Positions 1 through 64,000 of a stretch of DNA of 64,000 nt are shown in pieces. Made by a program: the position numbers and the translations under genes. Each line of letters begins with the position of its first letter. Positions within the stretch are counted from its first letter, which is position 1. The DNA is from Elephas maximus indicus (Eukaryota; Chordata; Mammalia; Proboscidea; Elephantidae): contig NC_064823.1 in assembly GCF_024166365.1 (NCBI RefSeq), forward strand, positions 2,536,924 to 2,600,923, in the 5' to 3' direction. A model generated the notes under the pieces. The model was given only the letters and a program-made list of their open reading frames with translations, made no database searches and was not told the origin of the DNA.

Positions 1-442
1 GATGAGTAACAAACCCTTACTGGGTGTTGTGCCCTGAACAGTCACCCTGAGTTTACATAGTTTTCTATCTCCTAAAAAATAGAGATTTAAATATTGGTCA
101 GTTTCTTCAGAGCCTGGCAAGTATGAATCCTATGTGCCATAGTAGCTTTTTGCAAGGACTTTTTTTTCTTCTGAGAATGATGAAGATCAAATGCAAGGCA
201 TAGATGATGGCCCTTGTAGAAGACTAATGGGTATAAGGCACTTAACTGCAACAATCAACACCTAGTCTTCCAGTGGCTGGTATTTTTCAGGTAATTTATC
301 ATGTAGGATAAATAATTTCGTGTCGTGAAAGGGTTGCTGAATTATATTTCTGCTTCCATCTTATACTCAACTTTTAACGGTGTTAGAACTGAAAAACTGC
401 AGCTTTTTGGTGGCTCTCCATTGAGACTTCCTTTGCAGCTGT

Positions 443-608
443 AAAAAACCAAACCCGTTTCCATCGAATCGATTCCGACTCATAGCGACCCTATATGAAT
501 GATGGAGTGGAACTGCCCCATATGGTTTCTAGGGAGCTCCTGGTGTATTTGAACTGCCTACCTTTTGGTCAGCAGTAAACCCTTAACCACTGTGCCACCA
601 GGGTTTCC
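443..608 (-). mobile_element. AfroSINE-type SINE, antisense
   Basis: Read on the - strand, the copy begins with 'ggaaaccctggtgg', has the 'taaccactgtgccacc' complement of the tRNA-like box A region, and ends with the 'gagtcggaatcgattc' tail and an A/C-rich end. It sits in a CLGN intron. The family name is from memory. The structure matches the many other copies in this window. Confidence 0.75.
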
Positions 609-774
609 AGTGCACACGTAGGTAGAAATAAAACCGGTGATATCTGCCAGGTGTAACTCCTAGCCCCAAGCCACGTTCCAGATTGAGCTCTGTACAGTTG
701 ACTCTGTTTTAAGCATTAATTTCATTAGTAGATGGTGAAGCAGTTGATTTAAAAACCAGACTTTCTTTCTTAAA

Positions 775-845
775 AAAAACACACATACATATATGTATAT
801 ACACATACATACAAACATACACACACACGTGTGTGTGTGTGTATA
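775..845. repeat. (CA)n/(TG)n microsatellite with a palindromic switch
   Basis: The tract is a mixed CA/TA-rich microsatellite that changes from CA repeats to TG repeats at 828/829. This makes a perfect 20-bp palindrome at 819-838. Confidence 0.9.
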
Positions 846-1110
846 CCAGGATATCTAAAACAACAGATTCCTTAGGTTGTCAATTTTCAAATCCTTAGTA
901 TATTGATAACACTATTTAGAAGGCATTTAAATAACTTCCACTGGAATATTTAAGTATCAAAAGGGCCTTCTTGTAGAAGGCACTTTCATGTATCCAGGTG
1001 GTTCCACATGATAGATGTGGGAATACATAGGAGATGTAGAGTTGTTGGATTGTCAGCTTCCTCTTCTCCAACCCCACCGTTTTTGGTAGGGTAGCAGTTT
1101 TTACATTCTG

Positions 1111-1440
1111 TAACTCCTTGTTCTTAGCTGCCGTGCAGTCAGCCCCCAGTTATAGCACAACAGATCTAAACACCACCCGGTCCTGTGCCATATCAGTTGC
1201 AGATTGGACCATTGTAACCTTTAGGGTTTTCATTGGCTGATTTTTGAAAGTAGATCACCAGACCTTTCTTTCTAGTCCATCTTTGTCTGGAAGCTCTGCT
1301 GAAACCTGTGCAGCAGCAGAATAACACATAAGCCTCCACTGACGGAAGGGTGGTAGCTGTACCTTAGGTGTGTTGGCTGGAAATTGAATCTGTGTCTCCC
1401 TCAGGAAAGGCAAGAATTCTACCACTGAACTACTGATGCC
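1111..1440 (-). mobile_element. Divergent SINE-like repeat
   Basis: The segment begins with 'ttagctgccgtgcagtc', a degenerate form of the SINE 3' motif seen antisense elsewhere in the window. It shares 'gtctggaagctctgctgaa' with the neighbouring segment at 1455-1700. The two are therefore related copies of a longer, older SINE or composite element. I cannot name the subfamily. Confidence 0.45.
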
Positions 1441-1454
1441 TCATATGTAGCTTC

Positions 1455-1700
1455 TGTTGTTATTAGCTGCCATTGAGTTGGCCGCCGCACTTATGGAGAC
1501 CTCATGAACAATGGGATCAGACCACCGTGATCCATAGGATTTTCATTGTCTGGTTTTTTTGGAAGTAGGTTGCCAGGCCTTTCTTCGTAGTGTCTCAGTC
1601 TGGAAGCTCTGCTGAAACCTGTCCACCTTGGGTGACCGTGCTGGTAGTTGAAGTAGCAGTGGCATGGTTTCCAGCGTCACAGCAACATGCAAGCTGCCAC
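1455..1700 (-). mobile_element. Divergent SINE-like repeat, second copy
   Basis: It starts 'gttgttattagctgccatt' and shares blocks such as 'ggttgccaggcctttctt' and 'tctggaagctctgctgaa' with the segment at 1111-1440. The orientation is inferred from the SINE 3' motif. The copy is old and its borders are approximate. Confidence 0.45.
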
Positions 1701-2207
1701 AGTATAAATTGACAGACGAGCGGTGGTATATTGCTCCAAGGGTACACTTAATATCTTTGATAATGATAGTGACAGAGTTGGAGGCTTGGCTAAACAGAAT
1801 CCAAAGGAAGGTCAGTAGCTAAAAAAATAATAATATACACAGGGAACAATAAATAAACATGTTTGAGAGTAAAATAGCATATTGAAGAGTAAAAGATCAC
1901 CAGAAATTAAGGGAAGGGAAGTATTACCAAGGCATGAATACAGGAAAGATGTTACATTCTTTGGTTTTCATGTGACATACAGTTTATAACACGGCTGGTT
2001 CCTTCATCCTAGGCTTATCTCAAATGTGATGATTTACTTATAAAATGTGGCAAAATAATGAGTGTTTGTAATTAAAAAAAAAATTTCTAACTGAAGGAAT
2101 TGTTTTTAAATACTAGAATTTAAGTAAATGCTTTTATTGTATTTAATATTTTCAGTAGAAGAATCCTAAATTCATTGAGTCTTTGCTTTCAATAAAATCT
2201 GTTCTAG

Positions 2208-2308
2208 AAGAGGAAGGTGAACCTGAGGAAAAGAGTGAAGAAGAAATTGAAATCATAGAAGGGCAAGAAGAAGGTAATAAATCAAATAAGTCTGGATCAG
2301 AGGATGAG
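2208..2308 (+). CDS. CLGN: Calmegin, penultimate coding exon (cytosolic acidic tail)
   Basis: Calmegin is a testis-enriched type I membrane lectin chaperone of the ER, a paralogue of calnexin needed for maturation of sperm surface proteins. This exon encodes part of the cytosolic tail: a run of Glu and Asp ([18 protein letters not shown]) followed by [11 protein letters not shown]. The 3' border is clear, GAG followed by gtaagc at 2309, leaving phase 0. The 5' border is less certain. The AG at 2206-2207 gives a 101-nt exon starting in phase 1, which fits the human protein as I recall it (an acidic EEESEPEE stretch here). The alternative AG at 2157-2158 would add 16 residues unlike calmegin. 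The ER luminal lectin domain and the transmembrane segment must lie upstream of the window. Identification rests on this tail, the last exon and the SCOC neighbour. Confidence 0.85.
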
Positions 2309-4233
2309 GTAAGCAACTCTTTCACAGAAAATAAACTAATTTCCATATATGATTGTTATCCATAAAAAATTAATTCAATAAAGACCACAACCTGGTTGGT
2401 AAAGGACTTCTGCCATATTTCTTCCAGTTTTCATAAGTTACATATTTCATAAGCCTAAATATTATTTTTAAATGTATCCATAAAGAAGGCAAGAAGATAC
2501 TATATATTATCTTAATATGTAATGAAACTGATTAGAGTTTACAAAATCTAAACTGAGCCTTATCTGTAAAAATTATGGCTTTATCATTAAAATACTCTAT
2601 TGAAAGGTATAATAAACAGACATTTGAATATTTCAGAGGTAATATTGGTTATTACAAGACAGTTCCCTTTATAGCTGTTGTAAAAATATCCTTATTGTTT
2701 CAATATTTTAATGTCACATTGTGAAATATTTCATTGGGTAGTTGCCTGATACATGTTTTCTCAGATATTGAGTAAACCATTTTTTCTCCATTAACTTGAT
2801 ATGTTTACACATTTTTGGATCATGGTATAAAATGGAACTTTACAAAGTGTCGTTTTTTTAGTCAGTTACCGTGGAACCAGAAATCATTCAGGGTGTAATT
2901 CAGAACCAAAGCTCTCTTTTTTTACCCAGTATATAGCAAAAACCTGTTTTTTATACTTCTCTGTTGTTATTAGGCACTCTTGAGTTGATTTTTGACCCAC
3001 AGTGATCCCATGTGACAGAGTAGAACTGCCCCATAGGGGTTTCTAGGCTGTAATCTTCTATGGGAGCAGATCATCAGATCTTTATCTTGGCAGAGCATCT
3101 GGCTAGGTTCGAACCACCAACCTTTCGGTTAGCAGCAGAGCACTTTTAACCTGGGTGCCTTATATTTCTCTAGATACAGCATTTTAAGAGCTTTCCAGAG
3201 CCAGGATCCTAACCACTCTAATTACTTAGTGTGAAGTACAGGAGAAGTACAGTTCTGCCTGGCCTCTGCATGGGATGTAATAAACTACCTTTCTTTCTCT
3301 GTTACCTCTTTTATTATTTTGTTCAGTTGCTTCCTAAAGCTTATTCAGTACACATATCTGGTCACTGATCGTAACTGCTGTATGTGTTTTTAAGGAGGCT
3401 TTGGGGACATTACCTATATGAATATCCATATTAGGGGGGCCAAGGGAAGATAATTTCCTCCAGATCTGAGTTTTAAACAGTCATTGTTTCAGCTGTCACT
3501 CTCTTCATACTTGCAATCATTGACTTGTACTCTGTATTCTAGTTATATTTTGTTCCACAAAACATTGTGTTCCTTTAAAAACACCTTAATTCCATCTGCC
3601 AATTGTTGAGCTTGCTTAAGTATATTTGTCAGTAAGCTAAAATAAACCAATTCTTTGCACAGTACAACCTTGAGAAATAATTATAACTTTCTTATGTATA
3701 ATATCATATAATACCTTCATTATTTTATTTTGTTCCATGAGTTTAAACAAATGGCTTATTCTGGAGGAATAGGAAAAAAGACAAACCATAAATTGATGTT
3801 TTCTTTTCCTCTCTCCTAATTTTTGTACAGTATATATTACTTGAAAAGAACCCTGTAAAATCATTTTCAGCAATTTATTACTTACAGAAATATTGTGATG
3901 AAGTCAGTGCTCAGATATCCAACTGTGAAAATGAAGATACCATGTAACTATTAGTTAATAATGACAATGAGGTTAAGTCATGAAAATTAACATAGTATCC
4001 CTTTTCAGGTGCTTATTTGATAAGAAGGGTTATTCTAAAAATGCAGCCTCGACAAAGGAAAATACATCAGTTTATACACACATTTGTGATCAGCTGCATA
4101 AAGTAAAGAAATATACATAACATAGCATTTGATTGTTAGAACATATATCTTGGAGGATTAGATACATATAGTTTACTGCACTGTATAGTTACCCAAATGT
4201 ACTAAAATAAACATTTTCCGATTCTTTTCCTAG
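2309..4233 (+). other. CLGN: CLGN last intron
   Basis: The intron runs from the gtaagc donor to an acceptor with the pyrimidine-rich run 'attcttttcctag' ending at 4233. It contains an antisense AfroSINE at 2961-3160. The remainder is AT-rich with no further feature that I can support. Confidence 0.8.
2961..3160 (-). mobile_element. AfroSINE-type SINE, antisense (long form)
   Basis: The antisense copy begins with 'ctgttgttattaggcactc', carries the 'agaactgccccatagggg' core complement and ends with 'ttcggttagcagcagagc'. It lies within the last CLGN intron. It shows many substitutions, so it is an older copy. Confidence 0.7.
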
Positions 4234-4314
4234 ATGAAGGAAGCAGATGAGAGCACGGGATCTGGAGATGGGCCAGTAAAGTCAGTACGCAAAAGAAGAG
4301 TACGAAAGGACTAA
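4234..4314 (+). CDS. CLGN: Calmegin, last coding exon (C terminus)
   Basis: The exon encodes 26 residues beginning MKEADESTGSGDG and ending KSVRKRRVRKD, followed by TAA at 4312-4314. It joins the preceding exon in phase 0, giving SEDE-MKEADES. The ending with a basic RKRR-type cluster matches calmegin as I recall it. Basic clusters of this type in calnexin-family tails act in ER retention (family knowledge, not shown here). The acceptor is preceded by a good pyrimidine tract. No frameshift or stop interrupts the readable part, so the gene looks intact at this end. Confidence 0.93.
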   Translation: MKEADESTGSGDGPVKSVRKRRVRKD

Positions 4315-4770
4315 ACTCTAGTCAAGTATTTTTAACCCCTGAGAGAGATACATGGCATTCTAAAATCAGTGTGCCAGAACTGAACTTGAATCAGTCTCCA
4401 TATCCTGTCTCTAATATCTAACATTGTTATTGTTTCAAATATTTATTTTAGTCTTTCAGGGAAAAAAAAAAAAGCTAACTCTGAGGTTACTTGATCTTTG
4501 AATTTAGAATAAAAGAAAAATGGCAAGTTATGTATCAGATTTAAGAGATTAATATCATTATAAGTTACACAGTTTTAGTCATTTGGAGTTAGTTTTGGTT
4601 TGTACAGAGCAAAATAATATGCAGTAGCCTCACTGTGATTGGAAAAATCAGTTGTTGGAACTCCTCCTTAAACAGCTATACTACAACATAACTGGTAGTT
4701 CTATAATAAAAATGAAAGCATTCTGTTGTACAGAGCTAAATGCAATAAAAGTTTATGTATGGTTGTTTGA
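4315..4770 (+). other. CLGN: CLGN 3' UTR with poly(A) signals
   Basis: The untranslated end follows the TAA. AATAAA occurs at 4705-4710 and again at 4744-4749. The second is the likelier signal, placing cleavage near 4765. Additional AATAAA-like sequences occur near 5090, so a longer form is possible. Confidence 0.65.
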
Positions 4771-5192
4771 TTCTATCAACAATTGAAAGTGTTGTATGTA
4801 ACCCACGTTTACCTAGTTTGTGTGTCAAATTATTGGTATGGTTGGTCACTTAAGATAAATTACAGGTTCCTTTAAAGAGGTGCTTTGTTGACAGACAAGT
4901 CAACAGAACAGAAAGGTTCACGTGTCATTCGTAGAATCACTGGTTAATAGTGCAGCATATTTTACAGTTGGATGCAGAGATAACATATCAGAAAAAAAAG
5001 TGTACAGGTTTTTTCAAGCTTTTATAATTGTTTGATGCCAGAATGGCTTACCCCATTCACAAAATGGCTTATGTGTACATTGCTCTTGAAAATAAAATTT
5101 AAATATATTTTTTATGAAATTATACCCTTTTTAGCAGATAAATTATTACAGAGAAGGCTTTAAATTGTTTTATGTGATCATTGAGAAAGACC

Positions 5193-5382
5193 ACTTGTCA
5201 TCGTCGAGTTGACTCCAACTTAGGGTGACTCCATGGGTGTCAGAACCGTGCTCCATAGGGTTTTCAACAGCTGATGTTTCGGAGGTAGTTTGCCAGCCCT
5301 TCTGAGGCACCTCTGGATAGACTCAAACCTCCAACCTTTTGGTTAATCATCGAGCACTTACCCGTTTATACCACCCAGGGTT
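5193..5382 (-). mobile_element. AfroSINE-type SINE, antisense
   Basis: The copy contains 'gtcatcgtcgagttgactcc', 'ccatagggttttcaac' and 'ccaaccttttggttaatc', the usual order of the antisense element. It shows several substitutions and is probably older than the copies with target duplications. Confidence 0.7.
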
Positions 5383-7344
5383 AAGAGGTTCTAATGACTA
5401 ATAGATACCAGTCATCATGCCTTGTAATTTTATCTTGCCTCTTTCCTGACAAAGTCAAATCTATTTTAAGTCTGTTACCTCACCTAGCTTCACAGTTGCC
5501 TTTGGGGTAAATACAAGTTTTTTTTATTACTATGGCTCCTCTTTTTAAAGCAGTTGCCAGAAGTCACAGAACTAATTTAAAGTAGAGCTATGTTGTTCCA
5601 TGTAAACATTTTTATTTAAGAGCTTTTTTTGTTTGGCTAACAAGTTTGGACCCTTTGGAAGGTGACCTAAATCTTTTAGAGCACAGAAAACTACTTTAAT
5701 ACTAATTATCTAGAGAATTTTATGCTAGTTGGGTAAGATTCTTGATTTCTTCGCAGACATATACATCCCTTCCTTGGGCAGCCCCAGCTATGCTCCTGTA
5801 TAGCCCGCTCCCCAGCAGTGCACTGAGAGGAAAACGGGTCTTTCTCTCGCTTCCCCTTTTGCTAAAGGAGCGCTGACAGCCAGGAACACTGTTCAGTCCC
5901 TAGAGAGTGTGTTGAAAATGAAATTAAATGCTTTATTCCATTGCTGTATTCTGAACTTTCATAAATTGGTGGTGGCAAACCTTGATACATATTTTAGCCA
6001 TAATTTTGTATTTATTTATACAAACTAAACACATTTTGCAAGGACTCCCTCTCTTGCTTTGTATTTAGAATGTTCAAATGAACTAGATATGATGAGTCAT
6101 TCTAGATGAGAATACATGAAAGTCAATTACTTCAGGAGATAAAGCTTTTCTTAACTTTATGGAAACCTCAGCTGACGGGTGTCTCGTGTGTGGACATTTT
6201 TTCTAAAGTGTTTTTTTTAAAGCTTTTTTTTTTTGGTTGCAGGTTCATTTTGACTTTAACAAACTTTATGAGCTTTCGGTGGTGAAATCTGAACACCCAG
6301 TTTTGTCAGGTCACTGTTAATTGCCCCTCTGGGGATGTACCATAGCTGACAGGCTTAACCAAAACTTAAACTCTGCGAAGTAATATGGACCAGATCCATG
6401 CAGTAGACAGAGCCTGGGGAGGTAGCTACCTATATACATGTATCTCCATTTGTCTTTCTAAGGTATGAAGTCTTTCTTAATAACCAAGTGGCTTTTCCTT
6501 TTTCTACCCTAATCTGACTTTATTGTTTAAAATGACTTCAATTTTATTCTTTTCACTAATAAAGAAGGAAAATAAGTGCATTTTGCTTTTTCTTTAGTTG
6601 GCCTTTTTAGAGGCTTTTTAACTTGACCAAGCTAAAGCAACTTACCTTTTCTTGAATATTTTTTAAGGCAGCCCTGCTTCCATTTATAATTTTTCTAGAA
6701 GGATATCATCTTGCTAGAATTAGCAGTCTTTTTGAGATGTCAGTCCACAGATTTGGAGAGACAGGATAGAACTGATTTTGTAGTAAAATTAACCACTAGC
6801 AGTGAATTTAATGTACCTAGAAATTTAGTAGTCCAAAAATGATTTTGTATACAGTAAAAAAACTATTCAGAATATTTAAAAAAAAAAAAAAAAGATACAT
6901 TACAATCTAGGCAGTTTTTTGGGTTCTTTTTTCAATATTGACTGTTTTAACTTGAGCAAGATTTAGAGATGAAATATCAGGTGGCTCCTTAAAGCTTTTA
7001 TATGAGCGATTAAAACATAATAGCATTTCTGCATACATTTAAATGATTTGTTCTCAGATTATAACTTCAGTGTATTTCCATAGTGTGACAGCTGTGAGGA
7101 ATTTAGGGAATTAAATTATTCCTAATCTGATAGGTGAGATGAAGGGGTGGTAGGAGAGAAAATACATTTGGAGTTTGATTCTAGAGATCCAAACACAGGG
7201 GAGAGTACGGTTAGAGAAGATGGGCAACAGGATGATTAGAAAATGACCTTTTAACACCCAGCTTAGTACCTTAAGCATTTTGTATGTTAAATACAGTATA
7301 CATTCTTCATAAAATTTGGGGGGTATTCTCAGGTTTTAATAACG

Positions 7345-7462
7345 CGAGAGAAAGACTCAGTGATCTGCCTAGAAAACCCTATGAGGCAGTTCTGCTGTGT
7401 CACATGGGGTCACCAAGAGTCAAAATCAACTCATCGGCACCTGACAACAACCATAACAGACT
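7345..7462 (+). mobile_element. AfroSINE-type SINE, 5'-truncated, sense
   Basis: Only the 3' half is present: 'agaaaaccctatgaggcag', 'gtcacatggggtcacc', 'atcaactcatcggcacc' and a tail of CAA repeats. The tRNA-like head is missing. Confidence 0.7.
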
Positions 7463-7619
7463 AGACACATGATCAGGAGCCATCTATAAATAATGCGTAC
7501 ACTTTAAAACAGGATTAATACACAATTGGTTGTAATGTATTACTTTAGCTTCTGTCATCACTTCTCCACACCTCCACCCACCCCATTATAAGGCAAATTA
7601 GGCCCTAAGGCCAATATGA

Positions 7620-7812
7620 AGGAGCCCTGTGGTACAGTGGTTAAGCGCTCGGCTGCTAACCGAAAGGTCAGCGATTTGAACCCACCAGCTCCTCCTCAGG
7701 AGGAAGATATAGTAGTCTGTTTCCATAAAGGCTACAGCCTTGGAAACCTTATGGGGCAGTTCTACCTTGTCCTGTATGGTTGCCATGAGTCAGAATCGAC
7801 TTGATGGCTATA
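7620..7812 (+). mobile_element. AfroSINE-type SINE, full length, sense
   Basis: The head reads 'ggagccctgtggtacagtgg' followed by 'ggctgctaaccgaaaggtc', a tRNA-like box A/box B arrangement. The tail reads 'gagtcagaatcgacttga'. This copy has the extra internal segment (aggaggaagatatagtag) found in the longer subtype. Confidence 0.8.
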
Positions 7813-8611
7813 GTGGAAGGCCACCATAATCGAAGTCCTTGTTACAGCAAATTTGCCTTTAAATACCATTAACCTATTTTTTTTTTAACCTATAGGATTT
7901 AGATAAACTGTAGCTTGTTTTTCTGATAAGAGTAGCTAAGAGGCAGTTAACTCATTTTCTTTCAGTTCTTATACAGTCTTTCCAATAATCACATCTGTTC
8001 TTTCATGATTACAAGTGGTCTTAACAACTAGTTACCTCTGGATCTTGGCTGGTAATAATTTATTTTGGTTTTATCAATATTAAAGAAATACCTGATGATG
8101 ACCACCAGAGGGTGTGAACTCAAGATAGGGAAAAAGAATTATTGGGGAAAGTAAGAAAATGTTCTAAAGAATCAAGATCAGTTTTGTTTTGCTTTGGACT
8201 AAATTTTAGATTTTATAATTCACCTCTCATGAACAGAGCTGCGACATTATAAACTACTTGGAACTACATACTTACATGATTTTGGTTACTTTTCTACAAA
8301 ATTTTTTTGCTACAGGTACAATTCCAAAATCCAAAAAAGCTCTGAAAACAAAGTTTTTTCATCAGTTGGGCACCAAAACTCATTTGTCAGCCAAACCTGA
8401 CGCCACCTGACAGGCTTTTTATAGTCTTTACCCACTTAATATCGATGTTCATAACAAAAACCAAAAGCGTGTGGCGTTGGTGTTCACGTGGCCTGTGGGC
8501 AGGACGTATATTTCAGATGTTTTGTCATCTACGAAGCCAGTAGTTGTAGGGGTGGCAGTTGGAAAAAAGTCAAAATGTTAAATGAATTGGTTACTCCGTG
8601 ATGCTTGTAGA

Positions 8612-8822
8612 GGAGCCCTAGTGGCACAATGGTTAAAGCACTCAGCTGCTAACTGAAAGGTCGATGGTTCGAACCCACCAATCAGTCACTCCATAGGAGA
8701 AAGATGTAGTTGTCTGCTTCCATAAAGATTACAGCCTAGGGAACCCTGTAGGGCAGTTCTACTCTACTCTGTAGGGCTCCTGTGAGTCGGAATCAACTCA
8801 AGGGCAACGCGGTTGGTTTTGG
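8612..8822 (+). mobile_element. AfroSINE-type SINE, full length, sense
   Basis: It begins 'ggagccctagtggcacaatg', continues 'cagctgctaactgaaagg' and ends 'gtcggaatcaactcaagg' plus 'ggttggttttggt'. It is the long subtype with the internal 'aggagaaagatgtagttg' segment. Confidence 0.8.
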
Positions 8823-9645
8823 TGCTTTTGGCAAGGTATCACAAAAAAGAACTGACCAGTTTCCAAGGAGAGGTGGAAGGGAATAGAGAAGTTCAAATAT
8901 TAGGAACCTCACAGGGTTAGAAAAGTCAATTGCTTCTGTACCCTGAATAGCATCAAAGGCTCAAAATTGTTTTGAGGACGTGGGAGATGGAGGGGGAAAA
9001 CCAACTGAGACTCCTCTGCCAAATATTAAGCGAAAAAAAGGGGGGGGGGCACCCAGCCCTGTGGCAATAGTGTGGGTGTATTATTCCACAAACTGTCATA
9101 TTCACTTGGCCTCCAGGTAGCCTCCGTTTTTAGAGAGGCAGGATCCTGTGCAGAAGGAAAGAAGGAAAAGATACTTGAAGAATTTTGCCTAGAAAAGAGC
9201 TTGGTTGTGGTTCCCAGCCCATAGAACTAGAAGCATATAGACAAAGAGCCTGAGTTTTCTGAGAGGATTTTTCTACCAAACGTGGGCTTGATCTTAAAAC
9301 GATGGGCGCCAAACACGTGGATTATTTTCACAACTCCCATGGAGGGAACACTCCCCAACCTCCACTTCGGATGTAGCCATGAGGGAAATGGATAAGAAAT
9401 AACTTGCTCAGAGAGAGGAACCGTGGAGGGCAAGGAACAAGGGCGTCCCTGCCAGAGATCACAATCAGGGTGTAATCAAGGAACTTCCCCCACTATTAGG
9501 GACAGAATCTTAACAGGGCTTCCCTAGGAATATTCCATAATTGCTTTGAATCAGTGTTTCACTTTCTTCCATTTTCCAAATTGAGAGTTTTTATTGTGGT
9601 CATCATCTCCACTATTTCACCATTACACAGAGGCAGGGCCAAGGA

Positions 9646-9840
9646 TGTTGTTGCTCTCGAGTCAAATCCGACTCATGGCGACCCCATGTGTGCTGAATAG
9701 AATTGCACCATAGGGTTTTCAAGGATATGACCTTTCAGAAGCAGACGCCAGGACAGTCTAACAATGTGCCTCTAGGTGGGTTCAAACTGCCAACCTTTTG
9801 ACTAGTAGTCGAGCACTTAACCATTTTCACCACCCAGGGA
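9646..9840 (-). mobile_element. AfroSINE-type SINE, antisense
   Basis: The antisense order is present: 'ttgttgctctcgagtcaaat', 'gcaccatagggttttcaag', 'ccaaccttttgactagtag' and 'accacccaggga'. It is a diverged copy. Confidence 0.7.
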
Positions 9841-10177
9841 CTGATCAGTTTAGAAATTGTCAGACTATTAAATAGCCACATCTACAGTTGATGGACCTTG
9901 ATAAAGATTCTGGATTTTCAATCAGTAACTGGTTGAGCAGGGGTGAGTAATCCAATGCTTTAACCATGTGCCACCCTGAGACTCCTGCATATTAGAATGG
10001 CAACAACTTGTGACTTGGAAGTCGTGTGTTGAAAATGGCAGGGCCATCCTCAGCCCAAGCCCCTGAATAAATGTATAGAAAAAACCTCCCAGGCTACAGT
10101 GCTCGCCTTGGAACCATCAGTTGGGAGAGAAACTGTTATTCTGTATTCTTCATCGTCAGGCCCGGTAACTGAGTAGC

Positions 10178-10347
10178 TTGTTGTGTGCCGTGGGGTTGAC
10201 CCCAACTCATAGTGACCCCACAGAACAGAAGAGCACTGCCCCGTAGGGTTTCCCTATGCTGTCATCTTTACGAGAGAAGATCACGAGGTGTTTTCTCCTG
10301 GAGAGCCTTTCAGTTAGCAACACTTAACCATTGAGCAACCATGGCTT
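10178..10347 (-). mobile_element. AfroSINE-type SINE, antisense, diverged
   Basis: It begins 'cttgttgtgtgccgtgggg' and carries 'actgccccgtagggtttcc' and 'cacttaaccattgagcaacc'. It has deletions relative to other copies. Confidence 0.65.
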
Positions 10348-10399
10348 CTTACAGTAGCTTGGCTTAACCTAAAAAGTACAACCCCCTGTACCCTGGAGG

Positions 10400-10562
10400 T
10401 AGAGCCCTGGTGATTCAGTAGGTAAGAGCCTGGCTGCTAACCAAAAAGTCAACAGTTCAAATCCATCAGCTGCTCCTTGGAAACCCTATGGGGCAGTTCT
10501 GCTTTGTCCTGGAGGATCACTATGAGTCAAAGTCAATTCTACGGCAATGGGTTTGGTTTTTT
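10400..10562 (+). mobile_element. AfroSINE-type SINE, sense, with target-site duplication
   Basis: The head is 'agagccctggtgattcagt' and the tail 'gggtttggttttttc'. A 10-bp direct repeat, taccctggag, flanks it at 10389-10398 and 10571-10580. This supports insertion by target-primed reverse transcription. Confidence 0.8.
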
Positions 10563-10767
10563 CAAGTTTTTACCCTGGAGATCTTGGATTCTTTTTCTCT
10601 TTGCTTTGTTTTTATTTTTAAAATTAATGTGTAACATCTGCCAATATTTGTTTTAATAAAAATAGTATTCCCCCAAACACCCAGTAATATGCATACTTAA
10701 GCTTTGAACAACCCTGGGCATGCCACCGCCTACCCCAGTTCCTCAGGCAATCATATCGAAACACACA

Positions 10768-12391
10768 GTGTCTGAAACAGCTTTTTATTAAACAGCAAAG
10801 CAGAACTGCATCACAATTTTTACATGTTTGTAAATTAGGTCACAAGAGGGATGCAGAATGTTTGCAGTATGACTAGTATGTATTCATACAGCTAAAGTCA
10901 CTTAACAGATCATACTTACACCAATACAATCGTAAGATTATTCCATGATTAAAAGTAACCCAAATCTAACAACCATCAACTGTATTAGTGGATCTCTCTT
11001 CCTATTAGAATTAACATTACTTTTGAATGGAACCCACAACCGAATTGTAAAAAAGTTTAGTAAAAGGATGCCTAAAACTCTATAGAAATAGTTGATTTAC
11101 AGAAAATTCTGGGAGAAGTGGTGAGATAAAATACTGAGGAAGATTATCAGTTAGTACAAAAGAAAAACTCCCATTTTCTTCATGATTCTGATACTAATAA
11201 ACAAGTGTTTCTGCAAAAAATGAAATGGGTGCTATAAATGAACCTTAAGAGACCAAATTCTTTGTAACTGCTGTCTTCCAGATGTGGTTTACGTTAAGCT
11301 AAAAAAAAAATCATTGCCATCAAGTGGATTCCAACTCATAACGACCCCATAGGACAGAGCAGAACTGCCCCATAGGGTTTCCAGGGCGTGTGTGGTGGAT
11401 TGGAACTGCTGACCTTCGGGTCAGCAGCTGTAGCTCTTAACCACCACACCACCAGGGCTTCCTAGATTAAGATAGTCAGACTTAATCCACTTTCATATAT
11501 GTCAACCCAAGAGACCTAATCTGTGGCGATGACAACACAAATTTGGAACGAAAACATTTGGAGTCGGTTACTACTGCTTACCAGGTATTTTTCCCACCCT
11601 ATTTCTATTTTTCCCAAGATTTTTTATATTAAACAACCAGATCCCATTTTTTTTCAGATACCAAGTTGGTCATTTTGTGCAGATGGAAGTATCAAACAAC
11701 AAATCTTCCCAATTTGAAAATTCCTAGTTTCAGAGAACAATCTTCATTTTTATAGTGTCTGTTTTCAATTTATTAAAAACCAACAGTCTTATTACTAAAT
11801 ATAACAAATGACAGGCCCTAGCTGACAAAGTTATTTTGATTAAGTTTCAACAATGAGTTCAGGTTACTCCCATGAATGATTAATTATTAAAATTACTTTT
11901 ACAAATGTGGAACCAGCTTTTTTCTTCCTCAGGGTAAGGGAAATGGGGAGGAGGAGGCAAATGGAAAAGAGGCACAAGACGGTGGACAGGGTACATACAT
12001 AGCTGTGCATATTCAGTACATGATTTTGGTCACTTTCACAACATAGTAGCTACCTTCTTGTATCATCTTTTACCACACCTATAATAAAAGACTCTGCTAA
12101 ACCTAAAAATCAAAGTAAATTTGATAAAACATTCATTTTCAAGTTTTCATAAATATATGCAATTCTAATTATAAAGTCTCTACATTTGCACATTTTCATA
12201 CGACGGCACTGGGTTGGAACGTAATACACAAACTCAGAGAAGTCTCCTGTTATGCTCTTAGTGCTCTTAATTTTGCCTAGATGTGCCATTATCTTAATAT
12301 TCAATAAAGCCACAAACAAAAGTACTGTAACTTTTGGAGTCTACCCAAGTTAAAAAAACCCAGCAATTCCATAAAACAGGATATCGACCCC
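10768..12391 (-). other. SCOC: SCOC 3' UTR with distal poly(A) signal
   Basis: Downstream of the SCOC stop codon the - strand runs about 1.6 kb without an obvious splice site to AATAAA at 10784-10789 (read on the - strand), placing cleavage near 10768. An AfroSINE copy sits inside at 11311-11462. The extent is inferred from the signal and from memory of a long human 3' UTR. RNA evidence would settle it. Confidence 0.6.
11311..11462 (-). mobile_element. AfroSINE-type SINE inside SCOC 3' UTR
   Basis: On the + strand it reads 'tcattgccatcaagtggatt', 'agaactgccccatagggtt' and 'ccaccagggcttcc', preceded by an A run at 11301-11310. It is in the same orientation as SCOC, so a transcript using the distal poly(A) site would carry the SINE in sense. 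Confidence 0.75.
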
Positions 12392-12534
12392 TTATTTTCT
12401 TTTGCTTTTTGTGTCAGTTGTTTGAAAAACACTAGAAGCTGACATGAGGTTTTCTATGTATTGTCCAAGAACTTGGTTTTCTGATTTTAGCTTCAGATTT
12501 TCTTCCTTAACTGCATCAACTCTTGCCGAGAGGT
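12392..12534 (-). CDS. SCOC: SCOC exon 4: C-terminal half and stop
   Basis: SCOC is a small coiled-coil protein of the Golgi face that binds ARL-family GTPases and FEZ1/UVRAG and influences starvation-induced autophagy (family knowledge). On the - strand the acceptor 'tatatag' ends at 12535. The exon then reads (D)[19 protein letters not shown], continues [18 protein letters not shown] and ends TTDTKSKRK with TAA at 12394-12392. Leucines and isoleucines at heptad spacing show the coiled coil. The exon starts in phase 1, completing the Asp codon begun in exon 3. As I recall the human protein, the sequence matches it closely, so identification is secure and no lesion is seen. Confidence 0.96.
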
Positions 12535-12663
12535 CTATATATTAAAAAAAAAAAAGCTCATTAACAGTAAAATGATGGCAATGACTTCAAATTACCAAAT
12601 TTTTTTAAGAGTCATTCTTCAGGGAGATAACAAAACCCTTAAAGTTTGCTTTTAAATTAAGAC

Positions 12664-12823
12664 TGCTGTAGCATGGCATAGTGGTTAAGAGTTTGGCTGC
12701 TAACCAAAAGGTCTGCAGTTCAAATCCACCAGCCGCTCCTGGGAAACCCTATGGGCCAGTTCTACTTTGTTCTCTAGGGTGCCTATGAGTCAGAATTGAC
12801 TCAACGGTAAAGGGGTTTTTTTT
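12664..12823 (+). mobile_element. AfroSINE-type SINE, sense
   Basis: It shows the tRNA-like head 'gtagcatggcatagtggtta', then 'ggctgctaaccaaaaggtc' and 'gagtcagaattgactcaac', with a T-rich end. It lies in a SCOC intron, antisense to the gene. Confidence 0.75.
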
Positions 12824-13196
12824 AGTTTAGAGTGAAGTGCAGGTAAACAAAGTAAACTGAGTGCAAATCAGACAATTCCTAGAAACACTTTTTGGCAAGT
12901 CAAATATATTTCACATTAAACTAAATGTTATTCTTTGTAAACGGCATTTATGTTGAGTAGTTAACTCTTAGAAAAGTTACTTAAAAAAAGAACACTTGTT
13001 TGTAAAATATGAATTCTGGTTCATGTCTTAACATGAACTTAATATCTTTACTGTAAATGTTTAAGAAAATGTAGTAGATGAACACAACTGATTTCATAAA
13101 CTGGATATGGGCAGTCAGCTTCCAAGCAACTAATCATTTTATATAAGCAAGAAATTAAAGAGGCACAGTTCCTGATAATCGAATTAAAAAATTACC

Positions 13197-13800
13197 TCCA
13201 TTCATTCATTTACCAAATACGTACTGAGTACCCTCTATGAGCCAGGCCCTGTTCTAGATGCCAAGGGTGCAGCAGTGAACAAAAGGAAAGGCCCCTGCCC
13301 TCACAGAGCTTACATTCTAATATGCATGTGTGTGTGCATACACAGGGCGCACACTGGAGGCCAGGGGCCGGCATTAAACAAGTAAACATGTATCATATAG
13401 TGACGAGCTGGTCTGGAGAAAAGGCAAGGAGGGTAAGAGTGATAGCAAGTGGAAGAGAAGTTGCTCTTTTCTACGGTATAGTCAAGGGGAGCTTTTTTGG
13501 TAAGGGGGGTTGACCAGAGACCTAAATGAAGTGCGGGAACTGAGGAATATAGATATGCAAATAACTAAGGGCAGAAGATTCTGGCAGAGGGACCAGCAAC
13601 TCCTAAGGCCCTGAACAGAAACATCCTTGGAACGTTGAAGGAGGTGAGTGTGCGTCTGAGGTGGAATTTACGAGGCAGAGGGTGACAAGACTCTGAATGG
13701 CAACAGAGAAGTCTAGCCCACAGAAGGACTCTGGCTGTTAACCATCTGTGTAAATGGGAAGCCACTGGAGGGTTCCAAGTGCCATGATCTGCTTACTCTG
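13197..13800 (+). repeat. Old mammalian interspersed repeat, family not resolved
   Basis: The start 'ttcattcatttaccaaatac' with 'gagccaggccctgttctag', then 'ctcacagagcttacattct', and further on 'ggccctgaacagaaac' and 'gggaagccactggagggtt' follow in order a consensus I remember from ancient mammalian repeats. The copy is heavily substituted. A related piece in the opposite orientation is at 23060-23630. Confidence 0.5.
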
Positions 13801-14291
13801 GCTCCAAAAAACTCCAGAACACAGCTTCTTTAATTTCGTTAAGAAACAAAAGATGTTTCAGTGATGGTAATTAATTTTATATACAAGACACTTAGAAAAT
13901 GAAAAAACTGAGATCAATTCCCTTTTAATCTCTATGAGATTAATACATTATTTTTTAATATAAGCTTAATAAATGTGGACTTCATACAATGCAGAGGCTT
14001 AAAAATAGGCTCTCAGGTACAAAACAGCATTATGCCAGGTATTGAAGGAAAAATGTAAGACCTTAAAGAGGAAACATTAACACTACTTGACCTCCTTGCT
14101 GAACCACATCTCTTCTTTGAAACCACCAGCCAACACCACAGGCAGGCGGAAGGAGGAGGAAAAAACTATTGAAAGGGACTTTGCAGTTTATACTTTAAAA
14201 AATTGTGTACATTCACATAAAAGTTAGCGACATAAATGCTAATTTCAATTAATGGGATGTCACTCAAGAAAACCACAAAATGCAAGCTCAC

Positions 14292-14375
14292 CTTCAAGTG
14301 TGTGTTGGAGTTCTAACACTTGATTAATAAGTCGTGTTTTTTCCTCCAGTTCCACCTGATTTTCAGCATCAACTG
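14292..14375 (-). CDS. SCOC: SCOC exon 3: coiled-coil core
   Basis: On the - strand the exon reads (G)CA GTT GAT, giving AVDAENQVELEEKTR, then LINQVLELQHTLE, with a gtgagc donor at 14291. It is 84 nt long and keeps the frame from exon 2 (phase 1) to exon 4 (phase 1). The acceptor is a tandem NAGNAG, cagcag at 14378-14373 (read on the - strand). Using the second AG would start the exon at 14372 and remove one alanine. Confidence 0.96.
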
Positions 14376-14701
14376 CTGTAATAAAAAAAGATTCAAATTT
14401 ATTTTTAACATGAGGTATCTTTTGTGTAGCTTAGTGCTTAAAAAATCTGCAAGATGCTTTATGTTCATTACCTTACTTGTACAAAAGCTCTGTGAAGTAA
14501 AAACCTACATCCCCACTTTACAGATGAGGACACCGGAGTAGAAATTAAACCAGCTCCAAAACCTTCACAGTTAAGTTATATGGGATATAAATAAACACAT
14601 TAGCTTAGATCCAAGTCTTCTAATAATTGCTTCTCTGTTCTTTCCACTGCCAAAGCATCCACAAAGCCAGGAATGTACCGGAAGGAAAACGAGAGACGTA
14701 C
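14376..14701 (-). other. SCOC: SCOC short intron between exons 2 and 3
   Basis: This 326-bp intron has a gtacgt donor and a tandem acceptor. It includes a short old-repeat scrap (about 14500-14540, 'tttacagatgaggacacc'). Nothing else is recognised. Confidence 0.85.
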
Positions 14702-14773
14702 CATCCACGTCTGCGTTCATCATCTTGGGTAACAAACTTCTGGGCCTTGGATACAAAATTCTTGATGAATGAC
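14702..14773 (-). CDS. SCOC: SCOC exon 2: short-form start codon region
   Basis: The exon spans 72 nt on the - strand with acceptor ctgcag ending at 14774 and donor gtacgt from 14701. It encodes (G)HSSRILYPRPRSLLPK followed by MMNADVD. The first ATG of the pair at 14723-14721 is the start of the 82-residue form (22 + 84 + 143 nt including the stop). The preceding codons are open and match the human long form as I recall it (HSSRILYPRPKSLLPK), which shows that the exon is also internal to an N-terminally extended isoform. Ribosomes starting in exon 1 would read through here. Confidence 0.93.
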
Positions 14774-14923
14774 CTGCAGTGAGGAAAGACTCAGAAATAT
14801 AAACACATACAGCAACACAAATGCTTTTTCAAAAGATTTAATTAAATTATTGACCTAATAGGCTCCTTATCACATGCTTTACTGTTTCTAAGAATAAAAT
14901 AAATATCCAACTGCAACCAACCC

Positions 14924-15122
14924 AAAACCAGACCCACTGCCACTGAGTTGATTCCAACTCACAGCGACCCTAGAGAACAGGGCAGAACTGCCCCATAGGG
15001 TTCCCGAGGCCGTCACCTTCACAGAAGCAGACCGCCACGTCTTCCGCAGAGCAGCCGGTGGGTTCGAACTGCTGGCCTTTCGGTTAGCAGCCCAGCACTT
15101 CAACCACTGTACCCCCACTGGT
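14924..15122 (-). mobile_element. AfroSINE-type SINE, antisense
   Basis: It reads 'gccactgagttgattccaac', 'agaactgccccatagggtt', 'ggcctttcggttagcagc' and 'ttcaaccactgtacc'. It is the long subtype with the internal 'cagaagcagaccgccacg' block. Confidence 0.75.
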
Positions 15123-15259
15123 TGCTATCCTTATTCGATAGCAAAGGGTGTGTATAAATAATTTACAAGAGAAGTATGTTAATGAACAATAAAATATGTT
15201 CAGTTCTTTGGTAATAAAAAAAATGCATAATAAAATGAGATACCCCTGTACATCTATTA

Positions 15260-15412
15260 GGAACCCTGGAGGTGCAGTAGTTAAGAGCTAAACAAAAGGT
15301 CGGCAGTTCAAATCTACCAGCTGCTCCTTGGAAACCCTATGTGGCAGTTCAACTCTGTCCTATAGGGTTGCTGTGAGTTGGAATCGAATCAACAGCAACC
15401 GGTTTGGTTTGG
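15260..15412 (+). mobile_element. AfroSINE-type SINE, sense, with 11-bp target-site duplication
   Basis: It begins 'ggaaccctggaggtgcagt' and ends 'ggtttggtttgg'. The direct repeat tacatctatta flanks it at 15249-15259 and 15413-15423, marking a clean insertion. A short internal deletion removes part of the box A to box B spacer (gagctaaacaaaaggtc). Confidence 0.85.
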
Positions 15413-15584
15413 TACATCTATTAAATTTTTTTTTTTTAAAGGCAAGAGAATGATTAATACTAGTAAGGTTTTGGAAAAACAAATACACAAATATTGGACA
15501 CAAATTTTCAATATGTATTTTTTTTTTTTGGAAAGCAGCAATAATAAGATTCATAAAAACATGTAAGTCTTTTTTACTAAGTAA

Positions 15585-15855
15585 TTTTACCCTTGGAAAT
15601 TTAACCTAAGGACAATGACAATGAAGGAAAAAGTTACACATATAAAAATGTTCACTTCAACCTTATTCACGACCTAATACATTGGGAACAACATAATTGT
15701 CCATTCAGATTCTGCTGTAATTTCTAATACAGTGGCTACGAAAAGTAATTATGATGACTGTAACAACATGGAAGAATGTTTATGAAATTGTATATTCACT
15801 GATGTAAATTATGTAAAAGATGAATAAATATGTATAAAACAAACACAGCAAAATG
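15585..15855 (+). mobile_element. L1 3' fragment (old LINE)
   Basis: The order 'ttggaaatttaacctaagg', 'aaaatgttcacttcaacc', 'attgggaacaacataattg' and 'aacatggaagaatgttta' follows the 3' end of old mammalian L1 elements as I remember it. There is no open frame. Confidence 0.6.
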
Positions 15856-15950
15856 AAAAAGTTATTAAAGACAATGGTAAGGATGAAGACCAATCCTTTT
15901 CAAAATACTCTTCATCATTAAAGTACTGTTTTACAGATACTGTTTACCAA

Positions 15951-15990
15951 AAAAAAAAAAAAAAACCTGTTGCTGTCCAGGGGATTCAAA
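15951..15990 (-). mobile_element. AfroSINE 3' scrap, antisense
   Basis: A 17-A run is followed by 'cctgttgctgtccagggga', which resembles the antisense 3' end of the SINE, and then homology stops. It is a severely truncated copy. Confidence 0.5.
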
Positions 15991-18444
15991 AGAAAAATAC
16001 TATGTATCTAAAACACTACTATGGAATAAATGGAAGTTTTCCATGTCACCTCTTGGTTATAGTTAAACCAAAACAGATGAATCCTGCTGTAAATAAGTAA
16101 AATACTAACATATCATTGTTCGGATAAAAGGCTCCAAAATATCAGACCACAAAATTCCAGGGGAACATGTTCTGCTAACCTGATAACACTGATTTCACCT
16201 TCAAAGTGCTGAAAATATATTAAATAATCCTACCAGATTGCTACCAAAAACAGATCTTTTAACTCATCTACTACACTGAAGCAACCTAGACCTGTTTTGT
16301 CTATGGTGTTATTCTTTCACCAAGTATTTATGAAGCATTTACTACACCTAGATATTGTTGTTTCCATATGCTAACCAGTGAAACCCAGCCCTATGGAGCA
16401 AGGATGTCTGTACACTAGAAACTAGACTCACAACCACTTATCCATTGTTACAGGTGCTCTCTCCCACTTCTTTTTCACATGGTTCTGTGCACTTCAAAGA
16501 ATGTATATCTTGGTATATCCATGTAAATCTAAATAGACTGATTGGTATACATTCTTTCAAATGTTCTTTTTTTGGTAACTTATTCAACCTATTCTGGTGT
16601 TTGAAGATCACACTTAGAAAATTATTCCTCTCCATTCAATCTCTTATAACAGAAGAGGAAGAGTGTTAGCAAGGAAGGCCTGATTTGACACTTCCCTGAG
16701 AGATGCATATTTCTAAGGAGGTCCAGTCATCCTCACTTTTCATACCATTTCAACCACTCATCTGGCTGAAGGAGGGCTGGGAGAGATGACAGAGGCAACA
16801 GCCAAAAGCAAAAGTAAGTGACTTCAGGAGGACTCGGCCACAGTAGACTGCAACTTGGCCATTTCCCCTGTACACCTTAGCTTTTGATAAAAAGAGCTTA
16901 ACATTTCTATTATCCAGGTTTTTGAGTTTTTTGAAGAATACAGCTAAAACAATTTTCATAATATATGAGAAGAGTTTTACAAGCGAAAGCAACTAATAAT
17001 CATGAAATTAAATACATGTGATTTTGAAATCTGATGTAGTATGGGGATGGGATATACTTATTTTGCTTATGTTTCTTTCTAACATTAAAATTAAACCAAA
17101 AAGTATTCTACAAATGCACAAGTGTTTCAGACCAATCACTGTCGAGAATAAAGAAAAAAAAAGCCAGGTTCTGAAATTTTGGTCACATTGTTTGGCTCAA
17201 ACAGAAAATCTATAAATAGCTTATCAATAGTTTGACTTCATCTGACACAAAAAAAAATGAAAAAAAAAAAAGCAGAAACAACAAGGGAAGAGAGGCCTAG
17301 AGGCCTAATTAGGTGAAAAATTGCTCTAAGAAAAGCACAGTTGGGACTGATTGACAGGAATGGGGGAGCAGGACAAAAGCTGGGCCACCAGGACAGTCCT
17401 GTAGGCTATACCACACAACCTAGGCAGCACCAGTCACGGAGTCTGTGTAAAAGACACACCCCAAGGGTTGTACAGTACAAAACCTGCCCAACTGTATGTC
17501 ACAGCCCTATGCAAAAGGCACTACTTCTAAATAAAGTAGACCAGAGCATTATCTGCTGTCTCTCCACAACAACAAAAAGTAGCAATTTTCTCCTATTGCA
17601 ATGTAACGAAATACTACGACCTCAAACACTGTTCTATTGTATATATTCAAAATATTTCTGTAGATTTTAGAGTAACAAGCTGACTTCCTTACTGGGATCA
17701 AAGGGTTTATTGAGATCCCTGTGTCAAAATATTTCAGGCGTGGATATTATTTTCTTTCAAAATACAATCAATCCTCAAACTGCAATATTTAGCCTAAAAT
17801 ATTATCACACACTACACCACAGCATATCATAATTATGTACTCAATACAAGACTGATTTTTCCAACTATAAAATCCTTCCTTATCTACAGTTGCTATCACA
17901 TCTATCCAATTCCACGTCAAATGTACTCTTATGAGTTCATTTTAAACTCTTCTCATTCCTACACATAAATGGAAATCTGACTTGAAAAGAAAATCTAATC
18001 CAAAGTATCTCAAGTGCAAGAACACTGAAACAAATGTGGGGTGCTGCGGCTCTGTTCAAGCCAAGGCTGCCCTGTCTACCCTGCTCCTGCCTTAGCTCTG
18101 AAATGGACATGATGCTCCAAGAGCCTTCAACTTCAACCAAGCCTAGGTCACACATCTTATAAAACTTCTCAAAAATCACAGTAAATTTTGGTGCCTATCC
18201 TCAACCAGTTGTGGTCAGTAGTAGAGAACCCAGAATTATTCTGATAATTTAAGTCCAGGAACCAGAAGGTAGGGTGAGAACAAGGATCAGGAAGTATGGA
18301 AAGCATTAGGACAAGATCCATTTAATCACCTAAGTTATCTTTTCTGTGCCCACACCTAACTGTGACCAAAGACTATCACATTACCCAAATATACCTCTAC
18401 GTTTCTACTAATAGTATCACAACATCCCTCTTCTCAAGAGGAAG

Positions 18445-18650
18445 TTTAGCACAGTGATTAGGAACACGAACTTTGCATGGATTCAAACCTTAGCTCTGCC
18501 ATTTATAAGCTCTGAAGCCCCAGATGAGGTTAACATCTCAGCCTCAGTTTCCTTATCTGTAAAGTGGGAAAAACAACAGAATGTACCTAGTGGGGTTGTT
18601 GTGAGGATTTAATGAGTTGATACACAAATATGCTTGGAACAGTACCTGTA
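18445..18650 (+). mobile_element. MIR SINE, sense
   Basis: The core pattern is clear: 'agcacagtgattaggaacac', 'agctctgccatttataagc', 'ctcagtttccttatctgta' and 'gttgttgtgaggatttaat'. MIR is shared by all mammals. Confidence 0.85.
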
Positions 18651-19277
18651 TATACCACATTTTTCTGCAAATAACACATCCACACATATAACTTGCATAG
18701 CACGCCTAGGAAAATAATGCGTGAGAGGGGTGCTTAAACAATTCAGGCCAAAGAGCCTTAGAAAAATCATCTGGTCTACCTGCCAAAGATGAGAGTGGCT
18801 TACCCAAGATCATAGAGCTAATTATCAACAGAGCCAAGACTGCAGCCAATGTCCCACTGTGGGTTTTTCCACCATTCCATTACCGCTATGCTCACACATG
18901 AGGCTTAAGGTTTTAAGACTTTTCCCTGTTATTTGCCCAGCCTAAACCACCAAACTTTTCTGCATCTAAAACAGATTTCCATCTATAATCTACCAACCAT
19001 CCTCTGTCATCTACTTATAATGGACTCGTAAAACTACTAAAATAATATCTTTGCGCATTAATGTACTAAATGCTTTACTTATTATTTCATCAAATTGACA
19101 GAAGGACATTGCAATTTACAGATGTGGACACTAAATCTCAGAATGGTTATGTATCTTGCCTCAAGTTTCACAACCAATGTCTGTACCAAGAATCTGAGCC
19201 CAGGTCTAACTTCAAAGTCCCTGCTTTTTCCATTAAACAACGAAAGAAATTTTAATATGGCCCTAATCAAAGTTTAT

Positions 19278-19670
19278 GGAGCCCTGGTGGTACAATGACT
19301 AAGGGTTAGGCTACTAACTGAAATGTGGGTGATGTGAACCCACACAGCACCCAGCGGGAGAAAGACCCAGAGGTCTGCTTCGGTAAGCATTACTGTTGTT
19401 AGGTGCCACAGTTGTTTTTGACTCATGGTGACCTCATGTGACAGGAGAACTACGTCATAGGGTTTTCTAGGCTGTAATCTTCACAGGAGCAAATCATCAG
19501 GCCTTTCTCCCACAAGGGCTGATGGGTACAATCGCCAACCTTTCAGTATCCCTTAGCCTTTGCACTATAAAAATCACAGCCAAGAAAACTCTATGGGGTG
19601 GTTCTACTCTGTCATTTGGGCTTGCTACGAGTCGAAAACGACTAAACGGCACCCCACAACAACAGCAATG
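19278..19670 (+). mobile_element. AfroSINE-type SINE, sense, interrupted by a second SINE
   Basis: The head at 19278-19390 reads 'ggagccctggtggtacaatg' through 'ccagaggtctgcttcggtaa'. The expected continuation 'atcacagccaagaaaactc' appears only at about 19580, ending with 'gagtcgaaaacgactaaac' and a CAA-rich tail. The intervening sequence is another SINE in the opposite orientation, so this is the older host copy. Confidence 0.75.
19391..19570 (-). mobile_element. AfroSINE-type SINE nested in another SINE, antisense
   Basis: It reads 'tactgttgttaggtgccac', 'catagggttttctaggctg' and 'gccaacctttcagtatccc' in the antisense order and splits the sense copy around it. The borders are approximate. 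Confidence 0.7.
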
Positions 19671-20316
19671 AAAGTTTGCCCAACATTTTACAACCCCTGA
19701 TGCTGAAGATAAATTTCATTCCCTTTAAACTGCATCGACTTTGCTCAGATTCACTCCAATTCAGTGTTTTAACTTGGTTCTGGTTAGATACATTACGTTT
19801 CAAATTCCTCAAGATCAAATGAGGATCTGAACTCAGGCTAGATCCCCAGAGAGGGGCTAACCATGTTGAGTTTTGTCAGTGGGGCTCACGAGGATATACA
19901 GGCATGGGTCCTCACAGGAAGAGAGACCGGGTTGGGAACAGCAGGCAAGTAACTGCTTTTAATGTTGTTATGTCATAGTACTAGTGAGACTGATACACTG
20001 GATAACAGAAGCCTTCCTTGCCTTTCTAGGAAAGTAGCCTTTTTCCCCCCAATCCTTAACACACAGCCCAAACTTGTTCAGCAGGACTCTTGTGAGAAGC
20101 CAACGGAGAATCAAAGCCGGGTGCTGCCGTCAGCGCCTGGATAGGCCCCCAGAGCTCATCACACCGCTCGCCCGCCTCCCTCCCCGCCTCCCCGTCCTCT
20201 TCCGGCCCTATTCCCCAACTCGGACTCTCGGCAGAACAGCCAGGGCAGGTCCAGTCGTGCCGGGTCCCATCCCGCCCAAACGGCCCTCCCGCGGTCGCGA
20301 TCCCGAGGACAGCGGG

Positions 20317-20460
20317 AGAAGGCGGCAGGGGGCAGGGGGCCGGGGCTGGGGGCCGGGGGCTCGGGCTGGGGCCCGGGGGCCGGGGCTGGGGGCCGGGGGC
20401 CGGGGGCCGGGGGCTGGGGCTCGGGCCGGGGCCGGGGCCGAGGCCGGGGCCGGGGGGGGC
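20317..20460 (+). repeat. G-cluster tract, GGGGCC-like, in SCOC intron 1
   Basis: The + strand has dozens of runs of three to six G separated by short C-containing spacers, such as 'gggggccggggctgggggcc', and includes 'ggggccggggccgaggcc'. The tract should be able to form G-quadruplexes on the + strand. It is the template strand for SCOC, so SCOC RNA would be C-rich here. Confidence 0.85.
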
Positions 20461-20681
20461 CCGCCCCACAGGTACCTCTGGCCCGATAACGCGATAAGCG
20501 AAGGAAGGTGGCGCGGGGATCTGCAGGAAGCCAGGCCTCAGCCGCCCACCCACCGACTGCCTAGGCGGAGGCCGCTCCCCCGGCCCTCGGGCTCCGCCCG
20601 CGTCCCCGCCCATCCCGCCTGCCGGCCCTCGGCGGCACAGACGCCGCTACTCCAGGCTCCCCGGCCCGGAACCGCCCTCAC

Positions 20682-20787
20682 CTGCCGTTCGAGGCGCCGC
20701 GACAGGGACGGGCTGGGAAGACGCCTCAGGCCCGGACACTTGGGCCCACTGACACGGGCAGCCCCGCCTCCTCCGCTCACGGAGCAT
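20682..20787 (-). CDS. SCOC: SCOC exon 1: N-terminal extension of the long isoform
   Basis: The exon ends at 20682 with donor gtgagg and leaves phase 1. Its last codon base G joins GT of exon 2 to give Gly. The ATG at 20787-20785 opens 35 codons ending VAAPRTA, then G-HSSRILYP, so the total long form is 134 residues. The frame stays open upstream to at least 20880, so transcription and translation could begin further 5' at a non-ATG codon or an unseen ATG. The ending resembles the human long form as I recall it (QVSRPEVSAG..PAPQAED), but the region is poorly conserved. The short form would use exon 1 only as 5' UTR. The splice join is convincing; translation from this ATG is inferred. Confidence 0.7.
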
Positions 20788-21064
20788 GCGCCGAGCCAGA
20801 AGTCCCGCCTCGGCCCACACAGCTGCCAGCCAATCATCGCTCAGAGTACACGCCTGCGTACTAGCTGCCCGGCGCCCCACTCTTCCTGGCTCAAAGCACC
20901 TGATCTATCTTTTGCTGTAATAAAAGGACATTGGCTTCCAATCAGGATTCAGGTCGTTGTGGGCAAGGAAGGATGGGCGTGTCCGGGAAGAGCAACAGCC
21001 AATGAAAGTACGGAGGCGAGGTTAAGCGCGTGATAGCCGGTCCAGGCGATGCAGCTCTTGGGCC

Positions 21065-21178
21065 TCACCACCCCCCACCCCCACCCCCAGCCCATCCCCC
21101 ACCACCCACCCCCAGCCCCATCCCCCACCACCCACCCCCAGCCCCATCCCCCACCACCCACCACCCACCCACTGCCAT
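21065..21178 (+). repeat. C-rich minisatellite (ccccacc/cccagcccc type)
   Basis: About three to four imperfect copies of a roughly 26-bp C-rich motif, with blocks such as 'cccccaccacccacccccag', run directly into the SINE at 21170. The - strand is correspondingly G-rich. It lies about 300 bp upstream of SCOC exon 1. Confidence 0.8.
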
Positions 21179-21285
21179 CAAGCTGATTCCGACTCATAGG
21201 GACACTATAGAACAGAGCAGAACTGCCCCACAGGCTTTCCGAGGAGCACCTGGTGGATTCAAACTTGGTTAGCAGCTGTAGCACA
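21170..21285 (-). mobile_element. AfroSINE-type SINE, antisense, head deleted
   Basis: It reads 'actgccatcaagctgattcc', 'agaactgccccacaggctt' and 'gcacctggtggattcaaac', then ends within the region corresponding to box B. Confidence 0.75.
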
Positions 21286-21297
21286 GCAAAAGGAACA

Positions 21298-21454
21298 AAC
21301 CAAACCGGTTGCCGTGGAGTGGATTCCGACTCATGGGGACTCTAAGACAGAGTAGAACTGCCCCGTAGGGTTTCAGAGGAGTGCCGGTGGGTTCGAACTT
21401 TCAGTCTTTTGGTCAGCAGCCATAGCTCTTAACCAGTATGCCACCAGGGTTTCC
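21298..21454 (-). mobile_element. AfroSINE-type SINE, antisense, near full length
   Basis: This well-preserved copy starts 'aaccaaaccggttgccgtgg' and ends 'tatgccaccagggtttcc'. It follows the previous copy by a few bases in the same orientation. Confidence 0.82.
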
Positions 21455-22554
21455 TCAGTCTCTGCAGTAACCTGAAAATTGGGATCAGAAATCCTGACCG
21501 GATAATCCCGGCTGCTGTCAGGAAAACGGTTGCTTTAGCCGAAAGGTAGGCGAGGGAAAAATCATTCAAATTTAAGAAAGGGGCATTTGTGAACTGAAGA
21601 GAGAGAGAGCCAAGGCAATACCTTTGTTCCTTGATTCTAAAAGTAGACTTTACCATATTTTTTATTTCCCAAATTGAAATGCTCGTAAAGTGTCCGTGAA
21701 GTGGAATGTTCTCCCTGCCTGCCTCCCTCAAACTATTATTAAATCTTTAGTGCCCCTGACAAATGATATTTTAGAATTGAGAAAATACTTCAATAGCACT
21801 TTAGTATAGCGCTTTTGCTCACTTCATCGCACTTGACCCTCACATCAACCCAAGAAAGAAACTGACGCTTAGAGAAAAAGAAATCTCTTGCTCAAGGTCA
21901 AACCTGCAGTACAAAATGACACACGCCAGCTTTCGGATGATAATGTGGTCTTGCTTGACACTGTTTATCGATGTCTAGCAATTGGCACATGGCACAATCC
22001 TGCTTGTTTTTAGTATTTGTTTTTTTTATAAGGTGGGGACACCAGCAGAGATCCATGTTTTGACTTTGGCACAGTCTCCGGAGCTGCTGGGGTTAGCCTC
22101 ATGCCTGCCTGTTTCTTTCCATTTTGCTTCTGTCACAGTTTGCTGATATACAGCCTTAGTCCTTTTAAGGGCTGCATTAAAAAAATCTTCCATTCAGTGT
22201 TTGAGAGCTCTACATTTGGCCGGAACTACAACGCACAACTTCAGGAAATTTACTAGCATGCAATACCGGAGATAAATAAACGGAAAATAAGAAAAGTCTA
22301 ACATTAATAGAAGTGCCAAAAGGAGAGACCAGAGAGAATGGGGCAGCGTTCAAAGCATTTTCCAGGGTTGGTGGAATATTTAAATGCTCAGATTTAAGAA
22401 GCACTTATTGTTGAGCAAGATTAATGTAAAGAATTCCATATGTAGACACTTCGTGCTGAAACAGTAGAACACCAAAAAACAAAAGAAACTACGAAAAGCA
22501 ACTTTTAAAAATGTAGTAGTGATACAAGGATAAACAAAAAGAAAATTGGAAAAG

Positions 22555-22680
22555 AAGGTGCCTGTAAGTATACAATTACTGTGTCAGATATAAGTGTTGC
22601 TAAGGATGTGGGGAAACAGAACTATTATTTGTTGCTATTGGGAATGTAAATTAGTACAATAACTTTGTTCATTGGCCATA
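22555..22680 (+). mobile_element. L1 ORF2/3' fragment, old
   Basis: The series 'agtgttgctaaggatgtgg', 'ggaaacagaactattatt' and 'ttgggaatgtaaattagtac' corresponds to a well-known conserved stretch near the end of mammalian L1 ORF2. The reading frame is degraded. Confidence 0.6.
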
Positions 22681-23059
22681 GAAAAAATAAATTATAATGG
22701 AAAGCTCAACTGTGTCGAATACTGTTGATCTGTTAAATATGGTCAGGACAGAGAACTGACCAAAAAAAAGAAAAAAAAAAAATCCTTTATGATCACGGCA
22801 CTAACAAAGTCAAGTTTTTACTTGTTTGCTCGCTTTTTGCTTGTTATTTATTTCTAATTTTATCGTATCTTTAAGGAATCTATGACTTTTGTTTATTTAT
22901 TTGCCCTTACAATTAATCACTGTCCTAGAAAATTATTATGAAAGAATTAAAAAGCCAATTAATTTACATTTCCTACTTGTTAATTCTTTCCAAGTCTAAG
23001 AATTGCTCCTTTCTACTCTCCTTATCGCCATAATATTTAAATGTCAGAGAGCCAATGGG

Positions 23060-23630
23060 CTGGGTCCACAGACCTCTTCTCTATTTATACTCACTATTTA
23101 ACCTTATTGCCATTGGTCACCATCTATATGCTGTCAACTCTGTGATTTATATCTCCAGCATGGATCTTCCACTTAGGCCCTAGACAGGTATAGCTAACTC
23201 TCTTCTCAACATCCCACTTGTGTGTCTACTGGGCATGCCAAACACAATATGGTAAAAAAGAAAAAAAAAAAAAAAGAACTTATTATTCCATACACATACC
23301 CCAAACTTGCTTTTCTCACAATCTTCTTTATCTCAGTAAATGGCAGCCCTGTCTGTCCAGATGCTTAGATCAAACACCTTGGCATAATCCTTGACTCTTC
23401 TTTCTCTCATATACTGCATTGAATTCAACAGTAAGCCCTGTTGATGCAGGAAAGTATATCCAAAATTTGATAATCATTCACTGTCTCATCTCCACGTGCT
23501 CTGGTCCAAGCAATTCTCTTTTGGATCTGGGTTACTGAAATAGCTTTCTGACTCCTGTCCTTGCCATGCACACATCCGGGCTCTTCTCTACATAGTAAAA
23601 AAAAGTAGCAAGAGTGATATTTTAATGTGG
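23060..23630 (-). repeat. Old mammalian interspersed repeat, family not resolved
   Basis: The order 'caccatctatatgctgtca', 'atttatatctccagcatgga', 'atctcagtaaatggcagccc', 'ataatccttgactcttctt' and 'gctctggtccaagcaattct' follows the reverse complement of the consensus seen, further upstream in the element, at 13197-13800. It ends about 165 bp before the satellite. Confidence 0.5.
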
Positions 23631-24909
23631 GATGCAAAGTGACATCCACTTAGTCTCAGGATGCAGAAAGCTGCAAATGAATGTCATTCCAACTTAACAA
23701 TGAGAACACAGCCAGATAACCTAAAAAATTAATAATGTTTAAACTACCAGCATCAATTTAATGTGAAAGTGGTGCTGCTTCGGTGAAACTGCATTTTCAC
23801 TCCCAACATGAACAGACTGCTGACCGCCAGAGGTCAACACGCCTGCTCGGGAGCCCTTCTCCTGTCACTCCCAACATGAACAGACTGCTGACCGCCAGAG
23901 TTCAACACGCCTGTGTCGGGAGCCCTTCTCCTGTCACTCCCAACATGAACAGACTGCTGACCGCCAGAGGTCAACACGCCTGTGTCGGGAGCCCTTCTCC
24001 TTTCACTCCCAACATGAACAGACTGCTGACCGCCAGAGTTCAACACGCCTGTGTCGGGAGCCCTTCTCCTGTCACTCAAAACATGAACAGACTGCTGACC
24101 GCCACAGTTCAACACGCCTGTGTCGGGAGCCCTTCTCCTGTCACTCAAAACATGAACAGACTGCTGACCGCCAGAGGTCAACACGCCTGTGTCGGGAGCC
24201 GTTCTCCTGTCACTCCCAACATGAACAGACTGCTGACCGCCAGAGGTCAACACGCCTGTGTCGGGAGCCCTTCTCCTGTCACTCCCAACATGAACAGACT
24301 GCTGACCGCCAGAGGTCAACACGCCTGTGTCGGGAGCCCTACTCCTGTCACTCCCAACATGAACAGACTGCTGACCGCCAGAGTTCAACACGCCTGTGTC
24401 GGGAGCCCTTCTCCTGTCACTCCCAACATGAACAGACTGCTGACCGCCAGAGTTCAACACGCCTGTGTCGGGAGCCCTTCTCCTGTCACTCCCAACATGA
24501 ACAGACTGCTGACCGCCAGAGTTCAACACGCCTGTGTCGGGAGCCCTTCTCCTGTCACTCCCAACATGAACAGACTGCTGACCGCCAGAGGTCAACACGC
24601 CTGTGTCGGGAGCCCTTCTCCTGTCACTCCCAACATGAACAGACTGCTGACCGCCAGAGTTCAACATGCCTGTGTCGGGAGCCCTTCTCCTGTCACTCCC
24701 AACATGAACAGACTGCTGACCGCCAGAGTTCAACACGCCTGTGTCGGGAGCCCTTCTCCTGTCACTCCCAACATGAACAGACTGCTGACCGCCAGAGTTC
24801 AACACGCCTGTGTCGGGAGCCCTTCTCCTGTCACTCCCAACATGAACAGACTGCTGACCGCCAGAGTTCAACACGCCTGCTCGGGAGCCCTTCTCCTTTC
24901 ACTCACAAC

Positions 24910-27900
24910 ATGAACAGACTGCTGACCGCCAGAGTTCAACACGCCTGCGTCGGGAGCCCTTCTCCTGTCACTCACAACATGAACAGACTGCTGACCGCCA
25001 GAGTTCAACACGCCTGTGTCGGGAGCCCTTCTCCTGTCACTCCCAACATGAACAGACTGCTGACCGCCAGAGGTCAACACGCCTGTGTCGGGAGCCCTTC
25101 TCCTGTCACTCCCAACATGAACAGACTGCTGACCGCCAGAGGTCAACACGCCTGTGTCGGGAGCCCTACTCCTGTCACTCCCAACATGAACAGACTGCTG
25201 ACCGCCAGAGTTCAACACGCCTGTGTCGGGAGCCCTTCTCCTGTCACTCCCAACATGAACAGACTGCTGACCGCCAGAGTTCAACACGCCTGTGTCGGGA
25301 GCCCTTCTCCTGTCACTCCCAACATGAACTGACTGCTGACCGCCAGAGTTCAACACGCCTGTGTCGGGAGCCCTTCTCCTGTCACTCCCAACATGAACAG
25401 ACTGCTGACCGCCAGAGGTCAACACGCCTGTGTCGGGAGCCCTTCTCCTGTCACTCCCAACATGAACAGACTGCTGACCGCCAGAGTTCAACACGCCTGT
25501 GTCGGGAGCCCTTCTCCTGTCACTCCCAACATGAACAGACTGCTGACCGCCAGAGTTCAACACGCCTGTGTCGGGAGCCCTTCTCCTGTCACTCACAACA
25601 TGAACAGACTGCTGACCGCCAGAGTTCAACACGCCTGTGTCGGGAGCCCTTCTCCTGTCACTCCCAACATGAACAGACTGCTGACCGCCAGAGTTCAACA
25701 CGCCTGCTCGGGAGCCCTTCTCCTTTCACTCACAACATGAACAGACTGCTGACCGCCAGAGTTCAACACGCCTGCGTCGGGAGCCCTTCTCCTGTCACTC
25801 CCAACATGAACAGACTGCTGACCGCCAGAGTTCAACATGCCTGTGTCGGGAGCCCTTCTACTGTCACTCCCAACATGAACAGACTGCTGACCGCCAGAGT
25901 TCAACACGCCTCTGTCGGGAGCCCTTCTCCTGTCACTCCCAACATGAACAGACTGCTGACTGCCAGAGTTCAACACGCCTGTGTCGGGAACCCTTCTCCT
26001 GTCACTCCCAACATGAACAGACTGCTGACCGCCAGAGTTCAACACGCCTGTGTCGGGAGCCCTTCTCCTGTCACTCCCAACATGAACAGACTGCTGACCG
26101 CCAGAGGTCAACACGCCTGTGTCGGGAGCCCTTCTCCTGTCACTCCCAACATGAACAGACTGCTGACCGCCAGAGTTCAACACGCCTGCTCGGGAGCCCT
26201 TCTCCTTTCACTCACAACATGAACAGACTGCTGACCGCCAGAGTTCAACACGCCTCCGTCGGGAGCCCTTCTCCTGTCACTCCCAACATGAACAGACTGC
26301 TGACCGCCAGAGTTCAACACGCCTGTGTCGGGAGCCCTTCTCCTGTCACTCCCAACATGAACAGACTGCTGACTGCCAGAGGTCAACACGCCTGCGTCGG
26401 GAGCCCTTCTCCTGTCACTCCCAACATGAACAGACTGCTGACCGCCAGAGTTCAACACGCCTGCGTCGGGAGCCCTTCTCCTGTCACTCCCAACATGAAC
26501 AGACTGCTGACCGCCAGAGGTCAACACGCCTGCGTCGGGAGCCCTTCTCCTGTCACTCCCAACATGAACAGACTGCTGACCGCCAGAGTTCAACACGCCT
26601 GTGTCGGGAGCCCTTCTCCTGTCACTCCCAACATGAACAGACTGCTGACCGCCAGAGTTCAACATGCCTGTGTCGGGAGCCCTTCTCCTGTCACTCCCAA
26701 CATGAACAGACTGCTGACCGCCAGAGTTCAACACGCCTGTGTCGGGAGCCCTTCTCCTGTCACTCCCAACATGAACAGACTGCTGACTGCCAGAGGTCAA
26801 CACGCGTGCGTCGGGAGCCCTTCTCCTGTCACTCCCAACATGAACAGACTGCTGACCGCCAGAGTTCAACACGCCTGTGTCGGGAGCCCTTCTCCTGTCA
26901 CTCCCAACATGAACAGACTGCTGACCGCCAGAGGTCAACACGCCTGCGTCGGGAGCCCTTCTCCTGTCACTCCCAACATGAACAGACTGCTGACCGCCAG
27001 AGGTCAACACGCCTGTGTCGGGAGCCCTTCTCCTGTCACTCCGAACATGAACAGACTGCTGACCGCCAGAGGTCAACACGCCTGTGTCGGGAGCCCTTCT
27101 CCTGTCACTCCCAACATGAACAGACTGCTGACCGCCAGAGTTCAACACGCCTGTGTCGGGAGCCCTTCTCCTGTCACTCCCAACATGAACAGACTGCTGA
27201 CCGCCAGAAGTCAACACGCCTGTGTCGGGAGCCCTTCTCCTGTCACTCCCAACATGAACAGACTGCTGACCGCCAGAGTTCAACACGCCTGTGTCGGGAG
27301 CCCTTCTCCTGTCACGCCCAACATGAACAGACTGCTGACCGCCAGAGGTCAACACGCCTGTGTCGGGAGCCCTTCTCCTGTCACTCCCAACATGAACAGA
27401 CTGCTGACCGCCAGAGTTCAACATGCCTGTGTCGGGAGCCCTTCTCCTGTCACTCCCAACATGAACAGACTGCTGACCGCCAGAGTTCAACACGCCTGTG
27501 TCGGGAGCCCTTCTCCTGTCACTCACAACATGAACAGACTGCTGACCACCAGAGGTCAACACGCCTGTGTCGGGAGCCCTTCTCCTGTCACTCCCAACAT
27601 GAACAGACTGCTGACCGCCAGAGGTCAACACGCCTGTGTCGGGAGCCCTTCTCCTGTCACTCCCAACATGAACAGACTGCTGACCGCCAGAGTTCAACAT
27701 GCCTGTGTCGGGAGCCCTTCTCCTGTCACTCCCAACATGAACAGACTGCTGACCGCCAGAGTTCAACATGCCTGTGTCGGGAGCCCTTCTCCTGTCACTC
27801 CCAACATGAACAGACTGCTGACCGCCAGAGGTCAACACGCCTGCGTCGGGAGCCCTTCTCCTGTCACTCCCAACATGAACAGACTGCTGACCGCCAGAGT

Positions 27901-28493
27901 TCAACACGCCTGCTCGGGACCCCTTCTCCTGTCACTCCCAACATGAACAGACTGCTAACCGCCAGAGTTCAACATGCCTGTGTCGGGAGCCCTTCTCCTG
28001 TCACTCCCAACATGAACAGACTGCTGACCGCCAGAGTTCAACATGCCTGTGTCAGGAGCCCTTCTCCTGTCACTCCCAACATGAACAGACTGCTGACCGC
28101 CAGAGTTCAACACGCCTGTGTCGGGAGCCCTTCTCCTGTCACTCCCAACATGAACAGACTGCTGACCGCCAGAGGTCAACACGCCTGTGTCGGGAGCCCT
28201 TCTCCTGTCACTCCCAACATGAACAGACTGCTGACCGCCAGAGTTCAACATGCCTGTGTCGGGAGCCCTTCTCCTGTCACTCCCAACATGAACAGACTGC
28301 TGACCGCCAGAGTTCAACACGCCTGTGTCGGGAGCCCTTCTCCTGTCACTCCCAACATGAACAGACTGCTGACCACCAGAGTTCAACACGCCTGTGTCGG
28401 GAGCCCTTCTCCTGTCACTCCCAACATGAACAGACTGCTGACCGCCAGAGTTCAACACGCCTGCTCGGGAGCCCTTCTCCTTTCACTCACAAC
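24910..28493. repeat. Higher-order repeat of 52 units (3584 bp), first copy
   Basis: Single-base-deleted units divide this stretch into runs of 12, 7, 25 and 8 units. The 12, 7 and 25 run order recurs exactly 3584 bp later (52 x 69 minus 4). A rare variant, aactgactg, is at 25330 and again at 28914, also 3584 bp apart. Confidence 0.85.
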
Positions 28494-31400
28494 ATGAACA
28501 GACTGCTGACCGCCAGAGTTCAACACGCCTGCGTCGGGAGCCCTTCTCCTGTCACTCCCAACATGAACAGACTGCTGACCGCCAGAGTTCAACACGCCTG
28601 TGTCGGGAGCCCTTCTCCTGTCACTCCCAACATGAACAGACTGCTGACCGCCAGAGGTCAACACGCCTGTGTCGGGAGCCCTTCTCCTGTCACTCCCAAC
28701 ATGAACAGACTGCTGACCGCCAGAGGTCAACACGCCTGTGTCGGGAGCCCTACTCCTGTCACTCCCAACATGAACAGACTGCTGACCGCCAGAGTTCAAC
28801 ACGCCTGTGTCGGGAGCCCTTCTCCTGTCACTCCCAACATGAACAGACTGCTGACCGCCAGAGTTCAACACGCCTGTGTCGGGAGCCCTTCTCCTGTCAC
28901 TCCCAACATGAACTGACTGCTGACCGCCAGAGTTCAACACGCCTGTGTCGGGAGCCCTTCTCCTGTCACTCCCAACATGAACAGACTGCTGACCGCCAGA
29001 GGTCAACACGCCTGTGTCGGGAGCCCTTCTCCTGTCACTCCCAACATGAACAGACTGCTGACCGCCAGAGTTCAACACGCCTGTGTCGGGAGCCCTTCTC
29101 CTGTCACTCCCAACATGAACAGACTGCTGACCGCCAGAGTTCAACACGCCTGTGTCGGGAGCCCTTCTCCTGTCACTCACAACATGAACAGACTGCTGAC
29201 CGCCAGAGTTCAACACGCCTGTGTCGGGAGCCCTTCTCCTGTCACTCCCAACATGAACAGACTGCTGACCGCCAGAGTTCAACACGCCTGCTCGGGAGCC
29301 CTTCTCCTTTCACTCACAACATGAACAGACTGCTGACCGCCAGAGTTCAACACGCCTGCGTCGGGAGCCCTTCTCCTGTCACTCCCAACATGAACAGACT
29401 GCTGACCGCCAGAGTTCAACATGCCTGTGTCGGGAGCCCTTCTACTGTCACTCCCAACATGAACAGACTGCTGACCGCCAGAGTTCAACACGCCTGTGTC
29501 GGGAGCCCTTCTCCTGTCACTCCCAACATGAACAGACTGCTGACCGCCAGAGTTCAACACGCCTGTGTCGGGAACCCTTCTCCTGTCACTCCCAACATGA
29601 ACAGACTGCTGACCGCCAGAGTTCAACACGCCTGTGTCGGGAGCCCTTCTCCTGTCACTCCCAACATGAACAGACTGCTGACCGCCAGAGGTCAACACGC
29701 CTGTGTCGGGAGCCCTTCTCCTGTCACTCCCAACATGAACAGACTGCTGACCGCCAGAGTTCAACACGCCTGCTCGGGAGCCCTTCTCCTTTCACTCACA
29801 ACATGAACAGACTGCTGACCGCCAGAGTTCAACACGCCTCCGTCGGGAGCCCTTCTCCTGTCACTCCCAACATGAACAGACTGCTGACCGCCAGAGTTCA
29901 ACACGCCTGTGTCGGGAGCCCTTCTCCTGTCACTCCCAACATGAACAGACTGCTGACTGCCAGAGGTCAACACGCCTGCGTCGGGAGCCCTTCTCCTGTC
30001 ACTCCCAACATGAACAGACTACTGACCGCCAGAGTTCAACACGCCTGCGTCGGGAGCCCTTCTCCTGTCACTCCCAACATGAACAGACTGCTGACCGCCA
30101 GAGTTCAACACGCCTGTGTCGGGAGCCCTTCTCCTGTCACTCCCAACATGAACAGACTGCTGACCGCCAGAGTTCAACACGCCTGTGTCGGGAGCCCTTC
30201 TCCTGTCACTCCCAACATGAACAGACTGCTGACCGCCAGAGTTCAACACGCCTGTGTCGGGAGCCCTTCTCCTGTCACTCCCAACATGAACAGACTGCTG
30301 ACCGCCAGAGTTCAACACGCCTGTGTCGGGAGCCCTTCTCCTGTCACTCCCAACATGAACAGACTGCTGACTGCCAGAGGTCAACACGCGTGCGTCGGGA
30401 GCCCTTCTCCTGTCACTCCCAACATGAACAGACTGCTGACCGCCAGAGTTCAACACGCCTGTGTCGGGAGCCCTTCTCCTGTCACTCCCAACATGAACAG
30501 ACTGCTGACCGCCAGAGGTCAACACGCCTGCGTCGGGAGCCCTTCTCCTGTCACTCCCAACATGAACAGACTGCTGACCGCCAGAGGTCAACACGCCTGT
30601 GTCGGGAGCCCTTCTCCTGTCACTCCGAACATGAACAGACTGCTGACCGCCAGAGGTCAACACGCCTGTGTCGGGAGCCCTTCTCCTGTCACTCCCAACA
30701 TGAACAGACTGCTGACCGCCAGAGTTCAACACGCCTGTGTCGGGAGCCCTTCTCCTGTCACTCCCAACATGAACAGACTGCTGACCGCCAGAAGTCAACA
30801 CGCCTGTGTCGGGAGCCCTTCTCCTGTCACTCCCAACATGAACAGACTGCTGACCGCCAGAGTTCAACACGCCTGTGTCGGGAGCCCTTCTCCTGTCACG
30901 CCCAACATGAACAGACTGCTGACCGCCAGAGGTCAACACGCCTGTGTCGGGAGCCCTTCTCCTGTCACTCCCAACATGAACAGACTGCTGACCGCCAGAG
31001 TTCAACATGCCTGTGTCGGGAGCCCTTCTCCTGTCACTCCCAACATGAACAGACTGCTGACCGCCAGAGTTCAACACGCCTGTGTCGGGAGCCCTTCTCC
31101 TGTCACTCACAACATGAACAGACTGCTGACCACCAGAGGTCAACACGCCTGTGTCGGGAGCCCTTCTCCTGTCACTCCCAACATGAACAGACTGCTGACC
31201 GCCAGAGGTCAACACGCCTGTGTCGGGAGCCCTTCTCCTGTCACTCCCAACATGAACAGACTGCTGACCGCCAGAGTTCAACATGCCTGTGTCGGGAGCC
31301 CTTCTCCTGTCACTCCCAACATGAACAGACTGCTGACCGCCAGAGTTCAACATGCCTGTGTCGGGAGCCCTTCTCCTGTCACTCCCAACATGAACAGACT

Positions 31401-34400
31401 GCTGACCGCCAGAGGTCAACACGCCTGCGTCGGGAGCCCTTCTCCTGTCACTCCCAACATGAACAGACTGCTGACCGCCAGAGTTCAACACGCCTGCTCG
31501 GGACCCCTTCTCCTGTCACTCCCAACATGAACAGACTGCTAACCGCCAGAGTTCAACATACCTGTGTCGGGAGCCCTTCTCCTGTCACTCCCAACATGAA
31601 CAGACTGCTGACCGCCAGAGTTCAACATGCCTGTGTCAGGAGCCCTTCTCCTGTCACTCCCAACATGAACAGACTGCTGACCGCCAGAGTTCAACATGCC
31701 TGTGTCGGGAGCCCTTCTCCTGTCACTCCCAACATGAACAGACTGCTGACCGCCAGAGATCAACACGCCTGTGTCGGGAGCCCTTCTCCTGTCACTCCCA
31801 ACATGAACAGACTGCTGACCGCCAGAGGTCAACACGCCTGTGTCGAGAGCCCTTCTCCTGTCACTCACAACATGAACAGACTGCTTACCGCCAGAGTTCA
31901 ACACGCCTGTGTCGGGAGCCCTTCTCCTGTCACTCCCAACATGAACAGACTGCTGACCGCCAGAGTTCAACACGCCTGTGTCGGGAGCCCTTCTCCTGTC
32001 ACTCACAACATGAACAGACTGCTGACCGCCAGAGATCAACACGCCTGTGTCGGGAGCCCTTCTCCTGTCACTCCCAACATGAACAGACTGCTGACCGCCA
32101 GAGGTCAACACGCCTGTGTCGGGAGCCCTTCTCCTGTCACTCCCAACATGAACAGACTGCTGACCGCCAGAGGTCAACACGCCTGTGTCGGGAGCCCTTC
32201 TCCTGTCACTCCCAACATGAACAGACTGCTGACCGCCAGAGGTCAACACGCCTGTGTCGGGAGCCCTTCTCCTGTCACTCCCAACATGAACAGACTGCTG
32301 ACCGCCAGAGTTCAACACGCCTGTGTCGGGAGCCCTTCTCCTGTCACTCCCAACATGAACAGACTGCTGACCGCCAGAGTTCAACACGCCCGCTTGGGAG
32401 CCCTTCTCCTGTCACTCCCAACATGAACAGACTGCTGACCGCCAGAGTTCAACATGCCTGTGTCGGGAGCCCTTCTCCTGTCACTCCCAACATGAACAGA
32501 CTGCTGACCGCCAGAGTTCAACACGCCTGTGTCGGGAGCCCTTCTCCTGTCACTCCCAACATGAACAGACTGCTGACCGCCAGAGGTCAACACGCCTGCG
32601 TCGGGAGCCCTTCTCCTGTCACTCCCAACATGAACAGACTGCTGACCGCCAGAGTTCAACACGCCTGTGTCGGGAGCCCTTCTCCTGTCACTCCCAACAT
32701 GAACAGACTGCTGACCGCCAGAGGTCAACACGCCTGCGTCGGGAGCCCTTCTCCTGTCACTCCCAACATGAACAGACTGCTGACCGCCAGAGGTCAACAC
32801 GCCTGTGTCGGGAGCCCTTCTCCTGTCACTCCCAACATGAACAGACTGCTGACCGCCAGAGTTCAACACGCCTGTGTCGGGAGCCCTTCTCCTGTCACGC
32901 CCAACATGAACAGACTGCTGACCGCCAGAGGTCAACACGCCTGTGTCGGGAGCCCTTCTCCTGTCACTCCCAACATGAACAGACTGCTGACCGCCAGAGT
33001 TCAACATGCCTGTGTCGGGAGCCCTTCTCCTGTCACTCCCAACATGAACAGACTGCTGACCGCCAGAGTTCAACACGCCTGTGTCGGGAGCCCTTCTCCT
33101 GTCACTCACAACATGAACAGACTGCTGACCACCAGAGGTCAACACGCCTGTGTCGGGAGCCCTTCTCCTGTCACTCCCAACATGAACAGACTGCTGACCG
33201 CCAGAGGTCAACACGCCTGTGTCGGGAGCCCTTCTCCTGTCACTCCCAACATGAACAGACTGCTGACCGCCAGAGTTCAACATGCCTGTGTCGGGAGCCC
33301 TTCTCCTGTCACTCCCAACATGAACAGACTGCTGACCGCCAGAGTTCAACATGCCTGTGTCGGGAGCCCTTCTCCTGTCACTCCCAACATGAACAGACTG
33401 CTGACCGCCAGAGGTCAACACGCCTGCGTCGGGAGCCCTTCTCCTGTCACTCCCAACATGAACAGACTGCTGACCGCCAGAGTTCAACACGCCTGCTCGG
33501 GACCCCTTCTCCTGTCACTCCCAACATGAACAGACTGCTGACCGCCAGAGTTCAACATGCCTGTGTCGGGAGCCCTTCTCCTGTCACTCCCAACATGAAC
33601 AGACTGCTGACCGCCAGAGTTCAACATGCCTGTGTCAGGAGCCCTTCTCCTGTCACTCCCAACATGAACAGACTGCTGACCGCCAGAGTTCAACATGCCT
33701 GTGTCGGGAGCCCTTCTCCTGTCACTCCCAACATGAACAGACTGCTGACCGCCAGAGTTCAACACGCCTGTGTCGGGAGCCCTTCTCCTGTCACTCCCAA
33801 CATGAACAGACTGCTGACCGCCAGAGGTCAACAAGCCTGTGTCGGGAGCCCTTCTCCTGTCACTCCCAACATGAACAGACTGCTGACCGCCAGAGTTCAA
33901 CACGCCTGTGTCGGGAGCCCTTCTCCTGTCACTCCCAACATGAACAGACTGCTGACCGCCAGAGTTCAACACGCCTGTGTCGGGAGCCCTTCTCCTGTCA
34001 CTCCCAACATGAACAGACTGCTGACCGCCAGAGGTCAACACGCCTGTGTCGGGAGCCCTTCTCCTGTCACTCCCAACATGAACAGACTGCTGACCGCCAG
34101 AGGTCAACACGCCTGTGTCGGGAGCCCTTCTCCTGTCACTCCCAACATGAACAGACTGCTGACCGCCAGAGGTCAACACGCCTGTGTCGGGAGCCCTTCT
34201 CCTGTCACTCCCAACATGAACAGACTGCTGACCGCCAGAGGTCTACACGCCTGTGTCGGGAGCCCTTCTCCTGTCACTCCCAACATGAACAGACTGCTGA
34301 CCGCCAGAGTTCAACACGCCTGTGTCGGGAGCCCTTCTCCTGTCACTCCCAACATGAACAGACTGCTGACCGCCAGAGTTCAACACGCCCGCTCGGGAGC

Positions 34401-35524
34401 CCTTCTCCTGTCACTCCCAACATGAACAGACTGCTGACCGCCAGAGTTCAACATGCCTGTGTCGGGAGCCCTTCTCCTGTCACTCCCAACATGAACAGAC
34501 TGCTGACCGCCAGAGTTCAACATGCCTGTGTCAGGAGCCCTTCTCCTGTCACTCCCAACATGAACAGACTGCTGACCGCCAGAGTTCAACACGCCTGTGT
34601 CGGGAGCCCTTCTCCTGTCACTCCCAACATGAACAGACTGCTGACCGCCAGAGGTCAACACGCCTGTGTCGGGAGCCCTTCTCCTGTCACTCCCAACATG
34701 AACAGACTGCTGACCGCCAGAGTTCAACATGCCTGTGTCGGGAGCCCTTCTCCTGTCACTCCCAACATGAACAGACTGCTGACCGCCAGAGGTCAACACG
34801 CCTGTGTCGGGAGCCCTTCTCCTGTCACTCCCAACATGAACAGACTGCTGACCGCCAGAGTTCAACACGCCTGTGTCGGGAGCCCTTCTCCTGTCACTCC
34901 CAACATGAACAGACTGCTGACCGCCAGAGGTCAACACGCCTGTGTCGGGAGCCCTACTCCTGTCACTCCCAACATGAACAGACTGCTGACCGCCAGAGTT
35001 CAACACGCCTGTGTCGGGAGCCCTTCTCCTGTCACTCCCAACATGAACAGACTGCTGACCGCCAGAGTTCAACACGCCTGTGTCGGGAGCCCTTCTCCTG
35101 TCACTCCCAACATGAACAGACTGCTGACCGCCAGAGTTCAACACGCCTGTGTCGGGAGCCCTTCTCCTGTCACTCCCAACATGAACAGACTGCTGACCGC
35201 CAGAGGTCAACACGCCTGTGTCGGGAGCCCTTCTCCTGTCACTCCCAACATGAACAGACTGCTGACCGCCAGAGTTCAACACGCCTGTGTCGGGAGCCCT
35301 TCTCCTGTCACTCCCAACATGAACAGACTGCTGACCGCCAGAGTTCAACACGCCTGTGTCGGGAGCCCTTCTCCTGTCACTCACAACATGAACAGACTGC
35401 TGACCGCCAGAGTTCAACACGCCTGTGTCGGGAGCCCTTCTCCTGTCACTCCCAACATGAACAGACTGCTGACCGCCAGAGTTCAACACGCCTGCTCGGG
35501 AGCCCTTCTCCTTTCACTCACAAC
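26219..35524. repeat. Higher-order repeat of 135 units (9306 bp), copy 1
   Basis: The run order of units between deleted units (25, 8, 12, 7, 25, 13, 16, 13, 16) repeats at an exact offset of 9306 bp, which equals 135 x 69 minus 9. The start is placed by convention at a deleted unit; the true recombination border may differ by a few units. Confidence 0.9.
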
Positions 35525-38500
35525 ATGAACAGACTGCTGACCGCCAGAGTTCAACACGCCTGCGTCGGGAGCCCTTCTCCTGTCACTCCCAACATGAACA
35601 GACTGCTGACCGCCAGAGTTCAACATGCCTGTGTCGGGAGCCCTTCTCCTGTCACTCCCAACATGAACAGACTGCTGACTGCCAGAGGTCAACACGCCTG
35701 CGTCGGGAGCCCTTCTCCTGTCACTCCCAACATGAACAGACTGCTGACCGCCAGAGTTCAACACGCCTGCGTCGGGAGCCCTTCTCCTGTCACTCCCAAC
35801 ATGAACAGACTGCTGACCGCCAGAGGTCAACACGCCTGCGTCGGGAGCCCTTCTCCTGTCACTCCCAACATGAACAGACTGCTGACCGCCAGAGTTCAAC
35901 ACGCCTGTGTCGGGAGCCCTTCTCCTGTCACTCCCAACATGAACAGACTGCTGACCGCCAGAGTTCAACATGCCTGTGTCGGGAGCCCTTCTCCTGTCAC
36001 TCCCAACATGAACAGACTGCTGACCGCCAGAGTTCAACACGCCTGTGTCGGGAGCCCTTCTCCTGTCACTCCCAACATGAACAGACTGCTGACTGCCAGA
36101 GGTCAACACGCGTGCGTCGGGAGCCCTTCTCCTGTCACTCCCAACATGAACAGACTGCTGACCGCCAGAGTTCAACACGCCTGTGTCGGGAGCCCTTCTC
36201 CTGTCACTCCCAACATGAACAGACTGCTGACCGCCAGAGGTCAACACGCCTGCGTCGGGAGCCCTTCTCCTGTCACTCCCAACATGAACAGACTGCTGAC
36301 CGCCAGAGGTCAACACGCCTGTGTCGGGAGCCCTTCTCCTGTCACTCCGAACATGAACAGACTGCTGACCGCCAGAGGTCAACACGCCTGTGTCGGGAGC
36401 CCTTCTCCTGTCACTCCCAACATGAACAGACTGCTGACCGCCAGAGTTCAACACGCCTGTGTCGGGAGCCCTTCTCCTGTCACTCCCAACATGAACAGAC
36501 TGCTGACCGCCAGAAGTCAACACGCCTGTGTCGGGAGCCCTTCTCCTGTCACTCCCAACATGAACAGACTGCTGACCGCCAGAGTTCAACACGCCTGTGT
36601 CGGGAGCCCTTCTCCTGTCACGCCCAACATGAACAGACTGCTGACCGCCAGAGGTCAACACGCCTGTGTCGGGAGCCCTTCTCCTGTCACTCCCAACATG
36701 AACAGACTGCTGACCGCCAGAGTTCAACATGCCTGTGTCGGGAGCCCTTCTCCTGTCACTCCCAACATGAACAGACTGCTGACCGCCAGAGTTCAACACG
36801 CCTGTGTCGGGAGCCCTTCTCCTGTCACTCACAACATGAACAGACTGCTGACCACCAGAGGTCAACACGCCTGTGTCGGGAGCCCTTCTCCTGTCACTCC
36901 CAACATGAACAGACTGCTGACCGCCAGAGGTCAACACGCCTGTGTCGGGAGCCCTTCTCCTGTCACTCCCAACATGAACAGACTGCTGACCGCCAGAGTT
37001 CAACATGCCTGTGTCGGGAGCCCTTCTCCTGTCACTCCCAACATGAACAGACTGCTGACCGCCAGAGTTCAACATGCCTGTGTCGGGAGCCCTTCTCCTG
37101 TCACTCCCAACATGAACAGACTGCTGACCGCCAGAGGTCAACACGCCTGCGTCGGGAGCCCTTCTCCTGTCACTCCCAACATGAACAGACTGCTGACCGC
37201 CAGAGTTCAACACGCCTGCTCGGGACCCCTTCTCCTGTCACTCCCAACATGAACAGACTGCTAACCGCCAGAGTTCAACATGCCTGTGTCGGGAGCCCTT
37301 CTCCTGTCACTCCCAACATGAACAGACTGCTGACCGCCAGAGTTCAACATGCCTGTGTCAGGAGCCCTTCTCCTGTCACTCCCAACATGAACAGACTGCT
37401 GACCGCCAGAGTTCAACACGCCTGTGTCGGGAGCCCTTCTCCTGTCACTCCCAACATGAACAGACTGCTGACCGCCAGAGGTCAACACGCCTGTGTCGGG
37501 AGCCCTTCTCCTGTCACTCCCAACATGAACAGACTGCTGACCGCCAGAGTTCAACATGCCTGTGTCGGGAGCCCTTCTCCTGTCACTCCCAACATGAACA
37601 GACTGCTGACCGCCAGAGTTCAACACGCCTGTGTCGGGAGCCCTTCTCCTGTCACTCCCAACATGAACAGACTGCTGACCACCAGAGTTCAACACGCCTG
37701 TGTCGGGAGCCCTTCTCCTGTCACTCCCAACATGAACAGACTGCTGACCGCCAGAGTTCAACACGCCTGCTCGGGAGCCCTTCTCCTTTCACTCACAACA
37801 TGAACAGACTGCTGACCGCCAGAGTTCAACACGCCTGCGTCGGGAGCCCTTCTCCTGTCACTCCCAACATGAACAGACTGCTGACCGCCAGAGTTCAACA
37901 CGCCTGTGTCGGGAGCCCTTCTCCTGTCACTCCCAACATGAACAGACTGCTGACCGCCAGAGGTCAACACGCCTGTGTCGGGAGCCCTTCTCCTGTCACT
38001 CCCAACATGAACAGACTGCTGACCGCCAGAGGTCAACACGCCTGTGTCGGGAGCCCTACTCCTGTCACTCCCAACATGAACAGACTGCTGACCGCCAGAG
38101 TTCAACACGCCTGTGTCGGGAGCCCTTCTCCTGTCACTCCCAACATGAACAGACTGCTGACCGCCAGAGTTCAACACGCCTGTGTCGGGAGCCCTTCTCC
38201 TGTCACTCCCAACATGAACTGACTGCTGACCGCCAGAGTTCAACACGCCTGTGTCGGGAGCCCTTCTCCTGTCACTCCCAACATGAACAGACTGCTGACC
38301 GCCAGAGGTCAACACGCCTGTGTCGGGAGCCCTTCTCCTGTCACTCCCAACATGAACAGACTGCTGACCGCCAGAGTTCAACACGCCTGTGTCGGGAGCC
38401 CTTCTCCTGTCACTCCCAACATGAACAGACTGCTGACCGCCAGAGTTCAACACGCCTGTGTCGGGAGCCCTTCTCCTGTCACTCACAACATGAACAGACT

Positions 38501-41500
38501 GCTGACCGCCAGAGTTCAACACGCCTGTGTCGGGAGCCCTTCTCCTGTCACTCCCAACATGAACAGACTGCTGACCGCCAGAGTTCAACACGCCTGCTCG
38601 GGAGCCCTTCTCCTTTCACTCACAACATGAACAGACTGCTGACCGCCAGAGTTCAACACGCCTGCGTCGGGAGCCCTTCTCCTGTCACTCCCAACATGAA
38701 CAGACTGCTGACCGCCAGAGTTCAACATGCCTGTGTCGGGAGCCCTTCTACTGTCACTCCCAACATGAACAGACTGCTGACCGCCAGAGTTCAACACGCC
38801 TGTGTCGGGAGCCCTTCTCCTGTCACTCCCAACATGAACAGACTGCTGACCGCCAGAGTTCAACACGCCTGTGTCGGGAACCCTTCTCCTGTCACTCCCA
38901 ACATGAACAGACTGCTGACCGCCAGAGTTCAACACGCCTGTGTCGGGAGCCCTTCTCCTGTCACTCCCAACATGAACAGACTGCTGACCGCCAGAGGTCA
39001 ACACGCCTGTGTCGGGAGCCCTTCTCCTGTCACTCCCAACATGAACAGACTGCTGACCGCCAGAGTTCAACACGCCTGCTCGGGAGCCCTTCTCCTTTCA
39101 CTCACAACATGAACAGACTGCTGACCGCCAGAGTTCAACACGCCTCCGTCGGGAGCCCTTCTCCTGTCACTCCCAACATGAACAGACTGCTGACCGCCAG
39201 AGTTCAACACGCCTGTGTCGGGAGCCCTTCTCCTGTCACTCCCAACATGAACAGACTGCTGACTGCCAGAGGTCAACACGCCTGCGTCGGGAGCCCTTCT
39301 CCTGTCACTCCCAACATGAACAGACTACTGACCGCCAGAGTTCAACACGCCTGCGTCGGGAGCCCTTCTCCTGTCACTCCCAACATGAACAGACTGCTGA
39401 CCGCCAGAGTTCAACACGCCTGTGTCGGGAGCCCTTCTCCTGTCACTCCCAACATGAACAGACTGCTGACCGCCAGAGTTCAACACGCCTGTGTCGGGAG
39501 CCCTTCTCCTGTCACTCCCAACATGAACAGACTGCTGACCGCCAGAGTTCAACACGCCTGTGTCGGGAGCCCTTCTCCTGTCACTCCCAACATGAACAGA
39601 CTGCTGACCGCCAGAGTTCAACACGCCTGTGTCGGGAGCCCTTCTCCTGTCACTCCCAACATGAACAGACTGCTGACTGCCAGAGGTCAACACGCGTGCG
39701 TCGGGAGCCCTTCTCCTGTCACTCCCAACATGAACAGACTGCTGACCGCCAGAGTTCAACACGCCTGTGTCGGGAGCCCTTCTCCTGTCACTCCCAACAT
39801 GAACAGACTGCTGACCGCCAGAGGTCAACACGCCTGCGTCGGGAGCCCTTCTCCTGTCACTCCCAACATGAACAGACTGCTGACCGCCAGAGGTCAACAC
39901 GCCTGTGTCGGGAGCCCTTCTCCTGTCACTCCGAACATGAACAGACTGCTGACCGCCAGAGGTCAACACGCCTGTGTCGGGAGCCCTTCTCCTGTCACTC
40001 CCAACATGAACAGACTGCTGACCGCCAGAGTTCAACACGCCTGTGTCGGGAGCACTTCTCCTGTCACTCCCAACATGAACAGACTGCTGACCGCCAGAAG
40101 TCAACACGCCTGTGTCGGGAGCCCTTCTCCTGTCACTCCCAACATGAACAGACTGCTGACCGCCAGAGTTCAACACGCCTGTGTCGGGAGCCCTTCTCCT
40201 GTCACGCCCAACATGAACAGACTGCTGACCGCCAGAGGTCAACACGCCTGTGTCGGGAGCCCTTCTCCTGTCACTCCCAACATGAACAGACTGCTGACCG
40301 CCAGAGTTCAACATGCCTGTGTCGGGAGCCCTTCTCCTGTCACTCCCAACATGAACAGACTGCTGACCGCCAGAGTTCAACACGCCTGTGTCGGGAGCCC
40401 TTCTCCTGTCACTCACAACATGAACAGACTGCTGACCACCAGAGGTCAACACGCCTGTGTCGGGAGCCCTTCTCCTGTCACTCCCAACATGAACAGACTG
40501 CTGACCGCCAGAGGTCAACACGCCTGTGTCGGGAGCCCTTCTCCTGTCACTCCCAACATGAACAGACTGCTGACCGCCAGAGTTCAACATGCCTGTGTCG
40601 GGAGCCCTTCTCCTGTCACTCCCAACATGAACAGACTGCTGACCGCCAGAGTTCAACATGCCTGTGTCGGGAGCCCTTCTCCTGTCACTCCCAACATGAA
40701 CAGACTGCTGACCGCCAGAGGTCAACACGCCTGCGTCGGGAGCCCTTCTCCTGTCACTCCCAACATGAACAGACTGCTGACCGCCAGAGTTCAACACGCC
40801 TGCTCGGGACCCCTTCTCCTGTCACTCCCAACATGAACAGACTGCTAACCGCCAGAGTTCAACATACCTGTGTCGGGAGCCCTTCTCCTGTCACTCCCAA
40901 CATGAACAGACTGCTGACCGCCAGAGTTCAACATGCCTGTGTCAGGAGCCCTTCTCCTGTCACTCCCAACATGAACAGACTGCTGACCGCCAGAGTTCAA
41001 CATGCCTGTGTCGGGAGCCCTTCTCCTGTCACTCCCAACATGAACAGACTGCTGACCGCCAGAGATCAACACGCCTGTGTCGGGAGCCCTTCTCCTGTCA
41101 CTCCCAACATGAACAGACTGCTGACCGCCAGAGGTCAACACGCCTGTGTCGAGAGCCCTTCTCCTGTCACTCACAACATGAACAGACTGCTTACCGCCAG
41201 AGTTCAACACGCCTGTGTCGGGAGCCCTTCTCCTGTCACTCCCAACATGAACAGACTGCTGACCGCCAGAGTTCAACACGCCTGTGTCGGGAGCCCTTCT
41301 CCTGTCACTCACAACATGAACAGACTGCTGACCGCCAGAGATCAACACGCCTGTGTCGGGAGCCCTTCTCCTGTCACTCCCAACATGAACAGACTGCTGA
41401 CCGCCAGAGGTCAACACGCCTGTGTCGGGAGCCCTTCTCCTGTCACTCCCAACATGAACAGACTGCTGACCGCCAGAGGTCAACACGCCTGTGTCGGGAG

Positions 41501-44500
41501 CCCTTCTCCTGTCACTCCCAACATGAACAGACTGCTGACCGCCAGAGGTCAACACGCCTGTGTCGGGAGCCCTTCTCCTGTCACTCCCAACATGAACAGA
41601 CTGCTGACCGCCAGAGTTCAACACGCCTGTGTCGGGAGCCCTTCTCCTGTCACTCCCAACATGAACAGACTGCTGACCGCCAGAGTTCAACACGCCCGCT
41701 TGGGAGCCCTTCTCCTGTCACTCCCAACATGAACAGACTGCTGACCGCCAGAGTTCAACATGCCTGTGTCGGGAGCCCTTCTCCTGTCACTCCCAACATG
41801 AACAGACTGCTGACCGCCAGAGTTCAACACGCCTGTGTCGGGAGCCCTTCTCCTGTCACTCCCAACATGAACAGACTGCTGACCGCCAGAGGTCAACACG
41901 CCTGCGTCGGGAGCCCTTCTCCTGTCACTCCCAACATGAACAGACTGCTGACCGCCAGAGTTCAACACGCCTGTGTCGGGAGCCCTTCTCCTGTCACTCC
42001 CAACATGAACAGACTGCTGACCGCCAGAGGTCAACACGCCTGCGTCGGGAGCCCTTCTCCTGTCACTCCCAACATGAACAGACTGCTGACCGCCAGAGGT
42101 CAACACGCCTGTGTCGGGAGCCCTTCTCCTGTCACTCCCAACATGAACAGACTGCTGACCGCCAGAGTTCAACACGCCTGTGTCGGGAGCCCTTCTCCTG
42201 TCACGCCCAACATGAACAGACTGCTGACCGCCAGAGGTCAACACGCCTGTGTCGGGAGCCCTTCTCCTGTCACTCCCAACATGAACAGACTGCTGACCGC
42301 CAGAGTTCAACATGCCTGTGTCGGGAGCCCTTCTCCTGTCACTCCCAACATGAACAGACTGCTGACCGCCAGAGTTCAACACGCCTGTGTCGGGAGCCCT
42401 TCTCCTGTCACTCACAACATGAACAGACTGCTGACCACCAGAGGTCAACACGCCTGTGTCGGGAGCCCTTCTCCTGTCACTCCCAACATGAACAGACTGC
42501 TGACCGCCAGAGGTCAACACGCCTGTGTCGGGAGCCCTTCTCCTGTCACTCCCAACATGAACAGACTGCTGACCGCCAGAGTTCAACATGCCTGTGTCGG
42601 GAGCCCTTCTCCTGTCACTCCCAACATGAACAGACTGCTGACCGCCAGAGTTCAACATGCCTGTGTCGGGAGCCCTTCTCCTGTCACTCCCAACATGAAC
42701 AGACTGCTGACCGCCAGAGGTCAACACGCCTGCGTCGGGAGCCCTTCTCCTGTCACTCCCAACATGAACAGACTGCTGACCGCCAGAGTTCAACACGCCT
42801 GCTCGGGACCCCTTTTCCTGTCACTCCCAACATGAACAGACTGCTGACCGCCAGAGTTCAACATGCCTGTGTCGGGAGCCCTTCTCCTGTCACTCCCAAC
42901 ATGAACAGACTGCTGACCGCCAGAGTTCAACATGCCTGTGTCAGGAGCCCTTCTCCTGTCACTCCCAACATGAACAGACTGCTGACCGCCAGAGTTCAAC
43001 ATGCCTGTGTCGGGAGCCCTTCTCCTGTCACTCCCAACATGAACAGACTGCTGACCGCCAGAGTTCAACACGCCTGTGTCGGGAGCCCTTCTCCTGTCAC
43101 TCCCAACATGAACAGACTGCTGACCGCCAGAGGTCAACAAGCCTGTGTCGGGAGCCCTTCTCCTGTCACTCCCAACATGAACAGACTGCTGACCGCCAGA
43201 GTTCAACACGCCTGTGTCGGGAGCCCTTCTCCTGTCACTCCCAACATGAACAGACTGCTGACCGCCAGAGTTCAACACGCCTGTGTCGGGAGCCCTTCTC
43301 CTGTCACTCCCAACATGAACAGACTGCTGACCGCCAGAGGTCAACACGCCTGTGTCGGGAGCCCTTCTCCTGTCACTCCCAACATGAACAGACTGCTGAC
43401 CGCCAGAGGTCAACACGCCTGTGTCGGGAGCCCTTCTCCTGTCACTCCCAACATGAACAGACTGCTGACCGCCAGAGGTCAACACGCCTGTGTCGGGAGC
43501 CCTTCTCCTGTCACTCCCAACATGAACAGACTGCTGACCGCCAGAGGTCTACACGCCTGTGTCGGGAGCCCTTCTCCTGTCACTCCCAACATGAACAGAC
43601 TGCTGACCGCCAGAGTTCAACACGCCTGTGTCGGGAGCCCTTCTCCTGTCACTCCCAACATGAACAGACTGCTGACCGCCAGAGTTCAACACGCCCGCTC
43701 GGGAGCCCTTCTCCTGTCACTCCCAACATGAACAGACTGCTGACCGCCAGAGTTCAACATGCCTGTGTCGGGAGCCCTTCTCCTGTCACTCCCAACATGA
43801 ACAGACTGCTGACCGCCAGAGTTCAACATGCCTGTGTCAGGAGCCCTTCTCCTGTCACTCCCAACATGAACAGACTGCTGACCGCCAGAGTTCAACACGC
43901 CTGTGTCGGGAGCCCTTCTCCTGTCACTCCCAACATGAACAGACTGCTGACCGCCAGAGGTCAACACGCCTGTGTCGGGAGCCCTTCTCCTGTCACTCCC
44001 AACATGAACAGACTGCTGACCGCCAGAGTTCAACATGCCTGTGTCGGGAGCCCTTCTCCTGTCACTCCCAACATGAACAGACTGCTGACCGCCAGAGGTC
44101 AACACGCCTGTGTCGGGAGCCCTTCTCCTGTCACTCCCAACATGAACAGACTGCTGACCGCCAGAGTTCAACACGCCTGTGTCGGGAGCCCTTCTCCTGT
44201 CACTCCCAACATGAACAGACTGCTGACCGCCAGAGGTCAACACGCCTGTGTCGGGAGCCCTACTCCTGTCACTCCCAACATGAACAGACTGCTGACCGCC
44301 AGAGTTCAACACGCCTGTGTCGGGAGCCCTTCTCCTGTCACTCCCAACATGAACAGACTGCTGACCGCCAGAGTTCAACACGCCTGTGTCGGGAGCCCTT
44401 CTCCTGTCACTCCCAACATGAACAGACTGCTGACCGCCAGAGTTCAACACGCCTGTGTCGGGAGCCCTTCTCCTGTCACTCCCAACATGAACAGACTGCT

Positions 44501-44830
44501 GACCGCCAGAGGTCAACACGCCTGTGTCGGGAGCCCTTCTCCTGTCACTCCCAACATGAACAGACTGCTGACCGCCAGAGTTCAACACGCCTGTGTCGGG
44601 AGCCCTTCTCCTGTCACTCCCAACATGAACAGACTGCTGACCGCCAGAGTTCAACACGCCTGTGTCGGGAGCCCTTCTCCTGTCACTCACAACATGAACA
44701 GACTGCTGACCGCCAGAGTTCAACACGCCTGTGTCGGGAGCCCTTCTCCTGTCACTCCCAACATGAACAGACTGCTGACCGCCAGAGTTCAACACGCCTG
44801 CTCGGGAGCCCTTCTCCTTTCACTCACAAC
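35525..44830. repeat. Higher-order repeat of 135 units (9306 bp), copy 2
   Basis: This is the tandem partner of 26219-35524. Rare variants recur at +9306: aactgactg at 28914 and 38220, and gcttggg at about 32395 and 41701. Two private changes were seen: agcact at 40054 (agccct at 30748) and ccttttcc near 42815 (ccttctcc near 33509). The first one or two units also differ. Confidence 0.9.
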
Positions 44831-47800
44831 ATGAACAGACTGCTGACCGCCAGAGTTCAACACGCCTGCGTCGGGAGCCCTTCTCCTGTCACTCCCAACA
44901 TGAACAGACTGCTGACCGCCAGAGTTCAACATGCCTGTGTCGGGAGCCCTTCTACTGTCACTCCCAACATGAACAGACTGCTGACCGCCAGAGTTCAACA
45001 CGCCTGTGTCGGGAGCCCTTCTCCTGTCACTCCCAACATGAACAGACTGCTGACCGCCAGAGTTCAACACGCCTGTGTCGGGAACCCTTCTCCTGTCACT
45101 CCCAACATGAACAGACTGCTGACCGCCAGAGTTCAACACGCCTGTGTCGGGAGCCCTTCTCCTGTCACTCCCAACATGAACACACTGCTGACCGCCAGAG
45201 GTCAACACGCCTGTGTCGGGAGCCCTTCTCCTGTCACTCCCAACATGAACAGACTGCTGACCGCCAGAGTTCAACACGCCTCCGTCGGGAGCCCTTCTCC
45301 TGTCACTCCCAACATGAACAGACTGCTGACCGCCAGAGTTCAACACGCCTGTGTCGGGAGCCCTTCTCCTGTCACTCCCAACATGAACAGACTGCTGACT
45401 GCCAGAGGTCAACACGCCTGCGTCGGGAGCCCTTCTCCTGTCACTCCCAACATGAACAGACTGCTGACCGCCAGAGTTCAACATGCCTGCGTCGGGAGCC
45501 CTTCTCCTGTCACTCCCAAAATGAACAGACTGCTGACCGCCAGAGGTCAACACGCCTGCGTCGGGAGCCCTTCTCCTGTCACTCCCAACATGAACAGACT
45601 GCTGACCGCCAGAGTTCAACACGCCTGTGTCGGGAGCCCTTCTCCTGTCACTCCCAACATGAACAGACTGCTGACCGCCAGAGTTCAACATGCCTGTGTC
45701 GGGAGCCCTTCTCCTGTCACTCCCAACATGAACAGACTGCTGACTGCCAGAGGTCAACACGCGTGCGTCGGGAGCCCTTCTCCTGTCACTCCCAACATGA
45801 ACAGACTGCTGACCGCCAGAGTTCAACACGCCTGTGTCGGGAGCCCTTCTCCTGTCATTCCCAACATGAACAGACTGCTGACCGCCAGAGGTCAACACGC
45901 CTGCGTCGGGAGCCCTTCTCCTGTCACTCCCAACATGAACAGACTGCTGACCGCCAGAGTTCAACACGCCTGTGTCGGGAGCCCTTCTCCTGTCACTCCC
46001 AACATGAACAGACTGCTGACCGCCAGAGGTCAACACGCCTGTGTCGGGAGCCCTTCTCCTGTCACTCCCAACATGAACAGACTGCTGACCGCCAGAGTTC
46101 AACACGCCTGTGTCGGGAGCCCTTCTCCTGTCACTCCCAACATGAACAGACTGCTGACCGCCAGAAGTCAACACGCCTGTGTCGGGAGCCCTTCTCCTGT
46201 CACTCCCAACATGAACAGACTGCTGACCGCCAGAGTTCAACACGCCTGTGTCGGGAGCCCTTCTCCTGTCACGCCCAACATGAACAGACTGCTGACCGCC
46301 AGAGGTCAACACGCCTGTGTCGGGAGCCCTTCTCCTGTCACTCCCAACATGAACAGACTGCTGACCGCCAGAGTTCAACATGCCTGTGTCGGGAGCCCTT
46401 CTCCTGTCACTCCCAACATGAACAGACTGCTGACCGCCAGAGTTCAACACGCCTGTGTCGGGAGCCCTTCTCCTGTCACTCACAACATGAACAGACTGCT
46501 GACCACCAGAGTTCAACATGCCTGTGTCGGGAGCCCTTCTCCTGTCACTCCCAACATGAACAGACTGCTGACCGCCAGAGGTCAACACGCCTGTGTCGGG
46601 AGCCCTTCTCCTGTCACTCCCAACATGAACAGACTGCTGACCGCCAGAGTTCAACATGCCTGTGTCGGGAGCCCTTCTCCTGTCACTCCCAACATGAACA
46701 GACTGCTGACCGCCAGAGTTCAACACGCCTGTGTCGGGAGCCCTTCTCCTGTCACTCCCAACATGAACAGACTGCTGACCGCCAGAGGTCAACACGCCTG
46801 CGTCGGGAGCCCTTCTCCTGTCACTCCCAACATGAACAGACTGCTGACCGCCAGAGTTCAACACGCCTGCTCGGGACCCCTTCTCCTGTCACTCCCAACA
46901 TGAACAGACTGCTAACCGCCAGAGTTCAACATGCCTGTGTCGGGAGCCCTTCTCCTGTCACTCCCAACATGAACAGACTGCTGACCGCCAGAGTTCAACA
47001 TGCCTGTGTCAGGAGCCCTTCTCCTGTCACTCCCAACATGAACAGACTGCTGACCGCCAGAGTTCAACATGCCTGTGTCGGGAGCCCTTCTCCTGTCACT
47101 CCCAACATGAACAGACTGCTGACCGCCAGAGATCAACACGCCTGTGTCGGGAGCCCTTCTCCTGTCACTCCCAACATGAACAGACTGCTGACCGCCAGAG
47201 GTCAACACGCCTGTGTCGAGAGCCCTTCTCCTGTCACTCACAACATGAACAGACTGCTTACCGCCAGAGTTCAACACGCCTGTGTCGGGAGCCCTTCTCC
47301 TGTCACTCCCAACATGAACAGACTGCTGACCGCCAGAGTTCAACACGCCTGTGTCGGGAGCCCTTCTCCTGTCACTCACAACATGAACAGACTGCTGACC
47401 GCCAGAGATCAACACGCCTGTGTCGGGAGCCCTTCTCCTGTCACTCCCAACATGAACAGACTGCTGACCGCCAGAGGTCAACACGCCTGTGTCGGGAGCC
47501 CTTCTCCTGTCACTCCCAACATGAACAGACTGCTGACCGCCAGAGGTCAACACGCCTGTGTCGGGAGCCCTTCTCCTGTCACTCCCAACATGAACAGACT
47601 GCTGACCGCCAGAGGTCAACACGCCTGTGTCGGGAGCCCTTCTCCTGTCACTCCCAACATGAACAGACTGCTGACCGCCAGAGTTCAACACGCCTGTGTC
47701 GGGAGCCCTTCTCCTGTCACTCCCAACATGAACAGACTGCTGACCGCCAGAGTTCAACACGCCCGCTCGGGAGCCCTTCTCCTGTCACTCCCAACATGAA

Positions 47801-49932
47801 CAGACTGCTGACCGCCAGAGTTCAACATGCCTGTGTCGGGAGCCCTTCTCCTGTCACTCCCAACATGAACAGACTGCTGACCGCCAGAGTTCAACACGCC
47901 TGTGTCGGGAGCCCTTCTCCTGTCACTCCCAACATGAACAGACTGCTGACCGCCAGAGGTCAACACGCCTGCGTCGGGAGCCCTTCTCCTGTCACTCCCA
48001 ACATGAACAGACTGCTGACCGCCAGAGTTCAACACGCCTGTGTCGGGAGCCCTTCTCCTGTCACTCCCAACATGAACAGACTGCTGACCGCCAGAGGTCA
48101 ACACGCCTGCGTCGGGAGCCCTTCTCCTGTCACTCCCAACATGAACAGACTGCTGACCGCCAGAGTTCAACACGCCTGTGTCGGGAGCCCTTCTCCTGTC
48201 ACTCCCAACATGAACAGACTGCTGACCGCCAGAGGTCAACACGCCTGTGTCGGGAGCCCTTCTCCTGTCACTCCCAACATGAACAGACTGCTGACCGCCA
48301 GAGTTCAACACGCCTGTGTCGGGAGCCCTTTTCCTGTCACTCCCAACATGAATAGACTGCTGACCGCCAGAGGTCAACACGCCTGTGTCGGGAGCCCTTC
48401 TCCTGTCACTCCCAGCATGAACAGACTGCTGACCGCCAGAGTTCAACACGCCTGTGTCGGGAGCCCTTCTCCTGTCACGCCCAACATGAACAGACTGCTG
48501 ACCGCCAGAGGTCAACACGCCTGTGTCGGGAGCCCTTCTCCTGTCACTCCCAACATGAACAGACTGCTGACCGCCAGAGTTCAACACGCCTGTGTCGGGA
48601 GCCCTTCTCCTGTCACTCCCAACATGAACAGACTGCTGACCGCCAGAGTTCAACACGCCTGTGTCGGGAGCCCTTCTCCTGTCACTCACAACATGAACAG
48701 ACTGCTGACCACCAGAGGTCAACACGCCTGTGTCGGGAGCCCTTCTCCTGTCACTCCCAACATGAACAGACTGCTGACCGCCAGAGGTCAACACGCCTGT
48801 GTCGGGAGCCCTTCTCCTGTCACTCCCAACATGAACAGACTGCTGACCGCCAGAGTTCAACATGCCTGTGTCGGGAGCCCTTCTCCTGTCACTCCCAACA
48901 TGAACAGACTGCTGACCGCCAGCGTTCAACATGCCTGTGTCGGGAGCCCTTCTCCTGTCACTCCCAACATGAACAGACTGCTGACCGCCAGAGGTCAACA
49001 CGCCTGCGTCGGGAGCCCTTCTCCTGTCACTCCCAACATGAACAGACTGCTGACCGCCAGAGTTCAACACGCCTGCTCGGGACCCCTTCTCCTGTCACTC
49101 CCAACATGAACAGACTGCTGACCGCCAGAGTTCAACATGCCTGTGTCGGGAGCCCTTCTCCTGTCACTCCCAACATGAACAGACTGCTGACCGCCAGAGT
49201 TCAACATGCCTGTGTCAGGAGCCCTTCTCCTGTCACTCCCAACATGAACAGACTGCTGACCGCCAGAGTTCAACATGCCTGTGTCGGGAGCCCTTCTCCT
49301 GTCACTCCCAACATGAACAGACTGCTGACCGCCAGAGTTCAACACGCCTGTGTCGGGAGCCCTTCTCCTGTCACTCCCAACATGAACAGACTGCTGACCG
49401 CCAGAGGTCAACACGCCTGTGTCGGGAGCCCTTCTCCTGTCACTCCCAACATGAACAGACTGCTGACCGCCTGAGGTCAACACGCCTGTGTCGGGAGCCC
49501 TTCTCCTGTCACTCCCAACATGAACAGACTGCTGACCGCCAGAGGTCTACACGCCTGTGTCGGGAGCCCTTCTCCTGTCACTCCCAACATGAACAGACTG
49601 CTGACCGCCAGAGTTCAACATGCCTGTGTCGGGAGCCCTTCTCCTGTCACTCCCAACATGAACAGACTGCTGACCGCCAGAGTTCAACATGCCTGTGTCG
49701 GGAGCCCTTCTCCTGTCACTCCCAACATGAACAGACTGCTGACCGCCAGAGTTCAACATGCCTGTGTCGGGAGCCCTTCTCCTGTCACTCCCAACATGAA
49801 CAGACTGCTGACCGCCAGAGTTCAACATGCCTGCGTCGGGAGCCCTTCTCCTGTCACTCCCAACATGAACAGACTGCTGACCGCCAGAGTTCAACACGCC
49901 TGCTCGGGAGCCCTTCTCCCTTCACTCACAAC

Positions 49933-50897
49933 ATGAACAGACTGCTGACCGCCAGAGTTCAACATGCCTGTGTCGGGAGCCCTTCTCCTGTCACTCCCAA
50001 CATGAACAGACTGTTGACCGCCAGAGTTCAACATGCCTGTGTCGGGAGCCCTTCTCCTTTCACTCCCAACATGCACAGACTGCTGACCGCCAGAGTTCAA
50101 CATGCCTGTGTCGGGAGCCCTTCTCCTGTCACTCCCAACATGAACAGACTGCTGACCGCCAGAGTTGAACATGCCTGTGTCGGGAGCCCTTCTCCTGTCA
50201 CTCACAACATGAACAGACTGCTGACCGCCAGAGTTCAACATGCCTGCGTCAGGAGCCCTTCTCCTGTCACTCCCAACATGAACAGACTGCTGACCGCCAG
50301 AGTTCAACACGCCTGTGTCGGGAGCCCTTCTCCTGTCACTCCCAACATGAAGAGACTGCTAACCGCCAGAGTTCAACATGCCTGCGTCGGAAGCCCTTCT
50401 CCTGTCACTCCCAACATGAACAGACTGCTGACCGCCAGAGGTCAACATGCCTGTGTCGGGAGCCCTTCTCCTGTCACTCCCAACATGAACAGACTGCTGA
50501 CCGCCAGAGGTCAACACGCCTGTGTCGGGAGCCCTTCTCCTGTCACTCCCAACATGAACAGACCGCTGACCGCCAGAGTTCAACATGCCTGTGTCGGGAG
50601 CCCTTCTCCTGTCACTCCCAACATGAACAGACTGCTGACCGCCAGAGTTCAACATGCCTGTGTCGGGAGCCCTTCTCCTGTCACTCCCAACATGAACAGA
50701 CTGCTGACCGCCAGAGTTCAACATGCCTGTGTCGGGAGCCCTTCTCCTGTCACTCCCAACAGGAACAGACTGTTGACCGCCAGAGTTCAACATGCCTGCG
50801 TCGGGAGCCCTTCTCCTGTCACTCCCAACATGAACAGACTGCTGACCGCCAGAGTTCAACACGCCTGCTCGGGAGCCCTTCTCCCTTCACTCACAAC
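49933..50897. repeat. 14-unit duplicated block (965 bp)
   Basis: The block from 49933 and the one from 50898 share an uncommon series in order: ctcccttcactcac just before, then ctgttgacc, then catgcacagac, then agttgaacatg. The spacing is 965 bp, which is 14 x 69 minus 1. The similarity fades toward the end of the block. Confidence 0.8.
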
Positions 50898-51119
50898 ATG
50901 AACAGACTGCTGACCGCCAGAGTTCAACATGCCTGTGTCGGGAGCCCTTCTCCTGTCACTCCCAACATGAACAGACTGTTGACCGCCAGAGTTCAACATG
51001 CCTGTGTCGGGAGCCCTTCTCCTTTCACTCCCAACATGCACAGACTACTGACCGCCAGAGTTCAACATGCCTGTGTCGGGAGCCCTTCTCCTGTCACTCC
51101 CAACATGAACAGACTGCTG

Positions 51120-52913
51120 ACCGCCAGAGTTGAACATGCCTGTGTCGGGAGCCCTTCTACTGTCACTCACAACATGAACAGACTGCTGACCGCCAGAGTT
51201 CAACATGCCTGCGTCAGGAGCCCTTCTCCTGTCACTCCCAACATGAACAGACTGCTGACCGCCAGAGTTCAACACGCCTGTGTCGGTAGCCCTTCTCCTG
51301 TCACTCCCAACATGAAGAGACTGCTAACCGCCAGAGTTCAACATGCCTGCGTCGGGAGCCCTTCTCCTGTCACTCCCAACATGAACAGACTGCTGACCGC
51401 CAGATTTCAACATGCCTGGGTCGGGAGCTCTTCTCCTGTCACTCCCAACATGAACAGACTGCTGACCGCCAGAGTTCAACATGCCTGCGTCGGGAGCCCT
51501 TCTCCTGTCACTCCCAACATGAACAGACTGCTGACCGCCAGAGTTCAACATGCCTGCGTCGGGAGCCCTTCTCCTGTCACTCACAACATGAACAGACTGC
51601 TGACCGCCAGAGTTCAAAATGCCTGTGTTGGGAGCCCTTCTCCTTTCACTCACAACATGAACAGACTGCTGACCGCCAGAGTTCAACATGCCTGCGTCGG
51701 GAGCCCTTCTCCTGTCACTCCCAACATGAACAGACTGCTGACCGCCAGAGTTCAACATGCCTGCGTCGGGAGCCCTTCTCCTGTTACTCCCAACATGAAC
51801 AGACTGCTGACCGCCAGAGTTCAACATGCCTGTGTCGGGAGCCCTTCTCCTTTCACTCCCAACATGAACAGACTGCTGACCGCCAGAGTTCAACACGCCT
51901 GCGTTGGGAGCCCTTCTCCTGTCACTCCCAACATGAACAGACTGCTGACCGCCAGAGTTCAACATGCCTGTGTCGGGAGCCCTTCTCCTGTCACTCCCAA
52001 CATGAACAGACTGCTGACCGCCAGAGTTGAACATGCCTGTGTCGGGAGCCCTTCTACTGTCACTCACAACATGAACAGACTGCTGACCGCCAGAGTTCAA
52101 CATGCCTGCGTCAGGAGCCCTTCTCCTGTCACTCCCAACATGAACAGACTGCTGACCGCCAGAGTTCAACACGCCTGTGTCGGGAGCCCTTCTCCTGTCA
52201 CTCCCAACATGAAGAGACTGCTAACCGCCAGAGTTCAACATGCCTGCGTCGGGAGCCCTTCTCCTGTCACTCCCAACATGAACAGACTGCTGACCGCCAG
52301 ATTTCAACATGCCTGGGTCGGGAGCTCTTCTCCTGTCACTCCCAACATGAACAGACTGCTGACCGCCAGAGTTCAACATGCCTGCGTCGGGAGCCCTTCT
52401 CCTGTCACTCCCAACATGAACAGACTGCTGACCGCCAGAGTTCAACATGCCTGCGTCGGGAGCCCTTCTCCTGTCACTCACAACATGAACAGACTGCTGA
52501 CCGCCAGAGTTCAAAATGCCTGTGTTGGGAGCCCTTCTCCTTTCACTCACAACATGAACAGACTGCTGACCGCCAGAGTTCAACATGCCTGCGTCGGGAG
52601 CCCTTCTCCTGTCACTCCCAACATGAACAGACTGCTGACCGCCAGAGTTCAACATGCCTGCGTCGGGAGCCCTTCTCCTGTTACTCCCAACATGAACAGA
52701 CTGCTGACCGCCAGAGTTCAACATGCCTGTGTCGGGAGCCCTTCTCCTTTCACTCCCAACATGAACAGACTGCTGACCGCCAGAGTTCAACACGCCTGCG
52801 TTGGGAGCCCTTCTCCTGTCACTCCCAACATGAACAGACTGCTGACCGCCAGAGTTCAACATGCCTGTGTCGGGAGCCCTTCTACTGTCACTCCCAACAT
52901 GAACAGACTGCTG
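51120..52913. repeat. Tandem 13-unit duplication (2 x 897 bp)
   Basis: The rare variants agttgaacatg, gaagagactgctaacc, agatttcaacatg, cctgggtcgggagctc and gttcaaaatgcc occur twice in the same order at 897 bp spacing (13 x 69). Confidence 0.88.
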
Positions 52914-55900
52914 ACCGCCAGAGTTCAACACGCCTGTGTCAGGAGCCCTTCTCCTGTCACTCCCAACATGAACAGACTGCTGATCGCCAGAGTTCAACAC
53001 GCCTGTGTCGGGAGCCCTTCTCCTGTCACTCCCAACATGAACAGACTGCTGACCGCCAGAGTTCAACACGCCTGTGTCGGGAGCCCTTCTCCTGTCACTC
53101 CCAACATGAACAGACTGCTGACCGCCAGAGGTCAACACGCCTGTGTCGGGAGCCCTTCTCCTGTCACTCCCAACATGAACAGACTGCTGACCGCCAGAGT
53201 TCAACACGCCTGCTTCGGAGCCCTTCTCCTTTCACTCACAACATGAACAGACTGCTGACCGCCAGAGTTCAACACGCCTGCGTCGGGAGCCCTTCTCCTG
53301 TCACTCCCAACATGAACAGACTGCTGACCGCCAGAGTTCAACACGCCTGTGTCGGGAGCCCTTCTCCTGTCACTCCCAACATGAACAGACTGCTGACTGC
53401 CAGAGGTCAACACGCCTGCGTCGGGAGCCCTTCTCCTGTCACTCCCAACATGAACAGACTGCTGACCGCCAGAGGTCAACACGCCTGTGTCGGGAGCCCT
53501 TCTCCTGTCACTCCCAACATGAACAGACTGCTGACAGCCAGAGTTCAACATGCCTGTGTCAGGAGCCCTTCTCCTGTCACTCCCAACATGAACAGACTGC
53601 TGACCGCCAGAGTTCAACACGCCTGTGTCGGGAGCCCTTCTCCTGTCACTCCCAACATGAACAGACTGCTGACTGCCAGAGGTCAACACGCCTGCGTCGG
53701 GAGCCCTTCTCCTGTCACTCCCAACATGAACAGACTGCTGACCGCCAGAGTTCAACATGCCTGTGTCGGGAGCCCTTCTCCTGTCACTCCCAACATGAAC
53801 AGACTGCTGACCGCCAGAGTTCAACACGCCTGTGTCGGGAGCCCTTCTCCTGTCACTCCCAACATGAACAGACTGCTGACCGCCAGAGGTCAACACGCCT
53901 GTGTCGGGAGCCCTTCTCCTGTCACTCACAACATGAACAGACTGCTGACCGCCAGAGTTCAACACGCCTATGTCGGGAGCCCTTCTCCTGTCACTCCCAA
54001 CATGAACAGACTGCTGACCGCCAGAGGTCAACACGCCTGTGTCGGGAGCCCTTCTCCTGTCACTCCCAACATGAACAGACTGCTGACCGCCAGAGGTCAA
54101 CACGCCTGTGTCGGGAGCCCTTCTCCTGTCACTCCCAACATGAACAGACTGCTGACCGCCAGAGGTCAACACGCCTGTGTCGGGAGCCCTTCTCCTGTCA
54201 CTCCCAACATGAACAGACTGCTGACCGCCAGAGTTCAACACGCCGTGTCGGGAGCCCTTCTCCTGTCACTCCCAACATGAACAGACTGCTGACCGCCAGA
54301 GTTCAACACGCCCGCTCGGGAGCCCTTCTCCTGTCACTCCCAACATGAACAGAGTGCTGACCGCCAGAGTTCAACATGCCTGTGTCGGGAGCCCTTCTCC
54401 TGTCACTCCCAACATGAACAGACTGCTGACCGCCAGAGTTCAACAAGCCTGTGTCAGGAGCCCTTCTCCTGTCACTCCCAACATGAACAGACTGCTGACC
54501 GCCAGAGGTCAACACGCCTGTGTCGGGAGCCCTTCTCCTGTCACTCCCAACATGAACAGACTGCTGACCGCCAGAGTTCAACACGCCTGTGTCGGGAGCC
54601 CTTCTCCTGTCACTCCCAACATGAACAGACTGCTGACCGCCAGAGGTCAACACGCCTGTGTCGGGAGCCCTTCTCCTGTCACTCCCAACATGAACAGACT
54701 GCTGACCGCCAGAGTTCAACATGCCTGTGTCGGGAGCCCTTCTCCTGTCACTCCCAACATGAACAGACTGCTGACCGCCAGAGGTCAACATGCCTGTGTC
54801 GGGAGCCCTTCTCCTGTCACTCCCAACATGAACAGACTGCTGACCGCCAGAGTTGAACATGCCTGTGTCGGGAGCCCTTCTACTGTCACTCACAACATGA
54901 ACAGACTGCTGACCGCCAGAGTTCAACATGCCTGCGTCAGGAGCCCTTCTCCTGTCACTCCCAACATGAACAGACTGCTGACCGCCAGAGTTCAACACGC
55001 CTGTGTCGGGAGCCCTTCTCCTGTCACTCCCAACATGAAGAGACTGCTAACCGCCAGAGTTCAACATGCCTGCGTCGGGAGCCCTTCTCCTGTCACTCCC
55101 AACATGAACAGACTGCTGACCGCCAGAGTTCAACATGCCTGGGTCGGGAGCCCTTCTCCTGTCACTCCCAACATGAACAGACTGCTGACCGCCAGAGTTC
55201 AACATGCCTGCGTCGGGAGCCCTTCTCCTGTCACTCCCAACATGAACAGACTGCTGACCGCCAGAGTTCAACATGCCTGCGTCGGGAGCCCTTCTCCTGT
55301 CACTCCCAACATGAACAGACTGCTGACCGCCAGAGTTCAACACGCCTGTGTCGGGAGCCCTTCTCCTGTCACTCCCAACATGAACAGACTGCTGACTGCC
55401 AGAGGTCAACACGCCTGCGTCGGGAGCCCTTCTCCTGTCACTCCCAACATGAACAGACTGCTGACCGCCAGAGGTCAACACGCCTGTGTCGGGAGCCCTT
55501 CTCCTGTCACTCCCAACATGAACAGACTGCTGACAGCCAGAGTTCAACATGCCTGTGTCAGGAGCCCTTCTCCTGTCACTCCCAACATGAACAGACTGCT
55601 GACCGCCAGAGTTCAACACGCCTGTGTCGGGAGCCCTTCTCCTGTCACTCCCAACATGAACAGACTGCTGACTGCCAGAGGTCAACACGCCTGCGTCGGG
55701 AGCCCTTCTCCTGTCACTCCCAACATAAACAGACTGCTGACCGCCAGAGTTCAACATGCCTGTGTCGGGAGCCCTTCTCCTGTCACTCCCAACATGAACA
55801 GACTGCTGACCGCCAGAGTTCAACACGCCTGTGTCGGGAGCCCTTCTCCTGTCACTCCCAACATGAACAGACTGCTGACCGCCAGAGGTCAACACGCCTG

Positions 55901-56482
55901 TGTCGGGAGCCCTTCTCCTGTCACTCACAACATGAACAGACTGCTGACCGCCAGAGTTGAACATGCCTGTGTCGGGAGCCCTTCTACTGTCACTCAGAAC
56001 ATGAACAGACTGCTGACCGCCAGAGTTCAACGTGCCTGCGTCAGGAGCCCTTCTCCTGTCACTCCCAACATGAACAGACTGCTGACCGCCAGAGTTCAAC
56101 ACGCCTGTGTCGGGAGCCCTTCTCCTGTCACTCCCAACATGAACAGACTGCTGACCGCCAGAGGTCAACACGCCTGTGTCGGGAGCCCTTCTCCTGTCAC
56201 TCCCAACATGAACAGACTGCTGACCGCCAGAGTTCAACACGCCTGTGTCGGGAGCCCTTCTCCTGTCACTCCCAACATGAACAGACTGCTGACCGCCAGA
56301 GTTCAACACGCCTGTGTCGGGAGCCCTTCTCCTGTCACTCACAACATGAACAGACTGCTGACCGCCAGAGTTCAACACGCCTGTGTCGGGAGCCCTTCTC
56401 CTGTCACTCCCAACATGAACAGACTGCTGACCGCCAGAGTTCAACACGCCTGCTCGGGAGCCCTTCTCCTTTCACTCACAAC

Positions 56483-59400
56483 ATGAACAGACTGCTGACC
56501 GCCAGAGTTCAACACGCCTGCGTCGGGAGCCCTTCTCCTGTCACTCCCAACATGAACAGACTGCTGACCGCCAGAGTTCAACATGCCTGTGTCGGGAGCC
56601 CTTCTACTGTCACTCCCAACATGAACAGACTGCTGACCGCCAGAGTTCAACACGCCTGTGTCGGGAGCCCTTCTCCTGTCACTCCCAACATGAACAGACT
56701 GCTGACCGCCAGAGTTCAACACGCCTGTGTCGGGAACCCTTCTCCTGTCACTCCCAACATGAACAGACTGCTGACCGCCAGAGTTCAACACGCCTGTGTC
56801 GGGAGCCCTTCTCCTGTCACTCCCAACATGAACACACTGCTGACCGCCAGAGGTCAACACGCCTGTGTCGGGAGCCCTTCTCCTGTCACTCCCAACATGA
56901 ACAGACTGCTGACCGCCAGAGTTCAACACGCCTCCGTCGGGAGCCCTTCTCCTGTCACTCCCAACATGAACAGACTGCTGACCGCCAGAGTTCAACACGC
57001 CTGTGTCGGGAGCCCTTCTCCTGTCACTCCCAACATGAACAGACTGCTGACTGCCAGAGGTCAACACGCCTGCGTCGGGAGCCCTTCTCCTGTCACTCCC
57101 AACATGAACAGACTGCTGACCGCCAGAGTTCAACATGCCTGCGTCGGGAGCCCTTCTCCTGTCACTCCCAAAATGAACAGACTGCTGACCGCCAGAGGTC
57201 AACACGCCTGCGTCGGGAGCCCTTCTCCTGTCACTCCCAACATGAACAGACTGCTGACCGCCAGAGTTCAACACGCCTGTGTCGGGAGCCCTTCTCCTGT
57301 CACTCCCAACATGAACAGACTGCTGACCGCCAGAGTTCAACATGCCTGTGTCGGGAGCCCTTCTCCTGTCACTCCCAACATGAACAGACTGCTGACTGCC
57401 AGAGGTCAACACGCGTGCGTCGGGAGCCCTTCTCCTGTCACTCCCAACATGAACAGACTGCTGACCGCCAGAGTTCAACACGCCTGTGTCGGGAGCCCTT
57501 CTCCTGTCATTCCCAACATGAACAGACTGCTGACCGCCAGAGGTCAACACGCCTGCGTCGGGAGCCCTTCTCCTGTCACTCCCAACATGAACAGACTGCT
57601 GACCGCCAGAGTTCAACACGCCTGTGTCGGGAGCCCTTCTCCTGTCACTCCCAACATGAACAGACTGCTGACCGCCAGAGGTCAACACGCCTGTGTCGGG
57701 AGCCCTTCTCCTGTCACTCCCAACATGAACAGACTGCTGACCGCCAGAGTTCAACACGCCTGTGTCGGGAGCCCTTCTCCTGTCACTCCCAACATGAACA
57801 GACTGCTGACCGCCAGAAGTCAACACGCCTGTGTCGGGAGCCCTTCTCCTGTCACTCCCAACATGAACAGACTGCTGACCGCCAGAGTTCAACACGCCTG
57901 TGTCGGGAGCCCTTCTCCTGTCACGCCCAACATGAACAGACTGCTGACCGCCAGAGGTCAACACGCCTGTGTCGGGAGCCCTTCTCCTGTCACTCCCAAC
58001 ATGAACAGACTGCTGACCGCCAGAGTTCAACATGCCTGTGTCGGGAGCCCTTCTCCTGTCACTCCCAACATGAACAGACTGCTGACCGCCAGAGTTCAAC
58101 ACGCCTGTGTCGGGAGCCCTTCTCCTGTCACTCACAACATGAACAGACTGCTGACCACCAGAGTTCAACATGCCTGTGTCGGGAGCCCTTCTCCTGTCAC
58201 TCCCAACATGAACAGACTGCTGACCGCCAGAGGTCAACACGCCTGTGTCGGGAGCCCTTCTCCTGTCACTCCCAACATGAACAGACTGCTGACCGCCAGA
58301 GTTCAACATGCCTGTGTCGGGAGCCCTTCTCCTGTCACTCCCAACATGAACAGACTGCTGACCGCCAGAGTTCAACACGCCTGTGTCGGGAGCCCTTCTC
58401 CTGTCACTCCCAACATGAACAGACTGCTGACCGCCAGAGGTCAACACGCCTGCGTCGGGAGCCCTTCTCCTGTCACTCCCAACATGAACAGACTGCTGAC
58501 CGCCAGAGTTCAACACGCCTGCTCGGGACCCCTTCTCCTGTCACTCCCAACATGAACAGACTGCTAACCGCCAGAGTTCAACATGCCTGTGTCGGGAGCC
58601 CTTCTCCTGTCACTCCCAACATGAACAGACTGCTGACCGCCAGAGTTCAACATGCCTGTGTCAGGAGCCCTTCTCCTGTCACTCCCAACATGAACAGACT
58701 GCTGACCGCCAGAGTTCAACATGCCTGTGTCGGGAGCCCTTCTCCTGTCACTCCCAACATGAACAGACTGCTGACCGCCAGAGATCAACACGCCTGTGTC
58801 GGGAGCCCTTCTCCTGTCACTCCCAACATGAACAGACTGCTGACCGCCAGAGGTCAACACGCCTGTGTCGAGAGCCCTTCTCCTGTCACTCACAACATGA
58901 ACAGACTGCTTACCGCCAGAGTTCAACACGCCTGTGTCGGGAGCCCTTCTCCTGTCACTCCCAACATGAACAGACTGCTGACCGCCAGAGTTCAACACGC
59001 CTGTGTCGGGAGCCCTTCTCCTGTCACTCACAACATGAACAGACTGCTGACCGCCAGAGATCAACACGCCTGTGTCGGGAGCCCTTCTCCTGTCACTCCC
59101 AACATGAACAGACTGCTGACCGCCAGAGGTCAACACGCCTGTGTCGGGAGCCCTTCTCCTGTCACTCCCAACATGAACAGACTGCTGACCGCCAGAGGTC
59201 AACACGCCTGTGTCGGGAGCCCTTCTCCTGTCACTCCCAACATGAACAGACTGCTGACCGCCAGAGGTCAACACGCCTGTGTCGGGAGCCCTTCTCCTGT
59301 CACTCCCAACATGAACAGACTGCTGACCGCCAGAGTTCAACACGCCTGTGTCGGGAGCCCTTCTCCTGTCACTCCCAACATGAACAGACTGCTGACCGCC

Positions 59401-62400
59401 AGAGTTCAACACGCCCGCTCGGGAGCCCTTCTCCTGTCACTCCCAACATGAACAGACTGCTGACCGCCAGAGTTCAACATGCCTGTGTCGGGAGCCCTTC
59501 TCCTGTCACTCCCAACATGAACAGACTGCTGACCGCCAGAGTTCAACACGCCTGTGTCGGGAGCCCTTCTCCTGTCACTCCCAACATGAACAGACTGCTG
59601 ACCGCCAGAGGTCAACACGCCTGCGTCGGGAGCCCTTCTCCTGTCACTCCCAACATGAACAGACTGCTGACCGCCAGAGTTCAACACGCCTGTGTCGGGA
59701 GCCCTTCTCCTGTCACTCCCAACATGAACAGACTGCTGACCGCCAGAGGTCAACACGCCTGCGTCGGGAGCCCTTCTCCTGTCACTCCCAACATGAACAG
59801 ACTGCTGACCGCCAGAGTTCAACACGCCTGTGTCGGGAGCCCTTCTCCTGTCACTCCCAACATGAACAGACTGCTGACCGCCAGAGGTCAACACGCCTGT
59901 GTCGGGAGCCCTTCTCCTGTCACTCCCAACATGAACAGACTGCTGACCGCCAGAGTTCAACACGCCTGTGTCGGGAGCCCTTTTCCTGTCACTCCCAACA
60001 TGAATAGACTGCTGACCGCCAGAGGTCAACACGCCTGTGTCGGGAGCCCTTCTCCTGTCACTCCCAGCATGAACAGACTGCTGACCGCCAGAGTTCAACA
60101 CGCCTGTGTCGGGAGCCCTTCTCCTGTCACGCCCAACATGAACAGACTGCTGACCGCCAGAGGTCAACACGCCTGTGTCGGGAGCCCTTCTCCTGTCACT
60201 CCCAACATGAACAGACTGCTGACCGCCAGAGTTCAACACGCCTGTGTCGGGAGCCCTTCTCCTGTCACTCCCAACATGAACAGACTGCTGACCGCCAGAG
60301 TTCAACACGCCTGTGTCGGGAGCCCTTCTCCTGTCACTCACAACATGAACAGACTGCTGACCACCAGAGGTCAACACGCCTGTGTCGGGAGCCCTTCTCC
60401 TGTCACTCCCAACATGAACAGACTGCTGACCGCCAGAGGTCAACACGCCTGTGTCGGGAGCCCTTCTCCTGTCACTCCCAACATGAACAGACTGCTGACC
60501 GCCAGAGTTCAACATGCCTGTGTCGGGAGCCCTTCTCCTGTCACTCCCAACATGAACAGACTGCTGACCGCCAGCGTTCAACATGCCTGTGTCGGGAGCC
60601 CTTCTCCTGTCACTCCCAACATGAACAGACTGCTGACCGCCAGAGGTCAACACGCCTGCGTCGGGAGCCCTTCTCCTGTCACTCCCAACATGAACAGACT
60701 GCTGACCGCCAGAGTTCAACACGCCTGCTCGGGACCCCTTCTCCTGTCACTCCCAACATGAACAGACTGCTGACCGCCAGAGTTCAACATGCCTGTGTCG
60801 GGAGCCCTTCTCCTGTCACTCCCAACATGAACAGACTGCTGACCGCCAGAGTTCAACATGCCTGTGTCAGGAGCCCTTCTCCTGTCACTCCCAACATGAA
60901 CAGACTGCTGACCGCCAGAGTTCAACATGCCTGTGTCGGGAGCCCTTCTCCTGTCACTCCCAACATGAACAGACTGCTGACCGCCAGAGTTCAACACGCC
61001 TGTGTCGGGAGCCCTTCTCCTGTCACTCCCAACATGAACAGACTGCTGACCGCCAGAGGTCAACACGCCTGTGTCGGGAGCCCTTCTCCTGTCACTCCCA
61101 ACATGAACAGACTGCTGACCGCCTGAGGTCAACACGCCTGTGTCGGGAGCCCTTCTCCTGTCACTCCCAACATGAACAGACTGCTGACCGCCAGAGGTCT
61201 ACACGCCTGTGTCGGGAGCCCTTCTCCTGTCACTCCCAACATGAACAGACTGCTGACCGCCAGAGTTCAACATGCCTGTGTCGGGAGCCCTTCTCCTGTC
61301 ACTCCCAACATGAACAGACTGCTGACCGCCAGAGTTCAACATGCCTGTGTCGGGAGCCCTTCTCCTGTCACTCCCAACATGAACAGACTGCTGACCGCCA
61401 GAGTTCAACATGCCTGTGTCGGGAGCCCTTCTCCTGTCACTCCCAACATGAACAGACTGCTGACCGCCAGAGTTCAACATGCCTGCGTCGGGAGCCCTTC
61501 TCCTGTCACTCCCAACATGAACAGACTGCTGACCGCCAGAGTTCAACACGCCTGCTCGGGAGCCCTTCTCCCTTCACTCACAACATGAACAGACTGCTGA
61601 CCGCCAGAGTTCAACATGCCTGTGTCGGGAGCCCTTCTCCTGTCACTCCCAACATGAACAGACTGTTGACCGCCAGAGTTCAACATGCCTGTGTCGGGAG
61701 CCCTTCTCCTTTCACTCCCAACATGCACAGACTGCTGACCGCCAGAGTTCAACATGCCTGTGTCGGGAGCCCTTCTCCTGTCACTCCCAACATGAACAGA
61801 CTGCTGACCGCCAGAGTTGAACATGCCTGTGTCGGGAGCCCTTCTCCTGTCACTCACAACATGAACAGACTGCTGACCGCCAGAGTTCAACATGCCTGCG
61901 TCAGGAGCCCTTCTCCTGTCACTCCCAACATGAACAGACTGCTGACCGCCAGAGTTCAACACGCCTGTGTCGGGAGCCCTTCTCCTGTCACTCCCAACAT
62001 GAAGAGACTGCTAACCGCCAGAGTTCAACATGCCTGCGTCGGAAGCCCTTCTCCTGTCACTCCCAACATGAACAGACTGCTGACCGCCAGAGGTCAACAT
62101 GCCTGTGTCGGGAGCCCTTCTCCTGTCACTCCCAACATGAACAGACTGCTGACCGCCAGAGGTCAACACGCCTGTGTCGGGAGCCCTTCTCCTGTCACTC
62201 CCAACATGAACAGACCGCTGACCGCCAGAGTTCAACATGCCTGTGTCGGGAGCCCTTCTCCTGTCACTCCCAACATGAACAGACTGCTGACCGCCAGAGT
62301 TCAACATGCCTGTGTCGGGAGCCCTTCTCCTGTCACTCCCAACATGAACAGACTGCTGACCGCCAGAGTTCAACATGCCTGTGTCGGGAGCCCTTCTCCT

Positions 62401-64000
62401 GTCACTCCCAACAGGAACAGACTGTTGACCGCCAGAGTTCAACATGCCTGCGTCGGGAGCCCTTCTCCTGTCACTCCCAACATGAACAGACTGCTGACCG
62501 CCAGAGTTCAACACGCCTGCTCGGGAGCCCTTCTCCCTTCACTCACAACATGAACAGACTGCTGACCGCCAGAGTTCAACATGCCTGTGTCGGGAGCCCT
62601 TCTCCTGTCACTCCCAACATGAACAGACTGTTGACCGCCAGAGTTCAACATGCCTGTGTCGGGAGCCCTTCTCCTTTCACTCCCAACATGCACAGACTAC
62701 TGACCGCCAGAGTTCAACATGCCTGTGTCGGGAGCCCTTCTCCTGTCACTCCCAACATGAACAGACTGCTGACCGCCAGAGTTGAACATGCCTGTGTCGG
62801 GAGCCCTTCTACTGTCACTCACAACATGAACAGACTGCTGACCGCCAGAGTTCAACATGCCTGCGTCAGGAGCCCTTCTCCTGTCACTCCCAACATGAAC
62901 AGACTGCTGACCGCCAGAGTTCAACACGCCTGTGTCGGTAGCCCTTCTCCTGTCACTCCCAACATGAAGAGACTGCTAACCGCCAGAGTTCAACATGCCT
63001 GCGTCGGGAGCCCTTCTCCTGTCACTCCCAACATGAACAGACTGCTGACCGCCAGATTTCAACATGCCTGGGTCGGGAGCTCTTCTCCTGTCACTCCCAA
63101 CATGAACAGACTGCTGACCGCCAGAGTTCAACATGCCTGCGTCGGGAGCCCTTCTCCTGTCACTCCCAACATGAACAGACTGCTGACCGCCAGAGTTCAA
63201 CATGCCTGCGTCGGGAGCCCTTCTCCTGTCACTCACAACATGAACAGACTGCTGACCGCCAGAGTTCAAAATGCCTGTGTTGGGAGCCCTTCTCCTTTCA
63301 CTCACAACATGAACAGACTGCTGACCGCCAGAGTTCAACATGCCTGCGTCGGGAGCCCTTCTCCTGTCACTCCCAACATGAACAGACTGCTGACCGCCAG
63401 AGTTCAACATGCCTGCGTCGGGAGCCCTTCTCCTGTTACTCCCAACATGAACAGACTGCTGACCGCCAGAGTTCAACATGCCTGTGTCGGGAGCCCTTCT
63501 CCTTTCACTCCCAACATGAACAGACTGCTGACCGCCAGAGTTCAACACGCCTGCGTTGGGAGCCCTTCTCCTGTCACTCCCAACATGAACAGACTGCTGA
63601 CCGCCAGAGTTCAACATGCCTGTGTCGGGAGCCCTTCTCCTGTCACTCCCAACATGAACAGACTGCTGACCGCCAGAGTTGAACATGCCTGTGTCGGGAG
63701 CCCTTCTACTGTCACTCACAACATGAACAGACTGCTGACCGCCAGAGTTCAACATGCCTGCGTCAGGAGCCCTTCTCCTGTCACTCCCAACATGAACAGA
63801 CTGCTGACCGCCAGAGTTCAACACGCCTGTGTCGGGAGCCCTTCTCCTGTCACTCCCAACATGAAGAGACTGCTAACCGCCAGAGTTCAACATGCCTGCG
63901 TCGGGAGCCCTTCTCCTGTCACTCCCAACATGAACAGACTGCTGACCGCCAGATTTCAACATGCCTGGGTCGGGAGCTCTTCTCCTGTCACTCCCAACAT
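56483..64000. repeat. Higher-order repeat of 169 units, copy 2, cut by window end
   Basis: Runs of 30, 13, 19, 12 and 14 units repeat in the same order as from 44831. A rare in-unit change, gcctgaggtc, lies at 49472 and 61124, exactly 11652 bp apart. About 7.5 kb of this copy is in view. Confidence 0.9.

What the first reader, a model, noticed from the sequence alone, without database searches (positions are those of the whole stretch)
23795..64000. Unnamed 69-bp megasatellite beside SCOC
More than 40 kb of uninterrupted 69-bp tandem units in euchromatic-looking gene territory is unusual. No SINE, LINE or other insertion is visible in the whole array although the preceding 24 kb is full of them. 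That suggests rapid turnover and recent expansion. I do not know a named satellite with this unit.
Basis: partly seen in the sequence, partly recalled or inferred. Interest (0 to 1): 0.85.

Follow-up and report, generated by a model that had tools for sequence, protein, structure and literature searches.

The report
Giant single-locus elephant minisatellite beside SCOC
Next to the SCOC gene in what looks like an elephant genome, a 69-letter DNA motif is repeated about 2,600 times in a row and was found nowhere else in that genome; it is an unusually large member of an ordinary class (minisatellites) that keeps a readable record of how such arrays grow.

Summary
The array runs past the window edge: 180.9 kb, 2,624 units, no N, ending at C7:2741634. 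Of 2,623 unit spacings 2,622 are 66-69 bp, so nothing is inserted. AfroSINE seeds form 70 clusters in 133 kb of flank, 0 in the array.

It is single-locus. Two unit probes with up to 3 mismatches match 2,624 and 2,475 times genome-wide, exactly the counts inside the array, all on one strand.

The genome is inferred to be an elephant's, from a TP53-retrogene-like cluster. The array lies between divergent SCOC and (inferred) MAML3.

It grew by nested tandem duplication of blocks: 82% of units lie in blocks of 20 or more under 0.5% diverged from another block; the largest, 11,652 bp, has zero differences. Variant alleles form an end-to-end gradient. The far edge keeps one 79-bp spacing, probably the founder.

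No convincing coding, RNA or centromeric signal was found. Best reading: a giant minisatellite ('midisatellite'), not a megasatellite, probably without sequence-specific function. Reads and other species could not be examined.

The parts
23797..64000 (+). 69-bp tandem array, part inside the window (583 units); continues without a break to C7:2741634 (window coordinate 204711 if extended), 2,624 units in all
   Evidence: TRF; unit parse; single-locus test
24494..31661 (+). tandem duplication of a 52-unit block (3.6 kb), 9 differences
26148..44896 (+). tandem duplication of a 135-unit block (9,306 bp), 4 differences over 137 compared units
44392..64000 (+). tandem duplication of a 169-unit block (11,652 bp) with 0 differences; the second copy runs past the window to extended coordinate 67795
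23596..23796 (.). left flank, single-copy in the genome apart from one weak 67-bp match; the word ATTTTCACTC at its boundary with the array recurs inside the single 79-bp spacing at the right edge of the array
20001..21000 (.). CpG island (GC up to 0.80, CpG o/e up to 0.79), probable SCOC promoter, 2.8 kb from the array edge
   Evidence: promoter role inferred
12413..12535 (-). SCOC coiled-coil exon (Pfam DUF2205, PF10224)
   Evidence: E = 2.4e-14

Best explanation
The array is a giant single-locus minisatellite (a 'midisatellite' by size) in an elephant genome, in the interval between divergent SCOC and MAML3. Inferred course: (1) a segment of about 79 bp was duplicated once; (2) one spacer lost 10 bp, CACTGATTTT, between two TTTCACT words, giving the 69-bp unit; (3) repeated unequal exchange or template-switch duplication of blocks of roughly 40-170 units, mostly to the left of the founding pair, carried it to 2,624 units, and this went on until very recently. 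Shown: one locus and one orientation at the resolution of the probes, nested block duplications of graded divergence, an allele gradient, the lone 79-bp spacing at the right edge. Inferred: the order of steps, the exchange mechanism, the recency in years, and that the sequence has no specific function of its own.
For: Single locus and orientation: 2,624 of 2,624 and 2,475 of 2,475 genome-wide probe matches are accounted for by this array, 0 on the reverse strand. Block duplications: abutting pairs of 169 units with 0 differences, 135 with 4, 65 with 0, 44 with 0, 42 with 1, 82 with 6, 52 with 9; the longest identical run in 5 order-shuffles is 4-5 units against 170 observed. Blocks of 20 or more units under 0.5% diverged cover 82.1% of units. 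Gradient: six alleles tested, rank correlation over 15 blocks 0.87-0.91 in size, 0 or 1 of 5,000 block permutations as extreme. Founder trace: the only 79-bp spacing is the last of the 2,623, between the two rightmost units, and its junction sequence matches the left flank. At probe resolution the unit is not a dispersed repeat and the left flank is nearly unique. No Rfam match. Not coding: 152 of 2,623 spacings shift the reading frame (151 of 68 bp and the 79-bp one), all six frames carry 1,568 to 2,059 stops, and changing variants in the three open frames are near expectation (144 observed against 155 expected, 163/148, 142/149).
Against: Everything rests on one assembly; no reads, second haplotype or second species was available. 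The gradient is not monotonic: for the two strongest alleles blocks 3-5 dip and block 6 returns to values like blocks 1-2; the six alleles were chosen, and neighbouring blocks share duplicated stretches, so the permutation counts flatter it. Recent duplications occur along most of the array, not only at the left end, so polarity is shown in allele content, not in recency. From 62 to 265 bp past the right edge lies a dispersed repeat, so an old mobile-element origin of the unit, too diverged for the probes, is not excluded. In one open frame silent variants are somewhat above expectation (67 against 56), in another below (39 against 51); neither was tested formally.
Confidence: 0.82

Rival explanations
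1. The length, or the near-identical blocks, are an assembly artefact: the assembler duplicated or mis-joined segments of a shorter array.
For: One tandem duplication of 11,652 bp is exact and two others (65 and 44 units) are exact too; no reads could be examined.
Against: No N in the array. The duplicate blocks listed range from 0 to 0.4% divergence without a break, more like duplications of different age than assembler copies (inference). No 15-kb word recurs and only 2.1% of positions start a recurring 10-kb word, so reads of HiFi or nanopore length could place the copies. Both edges join non-array sequence.
Confidence: 0.1
2. The array acts on SCOC (or MAML3) as a CpG-dense repeat domain, like the macrosatellites D4Z4 or DXZ4: it would carry methylation or heterochromatin and its length would tune the promoter 2.8 kb away.
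For: The array holds 6,898 CpGs, o/e 0.50 against 0.26 and 0.25 in the flanks, and ends 2.8 kb from the CpG island.
Against: No functional data. CpG transitions among variant units are only 1.5 times as frequent per base as changes elsewhere, a weak trace of germline methylation at best. By eye, against a CTCF consensus recalled from memory and in no call, the unit did not fit. High CpG may simply reflect youth and a GC-rich seed.
Confidence: 0.06
3. It is a chromosome-end or centromeric satellite that spilled along the chromosome: C7 begins with another satellite-like repeat 2.56 Mb away.
For: C7 bases 1-1500 repeat with a period of about 851 bp (less than two copies seen) and hold a 17-mer 3 mismatches from the L. 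africana CENP-B box quoted in PMC8421680.
Against: The probes for the 69-bp unit match nowhere outside the array in 64 contigs, and the unit lacks a CENP-B box: the best match to the nine-base domain has 3 mismatches.
Confidence: 0.01
4. It encodes a repetitive protein: 69 bp is 23 codons and three of six frames are open in the consensus.
For: The longest open stretch is 2,915 codons; in one frame silent variants slightly exceed expectation, 67 against 56.
Against: 152 of 2,623 spacings shift the frame, all six frames have 1,568 to 2,059 stops over the array, the second open frame shows the opposite trend (39 silent against 51 expected), and no Pfam match reaches its cut-off (best 16.5 bits against 27).
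Confidence: 0.01

Closest known systems
Midisatellite D1Z2 (human 1p36; recalled, about 40-bp unit and hundreds of kb; only reference-list titles seen)
   Same: Minisatellite-sized unit, one locus, array of the order of 100 kb or more
   Different: Different unit and species; D1Z2 is near a chromosome tip (recalled), this lies between SCOC and MAML3, 2.56 Mb from a contig end
Human minisatellite VNTRs: a 30-mer with 100-3000 copies, a 25-mer in ABCA7 with over 200, a 69-mer in WDR7 (PMC10502081, passages)
   Same: Units of tens of bases with internal variants at one locus; copy numbers up to 3,000 (about 90 kb) are quoted, so the copy number here is not unheard of
   Different: The array here is about twice that longest quoted length; the WDR7 unit has the same length but the sequences were not compared
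Macrosatellites DXZ4 and D4Z4 (PMC3218863, passages)
   Same: Uninterrupted and restricted to one or two places in the genome; DXZ4 is GC-rich
   Different: Units of 2 to >12 kb, with known expression and, for DXZ4 and contracted D4Z4, CTCF binding; here 69 bp, with block duplications but no fixed long unit, and nothing known of expression
TMAsat, manatee centromeric satellite (PMC8421680, abstract and passages)
   Same: Tandem repeat described in an afrotherian
   Different: [quoted passage not shown] this one is a single locus

Membership tests
Minisatellite / VNTR | Head-to-tail units of roughly 10-100 bp | tested here: met
   69-bp unit, 2,469 of 2,623 spacings exactly 69
Minisatellite / VNTR | Single locus | tested here: met
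   Probe counts genome-wide equal those in the array
Minisatellite / VNTR | Copy number varies between individuals | not testable with these tools
   One assembly only
Midisatellite (minisatellite unit, array of 100 kb or more; definition recalled) | Array of the order of 100 kb or more at one locus | tested here: met
   180.9 kb
Macrosatellite / megasatellite | Unit of 2 to >12 kb (PMC3218863) | tested here: not met
   Unit 69 bp; longer-range duplications have no constant period
Macrosatellite / megasatellite | Restricted to one or two locations (PMC3218863) | tested here: met
   One location at probe resolution
Centromeric satellite DNA | Present on many chromosomes | tested here: not met
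   One place among 64 contigs at probe resolution
Centromeric satellite DNA | CENP-B box | tested here: not met
   No exact nine-base domain in two joined units; best match 3 mismatches
Protein-coding repeat | Open frame kept across units | tested here: not met
   152 of 2,623 spacings shift the frame; 1,568 to 2,059 stops in each of six frames
Array derived from a mobile element | Unit or flank belongs to a dispersed repeat | tested here: inconclusive
   Unit and left flank not dispersed; a dispersed repeat begins about 62 bp past the right edge

The most novel reading that the evidence does not exclude
The SCOC-MAML3 array is an elephant-lineage, hypervariable regulatory domain: a one-locus, CpG-dense array that grows directionally towards the SCOC promoter from a fixed founder edge and whose length sets the chromatin state of that promoter, a minisatellite-unit counterpart of D4Z4.
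Probability: 0.05. Interest if true: 0.75.

Novelty: new member of a known kind. Interest (0 to 1): 0.4.

Why it matters
Long minisatellite arrays are often missing or collapsed in assemblies (general knowledge). Here one of 181 kb is assembled through, found at one place only, free of insertions, and keeps what looks like its founder edge and a readable series of block duplications of graded age. It is therefore a good natural record for testing how such arrays start, grow and acquire polarity, and a candidate hypervariable marker for elephants. It also shows that a single locus can reach satellite size without spreading to other chromosomes.

Tried and rejected
Coding array: rejected by frame shifts, stops in all six frames and no consistent excess of silent variants. 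Structured RNA: no Rfam match up to E = 1 in 23700-25700. Single-strand folding as DNA: two unit forms and the reverse complement of one fold no better than shuffles (z -0.68, -0.39, 0.06). Centromeric satellite: single locus and no CENP-B box. Fixed higher-order repeat like alpha satellite: the best lag, 169 units, gives only 13.1% identical units against 4.8% by chance over the whole array, so the long-range order is local duplication. Strong germline CpG decay: only 1.5-fold, on 230 of 267 variant types that could be placed as single steps. Relatives in the viral and prokaryote collections: 0 exact matches to a 28-mer, as expected for an animal sequence. First genome search with a 138-bp query scored only 40 of 242 candidates and was replaced by the probe counts. 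Literature: six searches aimed at the array and four at comparators. Searches returned nothing;'s 80 papers 20 and's 227 papers 12 were listed; I judged by titles and abstract starts only. The VNTR paper PMC12776774 does not contain the words elephant or Loxodonta.
Full report
Observation. Tandem Repeats Finder gives one array at 23797-64000, period 69, 583 copies, 96% matches. The window is G000:C7:2536924-2600923, in a genome of 3.40 Gb in 64 contigs. After the 250 kb to the right was fetched the array proved to end at extended coordinate 204711, that is C7:2741634: 180.9 kb, 2,624.1 copies, no N. A parse on a 24-base anchor gave 2,624 anchors and 2,623 spacings: 2,469 of 69 bp, 151 of 68, 2 of 66, 1 of 79. 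Among the 2,623 delimited units there are 268 distinct sequences, the commonest present 349 times. Nothing is inserted anywhere; AfroSINE seeds, by contrast, form 15 clusters in 23.8 kb on the left, 55 in 109 kb on the right and 0 in the array. The flank density would predict about 95 in an array of this length.

Single locus. A 28-base probe from the first part of the unit, with up to 3 mismatches, matches 2,624 times forward and 0 times reverse in the whole genome; the reversed control probe matches 0 times. The array itself holds exactly 2,624 such matches. A 31-base probe from the second part gives 2,475 genome-wide and 2,475 in the array, 0 reverse. The place lists of those searches are cut, but the counts are stated to be whole. 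So at this level of divergence there is no copy elsewhere and no inverted copy. Older, more diverged relics are not excluded.

Where it is. The Pfam family DUF2205 (SCOC) matches at C7:2549336-2549458 minus, window 12413-12535. The CpG island at 20001-21000 is probably its promoter, so the array begins 2.8 kb upstream of it. A MamL-1 exon is at C7:2985838 plus, 244 kb beyond the far end; I take it for MAML3 because it neighbours SCOC (human gene order recalled, not tested). The two genes point away from each other and the array is between them. I also recall, untested, that human SCOC has long isoforms with remote first exons; whether the array is inside an intron of such a form here is unknown. 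C7 begins not with telomere repeats but with sequence that repeats at about 851 bp, of which less than two copies were seen (61% ungapped identity at that lag). It is 2.56 Mb from the array, so 'gene territory' is right but a satellite-like contig end is not far.

Which animal. The P53 family search lists 45 matches; 33 of the 45 rows are on contig C36 between 24.5 and 38.4 Mb, in what I count by hand as 27 separate places. In several of them two parts of the domain lie within half a kilobase, as in processed copies. About 20 TP53 retrogenes are reported for African and Asian elephants (abstract starts of PMC9935553 and PMC5061548; passage of PMC9108310, 19 in the African elephant). With the AfroSINE-like flanks (name recalled), this makes the genome an elephant's; African or Asian was not resolved.

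How it grew. Identical runs of units were sought at every lag. The longest are 170 units at lag 169 (11,652 bp, exact over 11,752 bp, extended coordinates 44392-67795), 90 at lag 267, 69 at lag 194, 66 at lag 65, 64 at lag 184 and 63 at lag 135; in five order-shuffles the longest run was 4 or 5. Allowing mismatches, 106 paired segments were found, of which 45 were printed; among the abutting pairs printed the differences are 0 (169, 65 and 44 units), 1 (42), 4 (135 and 38), 6 (82), 8 (55) and 9 (52). Of all units 82.1% are in blocks of 20 or more units that differ by less than 0.5% from another block; the largest stretches outside are units 869-1005 and the last 180, 2443-2623. Over the whole array the best lag has only 13.1% identical units, chance 4.8%, so there is no fixed higher-order unit, only many local block duplications of different divergence. 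This is what unequal exchange or template-switch duplication would leave. No differences in 11,652 bp puts the 95% upper limit of divergence at 0.026%; with a mammalian mutation rate of about 0.5-1 per billion sites a year (recalled) that means roughly a quarter of a million years or less, unless conversion erased differences.

Polarity and founder. Six unit alleles change in frequency along the array; over 15 blocks of 170 units (the last 73 units left out) the rank correlations are -0.885, -0.904, 0.898, 0.874, 0.906 and 0.873, reached by 0 of 5,000 block permutations for five and 1 of 5,000 for the sixth. They were picked from the eleven columns with minor alleles above 2% after one search had shown their trend, the other five were not tested, and blocks share duplicated stretches, so these figures are flattered. 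The allele AGAGGTCA, in about a third of units near SCOC, is at 0.00 in the last three blocks. The curve is not smooth: blocks 3-5 dip and block 6 returns to values like blocks 1-2. The last of the 2,623 spacings, alone in the array, is 79 bp; it holds ten extra bases between two TTTCACT words, and its junction (ATTTTCACTC) matches the sequence where the left flank enters the array. The simplest reading is that the right edge keeps the founding 79-bp pair, that a 10-bp deletion between the TTTCACT words made the 69-bp unit, and that later growth took place to its left. The left flank is unique apart from one weak 67-bp match. From 62 to 265 bp past the right edge there is a dispersed repeat at about 75% identity (40 of 1,631 candidates scored), a caution against calling the seed wholly unique.

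What it is not. Three of six frames are open in the consensus because 69 bp is 23 codons, and the longest open stretch is 2,915 codons, but 152 of 2,623 spacings shift the frame (151 of 68 bp and the 79-bp one), each of the six frames carries 1,568 to 2,059 stops, and changing and silent variants are near expectation: 144 and 67 (expected 155 and 56), 163 and 39 (148 and 51), 142 and 44 (149 and 43), on 214 single-step variants, without a formal test. Pfam gives nothing above cut-off, Rfam nothing up to E = 1, folding nothing beyond shuffles. It has no CENP-B box. It is CpG-dense, 6,898 CpGs, observed over expected 0.50 against 0.26 and 0.25 in the flanks, but CpG transitions are only 1.5 times as frequent per base as changes elsewhere (24 on 5.3 bases a unit against 192 on 63.7), so strong germline methylation is not shown.

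Artefact. I could not see reads. In favour of the assembly: no gaps, a graded series of block divergences, non-array sequence at both edges, and no 15-kb word that recurs; 2.1% of positions start a recurring 10-kb word and 9.2% a recurring 5-kb word. Against: three exact tandem duplications. The exact length should be held loosely.

Name and novelty. Macrosatellites have 2 to >12 kb units (PMC3218863, passages), so 'megasatellite' is the wrong word. By unit it is a minisatellite and by length a midisatellite, the name given to human D1Z2 (recalled; only reference-list titles were seen). Human minisatellites with up to 3,000 copies of a 30-mer, about 90 kb, are quoted in PMC10502081 (passages), so this array is very large but not without company. 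Six searches of the paper library aimed at it showed no description of it in the titles and abstract starts listed; Dfam and Repbase were not available. It is a new, very large and unusually legible member of a known kind. Nothing here shows a function, and I think it most likely that it has none of its own beyond its bulk.

Noticed in passing
G000:C36:24528448-38338674: P53-family search lists 33 of 45 rows on one contig over 14 Mb, by hand count 27 separate places, several with the look of processed copies; more than the 19-20 TP53 retrogenes quoted for elephants.
   Followed up: partly
L038 (G000:C7:1-1500): Contig C7 begins with sequence that repeats at about 851 bp and carries a 17-mer three mismatches from the published L. 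africana CENP-B box; the reported elephant centromere monomer is 936 bp (PMC4053949, passage).
   Followed up: partly
window 20324-20456 and 21068-21170: G-rich (GGCCGGG-type) and C-rich (CCACCCC-type) short tandem repeats inside and just beyond the CpG island at SCOC.
   Followed up: no
G000:C37:137569559-137569720 and C17:86259980-86260162: Two further SCOC-family matches that are longer than the exon match at the gene, one open and one with four stops: probably processed copies.
   Followed up: no
L024:773-976: Dispersed repeat (40 scored of 1,631 candidates, about 75% identity) that begins about 62 bp past the right edge of the array.
   Followed up: partly
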